DNA of 49,624 nucleotides, taken from NCBI GenBank assembly GCA_019752815.1, contig JAIELQ010000005.1, positions 1 to 49,624 of the forward strand, in the 5' to 3' direction. The notes beneath the pieces were generated by a model. That model searched no databases. It was not told the origin of the DNA and saw nothing but the letters and a program-made list of their open reading frames with translations. How positions within the stretch are numbered: position 1 is the stretch's first letter; every line of letters starts with the position of its first letter. This DNA is from Patescibacteria group bacterium. GTDB lineage: Bacteria; Patescibacteriota; Minisyncoccia; Phycocordibacterales; UBA918. Made by a program: the position numbers and the translations under genes. This document shows, piece after piece, positions 1 through 49,624 of the stretch.

Positions 1-30
1 AAAGCTGACGAGTACGCATCAACGGGTGCG

Positions 31-3000
31 ATGCCAAAGAAAATCTTCTCCATTGCGCCAGCGCCAATGATTGAAGTGCCAGATTTGATTGAACCACAAC
101 GTGAATCGTTTAAGTGGTTTGTCGAGACAGCCTTAAAAGAAATCTTTACTGAGTTTTCACCGATTACTGACTACTCAGAGAAAAAGTTCGAACTTAAGTT
201 CAAGAAATACGAACTGGGTGAACCAAAGTGTACTCCAGAGTACGCCAAGGAAAACAAACTAACCTACGACGCACCACTGCGCGCGCAGGTGATTTTGAAG
301 AACAAAACTTTTGAAAGTGAAAAAGATCAGGAAATGTTCCTCGCTGACATGCCGGTCATGACCGAAAACGGAACCTTTATCATTAACGGTGTTGAACGTG
401 TGATTGTACCCCAACTCGCTCGTTCATACGGTATTTTCTTTACGGCCAATGAAGTAAAGGGACGCACAATGTTTGGTGCCAAAATTATCCCGGCTCGTGG
501 AGCCTGGGTGGAAATTGAATCTGACGTTGATGGCGTAATTTACGTTAAAATCGACCGTAAGAAGAAATTCCCAATTTCATCACTCCTTCGTGTCATGGGT
601 GTTGAAAAAGAAAAGGACATGATTGAAATGATGCAGGGGGTTGAGCGTGGCGAAGAATACATGAAGGCCACTATCGCCAAAGACCCAGCTAAATCAGTTG
701 ATGAATCATTTATCGAAATCTACAAACGTCTCCGAGACGGTGACCTTGCTACTGTTGATTCAGCGAAAGAATTTGTTCGTTCACTCTTTGCCCCAGAGCG
801 ATACGATCTCTCTGAAATTGGACGACACCACTTTAACGAACGGTACGGACGTCCAACTGATAAAAAAGCGACAGACGAACGCACTGTTTCAACCGAAGAC
901 GTTAAATTGATTTTGACTAACATTGTGGCGATGAACCATGATGTGATGGCGCTGCCTGATGATATCGACCACCTCGGGTTCCGTCGCGTCCGGTACTTTG
1001 GTGAAATGTTGCAACAACGTGTTCGTGTTGGTATGACCCGTATGAAGCGTAACATTCAAGACCGAATGTCTACGATTGAAGCCGAGACTTCACTCCCAAT
1101 GCAAATTTTAAACCCTCGACCACTCCAAGCTGCTATTAAAGAATTCTTTAGTACCAACCAGCTCTCACAATTCTCACAACAACAAAACAACCTCGCAGAA
1201 ATTGAACACTTGCGGACACTGTCCGCGCTTGGACCCGGCGGACTCACACGAGAACGTGCTGGTTTCGAAGTTCGTGACGTTCACACTAGTCACTACGGAC
1301 GGCTCTGTCCTATTCACACTCCAGAAGGACCAAACATTGGTTTGATTCTTCGTCTCTCAATGTATGCCAAGGTAAACCGTTTTGGTATTATCGAAACACC
1401 ATATGTTCGCGTAGAAAAAGGTATTGTGACTGGTGAAGTAACGTACATGAACGCTCATGAAGAAGAAAAGTACACTATTGCACATGCCGCAGTAGAACTT
1501 GATAAAAACGGAAAAATTGTTAACGACCTCGTTGAAGCCCGTAAAAAAGGTGATCCTCGAACCGTGCCTCGAAAAGATATTGAATACATGGATATTGCAA
1601 CGAACCAAGCGTTCTCGATTGCGACTTCAATGATTCCATTCCTAAACCACGACGACGCCAACCGTACTCTCATGGGTTCAAACATGCAGAAACAATCAAC
1701 ACCATGTTTGATTGCGGAAGCGCCGATTGTAGCAACCGGTGTAGAAGCCGTAGCTGCCCGCGACACAGGTCGTGTAGTGTACGCACTTGAAGCCGGAGAA
1801 GTTATTGAATGTGATGCAGAGCACATCGTCGTGAAAAACAAAGAAGGCAAGAAGAAAGAATACCCACTGACAACCCTTAAGCGAACAAACGACTTCTCTG
1901 CTTTTTACCACCGACCAGCTGTCACTGTTGGTAAAACAGTAAAGCGTGGCGATTTGCTTGCTGACACTACTTCAACTGACCAAGGACAATTGGCAGTGGG
2001 ACAAAATGCTCTCGTGGCCTTTATGTCATGGAACGGAGCTAACTACGAAGACGCGATTGTTATTTCAGAACGTCTGGTAAAGAAGAGTAAGTTTGCAAGT
2101 ATCCACATGGATGAGCTCGAAGTATCAGTTCGTGATACCAAGCTAGGTCCCGAAGTAACTTCAGCTGATATTCCAAACGTTTCAGAAATGAAACTGCGTA
2201 ATCTCGATGAAAACGGAATTATCCGTATCGGTGCCGAAGTTCGTCCGGGAGACATTTTAGTTGGTAAGGTAACACCAAAAGGTGAAACCCAACTAACACC
2301 AGAAGAACGACTCCTACGTTCAATCTTTGGAGAAAAAGCGAAGGACGTAAAGGACACCTCACTACGTCTTGAAGCTGGAAAGCGTGGGCGAGTGATTGGC
2401 GTAAAAATCTTCTCTCGTGAAAACGGCGACCAACTTGAAAGTGGCGTGATTAAACGAATCCACGTAACCGTTGCCCAAGTGCGTAACATTTCAGTGGGTG
2501 ACAAACTCGCTGGACGTCACGGTAACAAGGGAGTTATTTCTCGCATCTTGCCAGAAGAAGACATGCCGTACACCGAAGACGGACGCCCAATTGATATCTT
2601 GCTTACACCGCTTGGGGTACCTTCACGTATGAACCTTGGACAGATTCTAGAACTCCACCTCGGAATGGCTGCTAACACCCTTGGATACCAAGCGGTAGTA
2701 CCTCCATTTGCGGGAGCCAGTGAAAAACATGTTAAGGCTGAATTGGTAGCAGCTGGTTTACCAGAAGACGGTAAAATCCAACTTCGTGATGGACGTACTG
2801 GGGACCCATTTGCACAACGCACTGCCGTGGGGATGATGTATATCTTGAAACTCCACCACATGGTAGAAGACAAGATCCACATGCGTTCGATTGGACCGTA
2901 CTCTCTTATTACGCAACAACCACTCGGTGGTAAAGCGCAGGTGGGAGGTCAACGATTTGGAGAAATGGAAGTGTGGGCCTTACTCGGTTACGGTGCTGCC

Positions 3001-3228
3001 TACACCCTTCGTGAAATGCTCACCATTAAGTCAGACGATATTGTCGGACGCTCTGCTGCTTTTGACTCAATTGTGCGTGGTGAAAAAATTGGTCACCCAC
3101 ATACTCCAGCAGCCTTTAACGTATTGGTAAACCAACTACGGGGATTGGCGCTTGATGTGAAGTTAACCAAGGATGAACCAGTTCGCCCACGCCGTGATCG
3201 AGAAGAGTCGTCTTATGAGCCTGCATAA
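31..3228 (+). CDS. rpoB: DNA-directed RNA polymerase subunit beta
   Basis: 1065-aa ORF with RpoB motifs (GPNIGLILRLS, NGANYEDAIVISE, KLAGRHGNKGVIS), directly followed by rpoC. Confidence 0.98.
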   Translation: MPKKIFSIAPAPMIEVPDLIEPQRESFKWFVETALKEIFTEFSPITDYSEKKFELKFKKYELGEPKCTPEYAKENKLTYDAPLRAQVILKNKTFESEKDQEMFLADMPVMTENGTFIINGVERVIVPQLARSYGIFFTANEVKGRTMFGAKIIPARGAWVEIESDVDGVIYVKIDRKKKFPISSLLRVMGVEKEKDMIEMMQGVERGEEYMKATIAKDPAKSVDESFIEIYKRLRDGDLATVDSAKEFVRSLFAPERYDLSEIGRHHFNERYGRPTDKKATDERTVSTEDVKLILTNIVAMNHDVMALPDDIDHLGFRRVRYFGEMLQQRVRVGMTRMKRNIQDRMSTIEAETSLPMQILNPRPLQAAIKEFFSTNQLSQFSQQQNNLAEIEHLRTLSALGPGGLTRERAGFEVRDVHTSHYGRLCPIHTPEGPNIGLILRLSMYAKVNRFGIIETPYVRVEKGIVTGEVTYMNAHEEEKYTIAHAAVELDKNGKIVNDLVEARKKGDPRTVPRKDIEYMDIATNQAFSIATSMIPFLNHDDANRTLMGSNMQKQSTPCLIAEAPIVATGVEAVAARDTGRVVYALEAGEVIECDAEHIVVKNKEGKKKEYPLTTLKRTNDFSAFYHRPAVTVGKTVKRGDLLADTTSTDQGQLAVGQNALVAFMSWNGANYEDAIVISERLVKKSKFASIHMDELEVSVRDTKLGPEVTSADIPNVSEMKLRNLDENGIIRIGAEVRPGDILVGKVTPKGETQLTPEERLLRSIFGEKAKDVKDTSLRLEAGKRGRVIGVKIFSRENGDQLESGVIKRIHVTVAQVRNISVGDKLAGRHGNKGVISRILPEEDMPYTEDGRPIDILLTPLGVPSRMNLGQILELHLGMAANTLGYQAVVPPFAGASEKHVKAELVAAGLPEDGKIQLRDGRTGDPFAQRTAVGMMYILKLHHMVEDKIHMRSIGPYSLITQQPLGGKAQVGGQRFGEMEVWALLGYGAAYTLREMLTIKSDDIVGRSAAFDSIVRGEKIGHPHTPAAFNVLVNQLRGLALDVKLTKDEPVRPRRDREESSYEPA

Positions 3229-3241
3229 TTTTTAGTAGTAT

Positions 3242-6200
3242 ATGTCAACATTTTCACCTAAGAAGCCAACTTTGACTCCAAATCAGTTTACTGAGATTGG
3301 TCTTAAACTTGCTTCGCCTGAAACAATTCTTGAATGGTCATACGGGGAAGTAACAAAACCGGAAACCATCAACTACCGAACGCAGCGCCCTGAAAAGCAC
3401 GGACTCTTCGACGAACGTATCTTTGGACCAGTAGAAGACTACGAATGTTCTTGTAAAAAATACCGCGGTATTCGATACAAAGGCATCGTCTGTGAGAAGT
3501 GTGGAGTAGAAGTTACTCGCGCTATTGTACGACGTGAACGTATGGGTCACATTGATTTGTGTGTACCGGTATCTCACATTTGGTTCTTGCGCGGAGTGCC
3601 ATCACGAATCGCGTTGATTCTTGGTATTACCGCTGCCTCAATCGAAAAAGTAATTTACTTTGCTGGGTACATTGTTACCAAAGTAAGCGAAGACGAACGA
3701 GGACGACTCCTTAAAGCACTCGATACTGAATTTAAAGCCAAACTTAAGGATCTCCAAAACGAAGATGCTAAAGAAGCACTGAAGGTGCGTATGGAGGACA
3801 TGAAGAAGGAGATTGAAAGCATCGCACAAGGAATTGTGCTTGATGAAACAACCTTCCACAAATACTCGGTGAAATACAGTACGTTGTTCGAAGCTAAAAT
3901 TGGTGCGGAATCTATTTTTGAACTCTTCAAAAATATCGACATGCCAAAACTGTTGGCTCGATTGGAAACTGAGCGCGAAACAGCTGGCGCAATGGAACGA
4001 GCGAAATTGGACAAGCGCCTTTCACTCGTACGCGGGATGATTCATGCTGGCGTTAAACCAGAATGGATGTTCCTTACTCGTATCCCAGTTATCCCACCAG
4101 CGATTCGCCCAATGGTGGCGCTTGAAGGCGGACGTCACGCGTCATCTGACCTTAACGACCTCTACCGTCGCGTGATTAACCGTAACAATCGTTTGAAAAA
4201 ACTGATTGATATTATGGCACCGGACGTAATTCTTCGTAACGAAAAGCGTATCTTGCAAGAAGCGGTTGACGCCCTTATCGACAACTCAATTCGTCATGGT
4301 AACGCAGCCTACTCAGCCATGGGTCAAGCACAACGTCGGCCACTTAAATCACTCTCTGACTACCTAAAATCAAAACAAGGATACTTCCGTCAGAACCTTC
4401 TTGGAAAGCGTGTGGACTATTCTGGACGTTCGGTAATTGTTATTGGTCCTGACTTGCAGCTTGACCAATGTGGTCTGCCGAAGCACATGGCGCTCGAACT
4501 CTTCCGTCCGTTTGTTATCGCTGAGCTTCTTAAGCAAGAACTTGCGTACAACATCCGTGGAGCAGGACGTTTGATTGAAGACGGAGTACCAGAAGTATGG
4601 GCGATTTTGGAAAACATCATCAAACATAAACACGTACTCCTTAACCGTGCGCCGACACTGCACCGTCAAGGTATCCAGGCGTTCCGTCCGGTATTGATTG
4701 AAGGTAATGCGATTCAGGTGCACCCACTCGTGTGTCGCGCGTTTAATGCCGACTTCGACGGTGACCAGATGGCTGTTCACGTACCACTCGGGGAGGAAGC
4801 ACAATTGGAAGCCCGAGAGATGATCTCAGCCAACAAGAACATCCTCAAACCAGGATCGGCTGAACCGGTTGTATCTGAAAAACTTCTTGATATGGCACTC
4901 GGTGCCTACTGGATGACCAAGGTGGTTAAGGGTGCTCTCGGTGAAGGCAAAGCATTTGCCTCACCAAACGACGCTATTAACGCCTACGACTACGGTATCA
5001 TCGACTTCCGCGCAGTGGTAAAGGTACTTGCTACTGATACAGAAAAATACAAACAATTTGAAGGTAAGGTATTTGAAACAACTGTCGGACGTCTCTTGTT
5101 CAACTCAGTGCTTCCAAGTGATCACCTCTTCATTAACGACGTGGTAGTCCAACGAATGCTCTTTGATATCATCATTGATATTATCGACGACCGTGGTCCA
5201 GAAGCCGTGCCGGCAATTGTCGACAAACTTAAAAAACTTGGATTCAAATACGCTACACAATCTGGAACAACCTGGGGTATTGATGAAGTAAAAGTGCCAG
5301 TGCAAAAAGCTGCCATTGTTGAAGCGTCACGTGAAGAAGAACGAAAGGTATTTGCCTTCTACGATGAAGGACTTATCTCTCGTGATGAACGTCGCCGCAT
5401 GATTGTGTCTATCTGGCACCGCGCGAAAACTGAAATTGAAAAAGTACTGCCAGAAACACTGGATGAAACTGGATCAGCCTACGAAATGTGGAAGTCTGGT
5501 GCTCGTGGATCTCTTGGTCAAATTGCCCAGATGGCCGGTATGAAGGGTCTTATCGTTAATACCCGAGGTGAGACATTGGAATTCCCAATTCTTTCTTCAA
5601 TGAAGGAAGGTATGACACCGATTGAGTACTTCAACACTACTCACGGTTCTCGTAAGGGTCTTGCTGACACCGCGTTGCAGACTGCGAAGGCAGGGTACCT
5701 TACTCGACGTCTCTTCGTAGTGGCGCAAGACGCGATTGTAACGGAAATTGATTGTAAAACTAAAGATGGTACCAAGATTGGTCGCATCAGTGCCTCTGGT
5801 ATTGAAATTGCCTTCAGTAAAGCGATCAAGGGACGTATCCTCTCACAAGACGCAGTGGACAGTAAGGGCAATGTTATCTTCCCTAAAGGTCACTTGATGT
5901 CACGACGGGACGCGATTGCGGTTGAAGGTTCAACCTGTTCAATGGTTGAAGTACGTTCACCAATGACCTGTAAAACACTTCGCGGTGTGTGTCAGAAGTG
6001 TTACGGAATTGACCTCACAACGAACCAGCTCATCGACATCGGTGAAGCGGTCGGAACGGTAGCAGCGCAAGCGATTGGTGAACCGGGAACTCAGCTGACG
6101 ATGAACACCAAACACGCCGGAGGTACTGCCTCAGCCGGTGGAGACGTAACCTCAGGTCTTCCTCGTGTAGAAGAAGTATTTGAAAAACGTCAACCAAAAG

Positions 6201-6925
6201 TGCCTGCCATCGTCAGTAAGTGTGAAGGTCTCGTCGTAGACATTCGTACCGAAGGACGTGAAAAGGTAATTGTGGTTTCTCCAGACATGGGTGCCAAAGG
6301 TGCTCCAAAGAAAAAAGATAACATTGAATACCCAGTTCACTACCGCCGTCAGGTGATTGTGAACAAGGGAGAGACTGTTATCTCAGGACAACTCCTCACT
6401 GATGGTTCAGCCTTGCTTCCAGAACTCTTCAAGTTCGGTGGTCAAGAAGTAGCTCAGGAATACATTATTTCTGAAGTAAACAAGATTTACGAACTCCAAG
6501 GGGTAACGATTGCGCGCAAGCACATTGAACTTATCGTGAAACAAATGATGTCTCGCGTGAAAGTAAACAGTACTGGTGACAGTCACTTTACCAACGGTGA
6601 CGTAGTTGAAGAATGGATCTTTATCGAAGCCAACAACAAGTTGAAAGCCGAAGGTAAAGAAGTGGCCAAGGCCGACCGTTTGATTCTCGGTATTACCGAA
6701 ACATCTCTCTCACGAAAGAGTTTCCTTTCAGCAGCGTCTTTCCAAAACACTACTCGAGTACTTATCAATGCTGCCGTTCGTGGTAGTGAAGATAACCTTG
6801 CCGGTTTGATGGAGAACGTTATTATCGGAAAACTTATTCCAGCTGGATCAGGATTTAAGGGAAGTAAGAAGTATGAGATGATGCAGCAGCTGCAGGGAGG
6901 AGCCACCCGCATCGACCGCGAGTAG
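3242..6925 (+). CDS. rpoC: DNA-directed RNA polymerase subunit beta'
   Basis: 1227-aa ORF with [15 protein letters not shown] catalytic motif and zinc-binding Cys motifs. Confidence 0.98.
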
Positions 6926-7050
6926 GAGAAATTCCACTACACACTCATCTGCGTTGTTGCGACTGCGAAGTTAGACGTTCACCGTACAAGGAGTACGGCT
7001 CACGCCCAACTTCTTGCGCGCCTAGCATCTGAGCACGTATTGAAATTCCT
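6925..7050 (+). repeat. Intergenic palindromic element, copy A
   Basis: Contains CATCTGCGTTGTTGC (6946-6960), CCGTAC-AAGGA-GTACGG (6982-6998), GCGCCTAGCATCT (7018-7030) and partly complementary outer arms (AATTCCACTACACACTCA vs rc AATTTCAATACGTGCTCA). Confidence 0.8.
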
Positions 7051-7090
7051 TTAATTGACGAAAGAGAGTAGTCGACAATTTAGAGAAAAC

Positions 7091-7113
7091 AAAAACCGCC
7101 TTCGGCGGTTTTT
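7091..7113 (+). terminator. Intrinsic terminator downstream of rpoBC
   Basis: AAAAACCGCC-TTC-GGCGGTTTTT followed by T-rich tract. Confidence 0.85.
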
Positions 7114-7118
7114 GTTTG

Positions 7119-7161
7119 TTTTTAAAAAAGAAAAACCCGCACCATGTTACTGAGCGGGTTT
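7119..7161 (-). terminator. Intrinsic terminator of the 7183-7752 gene
   Basis: AAACCCGC/GCGGGTTT stem with TTTTTCTTTTTT tail on the minus strand; near-copy at 10324-10366. Confidence 0.75.
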
Positions 7162-7182
7162 CGCTTAGTTTGGTGCGGGGGA

Positions 7183-7752
7183 TCAGTGCTTCTTGATGTC
7201 CGTGTCTTGCTCGACCGCCTGCTTCTTCGTCTCGTTCTGGGCCTCAGGGCTGAACAGAAACTCGACATCAAGACGGGGACGACCGTTGCCGAGATCGACA
7301 GCGACCGTGTACCGCTTTGTGACATCTTCGTATTTGATCCGTTGCCCATCGTCTTCGCCAAAACCAAAGCTCGATGGTGGAACTCGGTACGTGTGACCGA
7401 CATTGGTCGAGATTTCGATGGTTTTGCCATCTACTTCGGGGAAGATGTGCTTGATGATGGCGCCTACCACGAATGGCGAGATGTCTGCCCAGTCGAATGC
7501 ATCGCCGATCCCCACTGAAATCTCATACTGCGAGAGTGAACCGGAGCTGACACCTGGAATTTGCTCCAGCGCCTTGGATAGGGCGAGGGCAACAGCACCA
7601 GGTTTCTTTTTCTCGTCGAGCGACGAAAAAAAGTTGTCTTGGCCAAAGCCATAGTGTCGCACAGGGCACACGTCGCGAACGACGTGATATGAGCGACGGG
7701 TCGGGTTCGGATGCTGAACCATCTTGATGTGTGCTTTGATGTCGATGTCCAC
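7183..7752 (-). CDS. Hypothetical protein (accessory single-gene unit)
   Basis: Open frame; likely start is GTG at 7752 behind AGAAGGAG. The ORF-track ATG (7791) lies just after a TTGACT-N17-TATAAT promoter. Confidence 0.6.
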   Translation of the reverse strand: MDIDIKAHIKMVQHPNPTRRSYHVVRDVCPVRHYGFGQDNFFSSLDEKKKPGAVALALSKALEQIPGVSSGSLSQYEISVGIGDAFDWADISPFVVGAIIKHIFPEVDGKTIEISTNVGHTYRVPPSSFGFGEDDGQRIKYEDVTKRYTVAVDLGNGRPRLDVEFLFSPEAQNETKKQAVEQDTDIKKH

Positions 7753-7867
7753 AGGCAATCTCCTTCTGTTGTATAGTGAACTAATGTTCATATAGTATTA
7801 TACACAAAAAATAAAATAAGTCAATAGCTTACGATACTCCCAGCAATCAAGTATACTAGTGGCAATC

Positions 7868-7978
7868 ATGGCATCAGGGGACGCGGTACAGCAGATTAAG
7901 GATCGGCTCAATATTATTGATGTGATTTCACCGTATGCGGAGCTAGTAAATGAGCCCCACTTTGTTTCTTGCAACTGA
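7868..7978 (+). pseudogene. Truncated duplicate of the dnaG 5' end (36-aa remnant MASGDAVQQIKDRLNIIDVISPYAEL-VNEPHFVSCN)
   Basis: 7868-7944 matches dnaG 8536-8612 with 2 mismatches over 77 nt, both at third codon positions; similarity continues upstream into the TATACT promoter region. Confidence 0.85.
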
Positions 7979-8016
7979 TGATTTTATTGTTGGGCGGGTG
8001 GTAGAATTGGAGTAGT

Positions 8017-8406
8017 ATGAAAGACTTTAAACACTGGGTTGGCGTTAAGGAAAAACTCGATAGTTTACTTCATAAACCACCATTTGTGAGTGAGGGTGAT
8101 ATGTGGTGGGCGAGTATTGGTGAAAATGTCGGTTCGGAAATCGGTGGCAAAAGTGACCTGCACTCCAGACCGGTTATTATTTTGCGTAAGTTGTCCCATG
8201 GATTTTACTTTGTGATACCAACAACTACCAAAACCAAAGACGGTAGCTGGTATTTTTCCTTCACCCATGCTGAAAAAGTAACGACTGCCTGCCTTCACCA
8301 ATCAAGAGCAATCGACTATCGCCGACTGTCCTCAAAGTTAGGAACGTTAGCCGAACAAGATTTTGCAGATTTAAAGAGTGCGTTTAGAAATCTGTATAAA
8401 CTCTAA
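8017..8406 (+). CDS. PemK/MazF-like toxin-family protein
   Basis: 129 aa; GDMWWASIGENVGSEIGGKSDLHSRPVIILRKLS...QSRAIDYRRLSSKLGTL pattern typical of PemK-family; no antitoxin ORF adjacent. Confidence 0.7.
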   Translation: MKDFKHWVGVKEKLDSLLHKPPFVSEGDMWWASIGENVGSEIGGKSDLHSRPVIILRKLSHGFYFVIPTTTKTKDGSWYFSFTHAEKVTTACLHQSRAIDYRRLSSKLGTLAEQDFADLKSAFRNLYKL

Positions 8407-8414
8407 ACAATATT

Positions 8415-8436
8415 CCCCGCCTCTTGCGAGGCGGGG
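8415..8436 (+). terminator. Strong hairpin downstream of the PemK-like gene
   Basis: CCCCGCCTC-TTGC-GAGGCGGGG, 9-bp perfect stem; no U-tract. Confidence 0.55.
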
Positions 8437-8535
8437 CCGCGGGAAAACCCCGAATGTAAATAAAGTATAGCCAAATGGATAAAATATGTCAATATTTTAC
8501 CTAAAATTGCTCCATCAGGTATACTACTAGCAATT

Positions 8536-10302
8536 ATGGCATCAGGGGACGCGGTTCAGCAGATTAAAGATCGGCTCAATATTATTGATGTGATTTCACC
8601 GTATGCGGAGCTGACAAAGTCGGGGCGGCATTTTGTGGCGCGGTGTCCATTCCATTCGGAAAAGTCACCATCATTCCATGTGTCACCAGAACGCGGCACC
8701 TATCACTGTTTTGGCTGTGGGGTGGGGGGAGATATTTTTTCGTTTATTCAAGCAATTGATGGAGTGGAATTCAAAGATGCACTCAAGACCCTCGCCGAAC
8801 GTGCGGGTGTTGAACTGGTGCCAGAAAACCCACAAAAGAAAACCGAACGCGATGAGTTGGTGGCCGTCATTGAAGCCGCTACAAGCTACTATGAGAATCA
8901 GCTACCTAACATGGTAGATGCGACAGCGTATTTAGAGCGTCGTGGTGTCACTAAAGAAACAATTAAAAAGTGGCGCATCGGGTATGCTCCGGGTCCGCCG
9001 CTTGCTGGCTGGCGCGAGCTCAAGACCCATTTGATTAACGAGAAGTTTTTACCGGGCACGATGTTAAAGGCCGGCCTAATTAAAAGTGCCGAAGGTGGCA
9101 AAGAACCATTTGATACATTTCGCGACCGTATTATGTTTCCACTGCGTGACCAGGCGGGGCGGGTAGTGGGTTTCTCGGGAAGGATATTGGCAAAAGATAC
9201 TGATGCGCCGAAATACGTGAATTCACCGGAAACTGAGCTCTACCACAAATCAGAATTACTGTACGGGTACGATATGGCGAAACACGGTATTCGTAATTTA
9301 GGTTTTTGGATTATTGTCGAAGGGCAGTTTGATGTGGTGATGAGTCACCAAGCAGGGTATACCAATACCGTCGCTGTTTCAGGGACCGCATTGACACTCC
9401 ATCATGTGCAGTTGCTGGAACGACTTTCAACCAAGGTCGTGCTCGCGCTTGATTCAGACAAAGCCGGAATTGCCGCCATGAAAAAATCTGCTGACCTCAT
9501 GCTACGGCGGGGGATTGATGTGAAAGTCGCTGCTATGCCTGATGGCGCCGATCCGGCTGATATGATTTTGGCTGACCCTAAATCATTTAAAACTGCTGTG
9601 GGACATGCGGTCCATATCATCGAATTTTTACTCGCGCATTTACGCAAAGAAAATGCCGATGACCGAGCGTATAAATTAAAAGCCACGGCCGAGGTGATGC
9701 CGTTTATCACCCTCATTCCTAATATGATTGACCGCGATCATTTTGAAGGCGTGACTGCAACAGCGCTTGGCACAACCAAAGACGCTGTACATGCTGAGGT
9801 GTTGCGGTTGCTTGAGGAACAAAAGCGCCAACCGGTGCAATACAAAGAAGTAACTGTAGAAAAAACACCTACCCCACAAAACGAAACTATGACCGCAATT
9901 TTACGCAAAGAGGGTACCCTCCATTATCTACTGGCTGCGCTGACTATTGTGCCTGAACCAGTGCGAGAAGTCTTGGAGCGAGAAATTGCGGTAATTGTGA
10001 GTCCCGAGGTATTAGAGAGTGAGCGCATAAATGGCAGCGCCCACATATCGAAACTGACCTTCCAAATCGAGCAATTTATCGAAAAAAGTAGTTACCGATT
10101 GCAAATTGAAGAGTTCACCCACAAGCTCAACCAATTGCACAAATTAACGGTAGAAGGGAAGTTGGCCCAAGAAAAAGCCCAATTGAAGGAGATTGAAAGT
10201 TCTGGACAAGGGGACACCATGCCGGTGTTGCTTCGAGTAAATGAGCTACGGCGACAACTCCAAGCTAATGAGTATCAAGTCTCAATATTTCCAAAGCTCT
10301 AA
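8536..10302 (+). CDS. dnaG: DNA primase
   Basis: 588 aa; zinc-ribbon CPFHSEKSPSFHVSPERGTYHCFGCGVGGD and TOPRIM motifs. Confidence 0.96.
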   Translation: MASGDAVQQIKDRLNIIDVISPYAELTKSGRHFVARCPFHSEKSPSFHVSPERGTYHCFGCGVGGDIFSFIQAIDGVEFKDALKTLAERAGVELVPENPQKKTERDELVAVIEAATSYYENQLPNMVDATAYLERRGVTKETIKKWRIGYAPGPPLAGWRELKTHLINEKFLPGTMLKAGLIKSAEGGKEPFDTFRDRIMFPLRDQAGRVVGFSGRILAKDTDAPKYVNSPETELYHKSELLYGYDMAKHGIRNLGFWIIVEGQFDVVMSHQAGYTNTVAVSGTALTLHHVQLLERLSTKVVLALDSDKAGIAAMKKSADLMLRRGIDVKVAAMPDGADPADMILADPKSFKTAVGHAVHIIEFLLAHLRKENADDRAYKLKATAEVMPFITLIPNMIDRDHFEGVTATALGTTKDAVHAEVLRLLEEQKRQPVQYKEVTVEKTPTPQNETMTAILRKEGTLHYLLAALTIVPEPVREVLEREIAVIVSPEVLESERINGSAHISKLTFQIEQFIEKSSYRLQIEEFTHKLNQLHKLTVEGKLAQEKAQLKEIESSGQGDTMPVLLRVNELRRQLQANEYQVSIFPKL

Positions 10303-10323
10303 TTGTTTCTTTCTTAGTTAACT

Positions 10324-10368
10324 TTTTTAAAAAAGAAAATCCCGTAGCATGTTGCTGAGCGGGATTTT
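10324..10368 (-). terminator. Intrinsic terminator of the 10400-10738 gene
   Basis: AAAATCCCG/CGGGATTTT stem, TTTTCTTTTTT tail on minus strand; near-copy of 7119-7161. Confidence 0.75.
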
Positions 10369-10399
10369 AACAGGAAAACGGAGCGTCACTCGACGTCAC

Positions 10400-10738
10400 T
10401 TATTTCACAAAATTTTCTTCGATAAATTGGGTCATGCTGGAAAGAGCTGCGCTGTCTTTGTGAGGATGTTTTTGCTCAAGAACAACGTAATCAAAGGAAA
10501 TGACTATACTGAAATACTCACGTACTTCTCCTATGACTTCTTCGATCAACAGTACCATATAGGGGAGTGGCCTCTTTTTGGCGCCTTTCTTGTTGACATA
10601 AATGTGATGAAGTTGATTCAGACGCACGCCCTCACCAGCAAGTACCTCTTTGAGGCGAAGAGTCTCTTCACCCTTAGGTCCAAGTGCCTTCGCGCGACGT
10701 AAGGCATAATGGATGCTTTTAGTGGTCATCATTGGCAT
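10400..10738 (-). CDS. Hypothetical protein between dnaG and rpoD (antisense orientation)
   Basis: 112 aa, own TTGACT/TATATA promoter upstream and terminator downstream. Confidence 0.65.
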   Translation of the reverse strand: MPMMTTKSIHYALRRAKALGPKGEETLRLKEVLAGEGVRLNQLHHIYVNKKGAKKRPLPYMVLLIEEVIGEVREYFSIVISFDYVVLEQKHPHKDSAALSSMTQFIEENFVK

Positions 10739-10891
10739 GGTGCTTTTCTCCAGCTCTAGTCGTTTACTGAGGCGTTTCTGTTAATGTTTATATAATAATG
10801 TAATACATTAGTCAATGAGTAGTATTTTTAGGGAAAACTACCCCGTAAACACTGGACATTTTCAAGTTTTTCTGTATAGTATCAGGTACCT

Positions 10892-12316
10892 ATGGCAGTC
10901 AAGAAAAAAGCCAATTCAAGCAGTAAAAAAGCGGTCAAAACCGTTAAAAAAGTCACAAAAAAACCGGTAGCAAAAAAGACTCCAAAGAAAGTCGTTGCAC
11001 CAAAAAAGATGGTAGTTAAAAAACCAGCGGCCAAGAAGGTAGTTAAAAAAGTTACTAAAAAAGCGACTCCTCACAAGGCAGTGGCTAAAAAAGTCGTATC
11101 AAAAAAACCAGCCAAGCAACCTGTAAAAAAAGTAGCGGTTAAGCAACCAGTTAAAAAAGTTGTCACCAAAACCAAATCAGCACCGGTAGTCAAAGAGGCT
11201 CCAAAAAAAGTTGTTCCAGAAGTTAAACTTAAATTAACCAAAAGTGAAAAGGTGTTGGAGCTTAAAGCAGCTGAACTCATGAAGCTTGGTCGTGAACGTG
11301 GGTATGTTACCTATGACGAACTTTTACGCTCATTTCCTGAAATTGAAAAAGACGTGATGTTCCTCGATGACCTGTACGAACGCTTTAGTGTGGCCGGTAT
11401 CGATGTGTTGAAGTCAGGTGGTATGTTGGGTGATGATCCGGCTGAAGAATTATTGGCTCAGAAAAATGCCTTCAAGCGTAACGACAGTAGTTACGACTCG
11501 ATTCAAATGTACCTCCGTGAAATCGGACAGTACCCACTCTTAAATGCACATGAAGAACGAGTGCTCGCCAAACGTATCGTTGATGGTGATGATGAAGCCC
11601 GCAACCTCCTTGCTCGGGCTAACCTCCGTCTCGTAGTTTCCATTGCGAAAAAATATGTTGGTCGTTCCCCTGACCTGACACTCCTCGACCTCATTCAAGA
11701 AGGGAACCTTGGACTCTTCAAAGCCGTTGATAAATTCGATTTTACCAAAGGCTTTAAATTTTCAACCTACGCTACCTGGTGGATTCGCCAAGCGATTACT
11801 CGGGCGCTCGCTGACCAGTCACGAACGATTCGTATTCCAGTGCACATGGTTGAAACGATGGCTAAATATAAACAGGTGTCACGCCGATTATCACAAGACC
11901 TTGGTCGTGATCCAATGCCAGAGGAAATTGCGACCGAAATGGGTGTTGAGGTAGAGAAAATTTACCAAATCGAAAAAATTAGTCAGGACACCATTTCGCT
12001 CGAACTACCAATTGGTGACGAAGACGATAACTCACGCTTATCTGACTTTATCGCTGACGATAAAATTACCGCACCCGACCAGGAAGTATCACACAGTATC
12101 TTAACTGATCAGATTACCGAGATTCTCGATACACTGTCTGAAAAAGAACGGAAAATTCTTGAGATGCGTCACGGGCTACTTGATGGTACGTATCATACGC
12201 TCGAAGAAGTAGGGAAGGAATTTGGCGTAACACGAGAACGTATTCGACAGATTGAGGCGAAGGCTCTCGAGAAGATACGTCAACACGAAAAAGCGAGACG
12301 TCTCAAGTCATACTAA
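10892..12316 (+). CDS. rpoD: RNA polymerase primary sigma factor with Lys-rich N-terminal extension
   Basis: Sigma-70 regions 2-4 ([52 protein letters not shown]); first about 110 aa are K/V/A/P-rich. Confidence 0.95.
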
Positions 12317-12317
12317 G

Positions 12318-12440
12318 AGGAGCTTCCAAAACCCACGCATCTGCGGCGTTGTCACTTTCACTCAAGTCCTCACCGTACAAAAAGTACGGCTCGAACTTTC
12401 GCTCGGTGACACCTTGCATCTACCCACGTTTTGAAACCTC
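12318..12440 (+). repeat. Intergenic palindromic element, copy B
   Basis: GAGG..TTCCAAAAC / GTTTTGAAACCTC outer arms, CCGTAC-AAAAA-GTACGG centre (12373-12389). Confidence 0.75.
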
Positions 12441-12469
12441 ATCGGAGACGGTGTAGTTCAGAAAAACAA

Positions 12470-12494
12470 AAACCGCCTCACGGGGCGGTTTTTG
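12470..12494 (+). terminator. Intrinsic terminator downstream of rpoD
   Basis: AAAACCGCC-TCACG-GGGCGGTTTTT. Confidence 0.8.
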
Positions 12495-12560
12495 ATTAAT
12501 TGTAAAAAAGAAAACCCCGGCGAACCGCTAGGGTTTCCGGAGTTGCTGAACCTGAAAAGA

Positions 12561-12755
12561 TCAGGTGAGCGTGGGGTAGTGCTTGTCGAGATCGGCGTCG
12601 ATTTCGGCGAGCAGAGCCTGTTCGGTTTCGGGACTGATGGGCGGCAGATTTGCCACGTCAGTCTCAAGAGTTTCTTCGTTCGCTTCGAACCGGTCGAACA
12701 AGTCACCCATCACGGTTGCGATTGCGTCAGAGGTTTCGGAATCAATCGTCTTCAT
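12561..12755 (-). CDS. Small acidic hypothetical protein
   Basis: 64 aa; TTGACT-N17-TACTAT promoter and GGAGCAAGAAAATG start region; terminator with TTTTCTTTTTT tail downstream. Confidence 0.6.
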   Translation of the reverse strand: MKTIDSETSDAIATVMGDLFDRFEANEETLETDVANLPPISPETEQALLAEIDADLDKHYPTLT

Positions 12756-12913
12756 TTTCTTGCTCCAAGTTGGTTATGCACTTTTACTATAGTAGCACAA
12801 ATAATTATAAAAGTCAATACAGTGTTATTGTAGATAAATTAATAGGTTAGAGCTATTCACTAAAAGAGTAATAAAGTGGTCGGTATTAGCTTGGGGTTTG
12901 TTACAATATCAAC

Positions 12914-13690
12914 ATGACGAACAAGTGGTTCTTTTTGTTGTTTATTTCTATCTATACGTTATGTACGGCACTGATTTTGGTGTGGGCCGATGCTTCGTTT
13001 TTGATCGTAACCGCACTGCTGTTTGGAGCACCGATTTTTGTGCTTTGGAATCGACTGCAGCTGAAATCCCATCTTGTGCCCTTGGTGGCCACCTTTACCT
13101 TGCTTACGACCGCCATTATTCAAATTTACGCTTATAAGAGTGGTTTGTGGTACGAACTGTCACCATTATCGTTTGCTGTGTTTGGCGGGGCACCCCTTGA
13201 AACCTACATCTTTTCGGTGCTTCATATTTTGTATTTGATACTCTTGTATGAGTACTTTTTTGACGACGGTACGAGCACAAAACGAACTAGTATTTCTCCG
13301 CGCGGACTAGGAATACTGGGTGTTATGTACGCATTGATTCTCGGTATTATTTACACTGACTCGACGATATTGGTGTCGTACCCGTTTGCGTTTTTGTTGG
13401 CGTTCATGAGTTCATTGTTTGCGGTGATGATACTAGTGCGCAAAAGTATGCCGCCACTAGCGTTGTTTAAAAAAGCGGGGTTGTTTGCTGTTGTCACGCT
13501 GCCACTGTCATTAATTTACGAATGGATACTCCTCGAAAACGGCATTCGCTTGTTTGCGAACGTAAACGAATATATTGGATATTTTGAATGGGACTATCAG
13601 GTGATCCCGGTTGAGCAGTTCCTCTTACTACTGATTGTACCGTTTGGGTTGGTGATGTTGTATGAAATGTATATTGACGACAGTCATTAG
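12914..13690 (+). CDS. Lycopene cyclase domain-like integral membrane protein
   Basis: Two similar segments (GAPLETYIFSVLHILYLILLYEYFFDD and VIPVEQFLLLLIVPFGLVMLYEMYIDD) resembling the P-x-E-E...YE motif of CrtYc/d-type cyclases. Confidence 0.55.
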   Translation: MTNKWFFLLFISIYTLCTALILVWADASFLIVTALLFGAPIFVLWNRLQLKSHLVPLVATFTLLTTAIIQIYAYKSGLWYELSPLSFAVFGGAPLETYIFSVLHILYLILLYEYFFDDGTSTKRTSISPRGLGILGVMYALILGIIYTDSTILVSYPFAFLLAFMSSLFAVMILVRKSMPPLALFKKAGLFAVVTLPLSLIYEWILLENGIRLFANVNEYIGYFEWDYQVIPVEQFLLLLIVPFGLVMLYEMYIDDSH

Positions 13691-13955
13691 AACTCCCAAA
13701 ACTGGTGAATGAAGAAACGAGTGAGAAATGCCAGGGCATTTCGCAAGAGGTTGCCAGCTATTTTGTAAAAATAGCGACAACCCGTACAGCTTCTGTAAGA
13801 AGTAGCGATTATTCTGAATTTATGTTGCTGGAAAATAAGGAGCTTGCGACTATATTTTCTGTATGCAGAGCCGAGATTTTTCCTCCTAAGGAAAATCGCT
13901 GGACCGCATTTCGTTGCTTTCTCACCCCTAGCACTGCACTCAGTTTTGGAAATTC
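13690..13955 (+). repeat. Compound palindromic element, copy H (outer arms plus two nested modules)
   Basis: CCAAAACTG / CAGTTTTGG outer arms; 64-nt module 13739-13802 shared with copy C; module 13804-13908 shared with copy I. Confidence 0.8.
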
Positions 13956-13982
13956 TAAAAAATTAAGAGGTCCGAGTACTGG

Positions 13983-16079
13983 TTATTTGTGACTACTGGC
14001 AGCGAGTTCGCCCTTGAGGATGATGGATAGTTTCGGGGTAATCAATTCGTTTTCAGTAACGTGTTCAAGTACGTGTTCGGCTACCTTGTGTACTGTTTGT
14101 TGGGCTAATTTTTGGGAAAGGGCATCAATAATCTGAACATTGTTATTGTAGATGGCCTGCATTTTTTGCTGGGATTGATTACGGAATTCTTCGTATAGTG
14201 ATTTGGTGTGATTAATTGCTTCGCTGGTAAATATACTGGCGTGATTGTTGCCTGAAAACGACTCTAATTCTTTGAGGACCTTGCGGGCAATAATCGTTTG
14301 CGCGCGGTAATACATGTAGTTATTTTGAATGTTTGTGAACACTGTCTCTTGACCGAGATATTTTTTAAAGAATGTAGCCATTCGCTCGAATACGTCTTTA
14401 CTGTCTGTATGAATCGACATATTTGAGTTTAGCTCACCGGCTGAGATAGACTCGTGTTGAAGTTGTAATTTACCGGTGAGTCGCTTGAATACCGCTTCGT
14501 TAACTTCGTCGTGATGATACAGTTCTTTGAGGTGACGTTTTTCAATACCAATGGCAAATAATCGTAATACTTGCACTGCAATCGCGTCTTTGGCACTCTT
14601 AGACAAGCTGTCTACCATGGCACATGATTCAGTAAATAATTTGGTATGCTCTAATTGCAGTGTGTGGGCCAGGTCTGCCTGAATGTAGCCGCGTTCTTTA
14701 TAGATTTCAAGCTTGTCCGACACTTCTTTGTGCATGAGTGCACGGGCCTCTTGGTACTCAATTTGTTCAATATCAGTCAGTCCATCAAGTTTAAGCTTGC
14801 GCATAAACCACTGCATAGTTGGAGCTTTGATAAAGAGTGTGGCTGCAATACATCCAATCGTGAGCGATAACAAGAAATCACGCACACTCATATCGAGCGC
14901 CCAATTCGTGAGAGTGAAATCAGCCGGGATGAGGAGTACCATTGTTACCGCGAGTGCGCCACGTAGTGATCCCCATGACAGAAGGTGTTGCCAGGAAAGG
15001 GGGACTCGTTCCTTGGCAGGGACGGTACGGTTAAAGATACCTACGAGCGGGTAAATAGAGATTGCCCGAGCCAAAGCCACTATAATGATAGTACAAAGTA
15101 CTACAAAAAACATTTGTGAGTTAAGTGTTGGGCCAGAAACAAACAGTACACCAATCAAAATAAAAATCAGTGAATTAGCAAAAAATGCTAATTGACCCCA
15201 GAGTTTTTCGACGAACTCTTCCGCGCGCGGATGAATTTTTGGTCGTCCGTAGTTGCCCAAGAGGAGGGCTGCAACTGTCGTCGCAATAATCGGTGAGAGC
15301 GGGAGGTGAGTGCCGGCGATTGCGAGGTGGTGTGACAAGATTTCTGCTAGAATAAAGGTAATGTGCGCGAGTACAACAGTCAGCGTAATGCTGGCAGTTT
15401 CATTTTCCCGGGTTAAACCAATGAGGTAGGAAAATACAACTCCACATAAAATTCCAAATAACACTCCGCCAATCATCATGGAACTAAAACTAATCACTCC
15501 GGCAATAACGGTGTCGTAGCCGTGGAAACCAAACTGGGCAATTTCGAGCAATACGAGGAAGAGCGCTACTGCAGTGGCATCATTAAACAGACTTTCACCC
15601 TCAAAAATAAGTGACAAACGGTTGGGTGCACCAAACTCTTTAAAAAGTGCAAGCACGGCTACTGGGTCGGTAGCTGAAATTAAAGCACCGAAAATTAACG
15701 GAATGATAAACGGCACTGACATTCCAAAAAATTGCAATAGGTAGAACAATGGTATCGCTATACAAATGGTAGAAATGAGCAATCCTACAATTGAGAGGAT
15801 TAAGACAATTGGCGTTTCCTCAACGAGTCGTCGTACATTAATATTGTAGGCTGATTCAAAAATCAGTGTTGGCAGCAAGAGAAAGAACAAAAGTTCTGGT
15901 GTGAGCTTGAATTCAGCAAAAAAGTGGAAACTCGGGATAGTAGCCAGCAAACCTAATCCCATCCCAATTATTACCAAAAAAACCGTATGCGGTAGCTTAA
16001 ACCGTTTTGCCCAGAAAATGGCGAGACTGGAGATTCCCAACATTGAAAAGATTGCGAGCGTGGCATTGGCGGTAAGCAT
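13983..16079 (-). CDS. Na+/H+ antiporter, CPA1/NhaP-like
   Basis: Multi-TM protein with LIFGALISATDPVAVLALFKEFGAP and FEGESLFNDATAVALF motifs; long cytosolic C-terminus. Confidence 0.85.
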   Translation of the reverse strand: MLTANATLAIFSMLGISSLAIFWAKRFKLPHTVFLVIIGMGLGLLATIPSFHFFAEFKLTPELLFFLLLPTLIFESAYNINVRRLVEETPIVLILSIVGLLISTICIAIPLFYLLQFFGMSVPFIIPLIFGALISATDPVAVLALFKEFGAPNRLSLIFEGESLFNDATAVALFLVLLEIAQFGFHGYDTVIAGVISFSSMMIGGVLFGILCGVVFSYLIGLTRENETASITLTVVLAHITFILAEILSHHLAIAGTHLPLSPIIATTVAALLLGNYGRPKIHPRAEEFVEKLWGQLAFFANSLIFILIGVLFVSGPTLNSQMFFVVLCTIIIVALARAISIYPLVGIFNRTVPAKERVPLSWQHLLSWGSLRGALAVTMVLLIPADFTLTNWALDMSVRDFLLSLTIGCIAATLFIKAPTMQWFMRKLKLDGLTDIEQIEYQEARALMHKEVSDKLEIYKERGYIQADLAHTLQLEHTKLFTESCAMVDSLSKSAKDAIAVQVLRLFAIGIEKRHLKELYHHDEVNEAVFKRLTGKLQLQHESISAGELNSNMSIHTDSKDVFERMATFFKKYLGQETVFTNIQNNYMYYRAQTIIARKVLKELESFSGNNHASIFTSEAINHTKSLYEEFRNQSQQKMQAIYNNNVQIIDALSQKLAQQTVHKVAEHVLEHVTENELITPKLSIILKGELAASSHK

Positions 16080-16253
16080 AAATAGATTACGAATTACATA
16101 ATAGGGTGCTACTATACTCCTGTTATATTTGCCTGGCAACCTCAGTCTATAAAAGTACAGATTCTAACCTAGATTTTGCCTGAGTCAGTAATTTGGAATC
16201 CTTTGGCTGCTGAGGGTGTTACGAGATAGGGCCTTAGTGGTATACTTCTCGAT

Positions 16254-19200
16254 ATGTCTCTACTGCAAGAAAAGAAGCAATTGCTTGCCAAATTCACCAC
16301 CGCCTACAATGCACTCAATACTGCTCAAAAAGAGGCAGTTGATACCATCGAAGGTCCGGTGATGGTAATTGCCGGTCCGGGAACCGGAAAGACGCAGATT
16401 TTGACGTTGCGCATCGCTAACATCTTAAAGGAAACACAGTCAAACCCAGAAAATGTTTTGGCACTGACGTTTACTAATTCTGGTGTCCGGGCAATGCGTG
16501 AACGTCTTAAGACATATATTGGGGATGATGCCTATCGGGTTGGTATCTATACCTTCCATTCATTTGCGGAACACATTCTCAAGAAATTTAGCTCATATTT
16601 TCCGTCAAGAGAATTTGCTTCAGTCATTACTGAACTAGAAAAAACAAAAATTATTGAGCACATTCTGTTGCAGCATGATTTTCAAAAAATTGTTTCTGCC
16701 TATGATAGATTCAGTTCATTAACACAAATTGTCGGGGCAGTTAATGATATTAAACAAGAAGGGTATACTCCAGCTGAATTTTTAGAGCTCATACCTGCGT
16801 GGGAAAAGACACAGATGGAGTCAGAAACCATGTTCTACAAACGGGCAACTGGAAAGTTTAAGGTTGGTGATATAAAACCGACCGAAAAGACAAAAGTGGA
16901 AGATAGGGTAGCCAAAGTGCACGAATTGGCTACCGTATTTTCAGCCTACCAACAAGAACTGACCAAACGTAATCTCTATGACTTTTCGGACATGATCCTG
17001 ACGGTACTGGGAGAGCTCGAAAAAAACGAAAATTTAAAATACGATCTCCAAGAGCAATTTCAGTACGTGCTCGTAGACGAACATCAAGATACCAATGACG
17101 GTCAGAATAAACTCATTGAATTTTTAACCGACGCCGAACATTTAAATGGTGCGCCAAACCTGTTTGTGGTAGGGGACGAAAAGCAGTCAATCTATCGGTT
17201 TCAAGGTGCGAGTGATCAAACGTTTTCTTATTTTAAAAATCACTACCGTGATGTGAAAGTGGTGAAGCTTGAGCAAAATTATCGCTCAACTACTCAGGTA
17301 CTGGATGGTGCACATAATCTCATTGTACATTCCTTGCCTGACGCAACTGAGTTGCATGGTAATTTAGCAGTCGACTATCCCGTTTCGGTAAAGGAGTTTT
17401 CCGACTATAAGTTTGAACTCCTCTTTTTAGTGAGGGATATTGAGATGAAGTTAAAAGCAGGAGTGCCAGCTGATGAGATTGCGATTATTTATCGTTCCAA
17501 TAAACATCTGCTTGAAATTAAAAATTTATTTCAACAGTTTAATATTCCCTATACCGTGTTGTCGCGCGACACCCTGCTTGACGATCCCGCTATTATCATG
17601 CTGGTTACCTGCATTAAAGTAATTGCCAATCCGTATGATAACGAAAGTCTCGCTCGGTTACTATTTGCTGATTTTTTAGGACTTGATTCACTCATGGCGG
17701 CGAATACATTACAAAGTTACCGCTTAATCAGTCGAGATAAGAATAATTCGCAAGCGCTGATTGATTACATTAAAACTGATGAAGAGTACCAGGCAGTCAT
17801 AGAAATGATTACTCATTTACATACCTATGCCGCTAACCATCTTTTCTCCGAAACATTTAAAGAAGTGCTTCATCGAAGTGGTTTTCTGACTTGGGTGCTA
17901 CAAAAAACTGATAGTAGAAGTGCGTTGCGAAAAGTAGAGGTTCTGTTTAACCAGGTGCGTCAGTTAGCAGAGCTGTCTCCAATGTATGGAATAAATGATT
18001 TTGTCGAGTTTGTCATGGCGTCACTAAAATACAATCTTAAAATTGAGGTAGCGGCTACGACAGTAGGTAAGGGTGTTCAATGTATGACCGCCCATAGCTC
18101 CAAAGGATTAGAATTTGAATCGGTGTATCTCATGAATACTACCCGCAGTAACTGGGAGAAGAGCCGAGGATTTTCCGGCATCACATTACCACTCAATCGA
18201 TACGCCGGTGAATTAGATGACGAACGTAGACTCTTTTATGTGGCGGTGACAAGAGCCAAAAAACATTTGGTGATTACTTCATCATCCCAAGATTGGGGTG
18301 GTAAATCACAAGAGCCAAGTCAGTTCATCAGCGAGCTAGGAGTCGACTCTTCAGAGGCATCACTCACCGAATCATTTGAAATTGAGAACGAAGCTGAATT
18401 AGTCCGATTCTTTTCTAACGAATCGCTCAAGGATTCGGTATTTACTGTAGATTACTTAGTTTCCAGATTCAAGGAAGAAAATTTGAGTGTTACTGCACTT
18501 AACAATTACATTGATTGTCCAATCAAATACCTTTTTCGAAACCTCATTCAGTTACCTGATGTATATACTCCTTCACTGCGATACGGAAATACGATACACC
18601 AGGCTCTCGAAAATTTCTTTATAGAATCAAAACAAGCAAAAAGTATTCTTCCGCGAGAGCGTTTACTCAATGAATATCAAGCAGCAATTGATGTCTCTGG
18701 TTTTTATGATGCTGAGTATGAACGCTTTTTACTCAAAGGGAAACAAGCCTTGGGAATGTATTACGATTATTACCACCATAACTGGAGTGTAAAAATTGAT
18801 ATCGAGGAATATATTAGAAGTTCTATTGAAGTACATGGTACATCCCTAACGCTTAGTGGAAAAATTGATAAAATTGAATATCTTGATGAAGAGGGGGTGG
18901 GGAGTGTGCGCGTTATTGACTACAAAACCGGTAAACCGTTTAGCAAAAAATCATCTAAATCACAAAAACAGGGGCTTGAGCGACAGATTAGGTTCTACCA
19001 TTTATTACTTCAAGGGTATAAAAATGGTGCCATCACCATACACGAAGCAGTGCTAGATTTTGTAGAGCCAATTGATGGTAAGGAGTTTGAACAAAAAACT
19101 CTGCAGGTAACAGAAGCAGATATCATTGAATTGAAGGGGGAAATTAGTACTATGACGGCAGAAATACTCAGTGGTGAATTTCTTACTAAAGGTTGCGGTA

Positions 19201-19259
19201 AAAAAGATTGTGAAGCCTGTCGATTTTGGGAAGTACTACATGCAAAAAACAAACAGTAA
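16254..19259 (+). CDS. UvrD/PcrA-like helicase fused to PD-(D/E)XK nuclease domain
   Basis: Walker A GPGTGKT, VDEHQDTN, GDEKQSIYRFQGA, VAVTRAKKHL; C-terminal LNNYIDCPIKYLF...VIDYKTGK...CGKKDCEAC. Confidence 0.88.
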   Translation: MSLLQEKKQLLAKFTTAYNALNTAQKEAVDTIEGPVMVIAGPGTGKTQILTLRIANILKETQSNPENVLALTFTNSGVRAMRERLKTYIGDDAYRVGIYTFHSFAEHILKKFSSYFPSREFASVITELEKTKIIEHILLQHDFQKIVSAYDRFSSLTQIVGAVNDIKQEGYTPAEFLELIPAWEKTQMESETMFYKRATGKFKVGDIKPTEKTKVEDRVAKVHELATVFSAYQQELTKRNLYDFSDMILTVLGELEKNENLKYDLQEQFQYVLVDEHQDTNDGQNKLIEFLTDAEHLNGAPNLFVVGDEKQSIYRFQGASDQTFSYFKNHYRDVKVVKLEQNYRSTTQVLDGAHNLIVHSLPDATELHGNLAVDYPVSVKEFSDYKFELLFLVRDIEMKLKAGVPADEIAIIYRSNKHLLEIKNLFQQFNIPYTVLSRDTLLDDPAIIMLVTCIKVIANPYDNESLARLLFADFLGLDSLMAANTLQSYRLISRDKNNSQALIDYIKTDEEYQAVIEMITHLHTYAANHLFSETFKEVLHRSGFLTWVLQKTDSRSALRKVEVLFNQVRQLAELSPMYGINDFVEFVMASLKYNLKIEVAATTVGKGVQCMTAHSSKGLEFESVYLMNTTRSNWEKSRGFSGITLPLNRYAGELDDERRLFYVAVTRAKKHLVITSSSQDWGGKSQEPSQFISELGVDSSEASLTESFEIENEAELVRFFSNESLKDSVFTVDYLVSRFKEENLSVTALNNYIDCPIKYLFRNLIQLPDVYTPSLRYGNTIHQALENFFIESKQAKSILPRERLLNEYQAAIDVSGFYDAEYERFLLKGKQALGMYYDYYHHNWSVKIDIEEYIRSSIEVHGTSLTLSGKIDKIEYLDEEGVGSVRVIDYKTGKPFSKKSSKSQKQGLERQIRFYHLLLQGYKNGAITIHEAVLDFVEPIDGKEFEQKTLQVTEADIIELKGEISTMTAEILSGEFLTKGCGKKDCEACRFWEVLHAKNKQ

Positions 19260-19315
19260 ACTGCGACACTGTAAACTGTCGGGACCTTCCCGATAGATAA
19301 GTACATTTTGAGAAT

Positions 19316-19347
19316 TAAAAAACCACGTGCACGCACGTGGTTTTTTA
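19316..19347. terminator. Bidirectional terminator
   Basis: AAAAAACCACGTGCACGCACGTGGTTTTTT between convergent genes. Confidence 0.8.
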
Positions 19348-19363
19348 AATATTTAAGCGTGTT

Positions 19364-20095
19364 TTATGAGCCAGCCTGACCGTCAAGTTGGGCAACCAAA
19401 TTATCGATAATTTGTTTAACTACCGTGTATGGTTGTGCGCCATTGATGACTGCCTGTTGTCCGCCAACAGTCACAATCGAGTACGGGGTTCCTTGGGCGC
19501 CAGCAGCCACACCTTCGTTGATTGACTGGGCAACTTTATCTTTGAATTTGCCGCTATTTAGACATTCGTTGAACTTTGCTTTATCAGCACCAGCAGTTTC
19601 AGCAAATTCAGGTAGACGAGTCATGTTGGTAGGAGCGTTAATCTCTCGTTCATTGAAGATGAGATCAGAGAATTTCCAGTAGGCATCACCTCCAGCGAGT
19701 TCACCTACGCAGTAGGCCGCTTCTGAGATGCGTGGTGCATTTGGGTGAAGTTGTTCAAGGGGGAATTGGCGGTAAACCCATCCAACTTTTCCGGTTACTC
19801 CGTATTCTTCCATAATTTGATTCATGGTGTCGTGGAAGTTTTTACAGAATGGGCAATCATAGTCAGAATATTCGATAACTAAAATAGGAGCATTTGGGTT
19901 GCCGCGGATGTAGTCAGTGTCGTCAACTGGCCGGACGGTGGTTTCTTTCGTAGTTTCAGGAGCTGCATCTTTCGTGACGGCAGCTGGTTGGGTGTTGCCT
20001 GAGCCACTAAAGAAAATAGCCGCTGCAATCATCCCAAAGCCAATAACGATAGCTACGGGAATAGCAATAGATGGGGTTGTTGGTCGTGGTTCCAT
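19364..20095 (-). CDS. Membrane-anchored DsbA-like thiol-disulfide oxidoreductase
   Basis: N-terminal TM then EYSDYDCPFCKNFHDTM (CPFC), thioredoxin-fold DsbA family. Confidence 0.85.
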   Translation of the reverse strand: MEPRPTTPSIAIPVAIVIGFGMIAAAIFFSGSGNTQPAAVTKDAAPETTKETTVRPVDDTDYIRGNPNAPILVIEYSDYDCPFCKNFHDTMNQIMEEYGVTGKVGWVYRQFPLEQLHPNAPRISEAAYCVGELAGGDAYWKFSDLIFNEREINAPTNMTRLPEFAETAGADKAKFNECLNSGKFKDKVAQSINEGVAAGAQGTPYSIVTVGGQQAVINGAQPYTVVKQIIDNLVAQLDGQAGS

Positions 20096-20202
20096 AAATA
20101 GTGAAATAGTAATAAGTAAATAAAATGGCGTAAAATCGCTCACACAATTATACACCATTGTACGAGTAGTGCGTATAATTGTGGTATACTTTTGGGGAAA
20201 TT

Positions 20203-21012
20203 ATGACTATTTTTGAGGCTATTATTCTTGGGCTCGTGCAGGGTGTAACAGAGTTTCTACCGATTTCGTCGTCGGGGCACCTCATTTTAATGCGCGATTT
20301 ACTTAATCTTGAAGTAGATGGAGCGCTTGCGTTTGATGCTGTCTTGCAACTAGCTACCGTATTGGCAGTAATATTGTATTTCCGTAATGATTTGTGGGTA
20401 TTAAGCCAAACAGCCCTTCGAAAGCTCGGACGCTTACCGGTTAATCAAAAAGACCTGACGTTACTCTATGCATTGCTGATTGGTACAGTCCCTGCAGTAG
20501 TTGTCGGTTTGTTTTTGGAGTCGACGATGGAGACATTGTTTAGGTCACCACTTTTGGTTGCGGGTGTGCTTGTTGTTGGTTCGTTTTTGTTTATTTACGC
20601 TGAGTGGGTTTACAGTAAAACTGTACCGCAAAATGAAATGACCATTAAAAAAGGTTTTCAGATCGGTTTGTTTCAGTGTCTGGCGTTAATCCCGGGAATG
20701 TCCAGATCAGGCGCTTCAATTGCCGGGGGTATGTTGCTCGGTCTCACTCGTGCCGAGGCGGCTCGCTTTTCGTTTCTCCTCGCGATTCCAATTCTCTTGG
20801 GTGCCGGTAGTAAAAAACTGATTGACTTGATTCAGATTGGGGGAGATGTGTCGTGGGGAGCACTTATTGTGGGGTCTCTTGTAGCATTTGGTACAGGATT
20901 GTTTGCTATTCATTTTTTACTACAGTTTGTAAGGCGGCATACCTTGTGGCCGTTTATTTGGTATCGGTTACTCCTCGCTTTATTCGTCGCCTACACCGTC
21001 CTTGTTGCTTAA
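20203..21012 (+). CDS. uppP: Undecaprenyl-diphosphatase
   Basis: GLVQGVTEFLPISSSGHLIL and PGMSRSGASI motifs. Confidence 0.95.
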   Translation: MTIFEAIILGLVQGVTEFLPISSSGHLILMRDLLNLEVDGALAFDAVLQLATVLAVILYFRNDLWVLSQTALRKLGRLPVNQKDLTLLYALLIGTVPAVVVGLFLESTMETLFRSPLLVAGVLVVGSFLFIYAEWVYSKTVPQNEMTIKKGFQIGLFQCLALIPGMSRSGASIAGGMLLGLTRAEAARFSFLLAIPILLGAGSKKLIDLIQIGGDVSWGALIVGSLVAFGTGLFAIHFLLQFVRRHTLWPFIWYRLLLALFVAYTVLVA

Positions 21013-21214
21013 ACGTCTAAAATCACTTCATCTACTGCCTTACATTTCGATAAATAATCTTCACTGTACAAAAAGTACGGCTCACCTTATTTTTCTCGTC
21101 CTTCTTACAGAAGCTGTACAGGTTGTCGCTCTTTTTCCAAAAGAGCTGGCAACCTCTTGCGAAAGCGCCCCCACGCTTTCTCATCTTGTATCTATAGCAA
21201 TTTAAAACGTTTAG
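21011..21214 (+). repeat. Compound palindromic element, copy C
   Basis: TAAACGTCTAAAAT outer arm complementary to AAAACGTTTA; CTGTAC-AAAAA-GTACGG centre; contains inverted copy (21101-21164) of the copy H 64-nt module. Confidence 0.8.
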
Positions 21215-21288
21215 ATCTGCAAGCTTTTATTTATATTAAATTTAATAGTTTCAACGAAAAAGGAGCGGTGGGACCGCTCCTTTGGATG

Positions 21289-21606
21289 TTATATGGCTGA
21301 AACCAGTTCGTAGTCTTTGCGCCTGAGTTGCAACCGCTTGATAAATTGCTTGAAAGCAATGTCAGTTGGGTCGGTAGCATCTAATTGCACAATGATGGCA
21401 TCAATCACGTTTCTGAGAATTTGATTTCCGGCCATCGCACAGATACCTTGGATATCGTGTGTTGTGCTGACAAAGCATTTGCCGTTATGCTTAACAGCAC
21501 TGATGCAGTTGTCAGAGTAATTTTTGATGTAATACTGAAGTGTCGCTTCGATGTCTTCCCAGGTTGGTCTCTCCGGAGGGTGATTCCTTGAAATGTCATC
21601 CAACAT
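21289..21606 (-). CDS. Hypothetical protein
   Basis: ATG at 21606 behind GGGAGCAAGAAAATG; TTGACA-N16-TAGGAT promoter; terminator GGAGCGGTCCCACCGCTCC. Confidence 0.6.
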   Translation of the reverse strand: MLDDISRNHPPERPTWEDIEATLQYYIKNYSDNCISAVKHNGKCFVSTTHDIQGICAMAGNQILRNVIDAIIVQLDATDPTDIAFKQFIKRLQLRRKDYELVSAI

Positions 21607-21703
21607 TTTCTTGCTCCCGCGTCTCTTTTTGAATCCTATCCCATTGAACATTTTTGTCAATAAACAAAGCCGCCCAGTTTCCGGGGCGGCTTTAATTCTT
21701 TTG

Positions 21704-22027
21704 CTACTCCCAGCATTCTGGCCTGTCGAGGCCTACAGTTTTGTACAGGCTATAGATGAAGTCTGCCTTCATTTCCTTAAATGCTTCCGGCCAGCCAATT
21801 TCTTCAAAAATTTGTTCAATCCCTTGAATTTTCATCACAACAGTAAATAGGGGACTGTCTAAAGGATTTGCAGATTGAACGCCAGCTTGGATCTTGTTGT
21901 TTTCATCAACGTACGGAGCAATATCTTCGAGGAAATAAGCCATTATTTCCTCAAGCATTTTCTTGAGTTTTTCTGGGTCTGGGTTTTCGTCGAAAGCTCG
22001 ATCGATGGAAGTGAAATCAAGTGGCAT
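21704..22027 (-). CDS. Hypothetical protein
   Basis: Strong RBS AAAGGAGG before ATG; terminator GCCGCCCCGGAAACTGGGCGGC downstream. Confidence 0.6.
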   Translation of the reverse strand: MPLDFTSIDRAFDENPDPEKLKKMLEEIMAYFLEDIAPYVDENNKIQAGVQSANPLDSPLFTVVMKIQGIEQIFEEIGWPEAFKEMKADFIYSLYKTVGLDRPECWE

Positions 22028-22080
22028 TTGAATCCTCCTTTTATCTTTTTAAACTTTACTACAAAGCTTTTAAAATGCAA

Positions 22081-22656
22081 TTAAAACAAAAACGAGTGGG
22101 TCATGGCGGTGTCTTCTTTGATCATCCAGGTTGAGATATCAAGCGGGATTTCACGCTTACGAGAACCGTCTTTGAATTTTACATGGCCGTGAGTCATAGC
22201 GTAGTCAAAAACCTTTTTGGTGACTTTTACATCTTGTTCGCAGTATTTTTTAATCTCGTCGATTTTACCTTCTTTCCACCAGCGAACAGCCTGCAGTCCG
22301 TTCGATGATTTTTTGGCACCAATGGTAGCTTCAGCAATACTGTCGAGTCGCAGTCGTCGCCCGAGTGAGGCACGGATGGATTCTAAAATATCAATACTTT
22401 TAATTTGTGTTAAATCACCCGGGTAGTATTTGTTTAACAAGGGAATATCAAAATGATTACTGTTGTATCCAACAAGGGCATCAGCTTGTTCGAGTAGTGG
22501 CCAGGCTCGTGATATTTCGTCTACACTGATGGTTAAATATTTATCGGTTGCACTGTCATAAAATGATCCAACTGAGATATCGAGTGCCGCCGGATCGCTA
22601 CTTCCAACGTCTTGAAAAATATTTTGAGTTTCTAAGTCGAAAATGATATATCGCAT
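22081..22656 (-). CDS. RNase H-like 3'-5' exonuclease family protein
   Basis: IIFDLETQN, GYNSNHFDIPLL, YCEQDVKVT (DEDD-type pattern). Confidence 0.75.
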   Translation of the reverse strand: MRYIIFDLETQNIFQDVGSSDPAALDISVGSFYDSATDKYLTISVDEISRAWPLLEQADALVGYNSNHFDIPLLNKYYPGDLTQIKSIDILESIRASLGRRLRLDSIAEATIGAKKSSNGLQAVRWWKEGKIDEIKKYCEQDVKVTKKVFDYAMTHGHVKFKDGSRKREIPLDISTWMIKEDTAMTHSFLF

Positions 22657-22726
22657 AAGTAAACGTAAGGTCGTCAGTATAGCATAGTATTTTCAGCATA
22701 AAAAAATAAGGGTCGAAGCCCTATTT

Positions 22727-24001
22727 TTATAAATCACCGTCTGTAAACTTTTTCAAAATGTCCTCAATTGAGCCTGTTACTGTCGTTTCTTCGTTGAGGT
22801 TCTTGAGAGTATAGGTGTTGTCTTTAGTTTCGTTTTCACCTACTACGAGTACATAGTTTACTAATTTTTCGCTTGCATCACCTATTTTTTTACCGAGTTT
22901 TTTGGTACTGATATCGGTGGCGACTGATAATCCAGCAATCTCCCTAAATTGCATGGCGATTTTTTGCGCAATCAGATTTTGTGCTGGGTCCATCGGAATT
23001 ACCATCAAATCAGGGGCGGTAATGTTAGCAGTCATTAAATCGTGTGTTTCGAGAAAATCTCGCATGGTAACATCACCCATACCAAACCCTATTCCAGAAA
23101 TAGCCTCACCACCGAACATTTCAGTCAAATTATCATAGCGACCACCACCGAGCATTGCCCGATTGTTTTCACCAGAGACATCAAAGATTTCAAAAATAGT
23201 ACCGGTGTAGTAATTAAAACCACGGGCAATTGAACGGTCGATTTTAACATTAGTAATACCTAGCTCCTTAAGACCATCGACAACTTTGTTTGTGTCACTC
23301 GTGTCTCCGCCGGAAACTAACGTATAAATTTGTTCAACTGCAGTTCCATTACCCACAATTTCCTCTAACGCAATTTTATATTCCGTGGCTGATATTTTAT
23401 AAAACCGATCATTCAAACGTGTAATTGCGTTTTGCGTTTCGATATCCTCAATTCCAAATTCACGATATTTACTTCGCATCTCGGTTCGGTCGTTAATTCT
23501 AATTTCAAAGAGAGAAGAGTCTGCTCCAAAATTAAGAATCAGTTGTGATGCGAGAGCGATGATTTCCACATCAGCCGTATAATCAGTGGCGCCAAAAATA
23601 TCGCAGTTTAATTGCCAGTGTTCACGGAGACGTCCTCGTTGTGGTCGTTCGTACCGGAATAGATTTGGGATTGAATACCAGCGTACCGGGAACGACAGTT
23701 CGCGGCGTCGCCCCGCTACCATTCGGGCTACGGTTGGTGTCATTTCAGGACGAAGTGTTACCTCGCGGTCACCACGGTCAATAAATGTATAGGTTTGTTC
23801 ATTCACCATTTCCTCGTTTTCGGCTCCTTTGGCTTTGTATAAATCTGATGGTTCCAGGACCGATGCGTCGTAGCGTTCAAACCCAAAACTTTCAGCCGTT
23901 TGACTCCAGACGTCAAAAATATACCGTTGTATGGCCATGTCATCAGGGTAAAAGTCGCGCACACCCTTGTATGAGTCTGTAGGTTGAATTTTGTCAGTCA
24001 T
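22727..24001 (-). CDS. hisS: Histidyl-tRNA synthetase
   Basis: GVRDFYPDDM, RPEMTPTVARM, FRYERPQRGRLREHWQLNCDIFG; start at MTDKIQPT. Confidence 0.95.
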   Translation of the reverse strand: MTDKIQPTDSYKGVRDFYPDDMAIQRYIFDVWSQTAESFGFERYDASVLEPSDLYKAKGAENEEMVNEQTYTFIDRGDREVTLRPEMTPTVARMVAGRRRELSFPVRWYSIPNLFRYERPQRGRLREHWQLNCDIFGATDYTADVEIIALASQLILNFGADSSLFEIRINDRTEMRSKYREFGIEDIETQNAITRLNDRFYKISATEYKIALEEIVGNGTAVEQIYTLVSGGDTSDTNKVVDGLKELGITNVKIDRSIARGFNYYTGTIFEIFDVSGENNRAMLGGGRYDNLTEMFGGEAISGIGFGMGDVTMRDFLETHDLMTANITAPDLMVIPMDPAQNLIAQKIAMQFREIAGLSVATDISTKKLGKKIGDASEKLVNYVLVVGENETKDNTYTLKNLNEETTVTGSIEDILKKFTDGDL

Positions 24002-24074
24002 AGTATGGTTGATTGTAGGTGAGGTGGGATAAAATGGCAAGTAAAACAAGCGAAATGACTGAAAACTGGTATCG

Positions 24075-24638
24075 TTAGTCAGCCATTGGAATATTGTTTC
24101 CGAGAGTTTGTAGCCGGGTATCCATAGCTGTTTGGATGAGTGCTTGGAGTCCTCGAGGGTCAGGCAGAAACCGACTTTCAAAGTTACTCTCAGCTGCAGA
24201 TGCTGTTTGGGCACGAACGGTGCCGTAGTTTAGTAACGTTGGAATAAGCCCTTTTACTGACACTTTAATATCCTGCAAGCGCTCCAAGCGGAAGTTACTG
24301 ACTTTGCGATTAAAAAACCCAATTTGGTCAATAACAATGATTCGACGATCAGTAATTACCCAGAGATCAAGGTAGTAATGAGTCCAGGCAGTGGCGGTAG
24401 CCATAGCAGAGAGGAGGAGCCAGCTCGCAAGACCAAAAATGATAATCGGCGTTTGGGTTTCAAAGAATCCCATGACTGCTTCTGATGGTGTCATCATGAG
24501 TAGTCCCATAAAAACAAATACCGGCATTAATCCCATAAAAATAATTAGCAGCAGTTCAAGAGTAATTACAAACCAATGTTTTCGAACTGTTTTAACAACA
24601 GTTTCGTCTGGTTCTAGTTGAATTTTTTCAAATAACAT
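24075..24638 (-). CDS. PH (bPH2/YdbS-like) domain membrane protein
   Basis: Two TM segments followed by WVITDRRIIVIDQIGFFNRKVSNFRLERLQDIKV. Confidence 0.7.
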   Translation of the reverse strand: MLFEKIQLEPDETVVKTVRKHWFVITLELLLIIFMGLMPVFVFMGLLMMTPSEAVMGFFETQTPIIIFGLASWLLLSAMATATAWTHYYLDLWVITDRRIIVIDQIGFFNRKVSNFRLERLQDIKVSVKGLIPTLLNYGTVRAQTASAAESNFESRFLPDPRGLQALIQTAMDTRLQTLGNNIPMAD

Positions 24639-24643
24639 ATGTG

Positions 24644-24862
24644 TTAAATTACTAAGATACTTAGTCCTATAATAGCTAATAGAGGTAGGGTAATGACAAA
24701 ATAGGCGAGGTACGTTTGAAGGGTGGCTTTTCTATCAATCGAGTAATTTTGCCAGTGGTAGTAAAATACGACCGTAAAAATGACATAAGCAATCACGATG
24801 AGGTAAAACGTGATGTGCGCGATTGTCGAGAGCGGTAATGTAAAAGCAGGGATGTTTTCCAT
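24644..24862 (-). CDS. Small two-TM membrane protein
   Basis: 72 aa, two hydrophobic segments, between prmC and PH-domain gene on same strand. Confidence 0.55.
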   Translation of the reverse strand: MENIPAFTLPLSTIAHITFYLIVIAYVIFTVVFYYHWQNYSIDRKATLQTYLAYFVITLPLLAIIGLSILVI

Positions 24863-24867
24863 ACCTA

Positions 24868-25662
24868 CTATTGTGCCACAGTCAGAACACTAAAACGAGG
24901 GACTCCGTATTGGTCAGGGTGGGTAATTGCAGTAAAGTCATGGGTGTTCGCGAGTATTTTTATTGCGGCTACTTGGGCTGGTTCATGTTCAATCCAGAGT
25001 TGACCAAGCGGTGTGAGGTACTGTGGTGCTTCAGTAATGATTCGAGTAATGATTTCCATGCCCGCAACACCACCAAATAATGCGAGATGTGGTTCGTGTT
25101 CTACAACATTGTCGTCGACAGTATTTGCAGTCGCATCAATGTACGGTGGGTTAGTAAGAATGTAATTAAACTGTTCACCATTGGCGATTTCTGAGAATAA
25201 GTCGCCACCGGAAACTTTATATTTTTCACTATCGTATATGATAGTGTTTTGTTTTATATTTTTTTCTATGGTTGGAAAGTGGGCAGGGTCGAGTTCAGCA
25301 AATGTAACGTTTGCGTCGGGAATAGCTTTGGCCACCGCTATACCAACAGCTCCACTGCCGGCACAAAGGTCGAGAATATGTAAAGACGAGGCAAGACCTC
25401 GTCCACCCGTAAGTTCGAGGTCTTGCCTCGAACTTTGTGATTTGATCGTGGTGATAGCTTGTTCAACCCAGTATTCAGTCTCGGGGCGGGGGATCAGCGG
25501 ATGGGAGTCGAGATGAATGGTGCAGTCAAGAAATGGCACAGAACCAATCAGGTAGGCAAGGGGTACTCCAGACTCCAGTCGAGCGCAATCAGCCTGAAAA
25601 GCCTGGCTTTCCACGCCGTGATATTTTTCCTTGAGGAGCCACGCTATTTCTTGATTTTTCAT
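24868..25662 (-). CDS. prmC: Release factor glutamine methyltransferase with palindromic insertion
   Basis: LIPRPETE, LDLCAGSGAVGIA, TNPPYI motifs; start at MKNQEIAW. Confidence 0.88.
   Translation of the reverse strand: MKNQEIAWLLKEKYHGVESQAFQADCARLESGVPLAYLIGSVPFLDCTIHLDSHPLIPRPETEYWVEQAITTIKSQSSRQDLELTGGRGLASSLHILDLCAGSGAVGIAVAKAIPDANVTFAELDPAHFPTIEKNIKQNTIIYDSEKYKVSGGDLFSEIANGEQFNYILTNPPYIDATANTVDDNVVEHEPHLALFGGVAGMEIITRIITEAPQYLTPLGQLWIEHEPAQVAAIKILANTHDFTAITHPDQYGVPRFSVLTVAQ
25385..25433. repeat. Twin-hairpin palindrome inside prmC coding sequence
   Basis: CGAGGCAAGACCTCG (25387-25401) and its perfect 15-nt reverse complement (25416-25430); each half also forms its own hairpin. Confidence 0.85.
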
Positions 25663-25733
25663 CGAATTATGGTATGGTACTACACGGAAGCTTGGAAAAC
25701 AAGCAGACTGCAACCCCTAGATGGAGTGATGTC

Positions 25734-26231
25734 ATGACTATCTCGCACCGGACTGTTGGCAGAATGCGATCGGACTATCTTGCGCAAACACTTACTTTGC
25801 TTGAGCAAGCGCTGGCAATGTGTAAGCAAGAGCATGCAAAGCACCTGGCTCGAATTGAACGGGAGCTCAAAAAACTCCGTGATGTGGAGATTTCAGATAA
25901 ACTCTTCCTCGCCTTTGTGTCGATGATGCGACGGTCTGGTAGTCGTTACGATCTCCCGATACTTGGCAGTGATGAGTGGGTAGATTTTTGGGAAACTGGG
26001 AAAGAGGAGTTGCCAAACCCGGGCCAAAGACATGCCTATTTGATGATTTTGTTTGATGAGATGAAATCATGGCAGGTTGAAGGTGAACAATGCGTTCCGC
26101 GTTTTCTCGAATCGGCGATTGAAACAGTCAAGTTGAATCGTGATGGGGAACTGATTCCGTACAATTATGGGGATTATCCCTTTGATGAAAAGAAGGAGAA
26201 TGTTGGCGACATACTAGTAACCGTGTTTTGA
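25734..26231 (+). CDS. Hypothetical protein
   Basis: 165-aa frame from ATG after GGAGTGATGTC; terminator-like AAAAGGCGCA...TGTGCCTTTT downstream. Confidence 0.6.
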   Translation: MTISHRTVGRMRSDYLAQTLTLLEQALAMCKQEHAKHLARIERELKKLRDVEISDKLFLAFVSMMRRSGSRYDLPILGSDEWVDFWETGKEELPNPGQRHAYLMILFDEMKSWQVEGEQCVPRFLESAIETVKLNRDGELIPYNYGDYPFDEKKENVGDILVTVF

Positions 26232-26308
26232 GAGCTTTTAAAAAGGCGCATCCATGTGGTGTGCCTTTTCTTTATGTAATGTTTATCGTGGTATACTGGC
26301 TTATATAT

Positions 26309-27073
26309 ATGTCAGACAACACTAATGTGCCGATGTTGGAGATTAGGGATTTGGTAAAGGTGTATAAAGGGGGAAAGAAAAAGGACGACAAAACTGCCGT
26401 TGATGGCATTAATTTATCTATCCCGCGCGGGGCGTTTTTTGGATTGCTTGGTCCCAATGGGGCGGGGAAGTCGACGACAATTCATTGTATTACAGGCATT
26501 GCACAACCGACGACTGGGCAGATTTTAATTGATGGTGTAGATGTGGTGGCTGACTACAAACTGGCTCGTACCAAAGTCGGTCTCTCGCCCCAGGAATTTA
26601 ACGTAGATATTTTCTCAACCCCAGTAGAACTGATGGATTACATGGGTGGGTATTATGGTATTCCGCAAGAAGCAAAAATGAAGCGGATTAATGAATTGAT
26701 TGCCCAATTTGATTTGGAAGAACACCGCAATGTAAAGTTTCAAAAATTATCAGGCGGACTAAAGCGTCGGGCGATGTTAGGACGGGCACTGGTTCATACT
26801 CCAGACCTACTCATTCTCGACGAGCCAACAGCCGGAGTTGATGTTGAACAACGCCGAGCACTGTGGGCATATCTGAAGAAGTTAAACGAAGACGGTAAGA
26901 CCATCATTCTCACCTCGCACTACTTGGAAGAGATTCAGTATCTATGCCGAGATATTGCAATTATTAATCATGGCAAGATTGTGGCATCTGGCACCAAAGA
27001 AGAGTTTATGAAAGATGGAAAATCAATTGAGGAAGCGTATCTGGCGGTTATTAGTGAATCTGACAACAAGTAA
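26309..27073 (+). CDS. ABC transporter ATP-binding protein
   Basis: Walker A GPNGAGKST, LSGGLKRR signature, LLILDEPTAGVD. Confidence 0.92.
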   Translation: MSDNTNVPMLEIRDLVKVYKGGKKKDDKTAVDGINLSIPRGAFFGLLGPNGAGKSTTIHCITGIAQPTTGQILIDGVDVVADYKLARTKVGLSPQEFNVDIFSTPVELMDYMGGYYGIPQEAKMKRINELIAQFDLEEHRNVKFQKLSGGLKRRAMLGRALVHTPDLLILDEPTAGVDVEQRRALWAYLKKLNEDGKTIILTSHYLEEIQYLCRDIAIINHGKIVASGTKEEFMKDGKSIEEAYLAVISESDNK

Positions 27074-27074
27074 T

Positions 27075-27989
27075 ATGCAAAACCCAGAAAACAAAAAAAT
27101 GGCCGGTGGTTCTGTGGTGGATGAAATGCGAGGCGCGCAAGAACCTGCGACTGAGGCGTATCGCGCATACGACGAAGAGCAGGTGCGCAGCGGCAACAAA
27201 GCAGTTCGCCAGCACAGGACTACCGGAGTAAACTGGATAGGGTTGTATACGATGCTACGGAGGGAGGTTAAACGAACCCTGCGTGTATCGATTCAAACTC
27301 TCGCCGCGCCGGTTATTTCAGCTGCCTTGTATATTTTTATTTTTGGAACGGTGATTGGTACAAAAATTGATGACTTTGCGGGTGTGCCGTACATTTCGTT
27401 TGTGTTCCCGGGAGTCTTGATGCTCTCGATAATCAATGCCAGTTTTTCGAGTGCATCATCGGCGTTGTTCTTTATGAAGTTCACACGTGGGATTGAGGAA
27501 ATTTTAATCACGCCGTTTTCGTACCTCGAAATGTTAGTTGGGTTTGTGGGGAGTGCTGTGGCGCGGGCTATGATTGTGGCGTTCCTGATTCTGATTGTGG
27601 GAGTATTGTTTGGAGCAGTTACACTCACCAATCCACTCATGTTCATATTTTATGTTGCGGCTATTTCGGCTATCTTTGCGATGTTGGGAATTATCGTAGC
27701 CTTGTGGGCCGAGGGGTTTGAGCAGCTGCAGATGTTAAATACGTTTGTGATTACACCACTGACGTATCTTGGGGGTATCTTCTATTCGATTACCATGTTG
27801 CCTGCACTCGCCGCCCAAATTACGGTCCTTAATCCGTTCTTTTATTTTGCCGATGGTATTCGTGGCGCCATGATTGGCTACCATGAAGCTAATCAGCTTG
27901 TAGGCTTGGTAATTACCGTTGGTTTAGTTCTGGTTCTCGGCACCTTGGTAACACAGATATTTAAACGTGGTTGGAAAATCCGAGCATAG
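27075..27989 (+). CDS. ABC-2 type transporter permease
   Basis: Six-TM-like protein directly downstream of the ATPase. Confidence 0.85.
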   Translation: MQNPENKKMAGGSVVDEMRGAQEPATEAYRAYDEEQVRSGNKAVRQHRTTGVNWIGLYTMLRREVKRTLRVSIQTLAAPVISAALYIFIFGTVIGTKIDDFAGVPYISFVFPGVLMLSIINASFSSASSALFFMKFTRGIEEILITPFSYLEMLVGFVGSAVARAMIVAFLILIVGVLFGAVTLTNPLMFIFYVAAISAIFAMLGIIVALWAEGFEQLQMLNTFVITPLTYLGGIFYSITMLPALAAQITVLNPFFYFADGIRGAMIGYHEANQLVGLVITVGLVLVLGTLVTQIFKRGWKIRA

Positions 27990-27994
27990 TAATC

Positions 27995-28096
27995 TAAAAA
28001 TCACCATCTGCGTTGTTGCTCGGTCGCTCGCTTTTCACCGTACAGATGTACGGCTCATACGCTCACTCGGTCGCGCCTAGCATCTTAGTGATTTTG
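27995..28096 (+). repeat. Intergenic palindromic element, copy D
   Basis: AAAATCAC (27997-28004) / GTGATTTT (28088-28095) arms; CATCTGCGTTGTTGC 28005-28019; CCGTAC-AGAT-GTACGG 28038-28053; GCGCCTAGCATCT 28073-28085. Confidence 0.85.
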
Positions 28097-28171
28097 TAGA
28101 ATACTATTATGATGTTAGTTGAGCTCGTGCGAAAAATATAGTTTAATACACAACAGAAAAAGGAGATGACG

Positions 28172-28393
28172 ATGAAACGTTTCGTTCGCCTCTTGCTGAA
28201 AGACTGGCAGATTAGCCCTGCACTCGTCATTTTCTATGCATTCTCTTTGGGTTTGTATGAAATGAATGCGTACGGTGTGTATCTGGCGACCACTTTCTTT
28301 TATGATCACTTTGTCATGCTGTTTTTAGGTTTTGTGGTCGCAAAAAACTGCCTGGACGGACTTTGCAAAAAAGTAATGCGGTTTCCAGTGTGA
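28172..28393 (+). CDS. Small hypothetical membrane protein
   Basis: About 73 aa behind AAAAAGGAG; GC-rich hairpin CAGCCCC...GGGGCTG downstream (about 28408-28438). Confidence 0.55.
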   Translation: MKRFVRLLLKDWQISPALVIFYAFSLGLYEMNAYGVYLATTFFYDHFVMLFLGFVVAKNCLDGLCKKVMRFPV

Positions 28394-28453
28394 CCCATGC
28401 ATCCCCACAGCCCCTCACGCAATCGCGTGTGGGGCTGATATACTTTTATCAGT

Positions 28454-29479
28454 ATGAATAAAAATCCAAAATTATATGAAACCGTTGCTGCTCTAATGGC
28501 GCACGGAAAAGGAATTCTTGCCGCAGATGAAAGTGATAGTACTGCCGGCAAGCGACTGGAGATGGTACATCTCCCAAACGATGAAGGTAACCGACAAGAT
28601 TTTCGTGAACTCTTGTTCACCGCGCCAGGTATTGAGGAATATTTGTCAGGGGTGATTCTCTATGATTCAACCTTAAAGTCCGGAACTGATGATGGTACAC
28701 CGTTTGGTGACCTCTTGATTTCACGGGGAATTATTCCGGGTATCAAAGTTGATACGGGAACAAAAGACTTTGAAGGATTTAAGGGGGAAGTGGTGACGCA
28801 AGGATTGGATAATCTTGAGGAACGATTCAAAGAATACTATGACCTCGGTGCACGGTTTGCCAAATGGCGGATGGTAGTTTCAATTGATGAAACTATTCCA
28901 ACTGACGAATGTCTCGAAGCTAACTCAGTGATGATGGCGCGCTACGCACAGATTGCTCAAAAATGTGGCATTGTACCGATGCTTGAGCCCGAAGTTATTT
29001 TTGCGGGCGGACACGATATTGTGCGCGCCGAAGCAGTTACAACCCGAGCGATTCAAATTCTGTTCCATACCATGATGCGGTACAAGGTAGATCTCGAAGG
29101 ATTAATCCTCAAATCATCAATGGTGCTCGCTGGTGATTTATACCCACAACAATCAACGCCAGAAGAAATCGCCAATGCCACCTTGCGCACCTTCCATATG
29201 TCAGTGCCGTACGCTGTGGGTGGAATTGTATTCCTCTCAGGTGGACAGACTCCGAAACGAGCGACTGAGAACCTAAACGCTATTGCCAAATTAGGTGCTC
29301 AACCGTGGCCAATTACGTTCTCATACTCACGAGCGATTGAAGAACCGTTCTTGCTCGCATGGGGAGGGAAGCCAGAGAATGCAGATGAAGCGCAAAAGAT
29401 GCTTCTGCATGTATGCAAGATGAACTCTTTGGCTACCAAAGGTGAGTATGATGGAAGTAAGGACTCAAAGCTAAAGTAG
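28454..29479 (+). CDS. Fructose-bisphosphate aldolase class I
   Basis: GKGILAADESDSTAGKR, KWRMVVSI, EPEVIF, LKSSMVL and LSGGQ motifs. Confidence 0.93.
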   Translation: MNKNPKLYETVAALMAHGKGILAADESDSTAGKRLEMVHLPNDEGNRQDFRELLFTAPGIEEYLSGVILYDSTLKSGTDDGTPFGDLLISRGIIPGIKVDTGTKDFEGFKGEVVTQGLDNLEERFKEYYDLGARFAKWRMVVSIDETIPTDECLEANSVMMARYAQIAQKCGIVPMLEPEVIFAGGHDIVRAEAVTTRAIQILFHTMMRYKVDLEGLILKSSMVLAGDLYPQQSTPEEIANATLRTFHMSVPYAVGGIVFLSGGQTPKRATENLNAIAKLGAQPWPITFSYSRAIEEPFLLAWGGKPENADEAQKMLLHVCKMNSLATKGEYDGSKDSKLK

Positions 29480-29596
29480 GGGCACATCCAAAAATTGAAT
29501 GAAGAAATGAGCGTTGCGATTATTCTGAATTTATGTCCCGTTTTCCCTCCTAAGGAAAATCGCTGGACCGCAATCTCCTCAACTTTTTGTGAACGA
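29480..29596 (+). repeat. Compound palindromic element, copy I
   Basis: Shares GCGATTATTCTGAATTTATGT (29516-29536) and TTTTCCCTCCTAAGGAAAATCGCTGGACCGCA (29541-29572) with copy H; outer arms CACATCCAAAAATTGA / TCAACTTTTTGTG. Confidence 0.8.
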
Positions 29597-29626
29597 GGTT
29601 CTGCGACTTGGAGGTTTTAAAATGAC

Positions 29627-29720
29627 CGTCTTTGCGAGAAGTGCAGCGTATGCGAAACGACGTGGCAATCCAGAGTTTTGTGACTGCGGTCCTGGATTGC
29701 TTTGCAAGCTCGCAAAGACG
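29627..29720. repeat. Dispersed palindromic repeat of the CGTCTTTGCGAG...GCAATCCAG type
   Basis: CGTCTTTGCGAG (29627-29638) / CTCGCAAAGACG (29709-29720) and GCAATCCAG (29665-29673) / CTGGATTGC (29692-29700). Confidence 0.85.
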
Positions 29721-29728
29721 AAGGTAAC

Positions 29729-29756
29729 AAAAAACTCCCAATTGGGAGCTTTTTTG
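29729..29756. terminator. Terminator downstream of bL33
   Basis: AAAAAACTCCCAATTGGGAGCTTTTTT. Confidence 0.75.
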
Positions 29757-29936
29757 TTATTTCTTTTGTTTGTAGACAGTGTGTTCTTTGGCGATTGGGT
29801 TGAACTTTTTGGTTTCGTACTTCTTTGATGGGTCTTTCTTTACTTTATTGTTAAAACGAGTGTAGTACACGTGGCCTTTTCCAACGCCTTTGGCGTTGCC
29901 GGCTGATACCAACTTTACGAGTAAATCTTGTGACAT
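29757..29936 (-). CDS. rpmG: 50S ribosomal protein bL33 (59 aa, not in supplied ORF track)
   Basis: Hand translation MSQDLLVKLVSAGNAKGVGKGHVYYTRFNNKVKKDPSKKYETKKFNPIAKEHTVYKQKK; L33-like KLVSxxGxGHxYxTxxN...KKxxPxxxxHxxYK. Confidence 0.9.
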   Translation of the reverse strand: MSQDLLVKLVSAGNAKGVGKGHVYYTRFNNKVKKDPSKKYETKKFNPIAKEHTVYKQKK

Positions 29937-30061
29937 AGTGGGGAGATTCTATCAGAAATGAGCTGATACGTCAATTTATTGTGTTCCAACGAGTCCTATC
30001 AACATGTTTTAGTGGTGTATTGCGGTCCACAAAAAAGTACCGTGGTATTATGGCTTTGTAA

Positions 30062-30083
30062 GTAAATACAACATTGTATTTAC
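30062..30083. promoter_or_regulatory. Perfect 22-bp palindrome in leader of the glucan cluster
   Basis: GTAAATACAA-CA-TTGTATTTAC, 13 nt upstream of the GT start codon. Confidence 0.7.
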
Positions 30084-30096
30084 ACGCCTTTTTGCC

Positions 30097-31320
30097 ATGA
30101 AAGTACTCACTTTTGGCTGGGATTTTCCACCGTCACGAAACGGTGGTCTTGGCGTGGCTTGTTATGGGTTAACTCGAGAGCTTGCGACCGAAGGAATTGA
30201 AGTACTGTTTGTGCTCCCTAAAAAACAAGAAACAATCGGCACCCCAAAATTTATTTTTGCTGGGCAGGAACATAAAACAACCGTTATTGAAGTTAATTCA
30301 GCGATTGCTCCGTACCACAGTGGTTCGAGCCAGGTTACAAGTGTTATTGGCTACCATAGTGATGGCACACCAAAATACGCCACCCGAACTATGCTTGATG
30401 AGGTACATCTGTTTGCCATTCAAGCTGCTGCAATCGCGCGAACCCATCAATTTGATATCATTCATGCGCATGATTGGACGTCATATTTAGCTGGTGTGGC
30501 CGCCAAGAAGGCTAGTGGTAAACCACTGATACTTCATGTTCATGCGACTTCGTTTGACCAGGCGGCGAGCAACAATGTTGACCCAAGTATCTTTCGGATT
30601 GAACAAGATGCCTTTAACACTGCTGATACGATTGTGGCGGTAAGTGAATTCACGCGGCGGATTATTATTGAAAAGCACCGTATAGCACCGGAAAAAATTG
30701 TCGTCGTGCATAACGGATGTGACACCTTTATTCCTCCCGTACACGATCCGTCGCTGAAAGAATTAAAAGCTCAAGGTAAAAAAATTGTTCTCTATCACGG
30801 ACGTATCACTATTCAAAAAGGAGTCGACTATTTTGTGCGGGCGGCGCGACGAGTCGTTGATGTTGATCCAAATATTGTGTTTGTGATTTCTGGTTGGGGT
30901 GATATGCAGAATCAGATTATTAGGATGGTGGGAGAATTAGGGTTGTCGGGAAATGTTATTTTTGCTGGGGCGTTGTGGGAGGAGGAACGTGACCGTATGT
31001 ATCAGACCGCTGATTTGGTGGTGATGCCGTCGGTCTCTGAACCATTTGGACTCGTGCCACTTGAAGCACTGCAACACGGTACGCCGTCACTTATATCCAA
31101 ACAGTCAGGAGTGGCCGAGGTCCTCACGCATGTGCTCAAGGTTGATTTCTGGGATACGGATGCAATGGCGAATCAAATTTTGGCTACAATGCGGTATGAT
31201 GTAATGCGAACGCAACTGGCGAGTCATGGCCGCCAGGAAATAAATCGTTTGTCGTGGCGTGAGGCTGCTAAAAAAGTGGTGAGTTTATATAAAAATCTTG
31301 TTAATTTAATTCGGGCGTAA
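30097..31320 (+). CDS. Glycosyltransferase (glycogen/starch synthase-like)
   Basis: MKVLTFGWDFPPSRNGGLGVACYGL, HAHDWTS, GRITIQKGVDYFVRAAR, PSVSEPFGLVPLEAL. Confidence 0.88.
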   Translation: MKVLTFGWDFPPSRNGGLGVACYGLTRELATEGIEVLFVLPKKQETIGTPKFIFAGQEHKTTVIEVNSAIAPYHSGSSQVTSVIGYHSDGTPKYATRTMLDEVHLFAIQAAAIARTHQFDIIHAHDWTSYLAGVAAKKASGKPLILHVHATSFDQAASNNVDPSIFRIEQDAFNTADTIVAVSEFTRRIIIEKHRIAPEKIVVVHNGCDTFIPPVHDPSLKELKAQGKKIVLYHGRITIQKGVDYFVRAARRVVDVDPNIVFVISGWGDMQNQIIRMVGELGLSGNVIFAGALWEEERDRMYQTADLVVMPSVSEPFGLVPLEALQHGTPSLISKQSGVAEVLTHVLKVDFWDTDAMANQILATMRYDVMRTQLASHGRQEINRLSWREAAKKVVSLYKNLVNLIRA

Positions 31321-31321
31321 T

Positions 31322-32740
31322 ATGTTATCGGTCTGTCCCTATTTTCACGTCCATCAACCATATCGCGTCAAGCAATATCGGGTTTTTGATATTGGTAATG
31401 ACACTGAGTATTTTAATGATGGTAGTGAGACTGATTTAAACAATCGGCGCATCATAGAAAAAGTGGCCAATAAATCCTATCGGCCAACTAATAAAATGTT
31501 AAAAGAACTCCTCGATGCCCATCCGGAATTTCGGTTTGCGTTATCGTTTTCTGGAACGGCGCTCGATCAATTTGAAGCGTACGCGCCCGATGTCCTTGAG
31601 TCATTTCAAGAGCTGGTGGCTACTGGACGGGTTGAGATTTTGGCTGATACCTATCACCACTCGCTCGCGTTCTTTTATTCGGTACCAGAATTTGAACGAC
31701 AGGTACAAAAACACCAAAAACGTATCGAAGATTTATTTGGGCTAACACCAAAAGTTTTTCGCAACACTGAATTATCCTATCGTAATGATTTGGCTAAATG
31801 GTGTGAGGATAATGGGTACTTGGGAATTATGGCTGAAGGGTGGGACAAGTACCTTGGCTGGCGCAGCCCTAACTACGTGTACAGTCCAAAAGATTGTCGT
31901 TCAATCAAGGTGCTGTTAAAGAACTACAAACTATCAGACGATGTGGCTTTTCGATTTGGGAACCAGGCTTGGGAATCGTTCCCACTGCGGGCCGAAACAT
32001 TTGCGGATTGGGTACATGCCCATCATGGGGACGGGCAGACGGTGAATTTATTCATGGACTATGAGACGTTTGGTGAGCACCAATGGGAAGACACGGGCAT
32101 CTTTAACTTTTTACGGGCTCTACCTTCACAAATCCTCAAACATCCTGATACTAGTTTTAAAACGCCCACCGAAACAATTTTGTCCTACGACTCAACAGGG
32201 GAGTATGATGTGCCAGACGTACTCACGTGGGCTGACACCGACCGTGATCTCACTGCTTGGACCGGGAATGATATTCAACGCGATGCGTTAGCTAAAATTT
32301 ATGCGCTCGAGGCTGATGTGATGGAAATTAATGACCCACAGCTTACGGAAATTTGGCGTAAACTGCAAACGTCAGACCACTTCTACTACATGTGTACCAA
32401 GTGGTCTAACGACGGAGATGTTCACGCCTACTTCAGTCCGTACCAATCCCCATATGACGCATATATCGCTTTCATGAATGCGTTATCTGATTTACAATTG
32501 AGAGTAGCAGATAGGGTAATGAAAGTGCGTTTAAAGAAACAGGCAGCACAAGAAGCAAAAGAAAAAAGAGCTGAAGCAAGGGCAAAAGCAAAAGAACTGG
32601 CAAAACCAACCGTTCGCCCTGAGCCACCGCTTGAACTTGTTGTTGCCAAGGTAACTATCAAAATGAGAATAGAAGCCTGGTTGCGACATTCGCACATAGG
32701 ACGAAAAATATGGGGGTTATTCCACAAGAATAAAAAATAG
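31322..32740 (+). CDS. Glycoside hydrolase family 57 (alpha-amylase-like)
   Basis: CPYFHVHQPYR, VFRNTELSYRNDLA, LFMDYETFGEH. Confidence 0.9.
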   Translation: MLSVCPYFHVHQPYRVKQYRVFDIGNDTEYFNDGSETDLNNRRIIEKVANKSYRPTNKMLKELLDAHPEFRFALSFSGTALDQFEAYAPDVLESFQELVATGRVEILADTYHHSLAFFYSVPEFERQVQKHQKRIEDLFGLTPKVFRNTELSYRNDLAKWCEDNGYLGIMAEGWDKYLGWRSPNYVYSPKDCRSIKVLLKNYKLSDDVAFRFGNQAWESFPLRAETFADWVHAHHGDGQTVNLFMDYETFGEHQWEDTGIFNFLRALPSQILKHPDTSFKTPTETILSYDSTGEYDVPDVLTWADTDRDLTAWTGNDIQRDALAKIYALEADVMEINDPQLTEIWRKLQTSDHFYYMCTKWSNDGDVHAYFSPYQSPYDAYIAFMNALSDLQLRVADRVMKVRLKKQAAQEAKEKRAEARAKAKELAKPTVRPEPPLELVVAKVTIKMRIEAWLRHSHIGRKIWGLFHKNKK

Positions 32741-32746
32741 TTCTTT

Positions 32747-33160
32747 ATGAAAACAACAATTAAAAAAGAAACAAAAACAGTCACCAAAAAAACTACTCCA
32801 AAAAAAGTAGCTAAGACAAAATCAACAAGCGTTAAAGTAACAGGCGTTGCTCCAAAAAAAGTAGTAGCAAAAAAGGTTGCGGGTCCAAAGTCAAAAAAAG
32901 AGATGGTGGTAGCATCAAACTATAATTCATTTTGGATGAATGATGGGCAAATTTTAAATTCACTTGCTGCTCTTGAAGGTGCTCTTAAAAAAATGGACAC
33001 TGCAGTTTATAAATACCATACTGCTCTTGGACGACATGATTTTGCTAACTGGGTAGAAGATGTGTTACAGGATATTGAATGCGCCGCGGCACTACGTACT
33101 GCCAAGACTCCAAAGTCTGCTCATACGGTTGTCGTTAAGTTTTTGGCAACCTACAAATAA
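32747..33160 (+). CDS. Small protein with Lys-rich tail, possibly DUF5752-like
   Basis: K/T/V-rich first about 50 aa, then FWMNDGQILNSLAALEGAL...YHTALGRHDFANWVEDVLQD. Confidence 0.6.
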   Translation: MKTTIKKETKTVTKKTTPKKVAKTKSTSVKVTGVAPKKVVAKKVAGPKSKKEMVVASNYNSFWMNDGQILNSLAALEGALKKMDTAVYKYHTALGRHDFANWVEDVLQDIECAAALRTAKTPKSAHTVVVKFLATYK

Positions 33161-33163
33161 AAT

Positions 33164-35134
33164 ATGGCGCGCGCACTTACTCTTGGAAACGGCAACATGC
33201 TGGTTGGTATTGATTATCGCGGACAAGTGCGCGACTTGTATTGGCCGTATGTCGGACAAACCAATCATGTTAGTGGCGCCAGTGGCAGCTTCGTTCACCG
33301 CATCGGCGTGTATGTCGAAGATACTATGTACTGGCTTGATGATGCCAGTTGGGATATTACGATTGGTGCTGTCGGAGACAGTGTGCTCGGTAACTTCACC
33401 GCCGTACATCAAACAGCCCAGGTGACACTCTCGAGTAAAGATGCCGTACATAACGAGCATGATGTGTTTATTCGTCAGTTTACGCTTGTTAACAATAGTG
33501 AAGAGCCGCGTGAACTTAAACTTTTTTTAGCACAACAATTTCGGATTGGTGAATCCAGGCGAGGAGACACAGCATTTTATGATCCTCGTGTTGGTGCGAT
33601 TATTCACTACAAAGGTGATGATACGTTTTTAATTAATGCGACCCAAAATGGAAAACAATTTACCGAATTTACGATTGGACTGTTTGGTATTGAAGGTCGT
33701 GAGGGTGCTTACCATGATGCCTATGATGGTGTTTTAGAAAAAAATCCAATTGAACATGGATCAGTAGATTCTATTATAGGCTTTACCGCGCAACTAGACG
33801 CCGGAGAAAGTAGTGATATTTCCTACTGGATTGCTGCGGGGGAGTCAATCCCAAAAACCCATACCCTGGATGCCTTTGTGATTGAGGAAACACCAGAGCG
33901 GTTGCGGGCTTCAACTGATGCCTATTGGCGAGCCTGGCTTACCAAAGACGGTCGTGACATCTCTGCATTATCGCAATCACTTCAAACATTGTACCGACGA
34001 TCATTGGCCACGATTCGTGTTCATACTGATAACCGCGGAGGAATTATCGCCAGTAGTGACACTGATATGTTGCATCATGGACGAGATACATACAGTTACG
34101 TCTGGCCCCGTGACGGTGCATTAATCGCGCACGCACTTGATCAAACTGGATACAACGAGGTGGCCGAACGATTCTTTTCGTTTATGTCCAAGTGCCAAGA
34201 GCCAGCTGGGTATTTAATGCATAAATATTTAACGGACGGTTCGTTAGGTAGTTCGTGGCACCCATGGCTCCAAAATGGGCAAGCCTATTTACCGATTCAA
34301 GAAGATGAGACAGCGAGCGTGTTGTTTATGCTGTGGCGACATTATGAACTAACCAAAGATTTAGAGTTTATCGAAGGTCTCTATAATTCATTTATCGAAC
34401 CAGCTGCTAAATTTATGTGTGAGTATATTGAACCGCTCACAGGACTGCCCTCAGCATCATTTGATTTATGGGAAGAGAAATACGGTACTTCAACCTACAC
34501 CGCAGCGTCTGTATACGGGGGACTGATGGCAGCGATGCGATTTGCGAGTTTGCTCGGTAAAGATAACGATGCGCGTACTTGGCAGGTTGTTGCCTCACGC
34601 ATGCAGAAGGCCATTGTAGGGGTGCTGTATGATCCTGATATAAAAATGTTTGTAAAGCACGTGACGCATACCGAAGATGGGGAATTAGTGTTTGATCGTA
34701 CAATTGATACTAGTAGTTTCCATGGAGTGGTATTTTTTGAGGTGTTAGAACCGGACGATGCACTCGTCAAGACTTCACTTAAAACGATTGAAAAAGTATT
34801 ACAAGTAGAGGGTAGTAGCAAAGGCTTTATTCGCTACCAACATGATCGCTACTATACGATGCAAGAAGCTGGCAGTCCAAACCCGTGGGTTATCTGTACA
34901 CTCTGGATTGCACAGTACTATATCCGGATTGCTAAAAAAGCAGCTGACTTGAAACCAGCTATGGAACTACTTGAATGGACCGCATCACACGCTTCACCAT
35001 CAGGAACGTTGTCTGAGCAAATGCATCCGCATACGCGCGAGCATTTGTCGACGTCGCCTTTAATCTGGAGTCATGCCGAATATGTTTTGACAGTCGACCT
35101 TTACCTGCGCAAGGTACAATCGTTTGCCAAGTAG
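33164..35134 (+). CDS. Glycoside hydrolase family 15 (glucoamylase-like)
   Basis: YSYVWPRDGALIAHALD, FDLWEEKYGTSTYTAASVYGGL, EQMHPHTREHLSTSPLIWSHAEYV. Confidence 0.93.
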   Translation: MARALTLGNGNMLVGIDYRGQVRDLYWPYVGQTNHVSGASGSFVHRIGVYVEDTMYWLDDASWDITIGAVGDSVLGNFTAVHQTAQVTLSSKDAVHNEHDVFIRQFTLVNNSEEPRELKLFLAQQFRIGESRRGDTAFYDPRVGAIIHYKGDDTFLINATQNGKQFTEFTIGLFGIEGREGAYHDAYDGVLEKNPIEHGSVDSIIGFTAQLDAGESSDISYWIAAGESIPKTHTLDAFVIEETPERLRASTDAYWRAWLTKDGRDISALSQSLQTLYRRSLATIRVHTDNRGGIIASSDTDMLHHGRDTYSYVWPRDGALIAHALDQTGYNEVAERFFSFMSKCQEPAGYLMHKYLTDGSLGSSWHPWLQNGQAYLPIQEDETASVLFMLWRHYELTKDLEFIEGLYNSFIEPAAKFMCEYIEPLTGLPSASFDLWEEKYGTSTYTAASVYGGLMAAMRFASLLGKDNDARTWQVVASRMQKAIVGVLYDPDIKMFVKHVTHTEDGELVFDRTIDTSSFHGVVFFEVLEPDDALVKTSLKTIEKVLQVEGSSKGFIRYQHDRYYTMQEAGSPNPWVICTLWIAQYYIRIAKKAADLKPAMELLEWTASHASPSGTLSEQMHPHTREHLSTSPLIWSHAEYVLTVDLYLRKVQSFAK

Positions 35135-35135
35135 T

Positions 35136-35255
35136 AACGAAAAAATACTCCATCTACGTTGTTGCTGCTCGCACTCAAGCATTCAATGTGCAAAAAGCAC
35201 ACCTCATGCTTTCGCACTCACGCGCCTAGTATCTGAAGCATTTTATCGTCACTTC
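35136..35255 (+). repeat. Intergenic palindromic element, copy E
   Basis: CATCTACGTTGTTGC 35151-35165, centre TGTGC-AAAAA-GCACA, GCGCCTAGTATCT 35222-35234. Confidence 0.8.
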
Positions 35256-35271
35256 AGAGTATTCTTTAAGC

Positions 35272-36090
35272 CTACTTGAAGCATCTCTTCCAAAAACCTA
35301 AGCCGAAAGGTAATTTTTGGTATTGACCAATTTTCGTGCGGTGGATGTGGTAGGCGAGGCCGGTGGTTTTGCATTCCTTTGCAATTACTTCGGCGAGGGT
35401 GCGCATGTAGGTGCCGGAACTGGCGGTGCAGGAAAAGGTGGCAATAGTAAATGTATCAGTCGGTTTGCCAGTGGCAAAAAATAGCTTCCAATCTTTGCGG
35501 ACGTCGACCCGTCTAAAGTCATTGCCGAGGGCTTTGCTGGCGTCCGTGACGGGTTTGATTGATTCGATTTTTGTTGAGACTTCGTCGTAAATTTCCTGAC
35601 GAGTTTTTGTTTCTAGTTTTTTTATAGCGAGGTTGTAAATCGTCGATTCCTTTGTTGGGATTTTGATTTCGTGTAGGCGGCCTTCGAGGGTCCAGACATG
35701 CAGCGGTTTACCCTTAACGGTTTTGGATGAAAAGTGTGGGTAGGGCAGATTGACGGGGCCAACTAATTTTTTAATAGAAGTTACAAGTTGTGATTTTGAA
35801 ATTGTAGGGATTTTGAGTGCAATTGTGAGTCTGCCTAATACATCAGCGGTGTCAGAGGATACGCCAAACAAAACCGAGAATTCATATTGTTTGTCTAGAT
35901 TATGATATTTCTCCTGCACTTTACATTCATCACTTATGAGAATTAATAGTTTACCTGAAGCCATTGGATCCAGTCGTCCGGCATAGGCAAGTGGTACGCC
36001 CGTGTATTCGGTATGTGCCGCGCGCCATAATTCAGCGCACTCCAGTGGCGTTTGTCCAACCGCTTTTTCTAAAACCACATACTTTTGCAT
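35272..36090 (-). CDS. truB: tRNA pseudouridine(55) synthase
   Basis: YAGRLDPMASGKLLILI, YxFSVLFGVSSDTADVLG, GTYMRTLAEVIA. Confidence 0.9.
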   Translation of the reverse strand: MQKYVVLEKAVGQTPLECAELWRAAHTEYTGVPLAYAGRLDPMASGKLLILISDECKVQEKYHNLDKQYEFSVLFGVSSDTADVLGRLTIALKIPTISKSQLVTSIKKLVGPVNLPYPHFSSKTVKGKPLHVWTLEGRLHEIKIPTKESTIYNLAIKKLETKTRQEIYDEVSTKIESIKPVTDASKALGNDFRRVDVRKDWKLFFATGKPTDTFTIATFSCTASSGTYMRTLAEVIAKECKTTGLAYHIHRTKIGQYQKLPFGLGFWKRCFK

Positions 36091-36106
36091 AATTTCTACT
36101 CTAACA

Positions 36107-36193
36107 TTTAGCCCGTTAGAAGTACAAATGTAAATTATTTAAATTTTTTAGGTATCATTTAGTTGTCTTGGAGATAACTTCTAACGGGCTAAA
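36107..36193. repeat. 87-bp element bounded by perfect 17-bp inverted repeats
   Basis: TTTAGCCCGTTAGAAGT (36107-36123) and ACTTCTAACGGGCTAAA (36177-36193), 53-nt AT-rich spacer. Confidence 0.85.
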
Positions 36194-36244
36194 AAGGAAA
36201 GAGCCGGACAAAAGAATGCCGGCTCCTGTATGCGACCTGTGACC

Positions 36245-36571
36245 TCAAGAGGTCGGTGCATCATTGCACTGAGGTTTGAATTCGTCAAAACGAATCCATT
36301 CCCCGTTGTAGTAAATGCGCTCGTTCCCGTCTTCATCCTCGACATATGAATCGAGCAGGGGATTGTCCTCGGTGACGAGCTTCACGAACACCTGCGATCC
36401 ACTGCATGACACAACTTGCCACGGGAAGTCTTCCATGAAGTCGATATCATCCGGGTTCACCGTGGTGAAGTTGTGAATGACTTCTGCTTCAGTGCATGTG
36501 CACAGAGCTTCTTGGGCAGTCGCGTTGGTGGCGAAAGCGATAACGAGAAGTGCTGCAACGAAAAGTTTCAT
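36245..36571 (-). CDS. Secreted hypothetical protein
   Basis: Signal peptide MKLFVAALLVIAFATNATAQ; own TTGATT-N17-TACTAT promoter and GAGCCGG...CCGGCTC terminator. Confidence 0.65.
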   Translation of the reverse strand: MKLFVAALLVIAFATNATAQEALCTCTEAEVIHNFTTVNPDDIDFMEDFPWQVVSCSGSQVFVKLVTEDNPLLDSYVEDEDGNERIYYNGEWIRFDEFKPQCNDAPTS

Positions 36572-36680
36572 TTTCCTGTCCTCGTAACTGGCTGGTCGAG
36601 CGTTGGTGCCGACCTTGTCCAGTTACTATAGTACCATAGATTTATGTAAAAATCAAGTACTGGAGGATAAAATCTATAAC

Positions 36681-37658
36681 TTAGGCCATATTTTCTTCAT
36701 CCTGCGCGTCTTCCTCGTCTTCGATTTCAGACTGAATAATTTCTTCGATAATGTCTTCAAGAGACAACACACCAATGGCTTCACCAGAGCTTTTTTCTAC
36801 AATCGCAATGTGTTGTTTCTTTTTAAGCATGCGGGCGAGCACGGTATCGAGGTAGGCACTGCCTTTGAGGCGCATAATGTTGGTATCAAAAGCCTCTTCG
36901 GTTTGTTTGATAGAAATATTTTCGTCTTCAGTCAGGAGATCTTTGGCAAAGAGTACACCAACTACATTAGTTTTGTTGCCACTATAGATGGGGAATCGAG
37001 AATAGCCCTGTTCAGAAACTTCATTAAAAAACTGATCGTTCAAACGTTGGTTTTCATCAAACATGGCTACGTTTTCAATGGGGGTCATTACTTCACGAAC
37101 TTGCCGGTGTGAAAACTGCAGAGCACCATGCACAATACGTTCCTCATCTGCATCGATTGGACTGTGTTCTGAATCTTCATGTTCAGAAATAATCTGCATG
37201 ATCTCGTGTTTGGAATACATCGCTGGGGTAGCGTGACCGAGTAATCGATCGAGTGTATATGCCACCGGGAAGGCAACTGGATAGCCAATAAACATAAGTG
37301 CCCGAGTAAGTGGTGCTAGCGCACTCCCAAATTTGAGTGCATGTCGTGAAAACAATGCCTGGGGACCAATTTCACCAAAAATAAAAATAAGGGCAGTGGC
37401 CATAAAACTCGCCATAACACCACTTGCCAAAGAACCAAGAAATACTGAAAGAATGGTATTAACGGTGACGTTGCCTAATAGTAGGGTGGTAAGTAGTAAA
37501 TTACCTCGTGCTCGTAGTGGATAGATGGCGATAGCTTGTGGGTCACCGGTGTTGGCACGACGACGCAGTGAAGCGAGATCAAGCGAGAAATACGCCAAAG
37601 TCAGCCCGGAGAAAATCGCCGAACAGACAATAAGAAACAGTGAAATTATTAGGGTCAC
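36681..37658 (-). CDS. CNNM/CorC-like (DUF21 + CBS) membrane protein
   Basis: N-terminal DUF21 TM region, EVMTPIENVAMFDENQ, tandem CBS, VLSLEDIIEEIIQSEIEDE. Confidence 0.85.
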   Translation of the reverse strand: MTLIISLFLIVCSAIFSGLTLAYFSLDLASLRRRANTGDPQAIAIYPLRARGNLLLTTLLLGNVTVNTILSVFLGSLASGVMASFMATALIFIFGEIGPQALFSRHALKFGSALAPLTRALMFIGYPVAFPVAYTLDRLLGHATPAMYSKHEIMQIISEHEDSEHSPIDADEERIVHGALQFSHRQVREVMTPIENVAMFDENQRLNDQFFNEVSEQGYSRFPIYSGNKTNVVGVLFAKDLLTEDENISIKQTEEAFDTNIMRLKGSAYLDTVLARMLKKKQHIAIVEKSSGEAIGVLSLEDIIEEIIQSEIEDEEDAQDEENMA

Positions 37659-37667
37659 GATAGGGGA

Positions 37668-37757
37668 TTAGATAGGTTCACCACCTAGGAATGAGTTCAC
37701 GATAAGCAGAAGCACAAAGCCTGCGAGCACGAGAATAAGAAATTTCATATAACTCAT
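37668..37757 (-). CDS. 29-aa single-TM microprotein
   Basis: Hand translation MSYMKFLILVLAGFVLLLIVNSFLGGEPI*, between CNNM gene and terminator. Confidence 0.45.
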   Translation of the reverse strand: MSYMKFLILVLAGFVLLLIVNSFLGGEPI

Positions 37758-37783
37758 ACAATACCACATTTTCCCGTATCGTA

Positions 37784-37822
37784 AACAAAAACAACCTCCC
37801 GTGAGGGAGGTTGTTTTTGTTA
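37784..37822. terminator. Palindromic terminator flanking HNH gene (left)
   Basis: AAACAAAAACAACCTCCCGTGAGGGAGGTTGTTTTTGTT. Confidence 0.8.
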
Positions 37823-37842
37823 TAAATCATTGCGACCATTAG

Positions 37843-38538
37843 TTACATAATCTTAGCTCCTTTTTCCAGATTGTGACGAGCGCATAATAGTTGAATATTT
37901 TTTGCGTCATCACTGCGCCCACCCTTAGAGTAAGGTAATACGTGGTCATAGTGTAAGCCGTCACCAGCACCACAGGTGGTACATTTGCCGCCGTCGCGTT
38001 TCCATACTTCAACTTTGACATGTGCTGGTATCATCCGTTCGTGAGTATATTCAAAAATTTTATCAGGGTTTTGTGCACTGACCTGTTTTGGATGTAAGTG
38101 GAAGGTGAAGACTTTTCTGTTTCCGCGCACAATGATTTCCGCATTTAATAATTCAAACAAACCTTTGTCGTACCAAATACCAGGCATCAATTTTTCATAT
38201 ACTTGAATTTCGAGCGGTGTAGTTCGTTCACTGTTTTTATATCGTTCAGACTCTCGGAAAAATTTACCATTATCAGTCAAGGTGCTTCCGCTAGAGTACA
38301 TCGGTTGATCAATTTCTTTGCGTTTGTCTCCAGCGCCATACACATCATGACCCTCATAAATTAATATTTGTTTTTCTTCATCCCACACATCTGCGTAGGG
38401 TGCATTATCTTTAACCGACATCAAGAAGACAGATGGTCGACTATCTTTTCTAAAATTCATTCCTTTTTGCAAATGAGCCTTTTCTTTGATTACCAATTCG
38501 AGGTACGAAATGATTTGGGTAGAATTACGATTATCCAT
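37843..38538 (-). CDS. HNH endonuclease with N-terminal recognition-like domain
   Basis: C-terminal RDGGKCTTCGAGDGLHYDHVLPYSKGGRSDDAKNIQLLCARHN. Confidence 0.85.
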   Translation of the reverse strand: MDNRNSTQIISYLELVIKEKAHLQKGMNFRKDSRPSVFLMSVKDNAPYADVWDEEKQILIYEGHDVYGAGDKRKEIDQPMYSSGSTLTDNGKFFRESERYKNSERTTPLEIQVYEKLMPGIWYDKGLFELLNAEIIVRGNRKVFTFHLHPKQVSAQNPDKIFEYTHERMIPAHVKVEVWKRDGGKCTTCGAGDGLHYDHVLPYSKGGRSDDAKNIQLLCARHNLEKGAKIM

Positions 38539-38617
38539 GTTTGCAGCTTATCACGTTAGATATTTTATTGCAGCAAAGTTTAAAGTTGTTGAGTAAGAGC
38601 CGTATATCTTCAATAGC

Positions 38618-38656
38618 AAACACAAAACAACCTCCCGTGAGGGAGGTTGTTTTTTA
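38618..38656. terminator. Palindromic terminator flanking HNH gene (right)
   Basis: AAACACAAAACAACCTCCCGTGAGGGAGGTTGTTTTTTAA; same AACAACCTCCCGTGAGGGAGGTTGTT core as the left one. Confidence 0.8.
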
Positions 38657-38673
38657 ATCAACTAAGTTACTGA

Positions 38674-38792
38674 AAGGTTTCAAAAATAGATGGATTCCTA
38701 GGCGATGGAGTAAAATATTTGGAGACGTATTTTTATACGGCGGAAAATATTTTGCGAACAGCAACAACGGAAGGCGCTATTTTTGGAGACTG
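38674..38792 (-). repeat. Intergenic palindromic element, copy G
   Basis: Minus-strand skeleton CGTTGTTGC...CGTAT-AAAA-ATACG...CGCCTAG; outer arms CAAAAATAG/CTATTTTTG. Confidence 0.7.
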
Positions 38793-38795
38793 ATA

Positions 38796-40199
38796 TTATT
38801 TAGTGACGAACGTAAGAGCCATCCCTTTCTGATCAGCCCGTCCCGTTCGGCCGATGCGGTGCACATAATCTTCGTAGGCATTTGGAAGGTCGTAGTTGAT
38901 AACGTGTGAGACGTTGTCTACGTGAATACCGCGGGCTGCCACGTCGGTTGCTACCAGCACTTGTACGCGACCAGTTTTAAAGTTCTGGAGAGCACGTTGA
39001 CGTTGTGGGTGACTCTTGTTTCCGTGAATCGCGTCGGCTTTGATACCAGCACGAGACAGTTCCTGTGAGAGCTTTTCTACACTGTGCTTCATGGCGCCGA
39101 AGATAATCACGCGAGTAAAGTCAGGTTTTTTAAGAAGGGCAGTGAGCGTGTCGAACTTGGTGTGTGGTTCGTAGTACACCACGTCTTGGGTGATACTGCC
39201 GGTAATATCTTTTTTACGAACTGAAACCGTAATTGGGTCATTCATAAATTCATGAATCAAACCTTTTACCGTGTCAGACATTGTGGCAGAGAAGAATAGA
39301 GTTTCGTGTGGGTCTGGCACGTCTTTCAAAATTGCGCGCATGTCATGGATGAATCCCATGTCGAGCATCCGGTCAGCTTCGTCGAGGATGATAGTTGAGA
39401 ATCCGGCAGGTTTAATGTGACCACGGTCAATCAAGTCTTGCACACGTCCTGGAGTACCAATAATGAAATGGTTCTGACGTTTAAGTCCCATGATTTGAGG
39501 ACGGATGTTCATACCACCTACACAAACGGTTGAAAAGATTTTCATCTTCTCAGTTAACTTTTTAAGTTCTTGTTCAACCTGAATTGCAAGTTCGCGCGTT
39601 GGGGCTAGTACTAATGTCTGTCGATTGTATTGCTTGAGGGTTTTGTTGATAGTTGGGATAAGAAACGCAGCTGTTTTTCCTGTACCAGTTTGTGCGAGTC
39701 CTACAACATCACGACCATCCATTATGTGCGGGATGATTTGATCTTGAATCGGTGATGGAATTGTGAGACCCATGTTGGTAATCGTGGTAACAAGCGGTTG
39801 CTCGAGACCAAAGGTTTTGAAGGTGTGAGTGGCCTTGTACACTTCTTCGGTCGCACTCGTATCTACCGGGTTAAGGTTGATGTATTTTGAAACGTCAAAG
39901 GTTTGCATTTTGCGTCCACCACGTCCGCCGCCAGAACGACCACTTGATCCACGACCACTACCACTTGAAAATGGGCGACGGCCTTGGCGTTGTGCCGGGC
40001 TAGAAAAACTACGTGCATGACCATTACCAGAGCGGTCAGTTGATGGAGCTGAGTATGAACGACGAGCGCCACCCGAGGCACTTTCGCCTCGACTAGCGTT
40101 ACTACTAAAACGACGTGCTCCTCCAGCTGCATGTCCACCAGTGCGGGGACGACTAGAAAAAGCGGGTTTCCGACTAGGTCGGCTTGTTGATGAATACAT
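38796..40199 (-). CDS. DEAD-box RNA helicase with N-terminal S/R/G-rich extension
   Basis: AQTGTGKTAAFLIP, LDEADRMLDMGF, FFSATMSD, VATDVAARGIHV, HRIGRTGRA; first about 95 aa S/R/G-rich. Confidence 0.93.
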   Translation of the reverse strand: MYSSTSRPSRKPAFSSRPRTGGHAAGGARRFSSNASRGESASGGARRSYSAPSTDRSGNGHARSFSSPAQRQGRRPFSSGSGRGSSGRSGGGRGGRKMQTFDVSKYINLNPVDTSATEEVYKATHTFKTFGLEQPLVTTITNMGLTIPSPIQDQIIPHIMDGRDVVGLAQTGTGKTAAFLIPTINKTLKQYNRQTLVLAPTRELAIQVEQELKKLTEKMKIFSTVCVGGMNIRPQIMGLKRQNHFIIGTPGRVQDLIDRGHIKPAGFSTIILDEADRMLDMGFIHDMRAILKDVPDPHETLFFSATMSDTVKGLIHEFMNDPITVSVRKKDITGSITQDVVYYEPHTKFDTLTALLKKPDFTRVIIFGAMKHSVEKLSQELSRAGIKADAIHGNKSHPQRQRALQNFKTGRVQVLVATDVAARGIHVDNVSHVINYDLPNAYEDYVHRIGRTGRADQKGMALTFVTK

Positions 40200-40220
40200 A
40201 TATTAGAATAATCTCAGTTA

Positions 40221-40342
40221 GAGACCAAGGTAAACGAGGGCAGTTCTAGGCGTGGAAGTTAATTTTTCTTGAGCCGTACTTTTCGTACGGTGAGAAAAAA
40301 TTAACGCACCACAACAACGAAATGCGCCGTTTACGTTGGTCG
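40221..40342 (-). repeat. Intergenic palindromic element, copy F
   Basis: GACCAAGGTAAACG (40223-40236) vs CGTTTACGTTGGTC (40328-40341), 13/14 paired; GTTAATTTTT...AAAAATTAAC; CCGTAC-TTTTC-GTACGG. Confidence 0.85.
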
Positions 40343-40375
40343 AATGTGCAGGTTATAAACCAATCGAAGGGGTAA

Positions 40376-40416
40376 GGGTGGCAGAGATAGCCACAAAAAA
40401 TCTTCTACTGCCACTC
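40376..40416. other. Hairpin in helicase/alkC intergenic leader
   Basis: GGGTGGCAG (40376-40384) / CTGCCACTC (40408-40416), 9 bp with one G-U. Confidence 0.5.
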
Positions 40417-40510
40417 AAGAGCCCTACACGAGAATCTTAAGGTGTTATGAGAATAACATATAAACGCTTTTGCGTCAAATAATAGACTGCGTGCTACTAT
40501 TTTATGAATC

Positions 40511-41632
40511 ATGAAAGAAAAATTTTCTTTGAAGGATCACTTGTTTAACAAAGACTCGGTTACGTATCTGGCTGACTTATTTGTAGTGGTTGATGCTACT
40601 TTTAACAAAAAAAAGTTTGTGACTGAGGTAATGGGGAAGTTTCCTGAACTTGAACTCAAAGACCGTATTAATTGGATTACCGAAGTGTTGGCCAAGCATC
40701 TCCCAGCTGACCCCGAGGCAGCAATGAAGCTGATTGTAGCTGCATTGCCACCACCACTTGATCCAACTAAAACCGATGATGATTTTGGGAGATTTATTCT
40801 GGCACCATTGGGCGAATATGTGGTGCGACATGGGTGTAGTAAAAAATATCTCAAACAATCACTTGCAACTCTTAAACAAATCACCATGCGGTTTTCGATG
40901 GAGGATGCGATGCGAACGTTTTTAAATAATTTTCCAACAGAAACATTAGCCGAATACGACAAGTGGGTGAGTGATAAAAATTACCATGTGCGTAGATTAG
41001 TGAGTGAAAGTACGCGGCCGAGTTTGCCGTGGTCGCAGAAAATCGGTATTGATTACCAAGTGCCCGTAACGTACCTCGACAAACTGCATGCTGATACAAC
41101 GCGCTACGTGACACGTTCAGTGGCTAATCATGTAAATGACATAAGCAAAAAAGACGGAGAACTAGTGGTGAGAACTCTCAAACGTTGGCACAAGGAACAG
41201 ACGCAAAATCCTCTGGAGCTCGATTGGCTGACGCGACATGCATTGCGCACCTTGGTGAAAAGGGGAGATGTGCAAGCGCTTGGACTCTTGGGATACAGCG
41301 CACACACAGCGCCGGTAGTTTCAAATTTTGCGGTTCCTAAAAAAGTAAGGGCGGGGGATAGACTCCAATTCTCGTTTGATGTTACGTCGAGCATCTCGCA
41401 AAATTTACTCATTGATTACGTGATTGATTTTGTAAAACTAAATGGCGGCACCAAACCTAAAGTATTTAAAATTAAAAAAGTGAGCGCACTACCACAGGCA
41501 ATAATTTCAGTAGAAAAAAATCACCACCTCAAAGCGGATGCCACCACCTTCAAACTTAATGCTGGCACCCACTCACTCACGATTCAAATAAATGGACAGA
41601 AACTAGCAACAGCACAATTCGAAGTAATTTAG
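40511..41632 (+). CDS. AlkC-like DNA alkylation repair protein (HEAT-like repeats plus C-terminal beta domain)
   Basis: NYHVRRLVSESTRPSLPWSQ, repeat-type helices, C-terminal Ig-like segment from about residue 275. Confidence 0.75.
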   Translation: MKEKFSLKDHLFNKDSVTYLADLFVVVDATFNKKKFVTEVMGKFPELELKDRINWITEVLAKHLPADPEAAMKLIVAALPPPLDPTKTDDDFGRFILAPLGEYVVRHGCSKKYLKQSLATLKQITMRFSMEDAMRTFLNNFPTETLAEYDKWVSDKNYHVRRLVSESTRPSLPWSQKIGIDYQVPVTYLDKLHADTTRYVTRSVANHVNDISKKDGELVVRTLKRWHKEQTQNPLELDWLTRHALRTLVKRGDVQALGLLGYSAHTAPVVSNFAVPKKVRAGDRLQFSFDVTSSISQNLLIDYVIDFVKLNGGTKPKVFKIKKVSALPQAIISVEKNHHLKADATTFKLNAGTHSLTIQINGQKLATAQFEVI

Positions 41633-41659
41633 AAATTAAATACAGATCGTGCCTTGTCT

Positions 41660-41983
41660 TTAATTAAGTTCAGAGAAGTCGTAGAAAATTTCTTCGAAAT
41701 CGATGATGTAGCCGCGGTCATTTAGTTTGATACCCTCACGTTTGTAGAGTTTTAACCGTGCGGCTTCGTATTCGGGATTCATCCAAACCTTACCACCGGC
41801 GTAGACGATACGGTGCCAGGGAATGACGTTGGGATTGGGAGCTTTACTTAAAATGCCCGTGATACTGCGCGACGCCATAGACCCGCCACCGGCGGCTTTC
41901 GCTATCGCTCCATAGGTTGTTACGCGACCGGGTGGTATCGAAAGTGCAAGGTCGTATACACGCTGACTGAATTCTCGTGCCAT
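41660..41983 (-). CDS. Alkyltransferase-like (ATL) protein, MGMT family without active Cys
   Basis: IPPGRVTTYGAIAKAAG...NPNVIPWHRIVYAGG; PWHR replaces PCHR. Confidence 0.88.
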   Translation of the reverse strand: MAREFSQRVYDLALSIPPGRVTTYGAIAKAAGGGSMASRSITGILSKAPNPNVIPWHRIVYAGGKVWMNPEYEAARLKLYKREGIKLNDRGYIIDFEEIFYDFSELN

Positions 41984-41985
41984 AG

Positions 41986-42552
41986 TTAATTGGTGTCTGG
42001 GGTCGGTAAGGCACCTAAGAATTCAATTAAGTTTTTAATATGGTCATCGAGACTGATATTAAATCCAATAATGGCATTAGTTATGTGTTCACGACTAATG
42101 CCGGGAGCAAATTTTGGTTCATTAAATTTCTTTTTTATGGAACTGACTTTTATCTCACCCCACGGCACCGGATTAAGTTTTTGGTAGGCGTAAAAAATCC
42201 CACATATTTCATCGCACGCCAAGAGAGCATGCGCGAGAGGAGTTTCTGGTTTTTGAGTGAACCCGTTAAATCCAATAGCGTGGGCTTCAACCGCATGAAT
42301 AAGTGACTCGGGGTAACCCCAGAGCTTGAACCAATCCAGTGATGGCCCGGGGTGGAGATTCGGGTGTAGATCATAATCAATGTCGTGGAGGTAGCCCGTC
42401 AACCACCACAGATGCGTGTCCTCGCCTAATTTTTCCGCATAGCCTTCAACTGCTCGTCCGACCATCTCCGCATGAAATCGTTGGTAAGTGTCGGTGACAT
42501 GTTCAGCGAGTAATGCTCGCGCTTCGTCTTTGGTAGGGAGAATAGTTTTCAT
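41986..42552 (-). CDS. HD-domain hydrolase
   Basis: HLWWLTGYLHDIDYDLHP ... AVEAHAIG ... ACDEICG. Confidence 0.75.
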   Translation of the reverse strand: MKTILPTKDEARALLAEHVTDTYQRFHAEMVGRAVEGYAEKLGEDTHLWWLTGYLHDIDYDLHPNLHPGPSLDWFKLWGYPESLIHAVEAHAIGFNGFTQKPETPLAHALLACDEICGIFYAYQKLNPVPWGEIKVSSIKKKFNEPKFAPGISREHITNAIIGFNISLDDHIKNLIEFLGALPTPDTN

Positions 42553-42595
42553 AATAAAACTAGTATAGCAAAAATTTATTTTAAAACGTAAGGAA

Positions 42596-42642
42596 TGAAA
42601 AAGCGGGCCTAACTCACCAAATTGGAGAGCGGCCCGCGGGGT
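42596..42642 (-). terminator. Terminator of RlpA-like gene
   Basis: GCGGGCC...GGCCCGC stem with TTTTTC tail on minus strand. Confidence 0.65.
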
Positions 42643-42667
42643 ATCCCAGCTTTCAGGGATTGCTATG

Positions 42668-43183
42668 TTATTTTTCTGGCCTCAGAACTTCGTAGGTCAA
42701 TCCTTTAAGGAGACCAATTTCTTCGGCAGGCCGTCCTCCGCCAAGAGTCTCAAGGAGTCCTCTCGACAAATCGGGACGTCTGGTGACGTGTTCTCCGCCT
42801 CGGTCTTGCACCACAGCCAGTTGGCTGATACCCGTTTTTGGGTTCGTGATACGCAAGACTGTTCCCTTGGGTAGGGAATTATAGGCAACAACGGTCACGT
42901 CACACTCGTGATAGAGAGTGCCTGAAGCCATAGGGTTACGGTTGTGATAACGGCTCGCATAGTAGCTGCCGTCAGCTTTGAACGTCTTGATGGTCTCAAA
43001 ACGCTCTGCTTCCAGATACGGGTGACTAGCAAAGAGCTCTTGGCATTGACTGCCTTTTTTGTGTCCTGCAAAATCACGTTCGTATCCTTGCCCGGGAATG
43101 GGCTTCGCTACCGCACTACTGGCCGCCAGTGCTAGACTGATGGCAACGAGAGTGGTGACGAAATTACTTCGAGATTTGAGCAT
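42668..43183 (-). CDS. Secreted RlpA-like double-psi beta-barrel protein
   Basis: Signal peptide; GSYYASRYHNRNPMASGTLYHECDVTVVAYNSLPKGTVLRITNPKTG...VVQDRGG. Confidence 0.75.
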   Translation of the reverse strand: MLKSRSNFVTTLVAISLALAASSAVAKPIPGQGYERDFAGHKKGSQCQELFASHPYLEAERFETIKTFKADGSYYASRYHNRNPMASGTLYHECDVTVVAYNSLPKGTVLRITNPKTGISQLAVVQDRGGEHVTRRPDLSRGLLETLGGGRPAEEIGLLKGLTYEVLRPEK

Positions 43184-43352
43184 TCTGATGCTCCTTCTGC
43201 TGTTTCAGTTGCTTCTTTGGTCTCTGCTACACTCCTCTCCGAACCCTATGACGACTGAAGTGGGTAAATCTTACCAATTTAATAATATGCTTTAAAATAA
43301 GCTTATCTTGTAACTTTAAAGAGATGTTTATTATCTGTGCTAGGCTATAGGT

Positions 43353-44081
43353 ATGAGACTTATTCTATTTATTTTCATTGTGGTAGTTATCCTGGCAATT
43401 GCCTGGTTTACCGGTACCCTCCGTACCCTTAAAACCATTTGGTTAATTGTGGAGGTGCGGCCGTATGAACAAATGGGTTCGGGTGAAAATCCGGCTACGA
43501 TTTTTGTCCTCGGTGATAGTACCGGGTATGGTACTGGGGCAGGTAAGAAACAATATAGTGTGGCGGGGTTGCTGGGGGCGGATTACCCAAACTATAGGCT
43601 AATTAATAATAGTAAAAACGGTCGCACGATTGGCGAGGCCTTGGCGGAAATTAGAACCTTGCCACAAGACCAAAAACACACCTTGTTGTTACTACAAATT
43701 GGCGGAAATGATATTTTACAAAAACGTGATTTAGATGTTGTGCGCTCGGAATTGGCGCAGCTGTATGAAGAAGCCAAAGAGAGAAGTGAACATGTAGTTA
43801 TGATTAGTAGTGGTAACGTGGGGACAGCCGCTGCATTTACCGGTACTAAAAAAGCAGATGAGTATGAGCGTGTGACGCGCCAGTTCCGACAAATGTTTAT
43901 TGAAGTGGCAACCGAGTCTGCGGTGACGTATGTTGATTTATTTCAAGAGCCGGAGGACGACGCGTTTCTCAAAGAACCAAAAAAGTATTTGGCTATCGAT
44001 GGTCTTCATCCAAGCAGAGAAGGGTATGCGTACTGGTATCAGGTGCTCGCTCCAACACTTATAGAGAAGTTACGTAATTAA
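43353..44081 (+). CDS. SGNH/GDSL-type hydrolase
   Basis: FVLGDSTGYGTGA, LLQIGGNDI, DGLHPSREGY. Confidence 0.85.
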   Translation: MRLILFIFIVVVILAIAWFTGTLRTLKTIWLIVEVRPYEQMGSGENPATIFVLGDSTGYGTGAGKKQYSVAGLLGADYPNYRLINNSKNGRTIGEALAEIRTLPQDQKHTLLLLQIGGNDILQKRDLDVVRSELAQLYEEAKERSEHVVMISSGNVGTAAAFTGTKKADEYERVTRQFRQMFIEVATESAVTYVDLFQEPEDDAFLKEPKKYLAIDGLHPSREGYAYWYQVLAPTLIEKLRN

Positions 44082-44767
44082 AACCAAGTAAATATACCCT
44101 GTATTTTTTGGAGCCACGTTACAGGGTCTGAAGTCAAATCGGCCACTTCACAAGTAAGACCGCAACTTTCTGTTGGAGGAGTACCACGTTCAGGGCAGGT
44201 TCCCGAGTATACACAGGAGAGATCAGTAATGCCTGCTACGTAGTCTGCTATTTTAGGATTAGTAGCGTCTCCATAATAGAGTAAAATTCTATCTTCTTCG
44301 GAAAAGATGTATTCGGTTATGTTAGTTACTCGTTCACCGTTTACAATTAGGAGCAAAGTGTCGTTGTTATTTGTGCAGTATTCTGTGGCTGTGTCCAAAG
44401 TGACGCAATCGTTTGTGAGGGTTATGCCTAACGAATGAAAAAAATCTGTAAGTGTCACACCATCAGCGTGGCGATGAATTACTTCATCATTCCCATCATG
44501 AAAATGCAAAGAAGCATGATGGGTGTGTTCAGGTGACGATTGATATTTTTTATCCGTAAAACGAATTCGTTCGTCACCAAGATACATTCTGAAATCACCA
44601 TGTACGTGCACTTCTTCTGTAGAGCCAGAGCCAATGGGGTGTTGATTAGATTCTGTATGTTTAGAAATTAAAAAATGATATCCAATGGTTACTAATAATC
44701 CAGATATGATAAAACCAGTCAACAACAGCAGATAGAATTTTTTAGTTACAGACATGGTTGTTGGCAT
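44078..44767 (-). CDS. Membrane-anchored His/Cys-rich extracytoplasmic protein
   Basis: N-terminal TM; HVHGDFRMYLG, HTHHASLHFHDGNDEVIHRHADGVTL, C-terminal LSCVYSGTCPERGTPPTESC. Confidence 0.65.
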   Translation of the reverse strand: MPTTMSVTKKFYLLLLTGFIISGLLVTIGYHFLISKHTESNQHPIGSGSTEEVHVHGDFRMYLGDERIRFTDKKYQSSPEHTHHASLHFHDGNDEVIHRHADGVTLTDFFHSLGITLTNDCVTLDTATEYCTNNNDTLLLIVNGERVTNITEYIFSEEDRILLYYGDATNPKIADYVAGITDLSCVYSGTCPERGTPPTESCGLTCEVADLTSDPVTWLQKIQGIFTWF

Positions 44768-44768
44768 T

Positions 44769-45665
44769 TCAAAGTGATTGTACACTAAATTGAGGATTGT
44801 GAATAAAAGTTGTGGGAAGAGTAAACTGGGCTACTTTCAGTGAGTTAGTTAGAGCAAATGCTGACATTTTTTCAGCCGTAGCAAGTAACGTTACGGTTGC
44901 AAATACGTCTGCAGTGACAGCGTCAGACGCAATGATAAAACTAGCATCTGAGCATGTTGATGGCTTGCCGGCTGGTTTCGTATCAATAATATGATGGTAC
45001 TTTATTCCATCAGCAGTCCAGGAACGTTTATGAATAGAGCTAGCAGCAAAACCCTCATGCATGATGGTGGTAGTGCCGAGGTAGGTTTGAGGGTCGGTCG
45101 GATGTTCGAGAAATATAGTGATGGGGGTGCCGTAATTGCTCGTGCCATACATATCACCACCACCATTTATTAAAAAATACCGTAATCCAAATTCACTACG
45201 AAGTCTTGTGGCCAGTAGGTCAATCGCTACACCTTTACCATAGCCACCAATATCAATTAATCCATGACTGAGGCTGATACGTTCATCAGATATCCTAAGT
45301 ACCTCATGAGGGTTTGGAATTTCAAATACACTTCCTTTGGGAGTAAAAGAATAGTCCGCATCGTAGCCATGAGCGATGATAGTTTCGCCAACCATGAGGT
45401 TGTGAATACCATCAGTGCGGTCAAAGTATGATATTCCCATTTGTAGAACTCTGACTAAATCTGGTGGGGGGTTATCAATAAATTTTTGATTATTTAGGAT
45501 GCTTATGTATGAATCAGGTTTAAATCGGGAATATGTATGTTCAAATTCAGAGAGCAAAAACTCGAGGTGGGTGTGAACCGTCTCGAGTGTTGCGTGGGGT
45601 ACTTCATCCCAAATTTCTACCAAAAATTCCGTTCCAAGAGCTTTTATTGGAGGGAGTATGGCCAT
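44769..45665 (-). CDS. apbE: FAD:protein FMN transferase (ApbE-like)
   Basis: LIDIGGYGKGVAIDLLATRLRSEFGLRYFLINGGGDMYG and SDAVTADVFATV. Confidence 0.85.
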   Translation of the reverse strand: MAILPPIKALGTEFLVEIWDEVPHATLETVHTHLEFLLSEFEHTYSRFKPDSYISILNNQKFIDNPPPDLVRVLQMGISYFDRTDGIHNLMVGETIIAHGYDADYSFTPKGSVFEIPNPHEVLRISDERISLSHGLIDIGGYGKGVAIDLLATRLRSEFGLRYFLINGGGDMYGTSNYGTPITIFLEHPTDPQTYLGTTTIMHEGFAASSIHKRSWTADGIKYHHIIDTKPAGKPSTCSDASFIIASDAVTADVFATVTLLATAEKMSAFALTNSLKVAQFTLPTTFIHNPQFSVQSL

Positions 45666-45668
45666 GTT

Positions 45669-46208
45669 TTATGATTGAGCTGAAGACTTTATCTGTGTCA
45701 GAGCCTCGTTGTAGGCGTTTGTGGTGAGCGATGCTCCGCCAATGCGTGAAGCTGAAACATCGGTAAGCTTTTTCCCTATAATTTCAGTTTGTAAGGCGGC
45801 GGTAAATTTACTTTGCCAGTTAGTTGATGTTGGATGTGTATCTCCTGAAAATGTTACAGTAGTGGCTGTAATGACATCATTAGTCAGGGTAACTGATGTG
45901 GTGACAGTGTGAACTGAACGACTGGGCGCTATGTAGGTAGTTACTTCAGAGTATGTTCCATTTTGGTACTCCATACTTGAATCAGCTGGTGCTGAAATTG
46001 GAGTTGGCTCAGTTGGCGTAGGTGTCGTAATTTCTGGCTCGCTCACTACAGAAGTAGGGGGAGTTTGTTCTACTGCAGGACTAGATTCCTCAGTACGTGT
46101 TATTGGCGTTACTGGTTCAGCTGTGGAGTCATTGGGGCGGGAGATAACTAAAAAACCGCCTACTCCTAGTATTGCAATGAGTCCAGCGACAATTAAAATC
46201 AAAGGCAT
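45669..46208 (-). CDS. Membrane-anchored FMN-binding domain protein
   Basis: N-terminal TM, Pro/Thr linker, domain ending ISGDTHPTS..-ADVSASRIGGASLTTNAYNEAL-like flavinylation motif (translation: LTDVSASRIGGASLTTNAYNEALTQI). Confidence 0.8.
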   Translation of the reverse strand: MPLILIVAGLIAILGVGGFLVISRPNDSTAEPVTPITRTEESSPAVEQTPPTSVVSEPEITTPTPTEPTPISAPADSSMEYQNGTYSEVTTYIAPSRSVHTVTTSVTLTNDVITATTVTFSGDTHPTSTNWQSKFTAALQTEIIGKKLTDVSASRIGGASLTTNAYNEALTQIKSSAQS

Positions 46209-46306
46209 AAAACGTTACTTATTGTATAAATGAGTTAAGTATAACGTACTAATTCATTTTTTCGAATACTACATATTCTGGTATACTGTGAAGGTAAAAT
46301 ATCTTC

Positions 46307-47836
46307 ATGCGCACACTCGTGTCACCTTACCATCTGATTCATGCCTTCATAGATAAAACGACCATGTATATGTTGGTGCTGTATATGTTGAGTGCGCTTG
46401 CCGCATTCTCATTACTATTTGGAGCACTAGGTCTAGTAGCTTTTAGTGTTGGTAGTCAGCTACTGTCGCTTGTTGTGGTGGTGACAGCAGCATTCGCGTC
46501 AAGTGTGTTGCTGGCATTAATTACTAAAGTTCCCGCCAATCATCATTCGTCAGTGATTACCGGACTGATTATTTTCTTTTTGATTACACCAGGATCAACT
46601 GTTACTGAATATGTAATTTTGGCGGGAACGATAGCATTTGCGATTGCAACAAAATACATTTTTGTATACCGCAAGCAACATATTTTTAATGCTGCCGCGT
46701 TGGCGGTTTTTCTGTTAAGTCTCTCGGGGCTTGGCGCAGCTGCGTGGTGGGTCGCTACCCCATGGCTTTTTATACCACTCGTGATTACGGGGTTGGCAGT
46801 TGTTGTAAAAATCAGACGGCTGGCTATGGTTGGCAGTTTTCTACTCGTCGGTTTTTTGGTTTTTATGCTTGAAGGTTTGTACTACGGTGATGACGTGGTA
46901 GTAGGTACAACCACGTTTTTTCTGTCCTACCCAGCATTATTTTTAGGGTTCTTTATGTTGACGGAACCATTTACCATGCCACCGACGCGCACATCACAAA
47001 TGTGGTATGGAGCATTAGTGGGGTTACTATCAACTACCTCAATATTTAAACCATTGGTAACACTCTCTCCTGAGCTAGCACTCTTAATAGGGAACTTGGC
47101 AGTGTATCCGTTAACGCTAAAACGCAAATTGTATTTAGAAGTAATGGCGGTTGAAACGATTGCGCACAACATCTACGAAATTATTTTTAAAAAGCCGGAT
47201 GGAATGAAGTTTGAAGCGGGGCAATATCTAGAATGGATGGTACCGCACACCAAGGCCGATACTCGTGGTGTTCGTCGGTATTTCACCATTGCGTCATCGC
47301 CAACAGAAGACGTAGTGCGAGTGGCACTTAAAATTCCTGAGGTATCCAGTACATATAAAACCCAACTACGCGCACTTAAAGCGGGAGATGTAGTTATTGC
47401 GAGCCAGCTCGCAGGAGATTTTATTTTACCCAAAGACACTAATCAGAAAATTGGTTTGATTGCTGGCGGTATTGGCGTCACTCCATTTCGTAGTCAGTTA
47501 CAACACATAAATGACAAAGATGAAGTGCGTGATGTAGTGTTGTTTTATGGCAACAACACAATTGCTGAAATTGCCTACGGTGAATTGTTTGCGAAACTAG
47601 GATCAAAAATTGGGTTAAAAACAGTTCATGTGTTAGCTAAAGAATCTGCCTCATCAGACTATGAGACTGGATACTTTTCTGCCGACATTGTGAAGCGACA
47701 TCTATCAGATTATGCAGAACGCGTTTGGTATATTTCCGGCCCACCACCAATGGTGCGTAGTGCCGAATCTGTACTGAGATCACTTGGGGTACTACGAAAG
47801 AATATTAAAAAAGATTTCTTTCCTGGTCTTGCCTAG
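46307..47836 (+). CDS. RnfD/NqrB-like membrane domain fused to ferredoxin-NAD(P)+ reductase-like domain
   Basis: TM half with FFMLTEPFTMPPTRTSQMWYGALVG; C-terminal RRYFTIASSPTED, IGLIAGGIGVTPFRSQL, YISGPPPMV. Confidence 0.82.
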   Translation: MRTLVSPYHLIHAFIDKTTMYMLVLYMLSALAAFSLLFGALGLVAFSVGSQLLSLVVVVTAAFASSVLLALITKVPANHHSSVITGLIIFFLITPGSTVTEYVILAGTIAFAIATKYIFVYRKQHIFNAAALAVFLLSLSGLGAAAWWVATPWLFIPLVITGLAVVVKIRRLAMVGSFLLVGFLVFMLEGLYYGDDVVVGTTTFFLSYPALFLGFFMLTEPFTMPPTRTSQMWYGALVGLLSTTSIFKPLVTLSPELALLIGNLAVYPLTLKRKLYLEVMAVETIAHNIYEIIFKKPDGMKFEAGQYLEWMVPHTKADTRGVRRYFTIASSPTEDVVRVALKIPEVSSTYKTQLRALKAGDVVIASQLAGDFILPKDTNQKIGLIAGGIGVTPFRSQLQHINDKDEVRDVVLFYGNNTIAEIAYGELFAKLGSKIGLKTVHVLAKESASSDYETGYFSADIVKRHLSDYAERVWYISGPPPMVRSAESVLRSLGVLRKNIKKDFFPGLA

Positions 47837-47859
47837 AATACATATAGTTTATGTCAGCA

Positions 47860-47884
47860 AACCCGCCTACATGCGGGTTTGCTT
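47860..47884 (+). terminator. Hairpin between reductase and GPI genes
   Basis: GCAAACCCGC-CTACAT-GCGGGTTTGC, perfect 10-bp stem. Confidence 0.65.
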
Positions 47885-47904
47885 GTGGTACTATTTTAGT
47901 AGGT

Positions 47905-49203
47905 ATGAAATTCTCACTTGATAATTGTAAGTCGGTTAACCAAAATTTATTACCGGTGCAAGGAGTCCTGCTCGCACCATACATCGAGACGTTGAAAGCG
48001 GCCCTTGAGATGGGTCAGTATATCGTTCCAGAGTCTTCTATTAACCTGCCGTCAGATACGAAAGCGCTCGAGGAAGTTGAGGCCATGGTGACCAAAAAAG
48101 TCTCTTCGGACTTGCGCTATATTTTTGTCATTGGAATTGGAGGGTCAAATTTAGGTACGAAGGCAATCTACGATGCCTTACAGACAGAGCGACACAATGA
48201 TCGTGAACTTGTGTTTATTGATACGGTGAGTGCAGTGCAATTACAAAAGACTAAAACAATTATTTCTGAACTCAGTAAGCCGGATGAACTGCTCTTAATT
48301 AGTATTAGTAAATCAGGGGGTACGACCGAAACACTGGCGAACACTGAAATTTTAACTGAACTGGGGTTTGAAAAATGGGGAAGTGAAATCAAAAGTCGAT
48401 TAGTAGTTATTACTGACAAAGATTCAGAATTTGAAAAATCTGCTATTGCACGCGGAGTAGATGTGCTCACGATGCCAAAAGTGGTGGGAGGTCGTTTTTC
48501 CGTTTTTACCGCCGTCGGTCTTTTTCCGCTCTCTGCACTCGGTGTGTCGGTAGCAGACATGCTTGAAGGGGCGACGAGTATTCGTACGAGCTGTCTTAAT
48601 CTCGATATCAATTTCAATCCGGCTGCTCAATCGGCACTCGTAGCCTACCAAGCGTACCAACATGGACAGATTGTTCACGACACATTTGTATTTAATCCGG
48701 AATTGGAATCGCTCGGTAAATGGTATCGGCAGCTATTAGGGGAGAGTATTGGGAAAGCAGTGGCGGGCGAAGGTGATACAGGTCGGGTAGGGATTGTGCC
48801 GACAGTATCAGTTGGTTCAACTGATCTCCATTCGGTAGGTCAGCTGTATCTTGGTGGCCCGGCTCGGACGCTCACAACATTTATGATTAGTACCACCGAT
48901 GAGTGCACATTTGTGACGCCAACCGAACGACTGTTTGAAACGCTGGCACCGATGGCGACCGGGAAGTCAACCAAACAAATCATGGACGCCATTTTAAATG
49001 GCACTAAAACCGCCTACAATAAAGCCTCGCTACCGTTTATGGAAATTACATTCGACGGTATTACTCCACATGAGCTAGGAGCATTCATGCAGTTTAAAAT
49101 GATTGAGATGATGTATCTGGGACGATTATTCGGAGTAGATGCCTTTAATCAACCAGCGGTGGAATTGTATAAGGTAGAAACAAAGAAGTTGCTTGAACAA
49201 TAA
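47905..49203 (+). CDS. pgi: Glucose-6-phosphate isomerase
   Basis: FVIGIGGSNLGTKAIYDAL, ISKSGGTTETLAN, VGGRFSVFTAVGLFPL, GGPARTLTTF. Confidence 0.9.
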   Translation: MKFSLDNCKSVNQNLLPVQGVLLAPYIETLKAALEMGQYIVPESSINLPSDTKALEEVEAMVTKKVSSDLRYIFVIGIGGSNLGTKAIYDALQTERHNDRELVFIDTVSAVQLQKTKTIISELSKPDELLLISISKSGGTTETLANTEILTELGFEKWGSEIKSRLVVITDKDSEFEKSAIARGVDVLTMPKVVGGRFSVFTAVGLFPLSALGVSVADMLEGATSIRTSCLNLDINFNPAAQSALVAYQAYQHGQIVHDTFVFNPELESLGKWYRQLLGESIGKAVAGEGDTGRVGIVPTVSVGSTDLHSVGQLYLGGPARTLTTFMISTTDECTFVTPTERLFETLAPMATGKSTKQIMDAILNGTKTAYNKASLPFMEITFDGITPHELGAFMQFKMIEMMYLGRLFGVDAFNQPAVELYKVETKKLLEQ

Positions 49204-49223
49204 GCATAAATAACTCATTTTCT

Positions 49224-49252
49224 CCCCAGATTTTGGGGGTTTCTATCTGGGG
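49224..49252 (+). other. Hairpin between pgi and atpB
   Basis: CCCCAGAT (49224-49231) / ATCTGGGG (49245-49252). Confidence 0.55.
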
Positions 49253-49307
49253 TAAACTCTGGTATGATGCGGGCGCAACGGCAAACGTTGCAAAAACGTT
49301 GTAAATT

Positions 49308-49624
49308 ATGCTCGGAATCGCTACAGCCTACGCCGCCGAAGTTGGCATCAGTGTTAAACTCGCTCCCTATATCGTGGGTGAGTTCCTTGGCGTACCAATT
49401 ACCGCTACCATGCTCACCACGTGGCTCACGATGGCAGTACTCATTGGTTTAGCATTCCTCGTTAATGCTAAAATTGCCACAGTCCCCGGCAAATTACAAA
49501 GTGTATTTGAGCTCATTATCGGTGGTGTGTACGATTATATGAGTGAAGTGTTGGAGAGTAAGGAGATGGCTCGGAAATACTTCCCGATCATTATGACCAT
49601 TTTCTTGTTTGTGCTGGCACTTAA
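49308..49624 (+). CDS. atpB: F0F1 ATP synthase subunit a (partial, runs off window)
   Basis: Hand translation MLGIATAYAAEVGISVKLAPYIVGEFLGVPITATMLTTWLTMAVLIGLAFLVNAKIATVPGKLQSVFELIIGGVYDYMSEVLESKEMARKYFPIIMTIFLFVLAL. Confidence 0.85.
   Translation, partial: MLGIATAYAAEVGISVKLAPYIVGEFLGVPITATMLTTWLTMAVLIGLAFLVNAKIATVPGKLQSVFELIIGGVYDYMSEVLESKEMARKYFPIIMTIFLFVLAL

Follow-up and report, generated by a model that had tools for sequence, protein, structure and literature searches.

What are the palindromic elements that recur between the genes of this window, the 49,624 nucleotides of contig JAIELQ010000005.1 that were analysed as a whole, and which strand of them folds? A preliminary description counted nine copies, A to I. 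With R2, a covariance model built on the bottom strand (the one opposite the gene), copies A, B, D, E, F, and G were recovered in the window with E-values from 2e-30 to 3e-19. Copy C matched in its tip alone, and H and I, which consist for the most part of other repeat modules and gave no R2 match, were rejected as members. The list was also incomplete, as a further copy (J) on the other strand had been missed.

Copy A (6911..7065, folded strand minus, E 5e-27) follows rpoC (NCBIfam) and carries on the plus strand the loop motifs CGTTG at 6952 and CCTAG ending at 7025; a separate intrinsic terminator AAAAACCGCC..GGCGGTTTTTG (7082..7120) lies downstream of it. Copy B (12303..12455, minus, E 2e-22), of the subtype CGGCGTTG/CACCTTG, follows a sigma factor gene (RpoD-like). 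Copy D (27971..28120, minus, E 3e-19) is located after an ABC transporter permease gene, the stop codon of which is taken into the outer helix, and copy E (35116..35269, minus, E 2e-28) after a glucoamylase-like gene. Copies G and F fold on the plus strand, their gene-strand orientation being minus. Copy G (38660..38809, E 1e-27) directly follows a DEAD-box RNA helicase gene and has a separate intrinsic terminator downstream (38624..38654); copy F (40206..40359, E 2e-30) lies between the DEAD-box helicase gene and a plus-strand gene at 40511, with no called stop codon directly before it. Copy J (27089..27241, folded strand plus, E 9e-15), assigned by sequence and folds, is found on the 5' side of the ABC permease ORF and may be partly translated. 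Copy C (21011..21214, minus) is a composite of the family ring and tip (R2 match at 21046-21096, E 1e-6) with an inverted copy of repeat module M (module match at 21101-21164). H (13690..13955, minus) is also composite, with a family-like outer ring (CCAAAACTG...CCCTAGCACTGCACTCAGTTTTGG) filled with repeat modules M and N, and I (29480..29596, strand not assigned) consists of module N without the family core. Direct reading and folding bore out that A, B, D, E, F, and G have the skeleton in common, that both flanking motifs (CATCTGCGTTGTTGC and GCGCCTAGCATCT) are identical in A and D, and that outer arms which vary from copy to copy are complementary within a copy. The apical stem of copy E is indeed altered to TGTGC/GCACA, with the pairing kept while the sequence changed.

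The elements are a new family of structured elements that extends beyond this one genome. The genome scan for copies beyond chance, proposed in the preliminary description, gave 82 covariance-model matches in the source genome, a 1.04-Mb Paceibacteria (Nomurabacteria-like) genome, and 28 of 30 genomes of the same genus have matches. At class level the spread is patchy (16/93 genomes), as is the copy number, and outside the CPR matches were found in Treponema vincentii (49) and in one Rokubacteria genome (8). The pattern CGTTG..CGCCTAG occurs five times in the window versus 0.2 in shuffles, and 16 times genome-wide versus once for a reversed control pattern. The possibility of an already characterised repeat family had been raised; neither among characterised repeats nor among RNA families was there a match. 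Rfam 15 at the gathering score gave zero matches on the window and only tRNA in six CPR loci, viral, phage, and plasmid collections gave no real matches (one of the queries being a hand-written consensus), and literature searches by sequence and by topic found nothing on these elements.

The copies are rod-like hairpins, encoded in the DNA and about 110-150 nt long, in which three short conserved internal-loop motifs part helices of free sequence. On the gene strand these motifs are CNNYGTTG/CGCCTNG, a TCA/CTC loop beside CCGTAC..GTACGG, and an AAAA/TTTT ring; the internal loops CGTTG, CCTNG, and TCA/CTC are kept across phyla. The conserved fold of the family is beyond doubt. Covariation, for which shuffled and slid alignments served as nulls, is present: in alignment A3, 43 of the 46 pairs show double-sided changes, 92.0% of the cells pair versus 62.9% in shuffles and 35-43% when slid, and the covariation score is 0.750 versus 0.204 for the comparison. 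Because of these double-sided changes, this excess of pairing over shuffles and the double substitutions seen at orthologous sites (L021/L033 and L038/L047), the earlier proposal of a structure under selection is strongly supported.

It is the strand antisense to the upstream gene that folds. The elements had initially been written on the strand of that gene, and selection on the opposite, folding strand had gone unseen. In all 46 of 46 elements the bottom-strand fold is more stable than the gene-strand fold, and the bottom-strand consensus reaches -47.5 kcal/mol with 46 pairs, 38 of them compensatory, versus -19.4 kcal/mol with 36 pairs for the top strand. When gene-strand helices were folded without G.U, 120 A.C and 5 G.T mismatches were counted, whereas ordinary terminator hairpins (n = 409) had 20 and 23, respectively. 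The bias is retained in co-directional contexts (75:9), in which antisense promoter motifs show no enrichment, and is slightly stronger in convergent ones (51:0). It fits single-stranded DNA and RNA alike and does not tell them apart.

In CPR genomes the core of the element lies 9-33 nt past the stop codon of core genes in a single orientation; the T. vincentii elements are of mixed orientation. The statement that most copies start within a few nucleotides of a stop codon is true across the family. The elements are dispersed after single-copy core genes, with rpoC, EF-Tu, rpsL, gyrA, and ssb among the bearers, and since CPR genomes are small, 82 elaborate hairpins after genes of this kind represent a notable load. 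In two genomes (G046 and G047) an element directly follows a xer-like gene, for which chance or shared descent is possible.

The outermost helix is locus-specific and can take in the last codons of the gene, and coding ends can have their complement in the right arm (L163, L171, L187, and L212). Tips can be up to 97-99% alike, yet the outer arms are at or near background similarity and self-complementary. The arms are kept and the tip differs between L164 and L270, the tip is common and the ring is not between L168 and L169, and these switches all fall at the CGTTG..CCTNG loop. The suggestion that the element copies flanking sequence thus gains support from near-identical tips with unrelated self-complementary arms and from right arms that are the complement of the last codons. 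Sites common to different species make up 11 of 40, and at kept sites the arms covary in place. The idea that the outer arms were themselves a palindromic target present beforehand was rejected, as element-free D and E sites in 20 relatives hold terminators or short gaps and no such palindrome. No insertion paired with its empty-site counterpart was caught.

As a tentative explanation, held with somewhat less than even confidence, we propose a bottom-strand single-stranded-DNA hairpin that would be attC-like in behaviour without being an attC site. The bottom strand would fold as single-stranded DNA and be recognised, possibly by a recombinase, through structure and not sequence. The tip or core may be the unit that is spread or exchanged, and the breakpoints would fall at the conserved loops. 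The right arm would be an inverted copy of 15-25 nt at the gene end, made by hairpin template switching on installation of the element and later kept matched, and some copies may also mark operon ends. The fold and strand data, the distance to the stop codon, the coding-end complements, the tip and arm swaps, and the patchy copy number support such a DNA hairpin. Against it count the missing empty-site pair, the partly conserved sites with their in-place arm covariation, which are needless for a purely selfish element, the resemblance of about half of the elements to a bottom-strand intrinsic terminator, and the slightly stronger wobble bias in convergent contexts. No enzyme for the elements was identified either: the recombinases seen are generic PF00589 only. 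Tyrosine recombinases of this type are present in every tested carrier with three or more copies; as they are near-universal, however, and occur also in G023, which has no element copy, the link was set aside as uninformative. That a structure-recognised single-stranded-DNA hairpin system apart from integrons is widespread in Paceibacteria and occurs also in Treponema and Rokubacteria, placed at the 3' ends of core genes, with tips swapped at loops and an outer helix that is an inverted gene-end copy, is a more doubtful proposition.

Almost as likely as the single-stranded-DNA hairpin, though on its own still rather unlikely, is an RNA on the antisense side, in which an antisense or convergent transcript would fold into the rod and be terminated or processed there, sparing the 3' end of the core gene. 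The element would then be a terminator specialised for one or both directions, with internal loops that bind protein. A hairpin of more than 20 pairs that ends at most 3 nt from a T4 run is present on the bottom strand in 53/93 elements and on the top (gene) strand in 16/93. Separate forward terminators are fewer at element-bearing ends (20/57 versus 25/44, P 0.043), ordinary terminators occupy the same slot at the D and E sites of relatives, the peak of the wobble bias in convergent contexts agrees with such transcripts, and RNA typically shows G.U and G.A mismatches. However, the bias is strong also where the next gene is close and co-directional, bottom-strand -35 motifs are not enriched beside the elements whereas forward ones are, and the orientation is mixed in T. 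vincentii. Moreover, a terminator needs neither an outer helix past the T run nor conserved internal loops.

It is improbable that the elements are inverted repeats without function, made uniform and extended through template switching (quasipalindrome correction) in a way that mimics covariation. Such homogenisation of arms is a known process (PMC8604942, PMC7202029), and the arms do match neighbouring coding ends. Functionless repeats predict no wobble preference for one strand, yet the A.C:G.T ratio is 60:5 even in the locus-specific arms; this asymmetry speaks against them as the whole story, and the conservation of the internal loops across phyla would stay unexplained. A structure of the sense mRNA, that is, a 3'-UTR hairpin protecting or ending the message of the upstream gene, is less probable again and was already disfavoured. 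The fixed place past the stop codon in sense orientation would suit it, and a forward promoter or terminator usually follows the element, which therefore lies in the 3' UTR; on the sense strand, however, A.C is common and G.T nearly absent, and that strand folds less stably in every element compared.

Retro-elements, in which target-primed reverse transcription would insert copies of a bottom-sense RNA at gene ends, are very improbable. The RNA would be the folded strand and snap-back of the cDNA could give the inverted arm, but the reverse transcriptase domain RVT_1 (PF00078) is absent in the heavy carriers G005, G012, G013, and G060, and both arms and sites are retained from one species to another. 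REP/BIME-type elements moved by a Y1 (RAYT) transposase, to which dispersed intergenic palindromes with single-strand asymmetry and one Y1-like gene in G000 might have pointed, are largely refuted, as Y1 (PF01797) is absent in the carriers G050, G051, G052, and G060 (8-49 copies) and the G000 gene is not flanked by element copies. A weak within-genus trend of copy number with RAYT failed in other carriers. Neither Y1 transposase nor reverse transcriptase is required by the elements.

The family offers a clear example of structure strictly conserved while the sequence is free, and does so on the non-messenger strand. The assignment of the strand makes function testable, as single-stranded DNA or as antisense RNA, and the locus-specific arms allow tests of how inverted flanking copies arise. 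If the elements are DNA recognised by structure outside integrons, the known range of hairpin recombination widens; if they are antisense-side terminators, they represent a novel way to control transcription at the ends of genes. The covariance model can be converted into an annotation family.

Among known systems, intrinsic (bidirectional) terminators resemble the elements in the A-run, hairpin, and T-run beside a stop codon and in the slot occupied in relatives. The elements differ in their conserved internal loops, in a helix that goes past the T run and in a strand bias that is absent from terminators, and about a third of them have separate terminators. A GC-rich stem followed by a U run on the gene strand is found in 16/93, versus 53/93 on the opposite strand. 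REP/BIME with RAYT, ERIC, and Correia-type elements are multicopy imperfect palindromes (30-150 nt) scattered mainly between genes, and these families are recognised by conserved sequence. The present elements, by contrast, have helices of freely varying sequence and outer arms particular to each locus; their strand is set by the wobbles, and no Y1 is needed. TD-1 and TD-2 (Rfam RF03155 and RF03162, clan CL00124) are likewise repeated structured elements of Treponema with variable hairpin arms but have another consensus. Most of the T. vincentii copies examined have TD-1/TD-2 in their 3-kb loci, and TD-2 is often no more than about 150 nt from the element; no match fell on the element itself at these loci, and none was found in the scanned CPR loci. 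The closest parallel in behaviour would be the attC sites of integrons, the hairpins of cassette recombination (PMC2727003, PMC3053210). The attC boxes R'' (RYYYAAC) and R' (GTTRRRY) were found at the hairpin ends of 0/133 elements on either strand (0.64 expected in shuffles), and the elements differ further in being dispersed after single-copy core genes with no cassette array, in lacking an identified specific integrase and in a longer helix that includes coding ends. Both are sequence-variable, structure-conserved imperfect palindromes that lie 3' of a gene in one orientation and fold on the antisense (bottom) strand, and recognition, which for attC is largely by structure, is proposed to be so for the elements as well.

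Most of the palindromic elements of the window belong to one family. Its fold is strictly maintained on the antisense strand of the upstream gene (the bottom strand), its outer helices are locus-specific and its tips (apical parts) modular; in CPR, the lineage of the host, the elements lie at gene ends in one orientation. Reading and folding the window bore out, for copies A, B, D, E, F and G, both the skeleton given in the preliminary description and the outer arms that differ between copies yet are self-complementary, and the exact sharing of motifs by A and D was seen on direct reading. Six of the nine copies listed there are members. The other three (C, H and I) are composites or something else and carry two other repeat modules, M and N. 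A scan of the window with the family model found the six, the tip of C and a further copy, J (27089-27241), missing from the original list. Copy J is an exception to the same-strand, after-gene placement; it overlaps the 5' part of an ORF at 27015-27989, ahead of the stretch aligning with ABC permease models, and translation of its hairpin may give this ORF an N-terminal extension. In the 1.04-Mb host genome the pattern CGTTG-40..70-CGCCTAG matched 16 times and its reversed control once; the window held 5 matches, versus 0.2 in shuffles.

Modules M and N occur at window positions 13690-13955, 21101-21164 and 29480-29596 and at loci L068-L077. In the host genome, module M (GAGAAAG..CTTTCGCAAGAGGTTGCCAGC..GCGACAACCTGTACAGCTTCTGTAAGAAG) has about 25 matches in both orientations and module N reads GAATGAAGAAACGAGCGTAGCGATTATTCTGAATTT..CTCCTAAGGAAAATCGCTGGACC; at L077, a family member has module M within its apical loop. 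The window also holds a 99-nt repeat (94% identity) at 7846-7944 and 8514-8612; the latter copy spans the start of a 588-aa ORF at 8536, and the former, upstream, is a partial copy of that ORF's start. Two 31-nt terminators 836 nt apart, at 37788-37818 and 38624-38654, are identical (AAAACAACCTCCCGTGAGGGAGGTTGTTTTT).

When 17 host-genome copies were aligned with MAFFT by sequence alone, 28 of 36 consensus pairs on the gene strand showed compensatory changes; the reverse complement gave 46 consensus pairs, 38 of them compensatory, at -47.5 versus -19.4 kcal/mol on the gene strand, neither alignment being fitted to a model. A larger alignment, fitted to the model and hence leaning towards it, took in 109 distinct sequences, drawn from the genus and from one additional genome; it showed pairing in 92.0% of cells versus 62.9% when shuffled and 35-43% when slid, double-sided changes at 43/46 pairs and a covariation score of 0.750 versus 0.204, with shuffle controls that leave relatedness in. 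Double substitutions in helices were also seen in the orthologous pairs L021/L033 and L038/L047.

Gene-strand helix cells of the 17 copies comprised 515 Watson-Crick pairs, 31 A.C and 3 G.T. When 107 elements were folded with G.U forbidden, which favours neither strand, single mismatches on the gene strand were A.C in 120 cases and G.T in 5; the counts for 409 ordinary terminator-like hairpins handled in the same way were 20 and 23. An A.C on one strand reads as G.T on its complement, so it is the antisense strand of the upstream gene that keeps its pairing, and the ratio of 60:5 in the locus-specific outer arms indicates that these too are kept paired there. The bottom strand was more stable in 46/46 elements of the first set, with a mean gain of 15 kcal/mol (RNA parameters) or 4.7 kcal/mol (DNA parameters).

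Among CPR loci, the element lay directly after a same-strand gene in about 39 of 44 cases of a first set, a list counted by eye, and in 37/48 of a second (32/40 in the host genome and 5/8 in G046). In Treponema vincentii, orientation was mixed and the outer arms were conserved between copies. Stop codon and core were 9-33 nt apart, with values clustering around 13 and around 25; in the closer cluster the outer helix covers the stop codon and, in many cases, the final codons as well, and the right arm there complements coding sequence (e.g. at L163, L171, L187 and L212). The upstream genes are ordinary core genes: profile searches identified rpoC, a sigma factor, UppP, an ABC permease and a DEAD-box helicase, and from reading the sequences we take others to be EF-Tu, S12, GyrA, SSB and ATP synthase subunit c. 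In two related genomes, elements at G046:C8:82347-82489 and G047:C72:1697-1840 directly follow the only tyrosine recombinase (Xer-like) gene of the genome. Within the genus, the D site carries the element in G004 and G010 and an ordinary terminator right after the stop codon in G002, G005, G007 and G019; such a terminator occupies the E site in G002 and G010, and some relatives have nothing obvious in the slot at these sites. The element thus takes a terminator's place, and separate terminators were somewhat fewer at element-bearing ends (20/57 versus 25/44), with P 0.043 in one of many tests. The arms were not found as a ready-made palindrome at element-free D and E sites of same-genus relatives, where divergence is high.

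Sites are partly inherited, since 11 of 40 elements from other species follow orthologs of element-bearing host genes, versus 2-3 expected by chance when roughly 5-8% of genes carry an element. Sequence turnover in the element is nevertheless rapid. Where tips are 92-99% alike, outer-arm similarity stays close to the background of 0.47. At the rpoC site, the pair L164/L270 has common arms and a different tip and the pair L168/L169 a common tip and a different ring; both switches fall at the conserved internal loop CGTTG..CCTNG. The longest exact complementary arm run averaged 10.6 in young copies, 8.4 in the rest and 5.3 between arms of different copies; longer runs in young copies are only suggestive, this group being hand-picked. 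L164 accompanies a second rpoC 3' end in the host assembly (G000:C19), with 99.8% protein and 90% DNA identity to window 3242-6925 and a different element; this contig probably belongs to another, related strain or species that ended up in the host's bin (stated contamination 2.12%).

Search model R1 found 82 copies in the host genome; several further carriers, among them T. vincentii and Rokubacteria AR34, have 8-49. Under stricter filters R1 found any copy in 16/93 genomes of the class. R2, a bottom-strand covariance model, detected the family in 28/30 same-genus genomes (2-82 copies each) and in 6/39 genomes of the order of T. vincentii, and a strict motif occurred in 27 GTDB contigs, mostly Paceibacteria. 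Judged by identical positions, G057/G012 and G056/G040 are apparently the same genome twice.

Our tentative reading is that the folded molecule would be single-stranded DNA, a hairpin acted on by structure as attC, the integron recombination hairpin, is, with a right arm that may be made by template switching. The mismatch bias cannot tell single-stranded DNA from RNA, and an antisense-side RNA or terminator is the main rival, only slightly less probable: terminator-like anatomy is found in 53/93 on the antisense side versus 16/93 on the gene strand, but two things weaken this explanation, namely the co-directional sites, where A.C:G.T is 75:9 (51:0 at convergent sites), and the absence of motifs for antisense promoters. 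Inverted-repeat arms are homogenised by a known mutational process (PMC8604942, PMC7202029), which by itself gives no strand preference. As to machinery, several heavy carriers lack Y1 transposase and several lack RVT_1 reverse transcriptase. Carriers do have tyrosine recombinases, but these are common everywhere, and the searches name no enzyme for the family.

No Rfam family matches the element, and we found no paper on the family among open-licence papers. It is a kind of dispersed palindromic element, with a real chance of being more than that. In attC sites the bottom strand likewise folds and is recognised by structure (PMC2727003), but attC boxes occur in 0/133 of the elements, which are therefore not attC. 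The nearest catalogued neighbours are the Rfam RNA motifs TD-1 and TD-2, which lie within the 3-kb loci of 9/13 T. vincentii copies (L198-L210); TD-2 often follows closely downstream, on the strand that corresponds to the element's gene-strand orientation. These motifs adjoin many T. vincentii copies but are not the same element.
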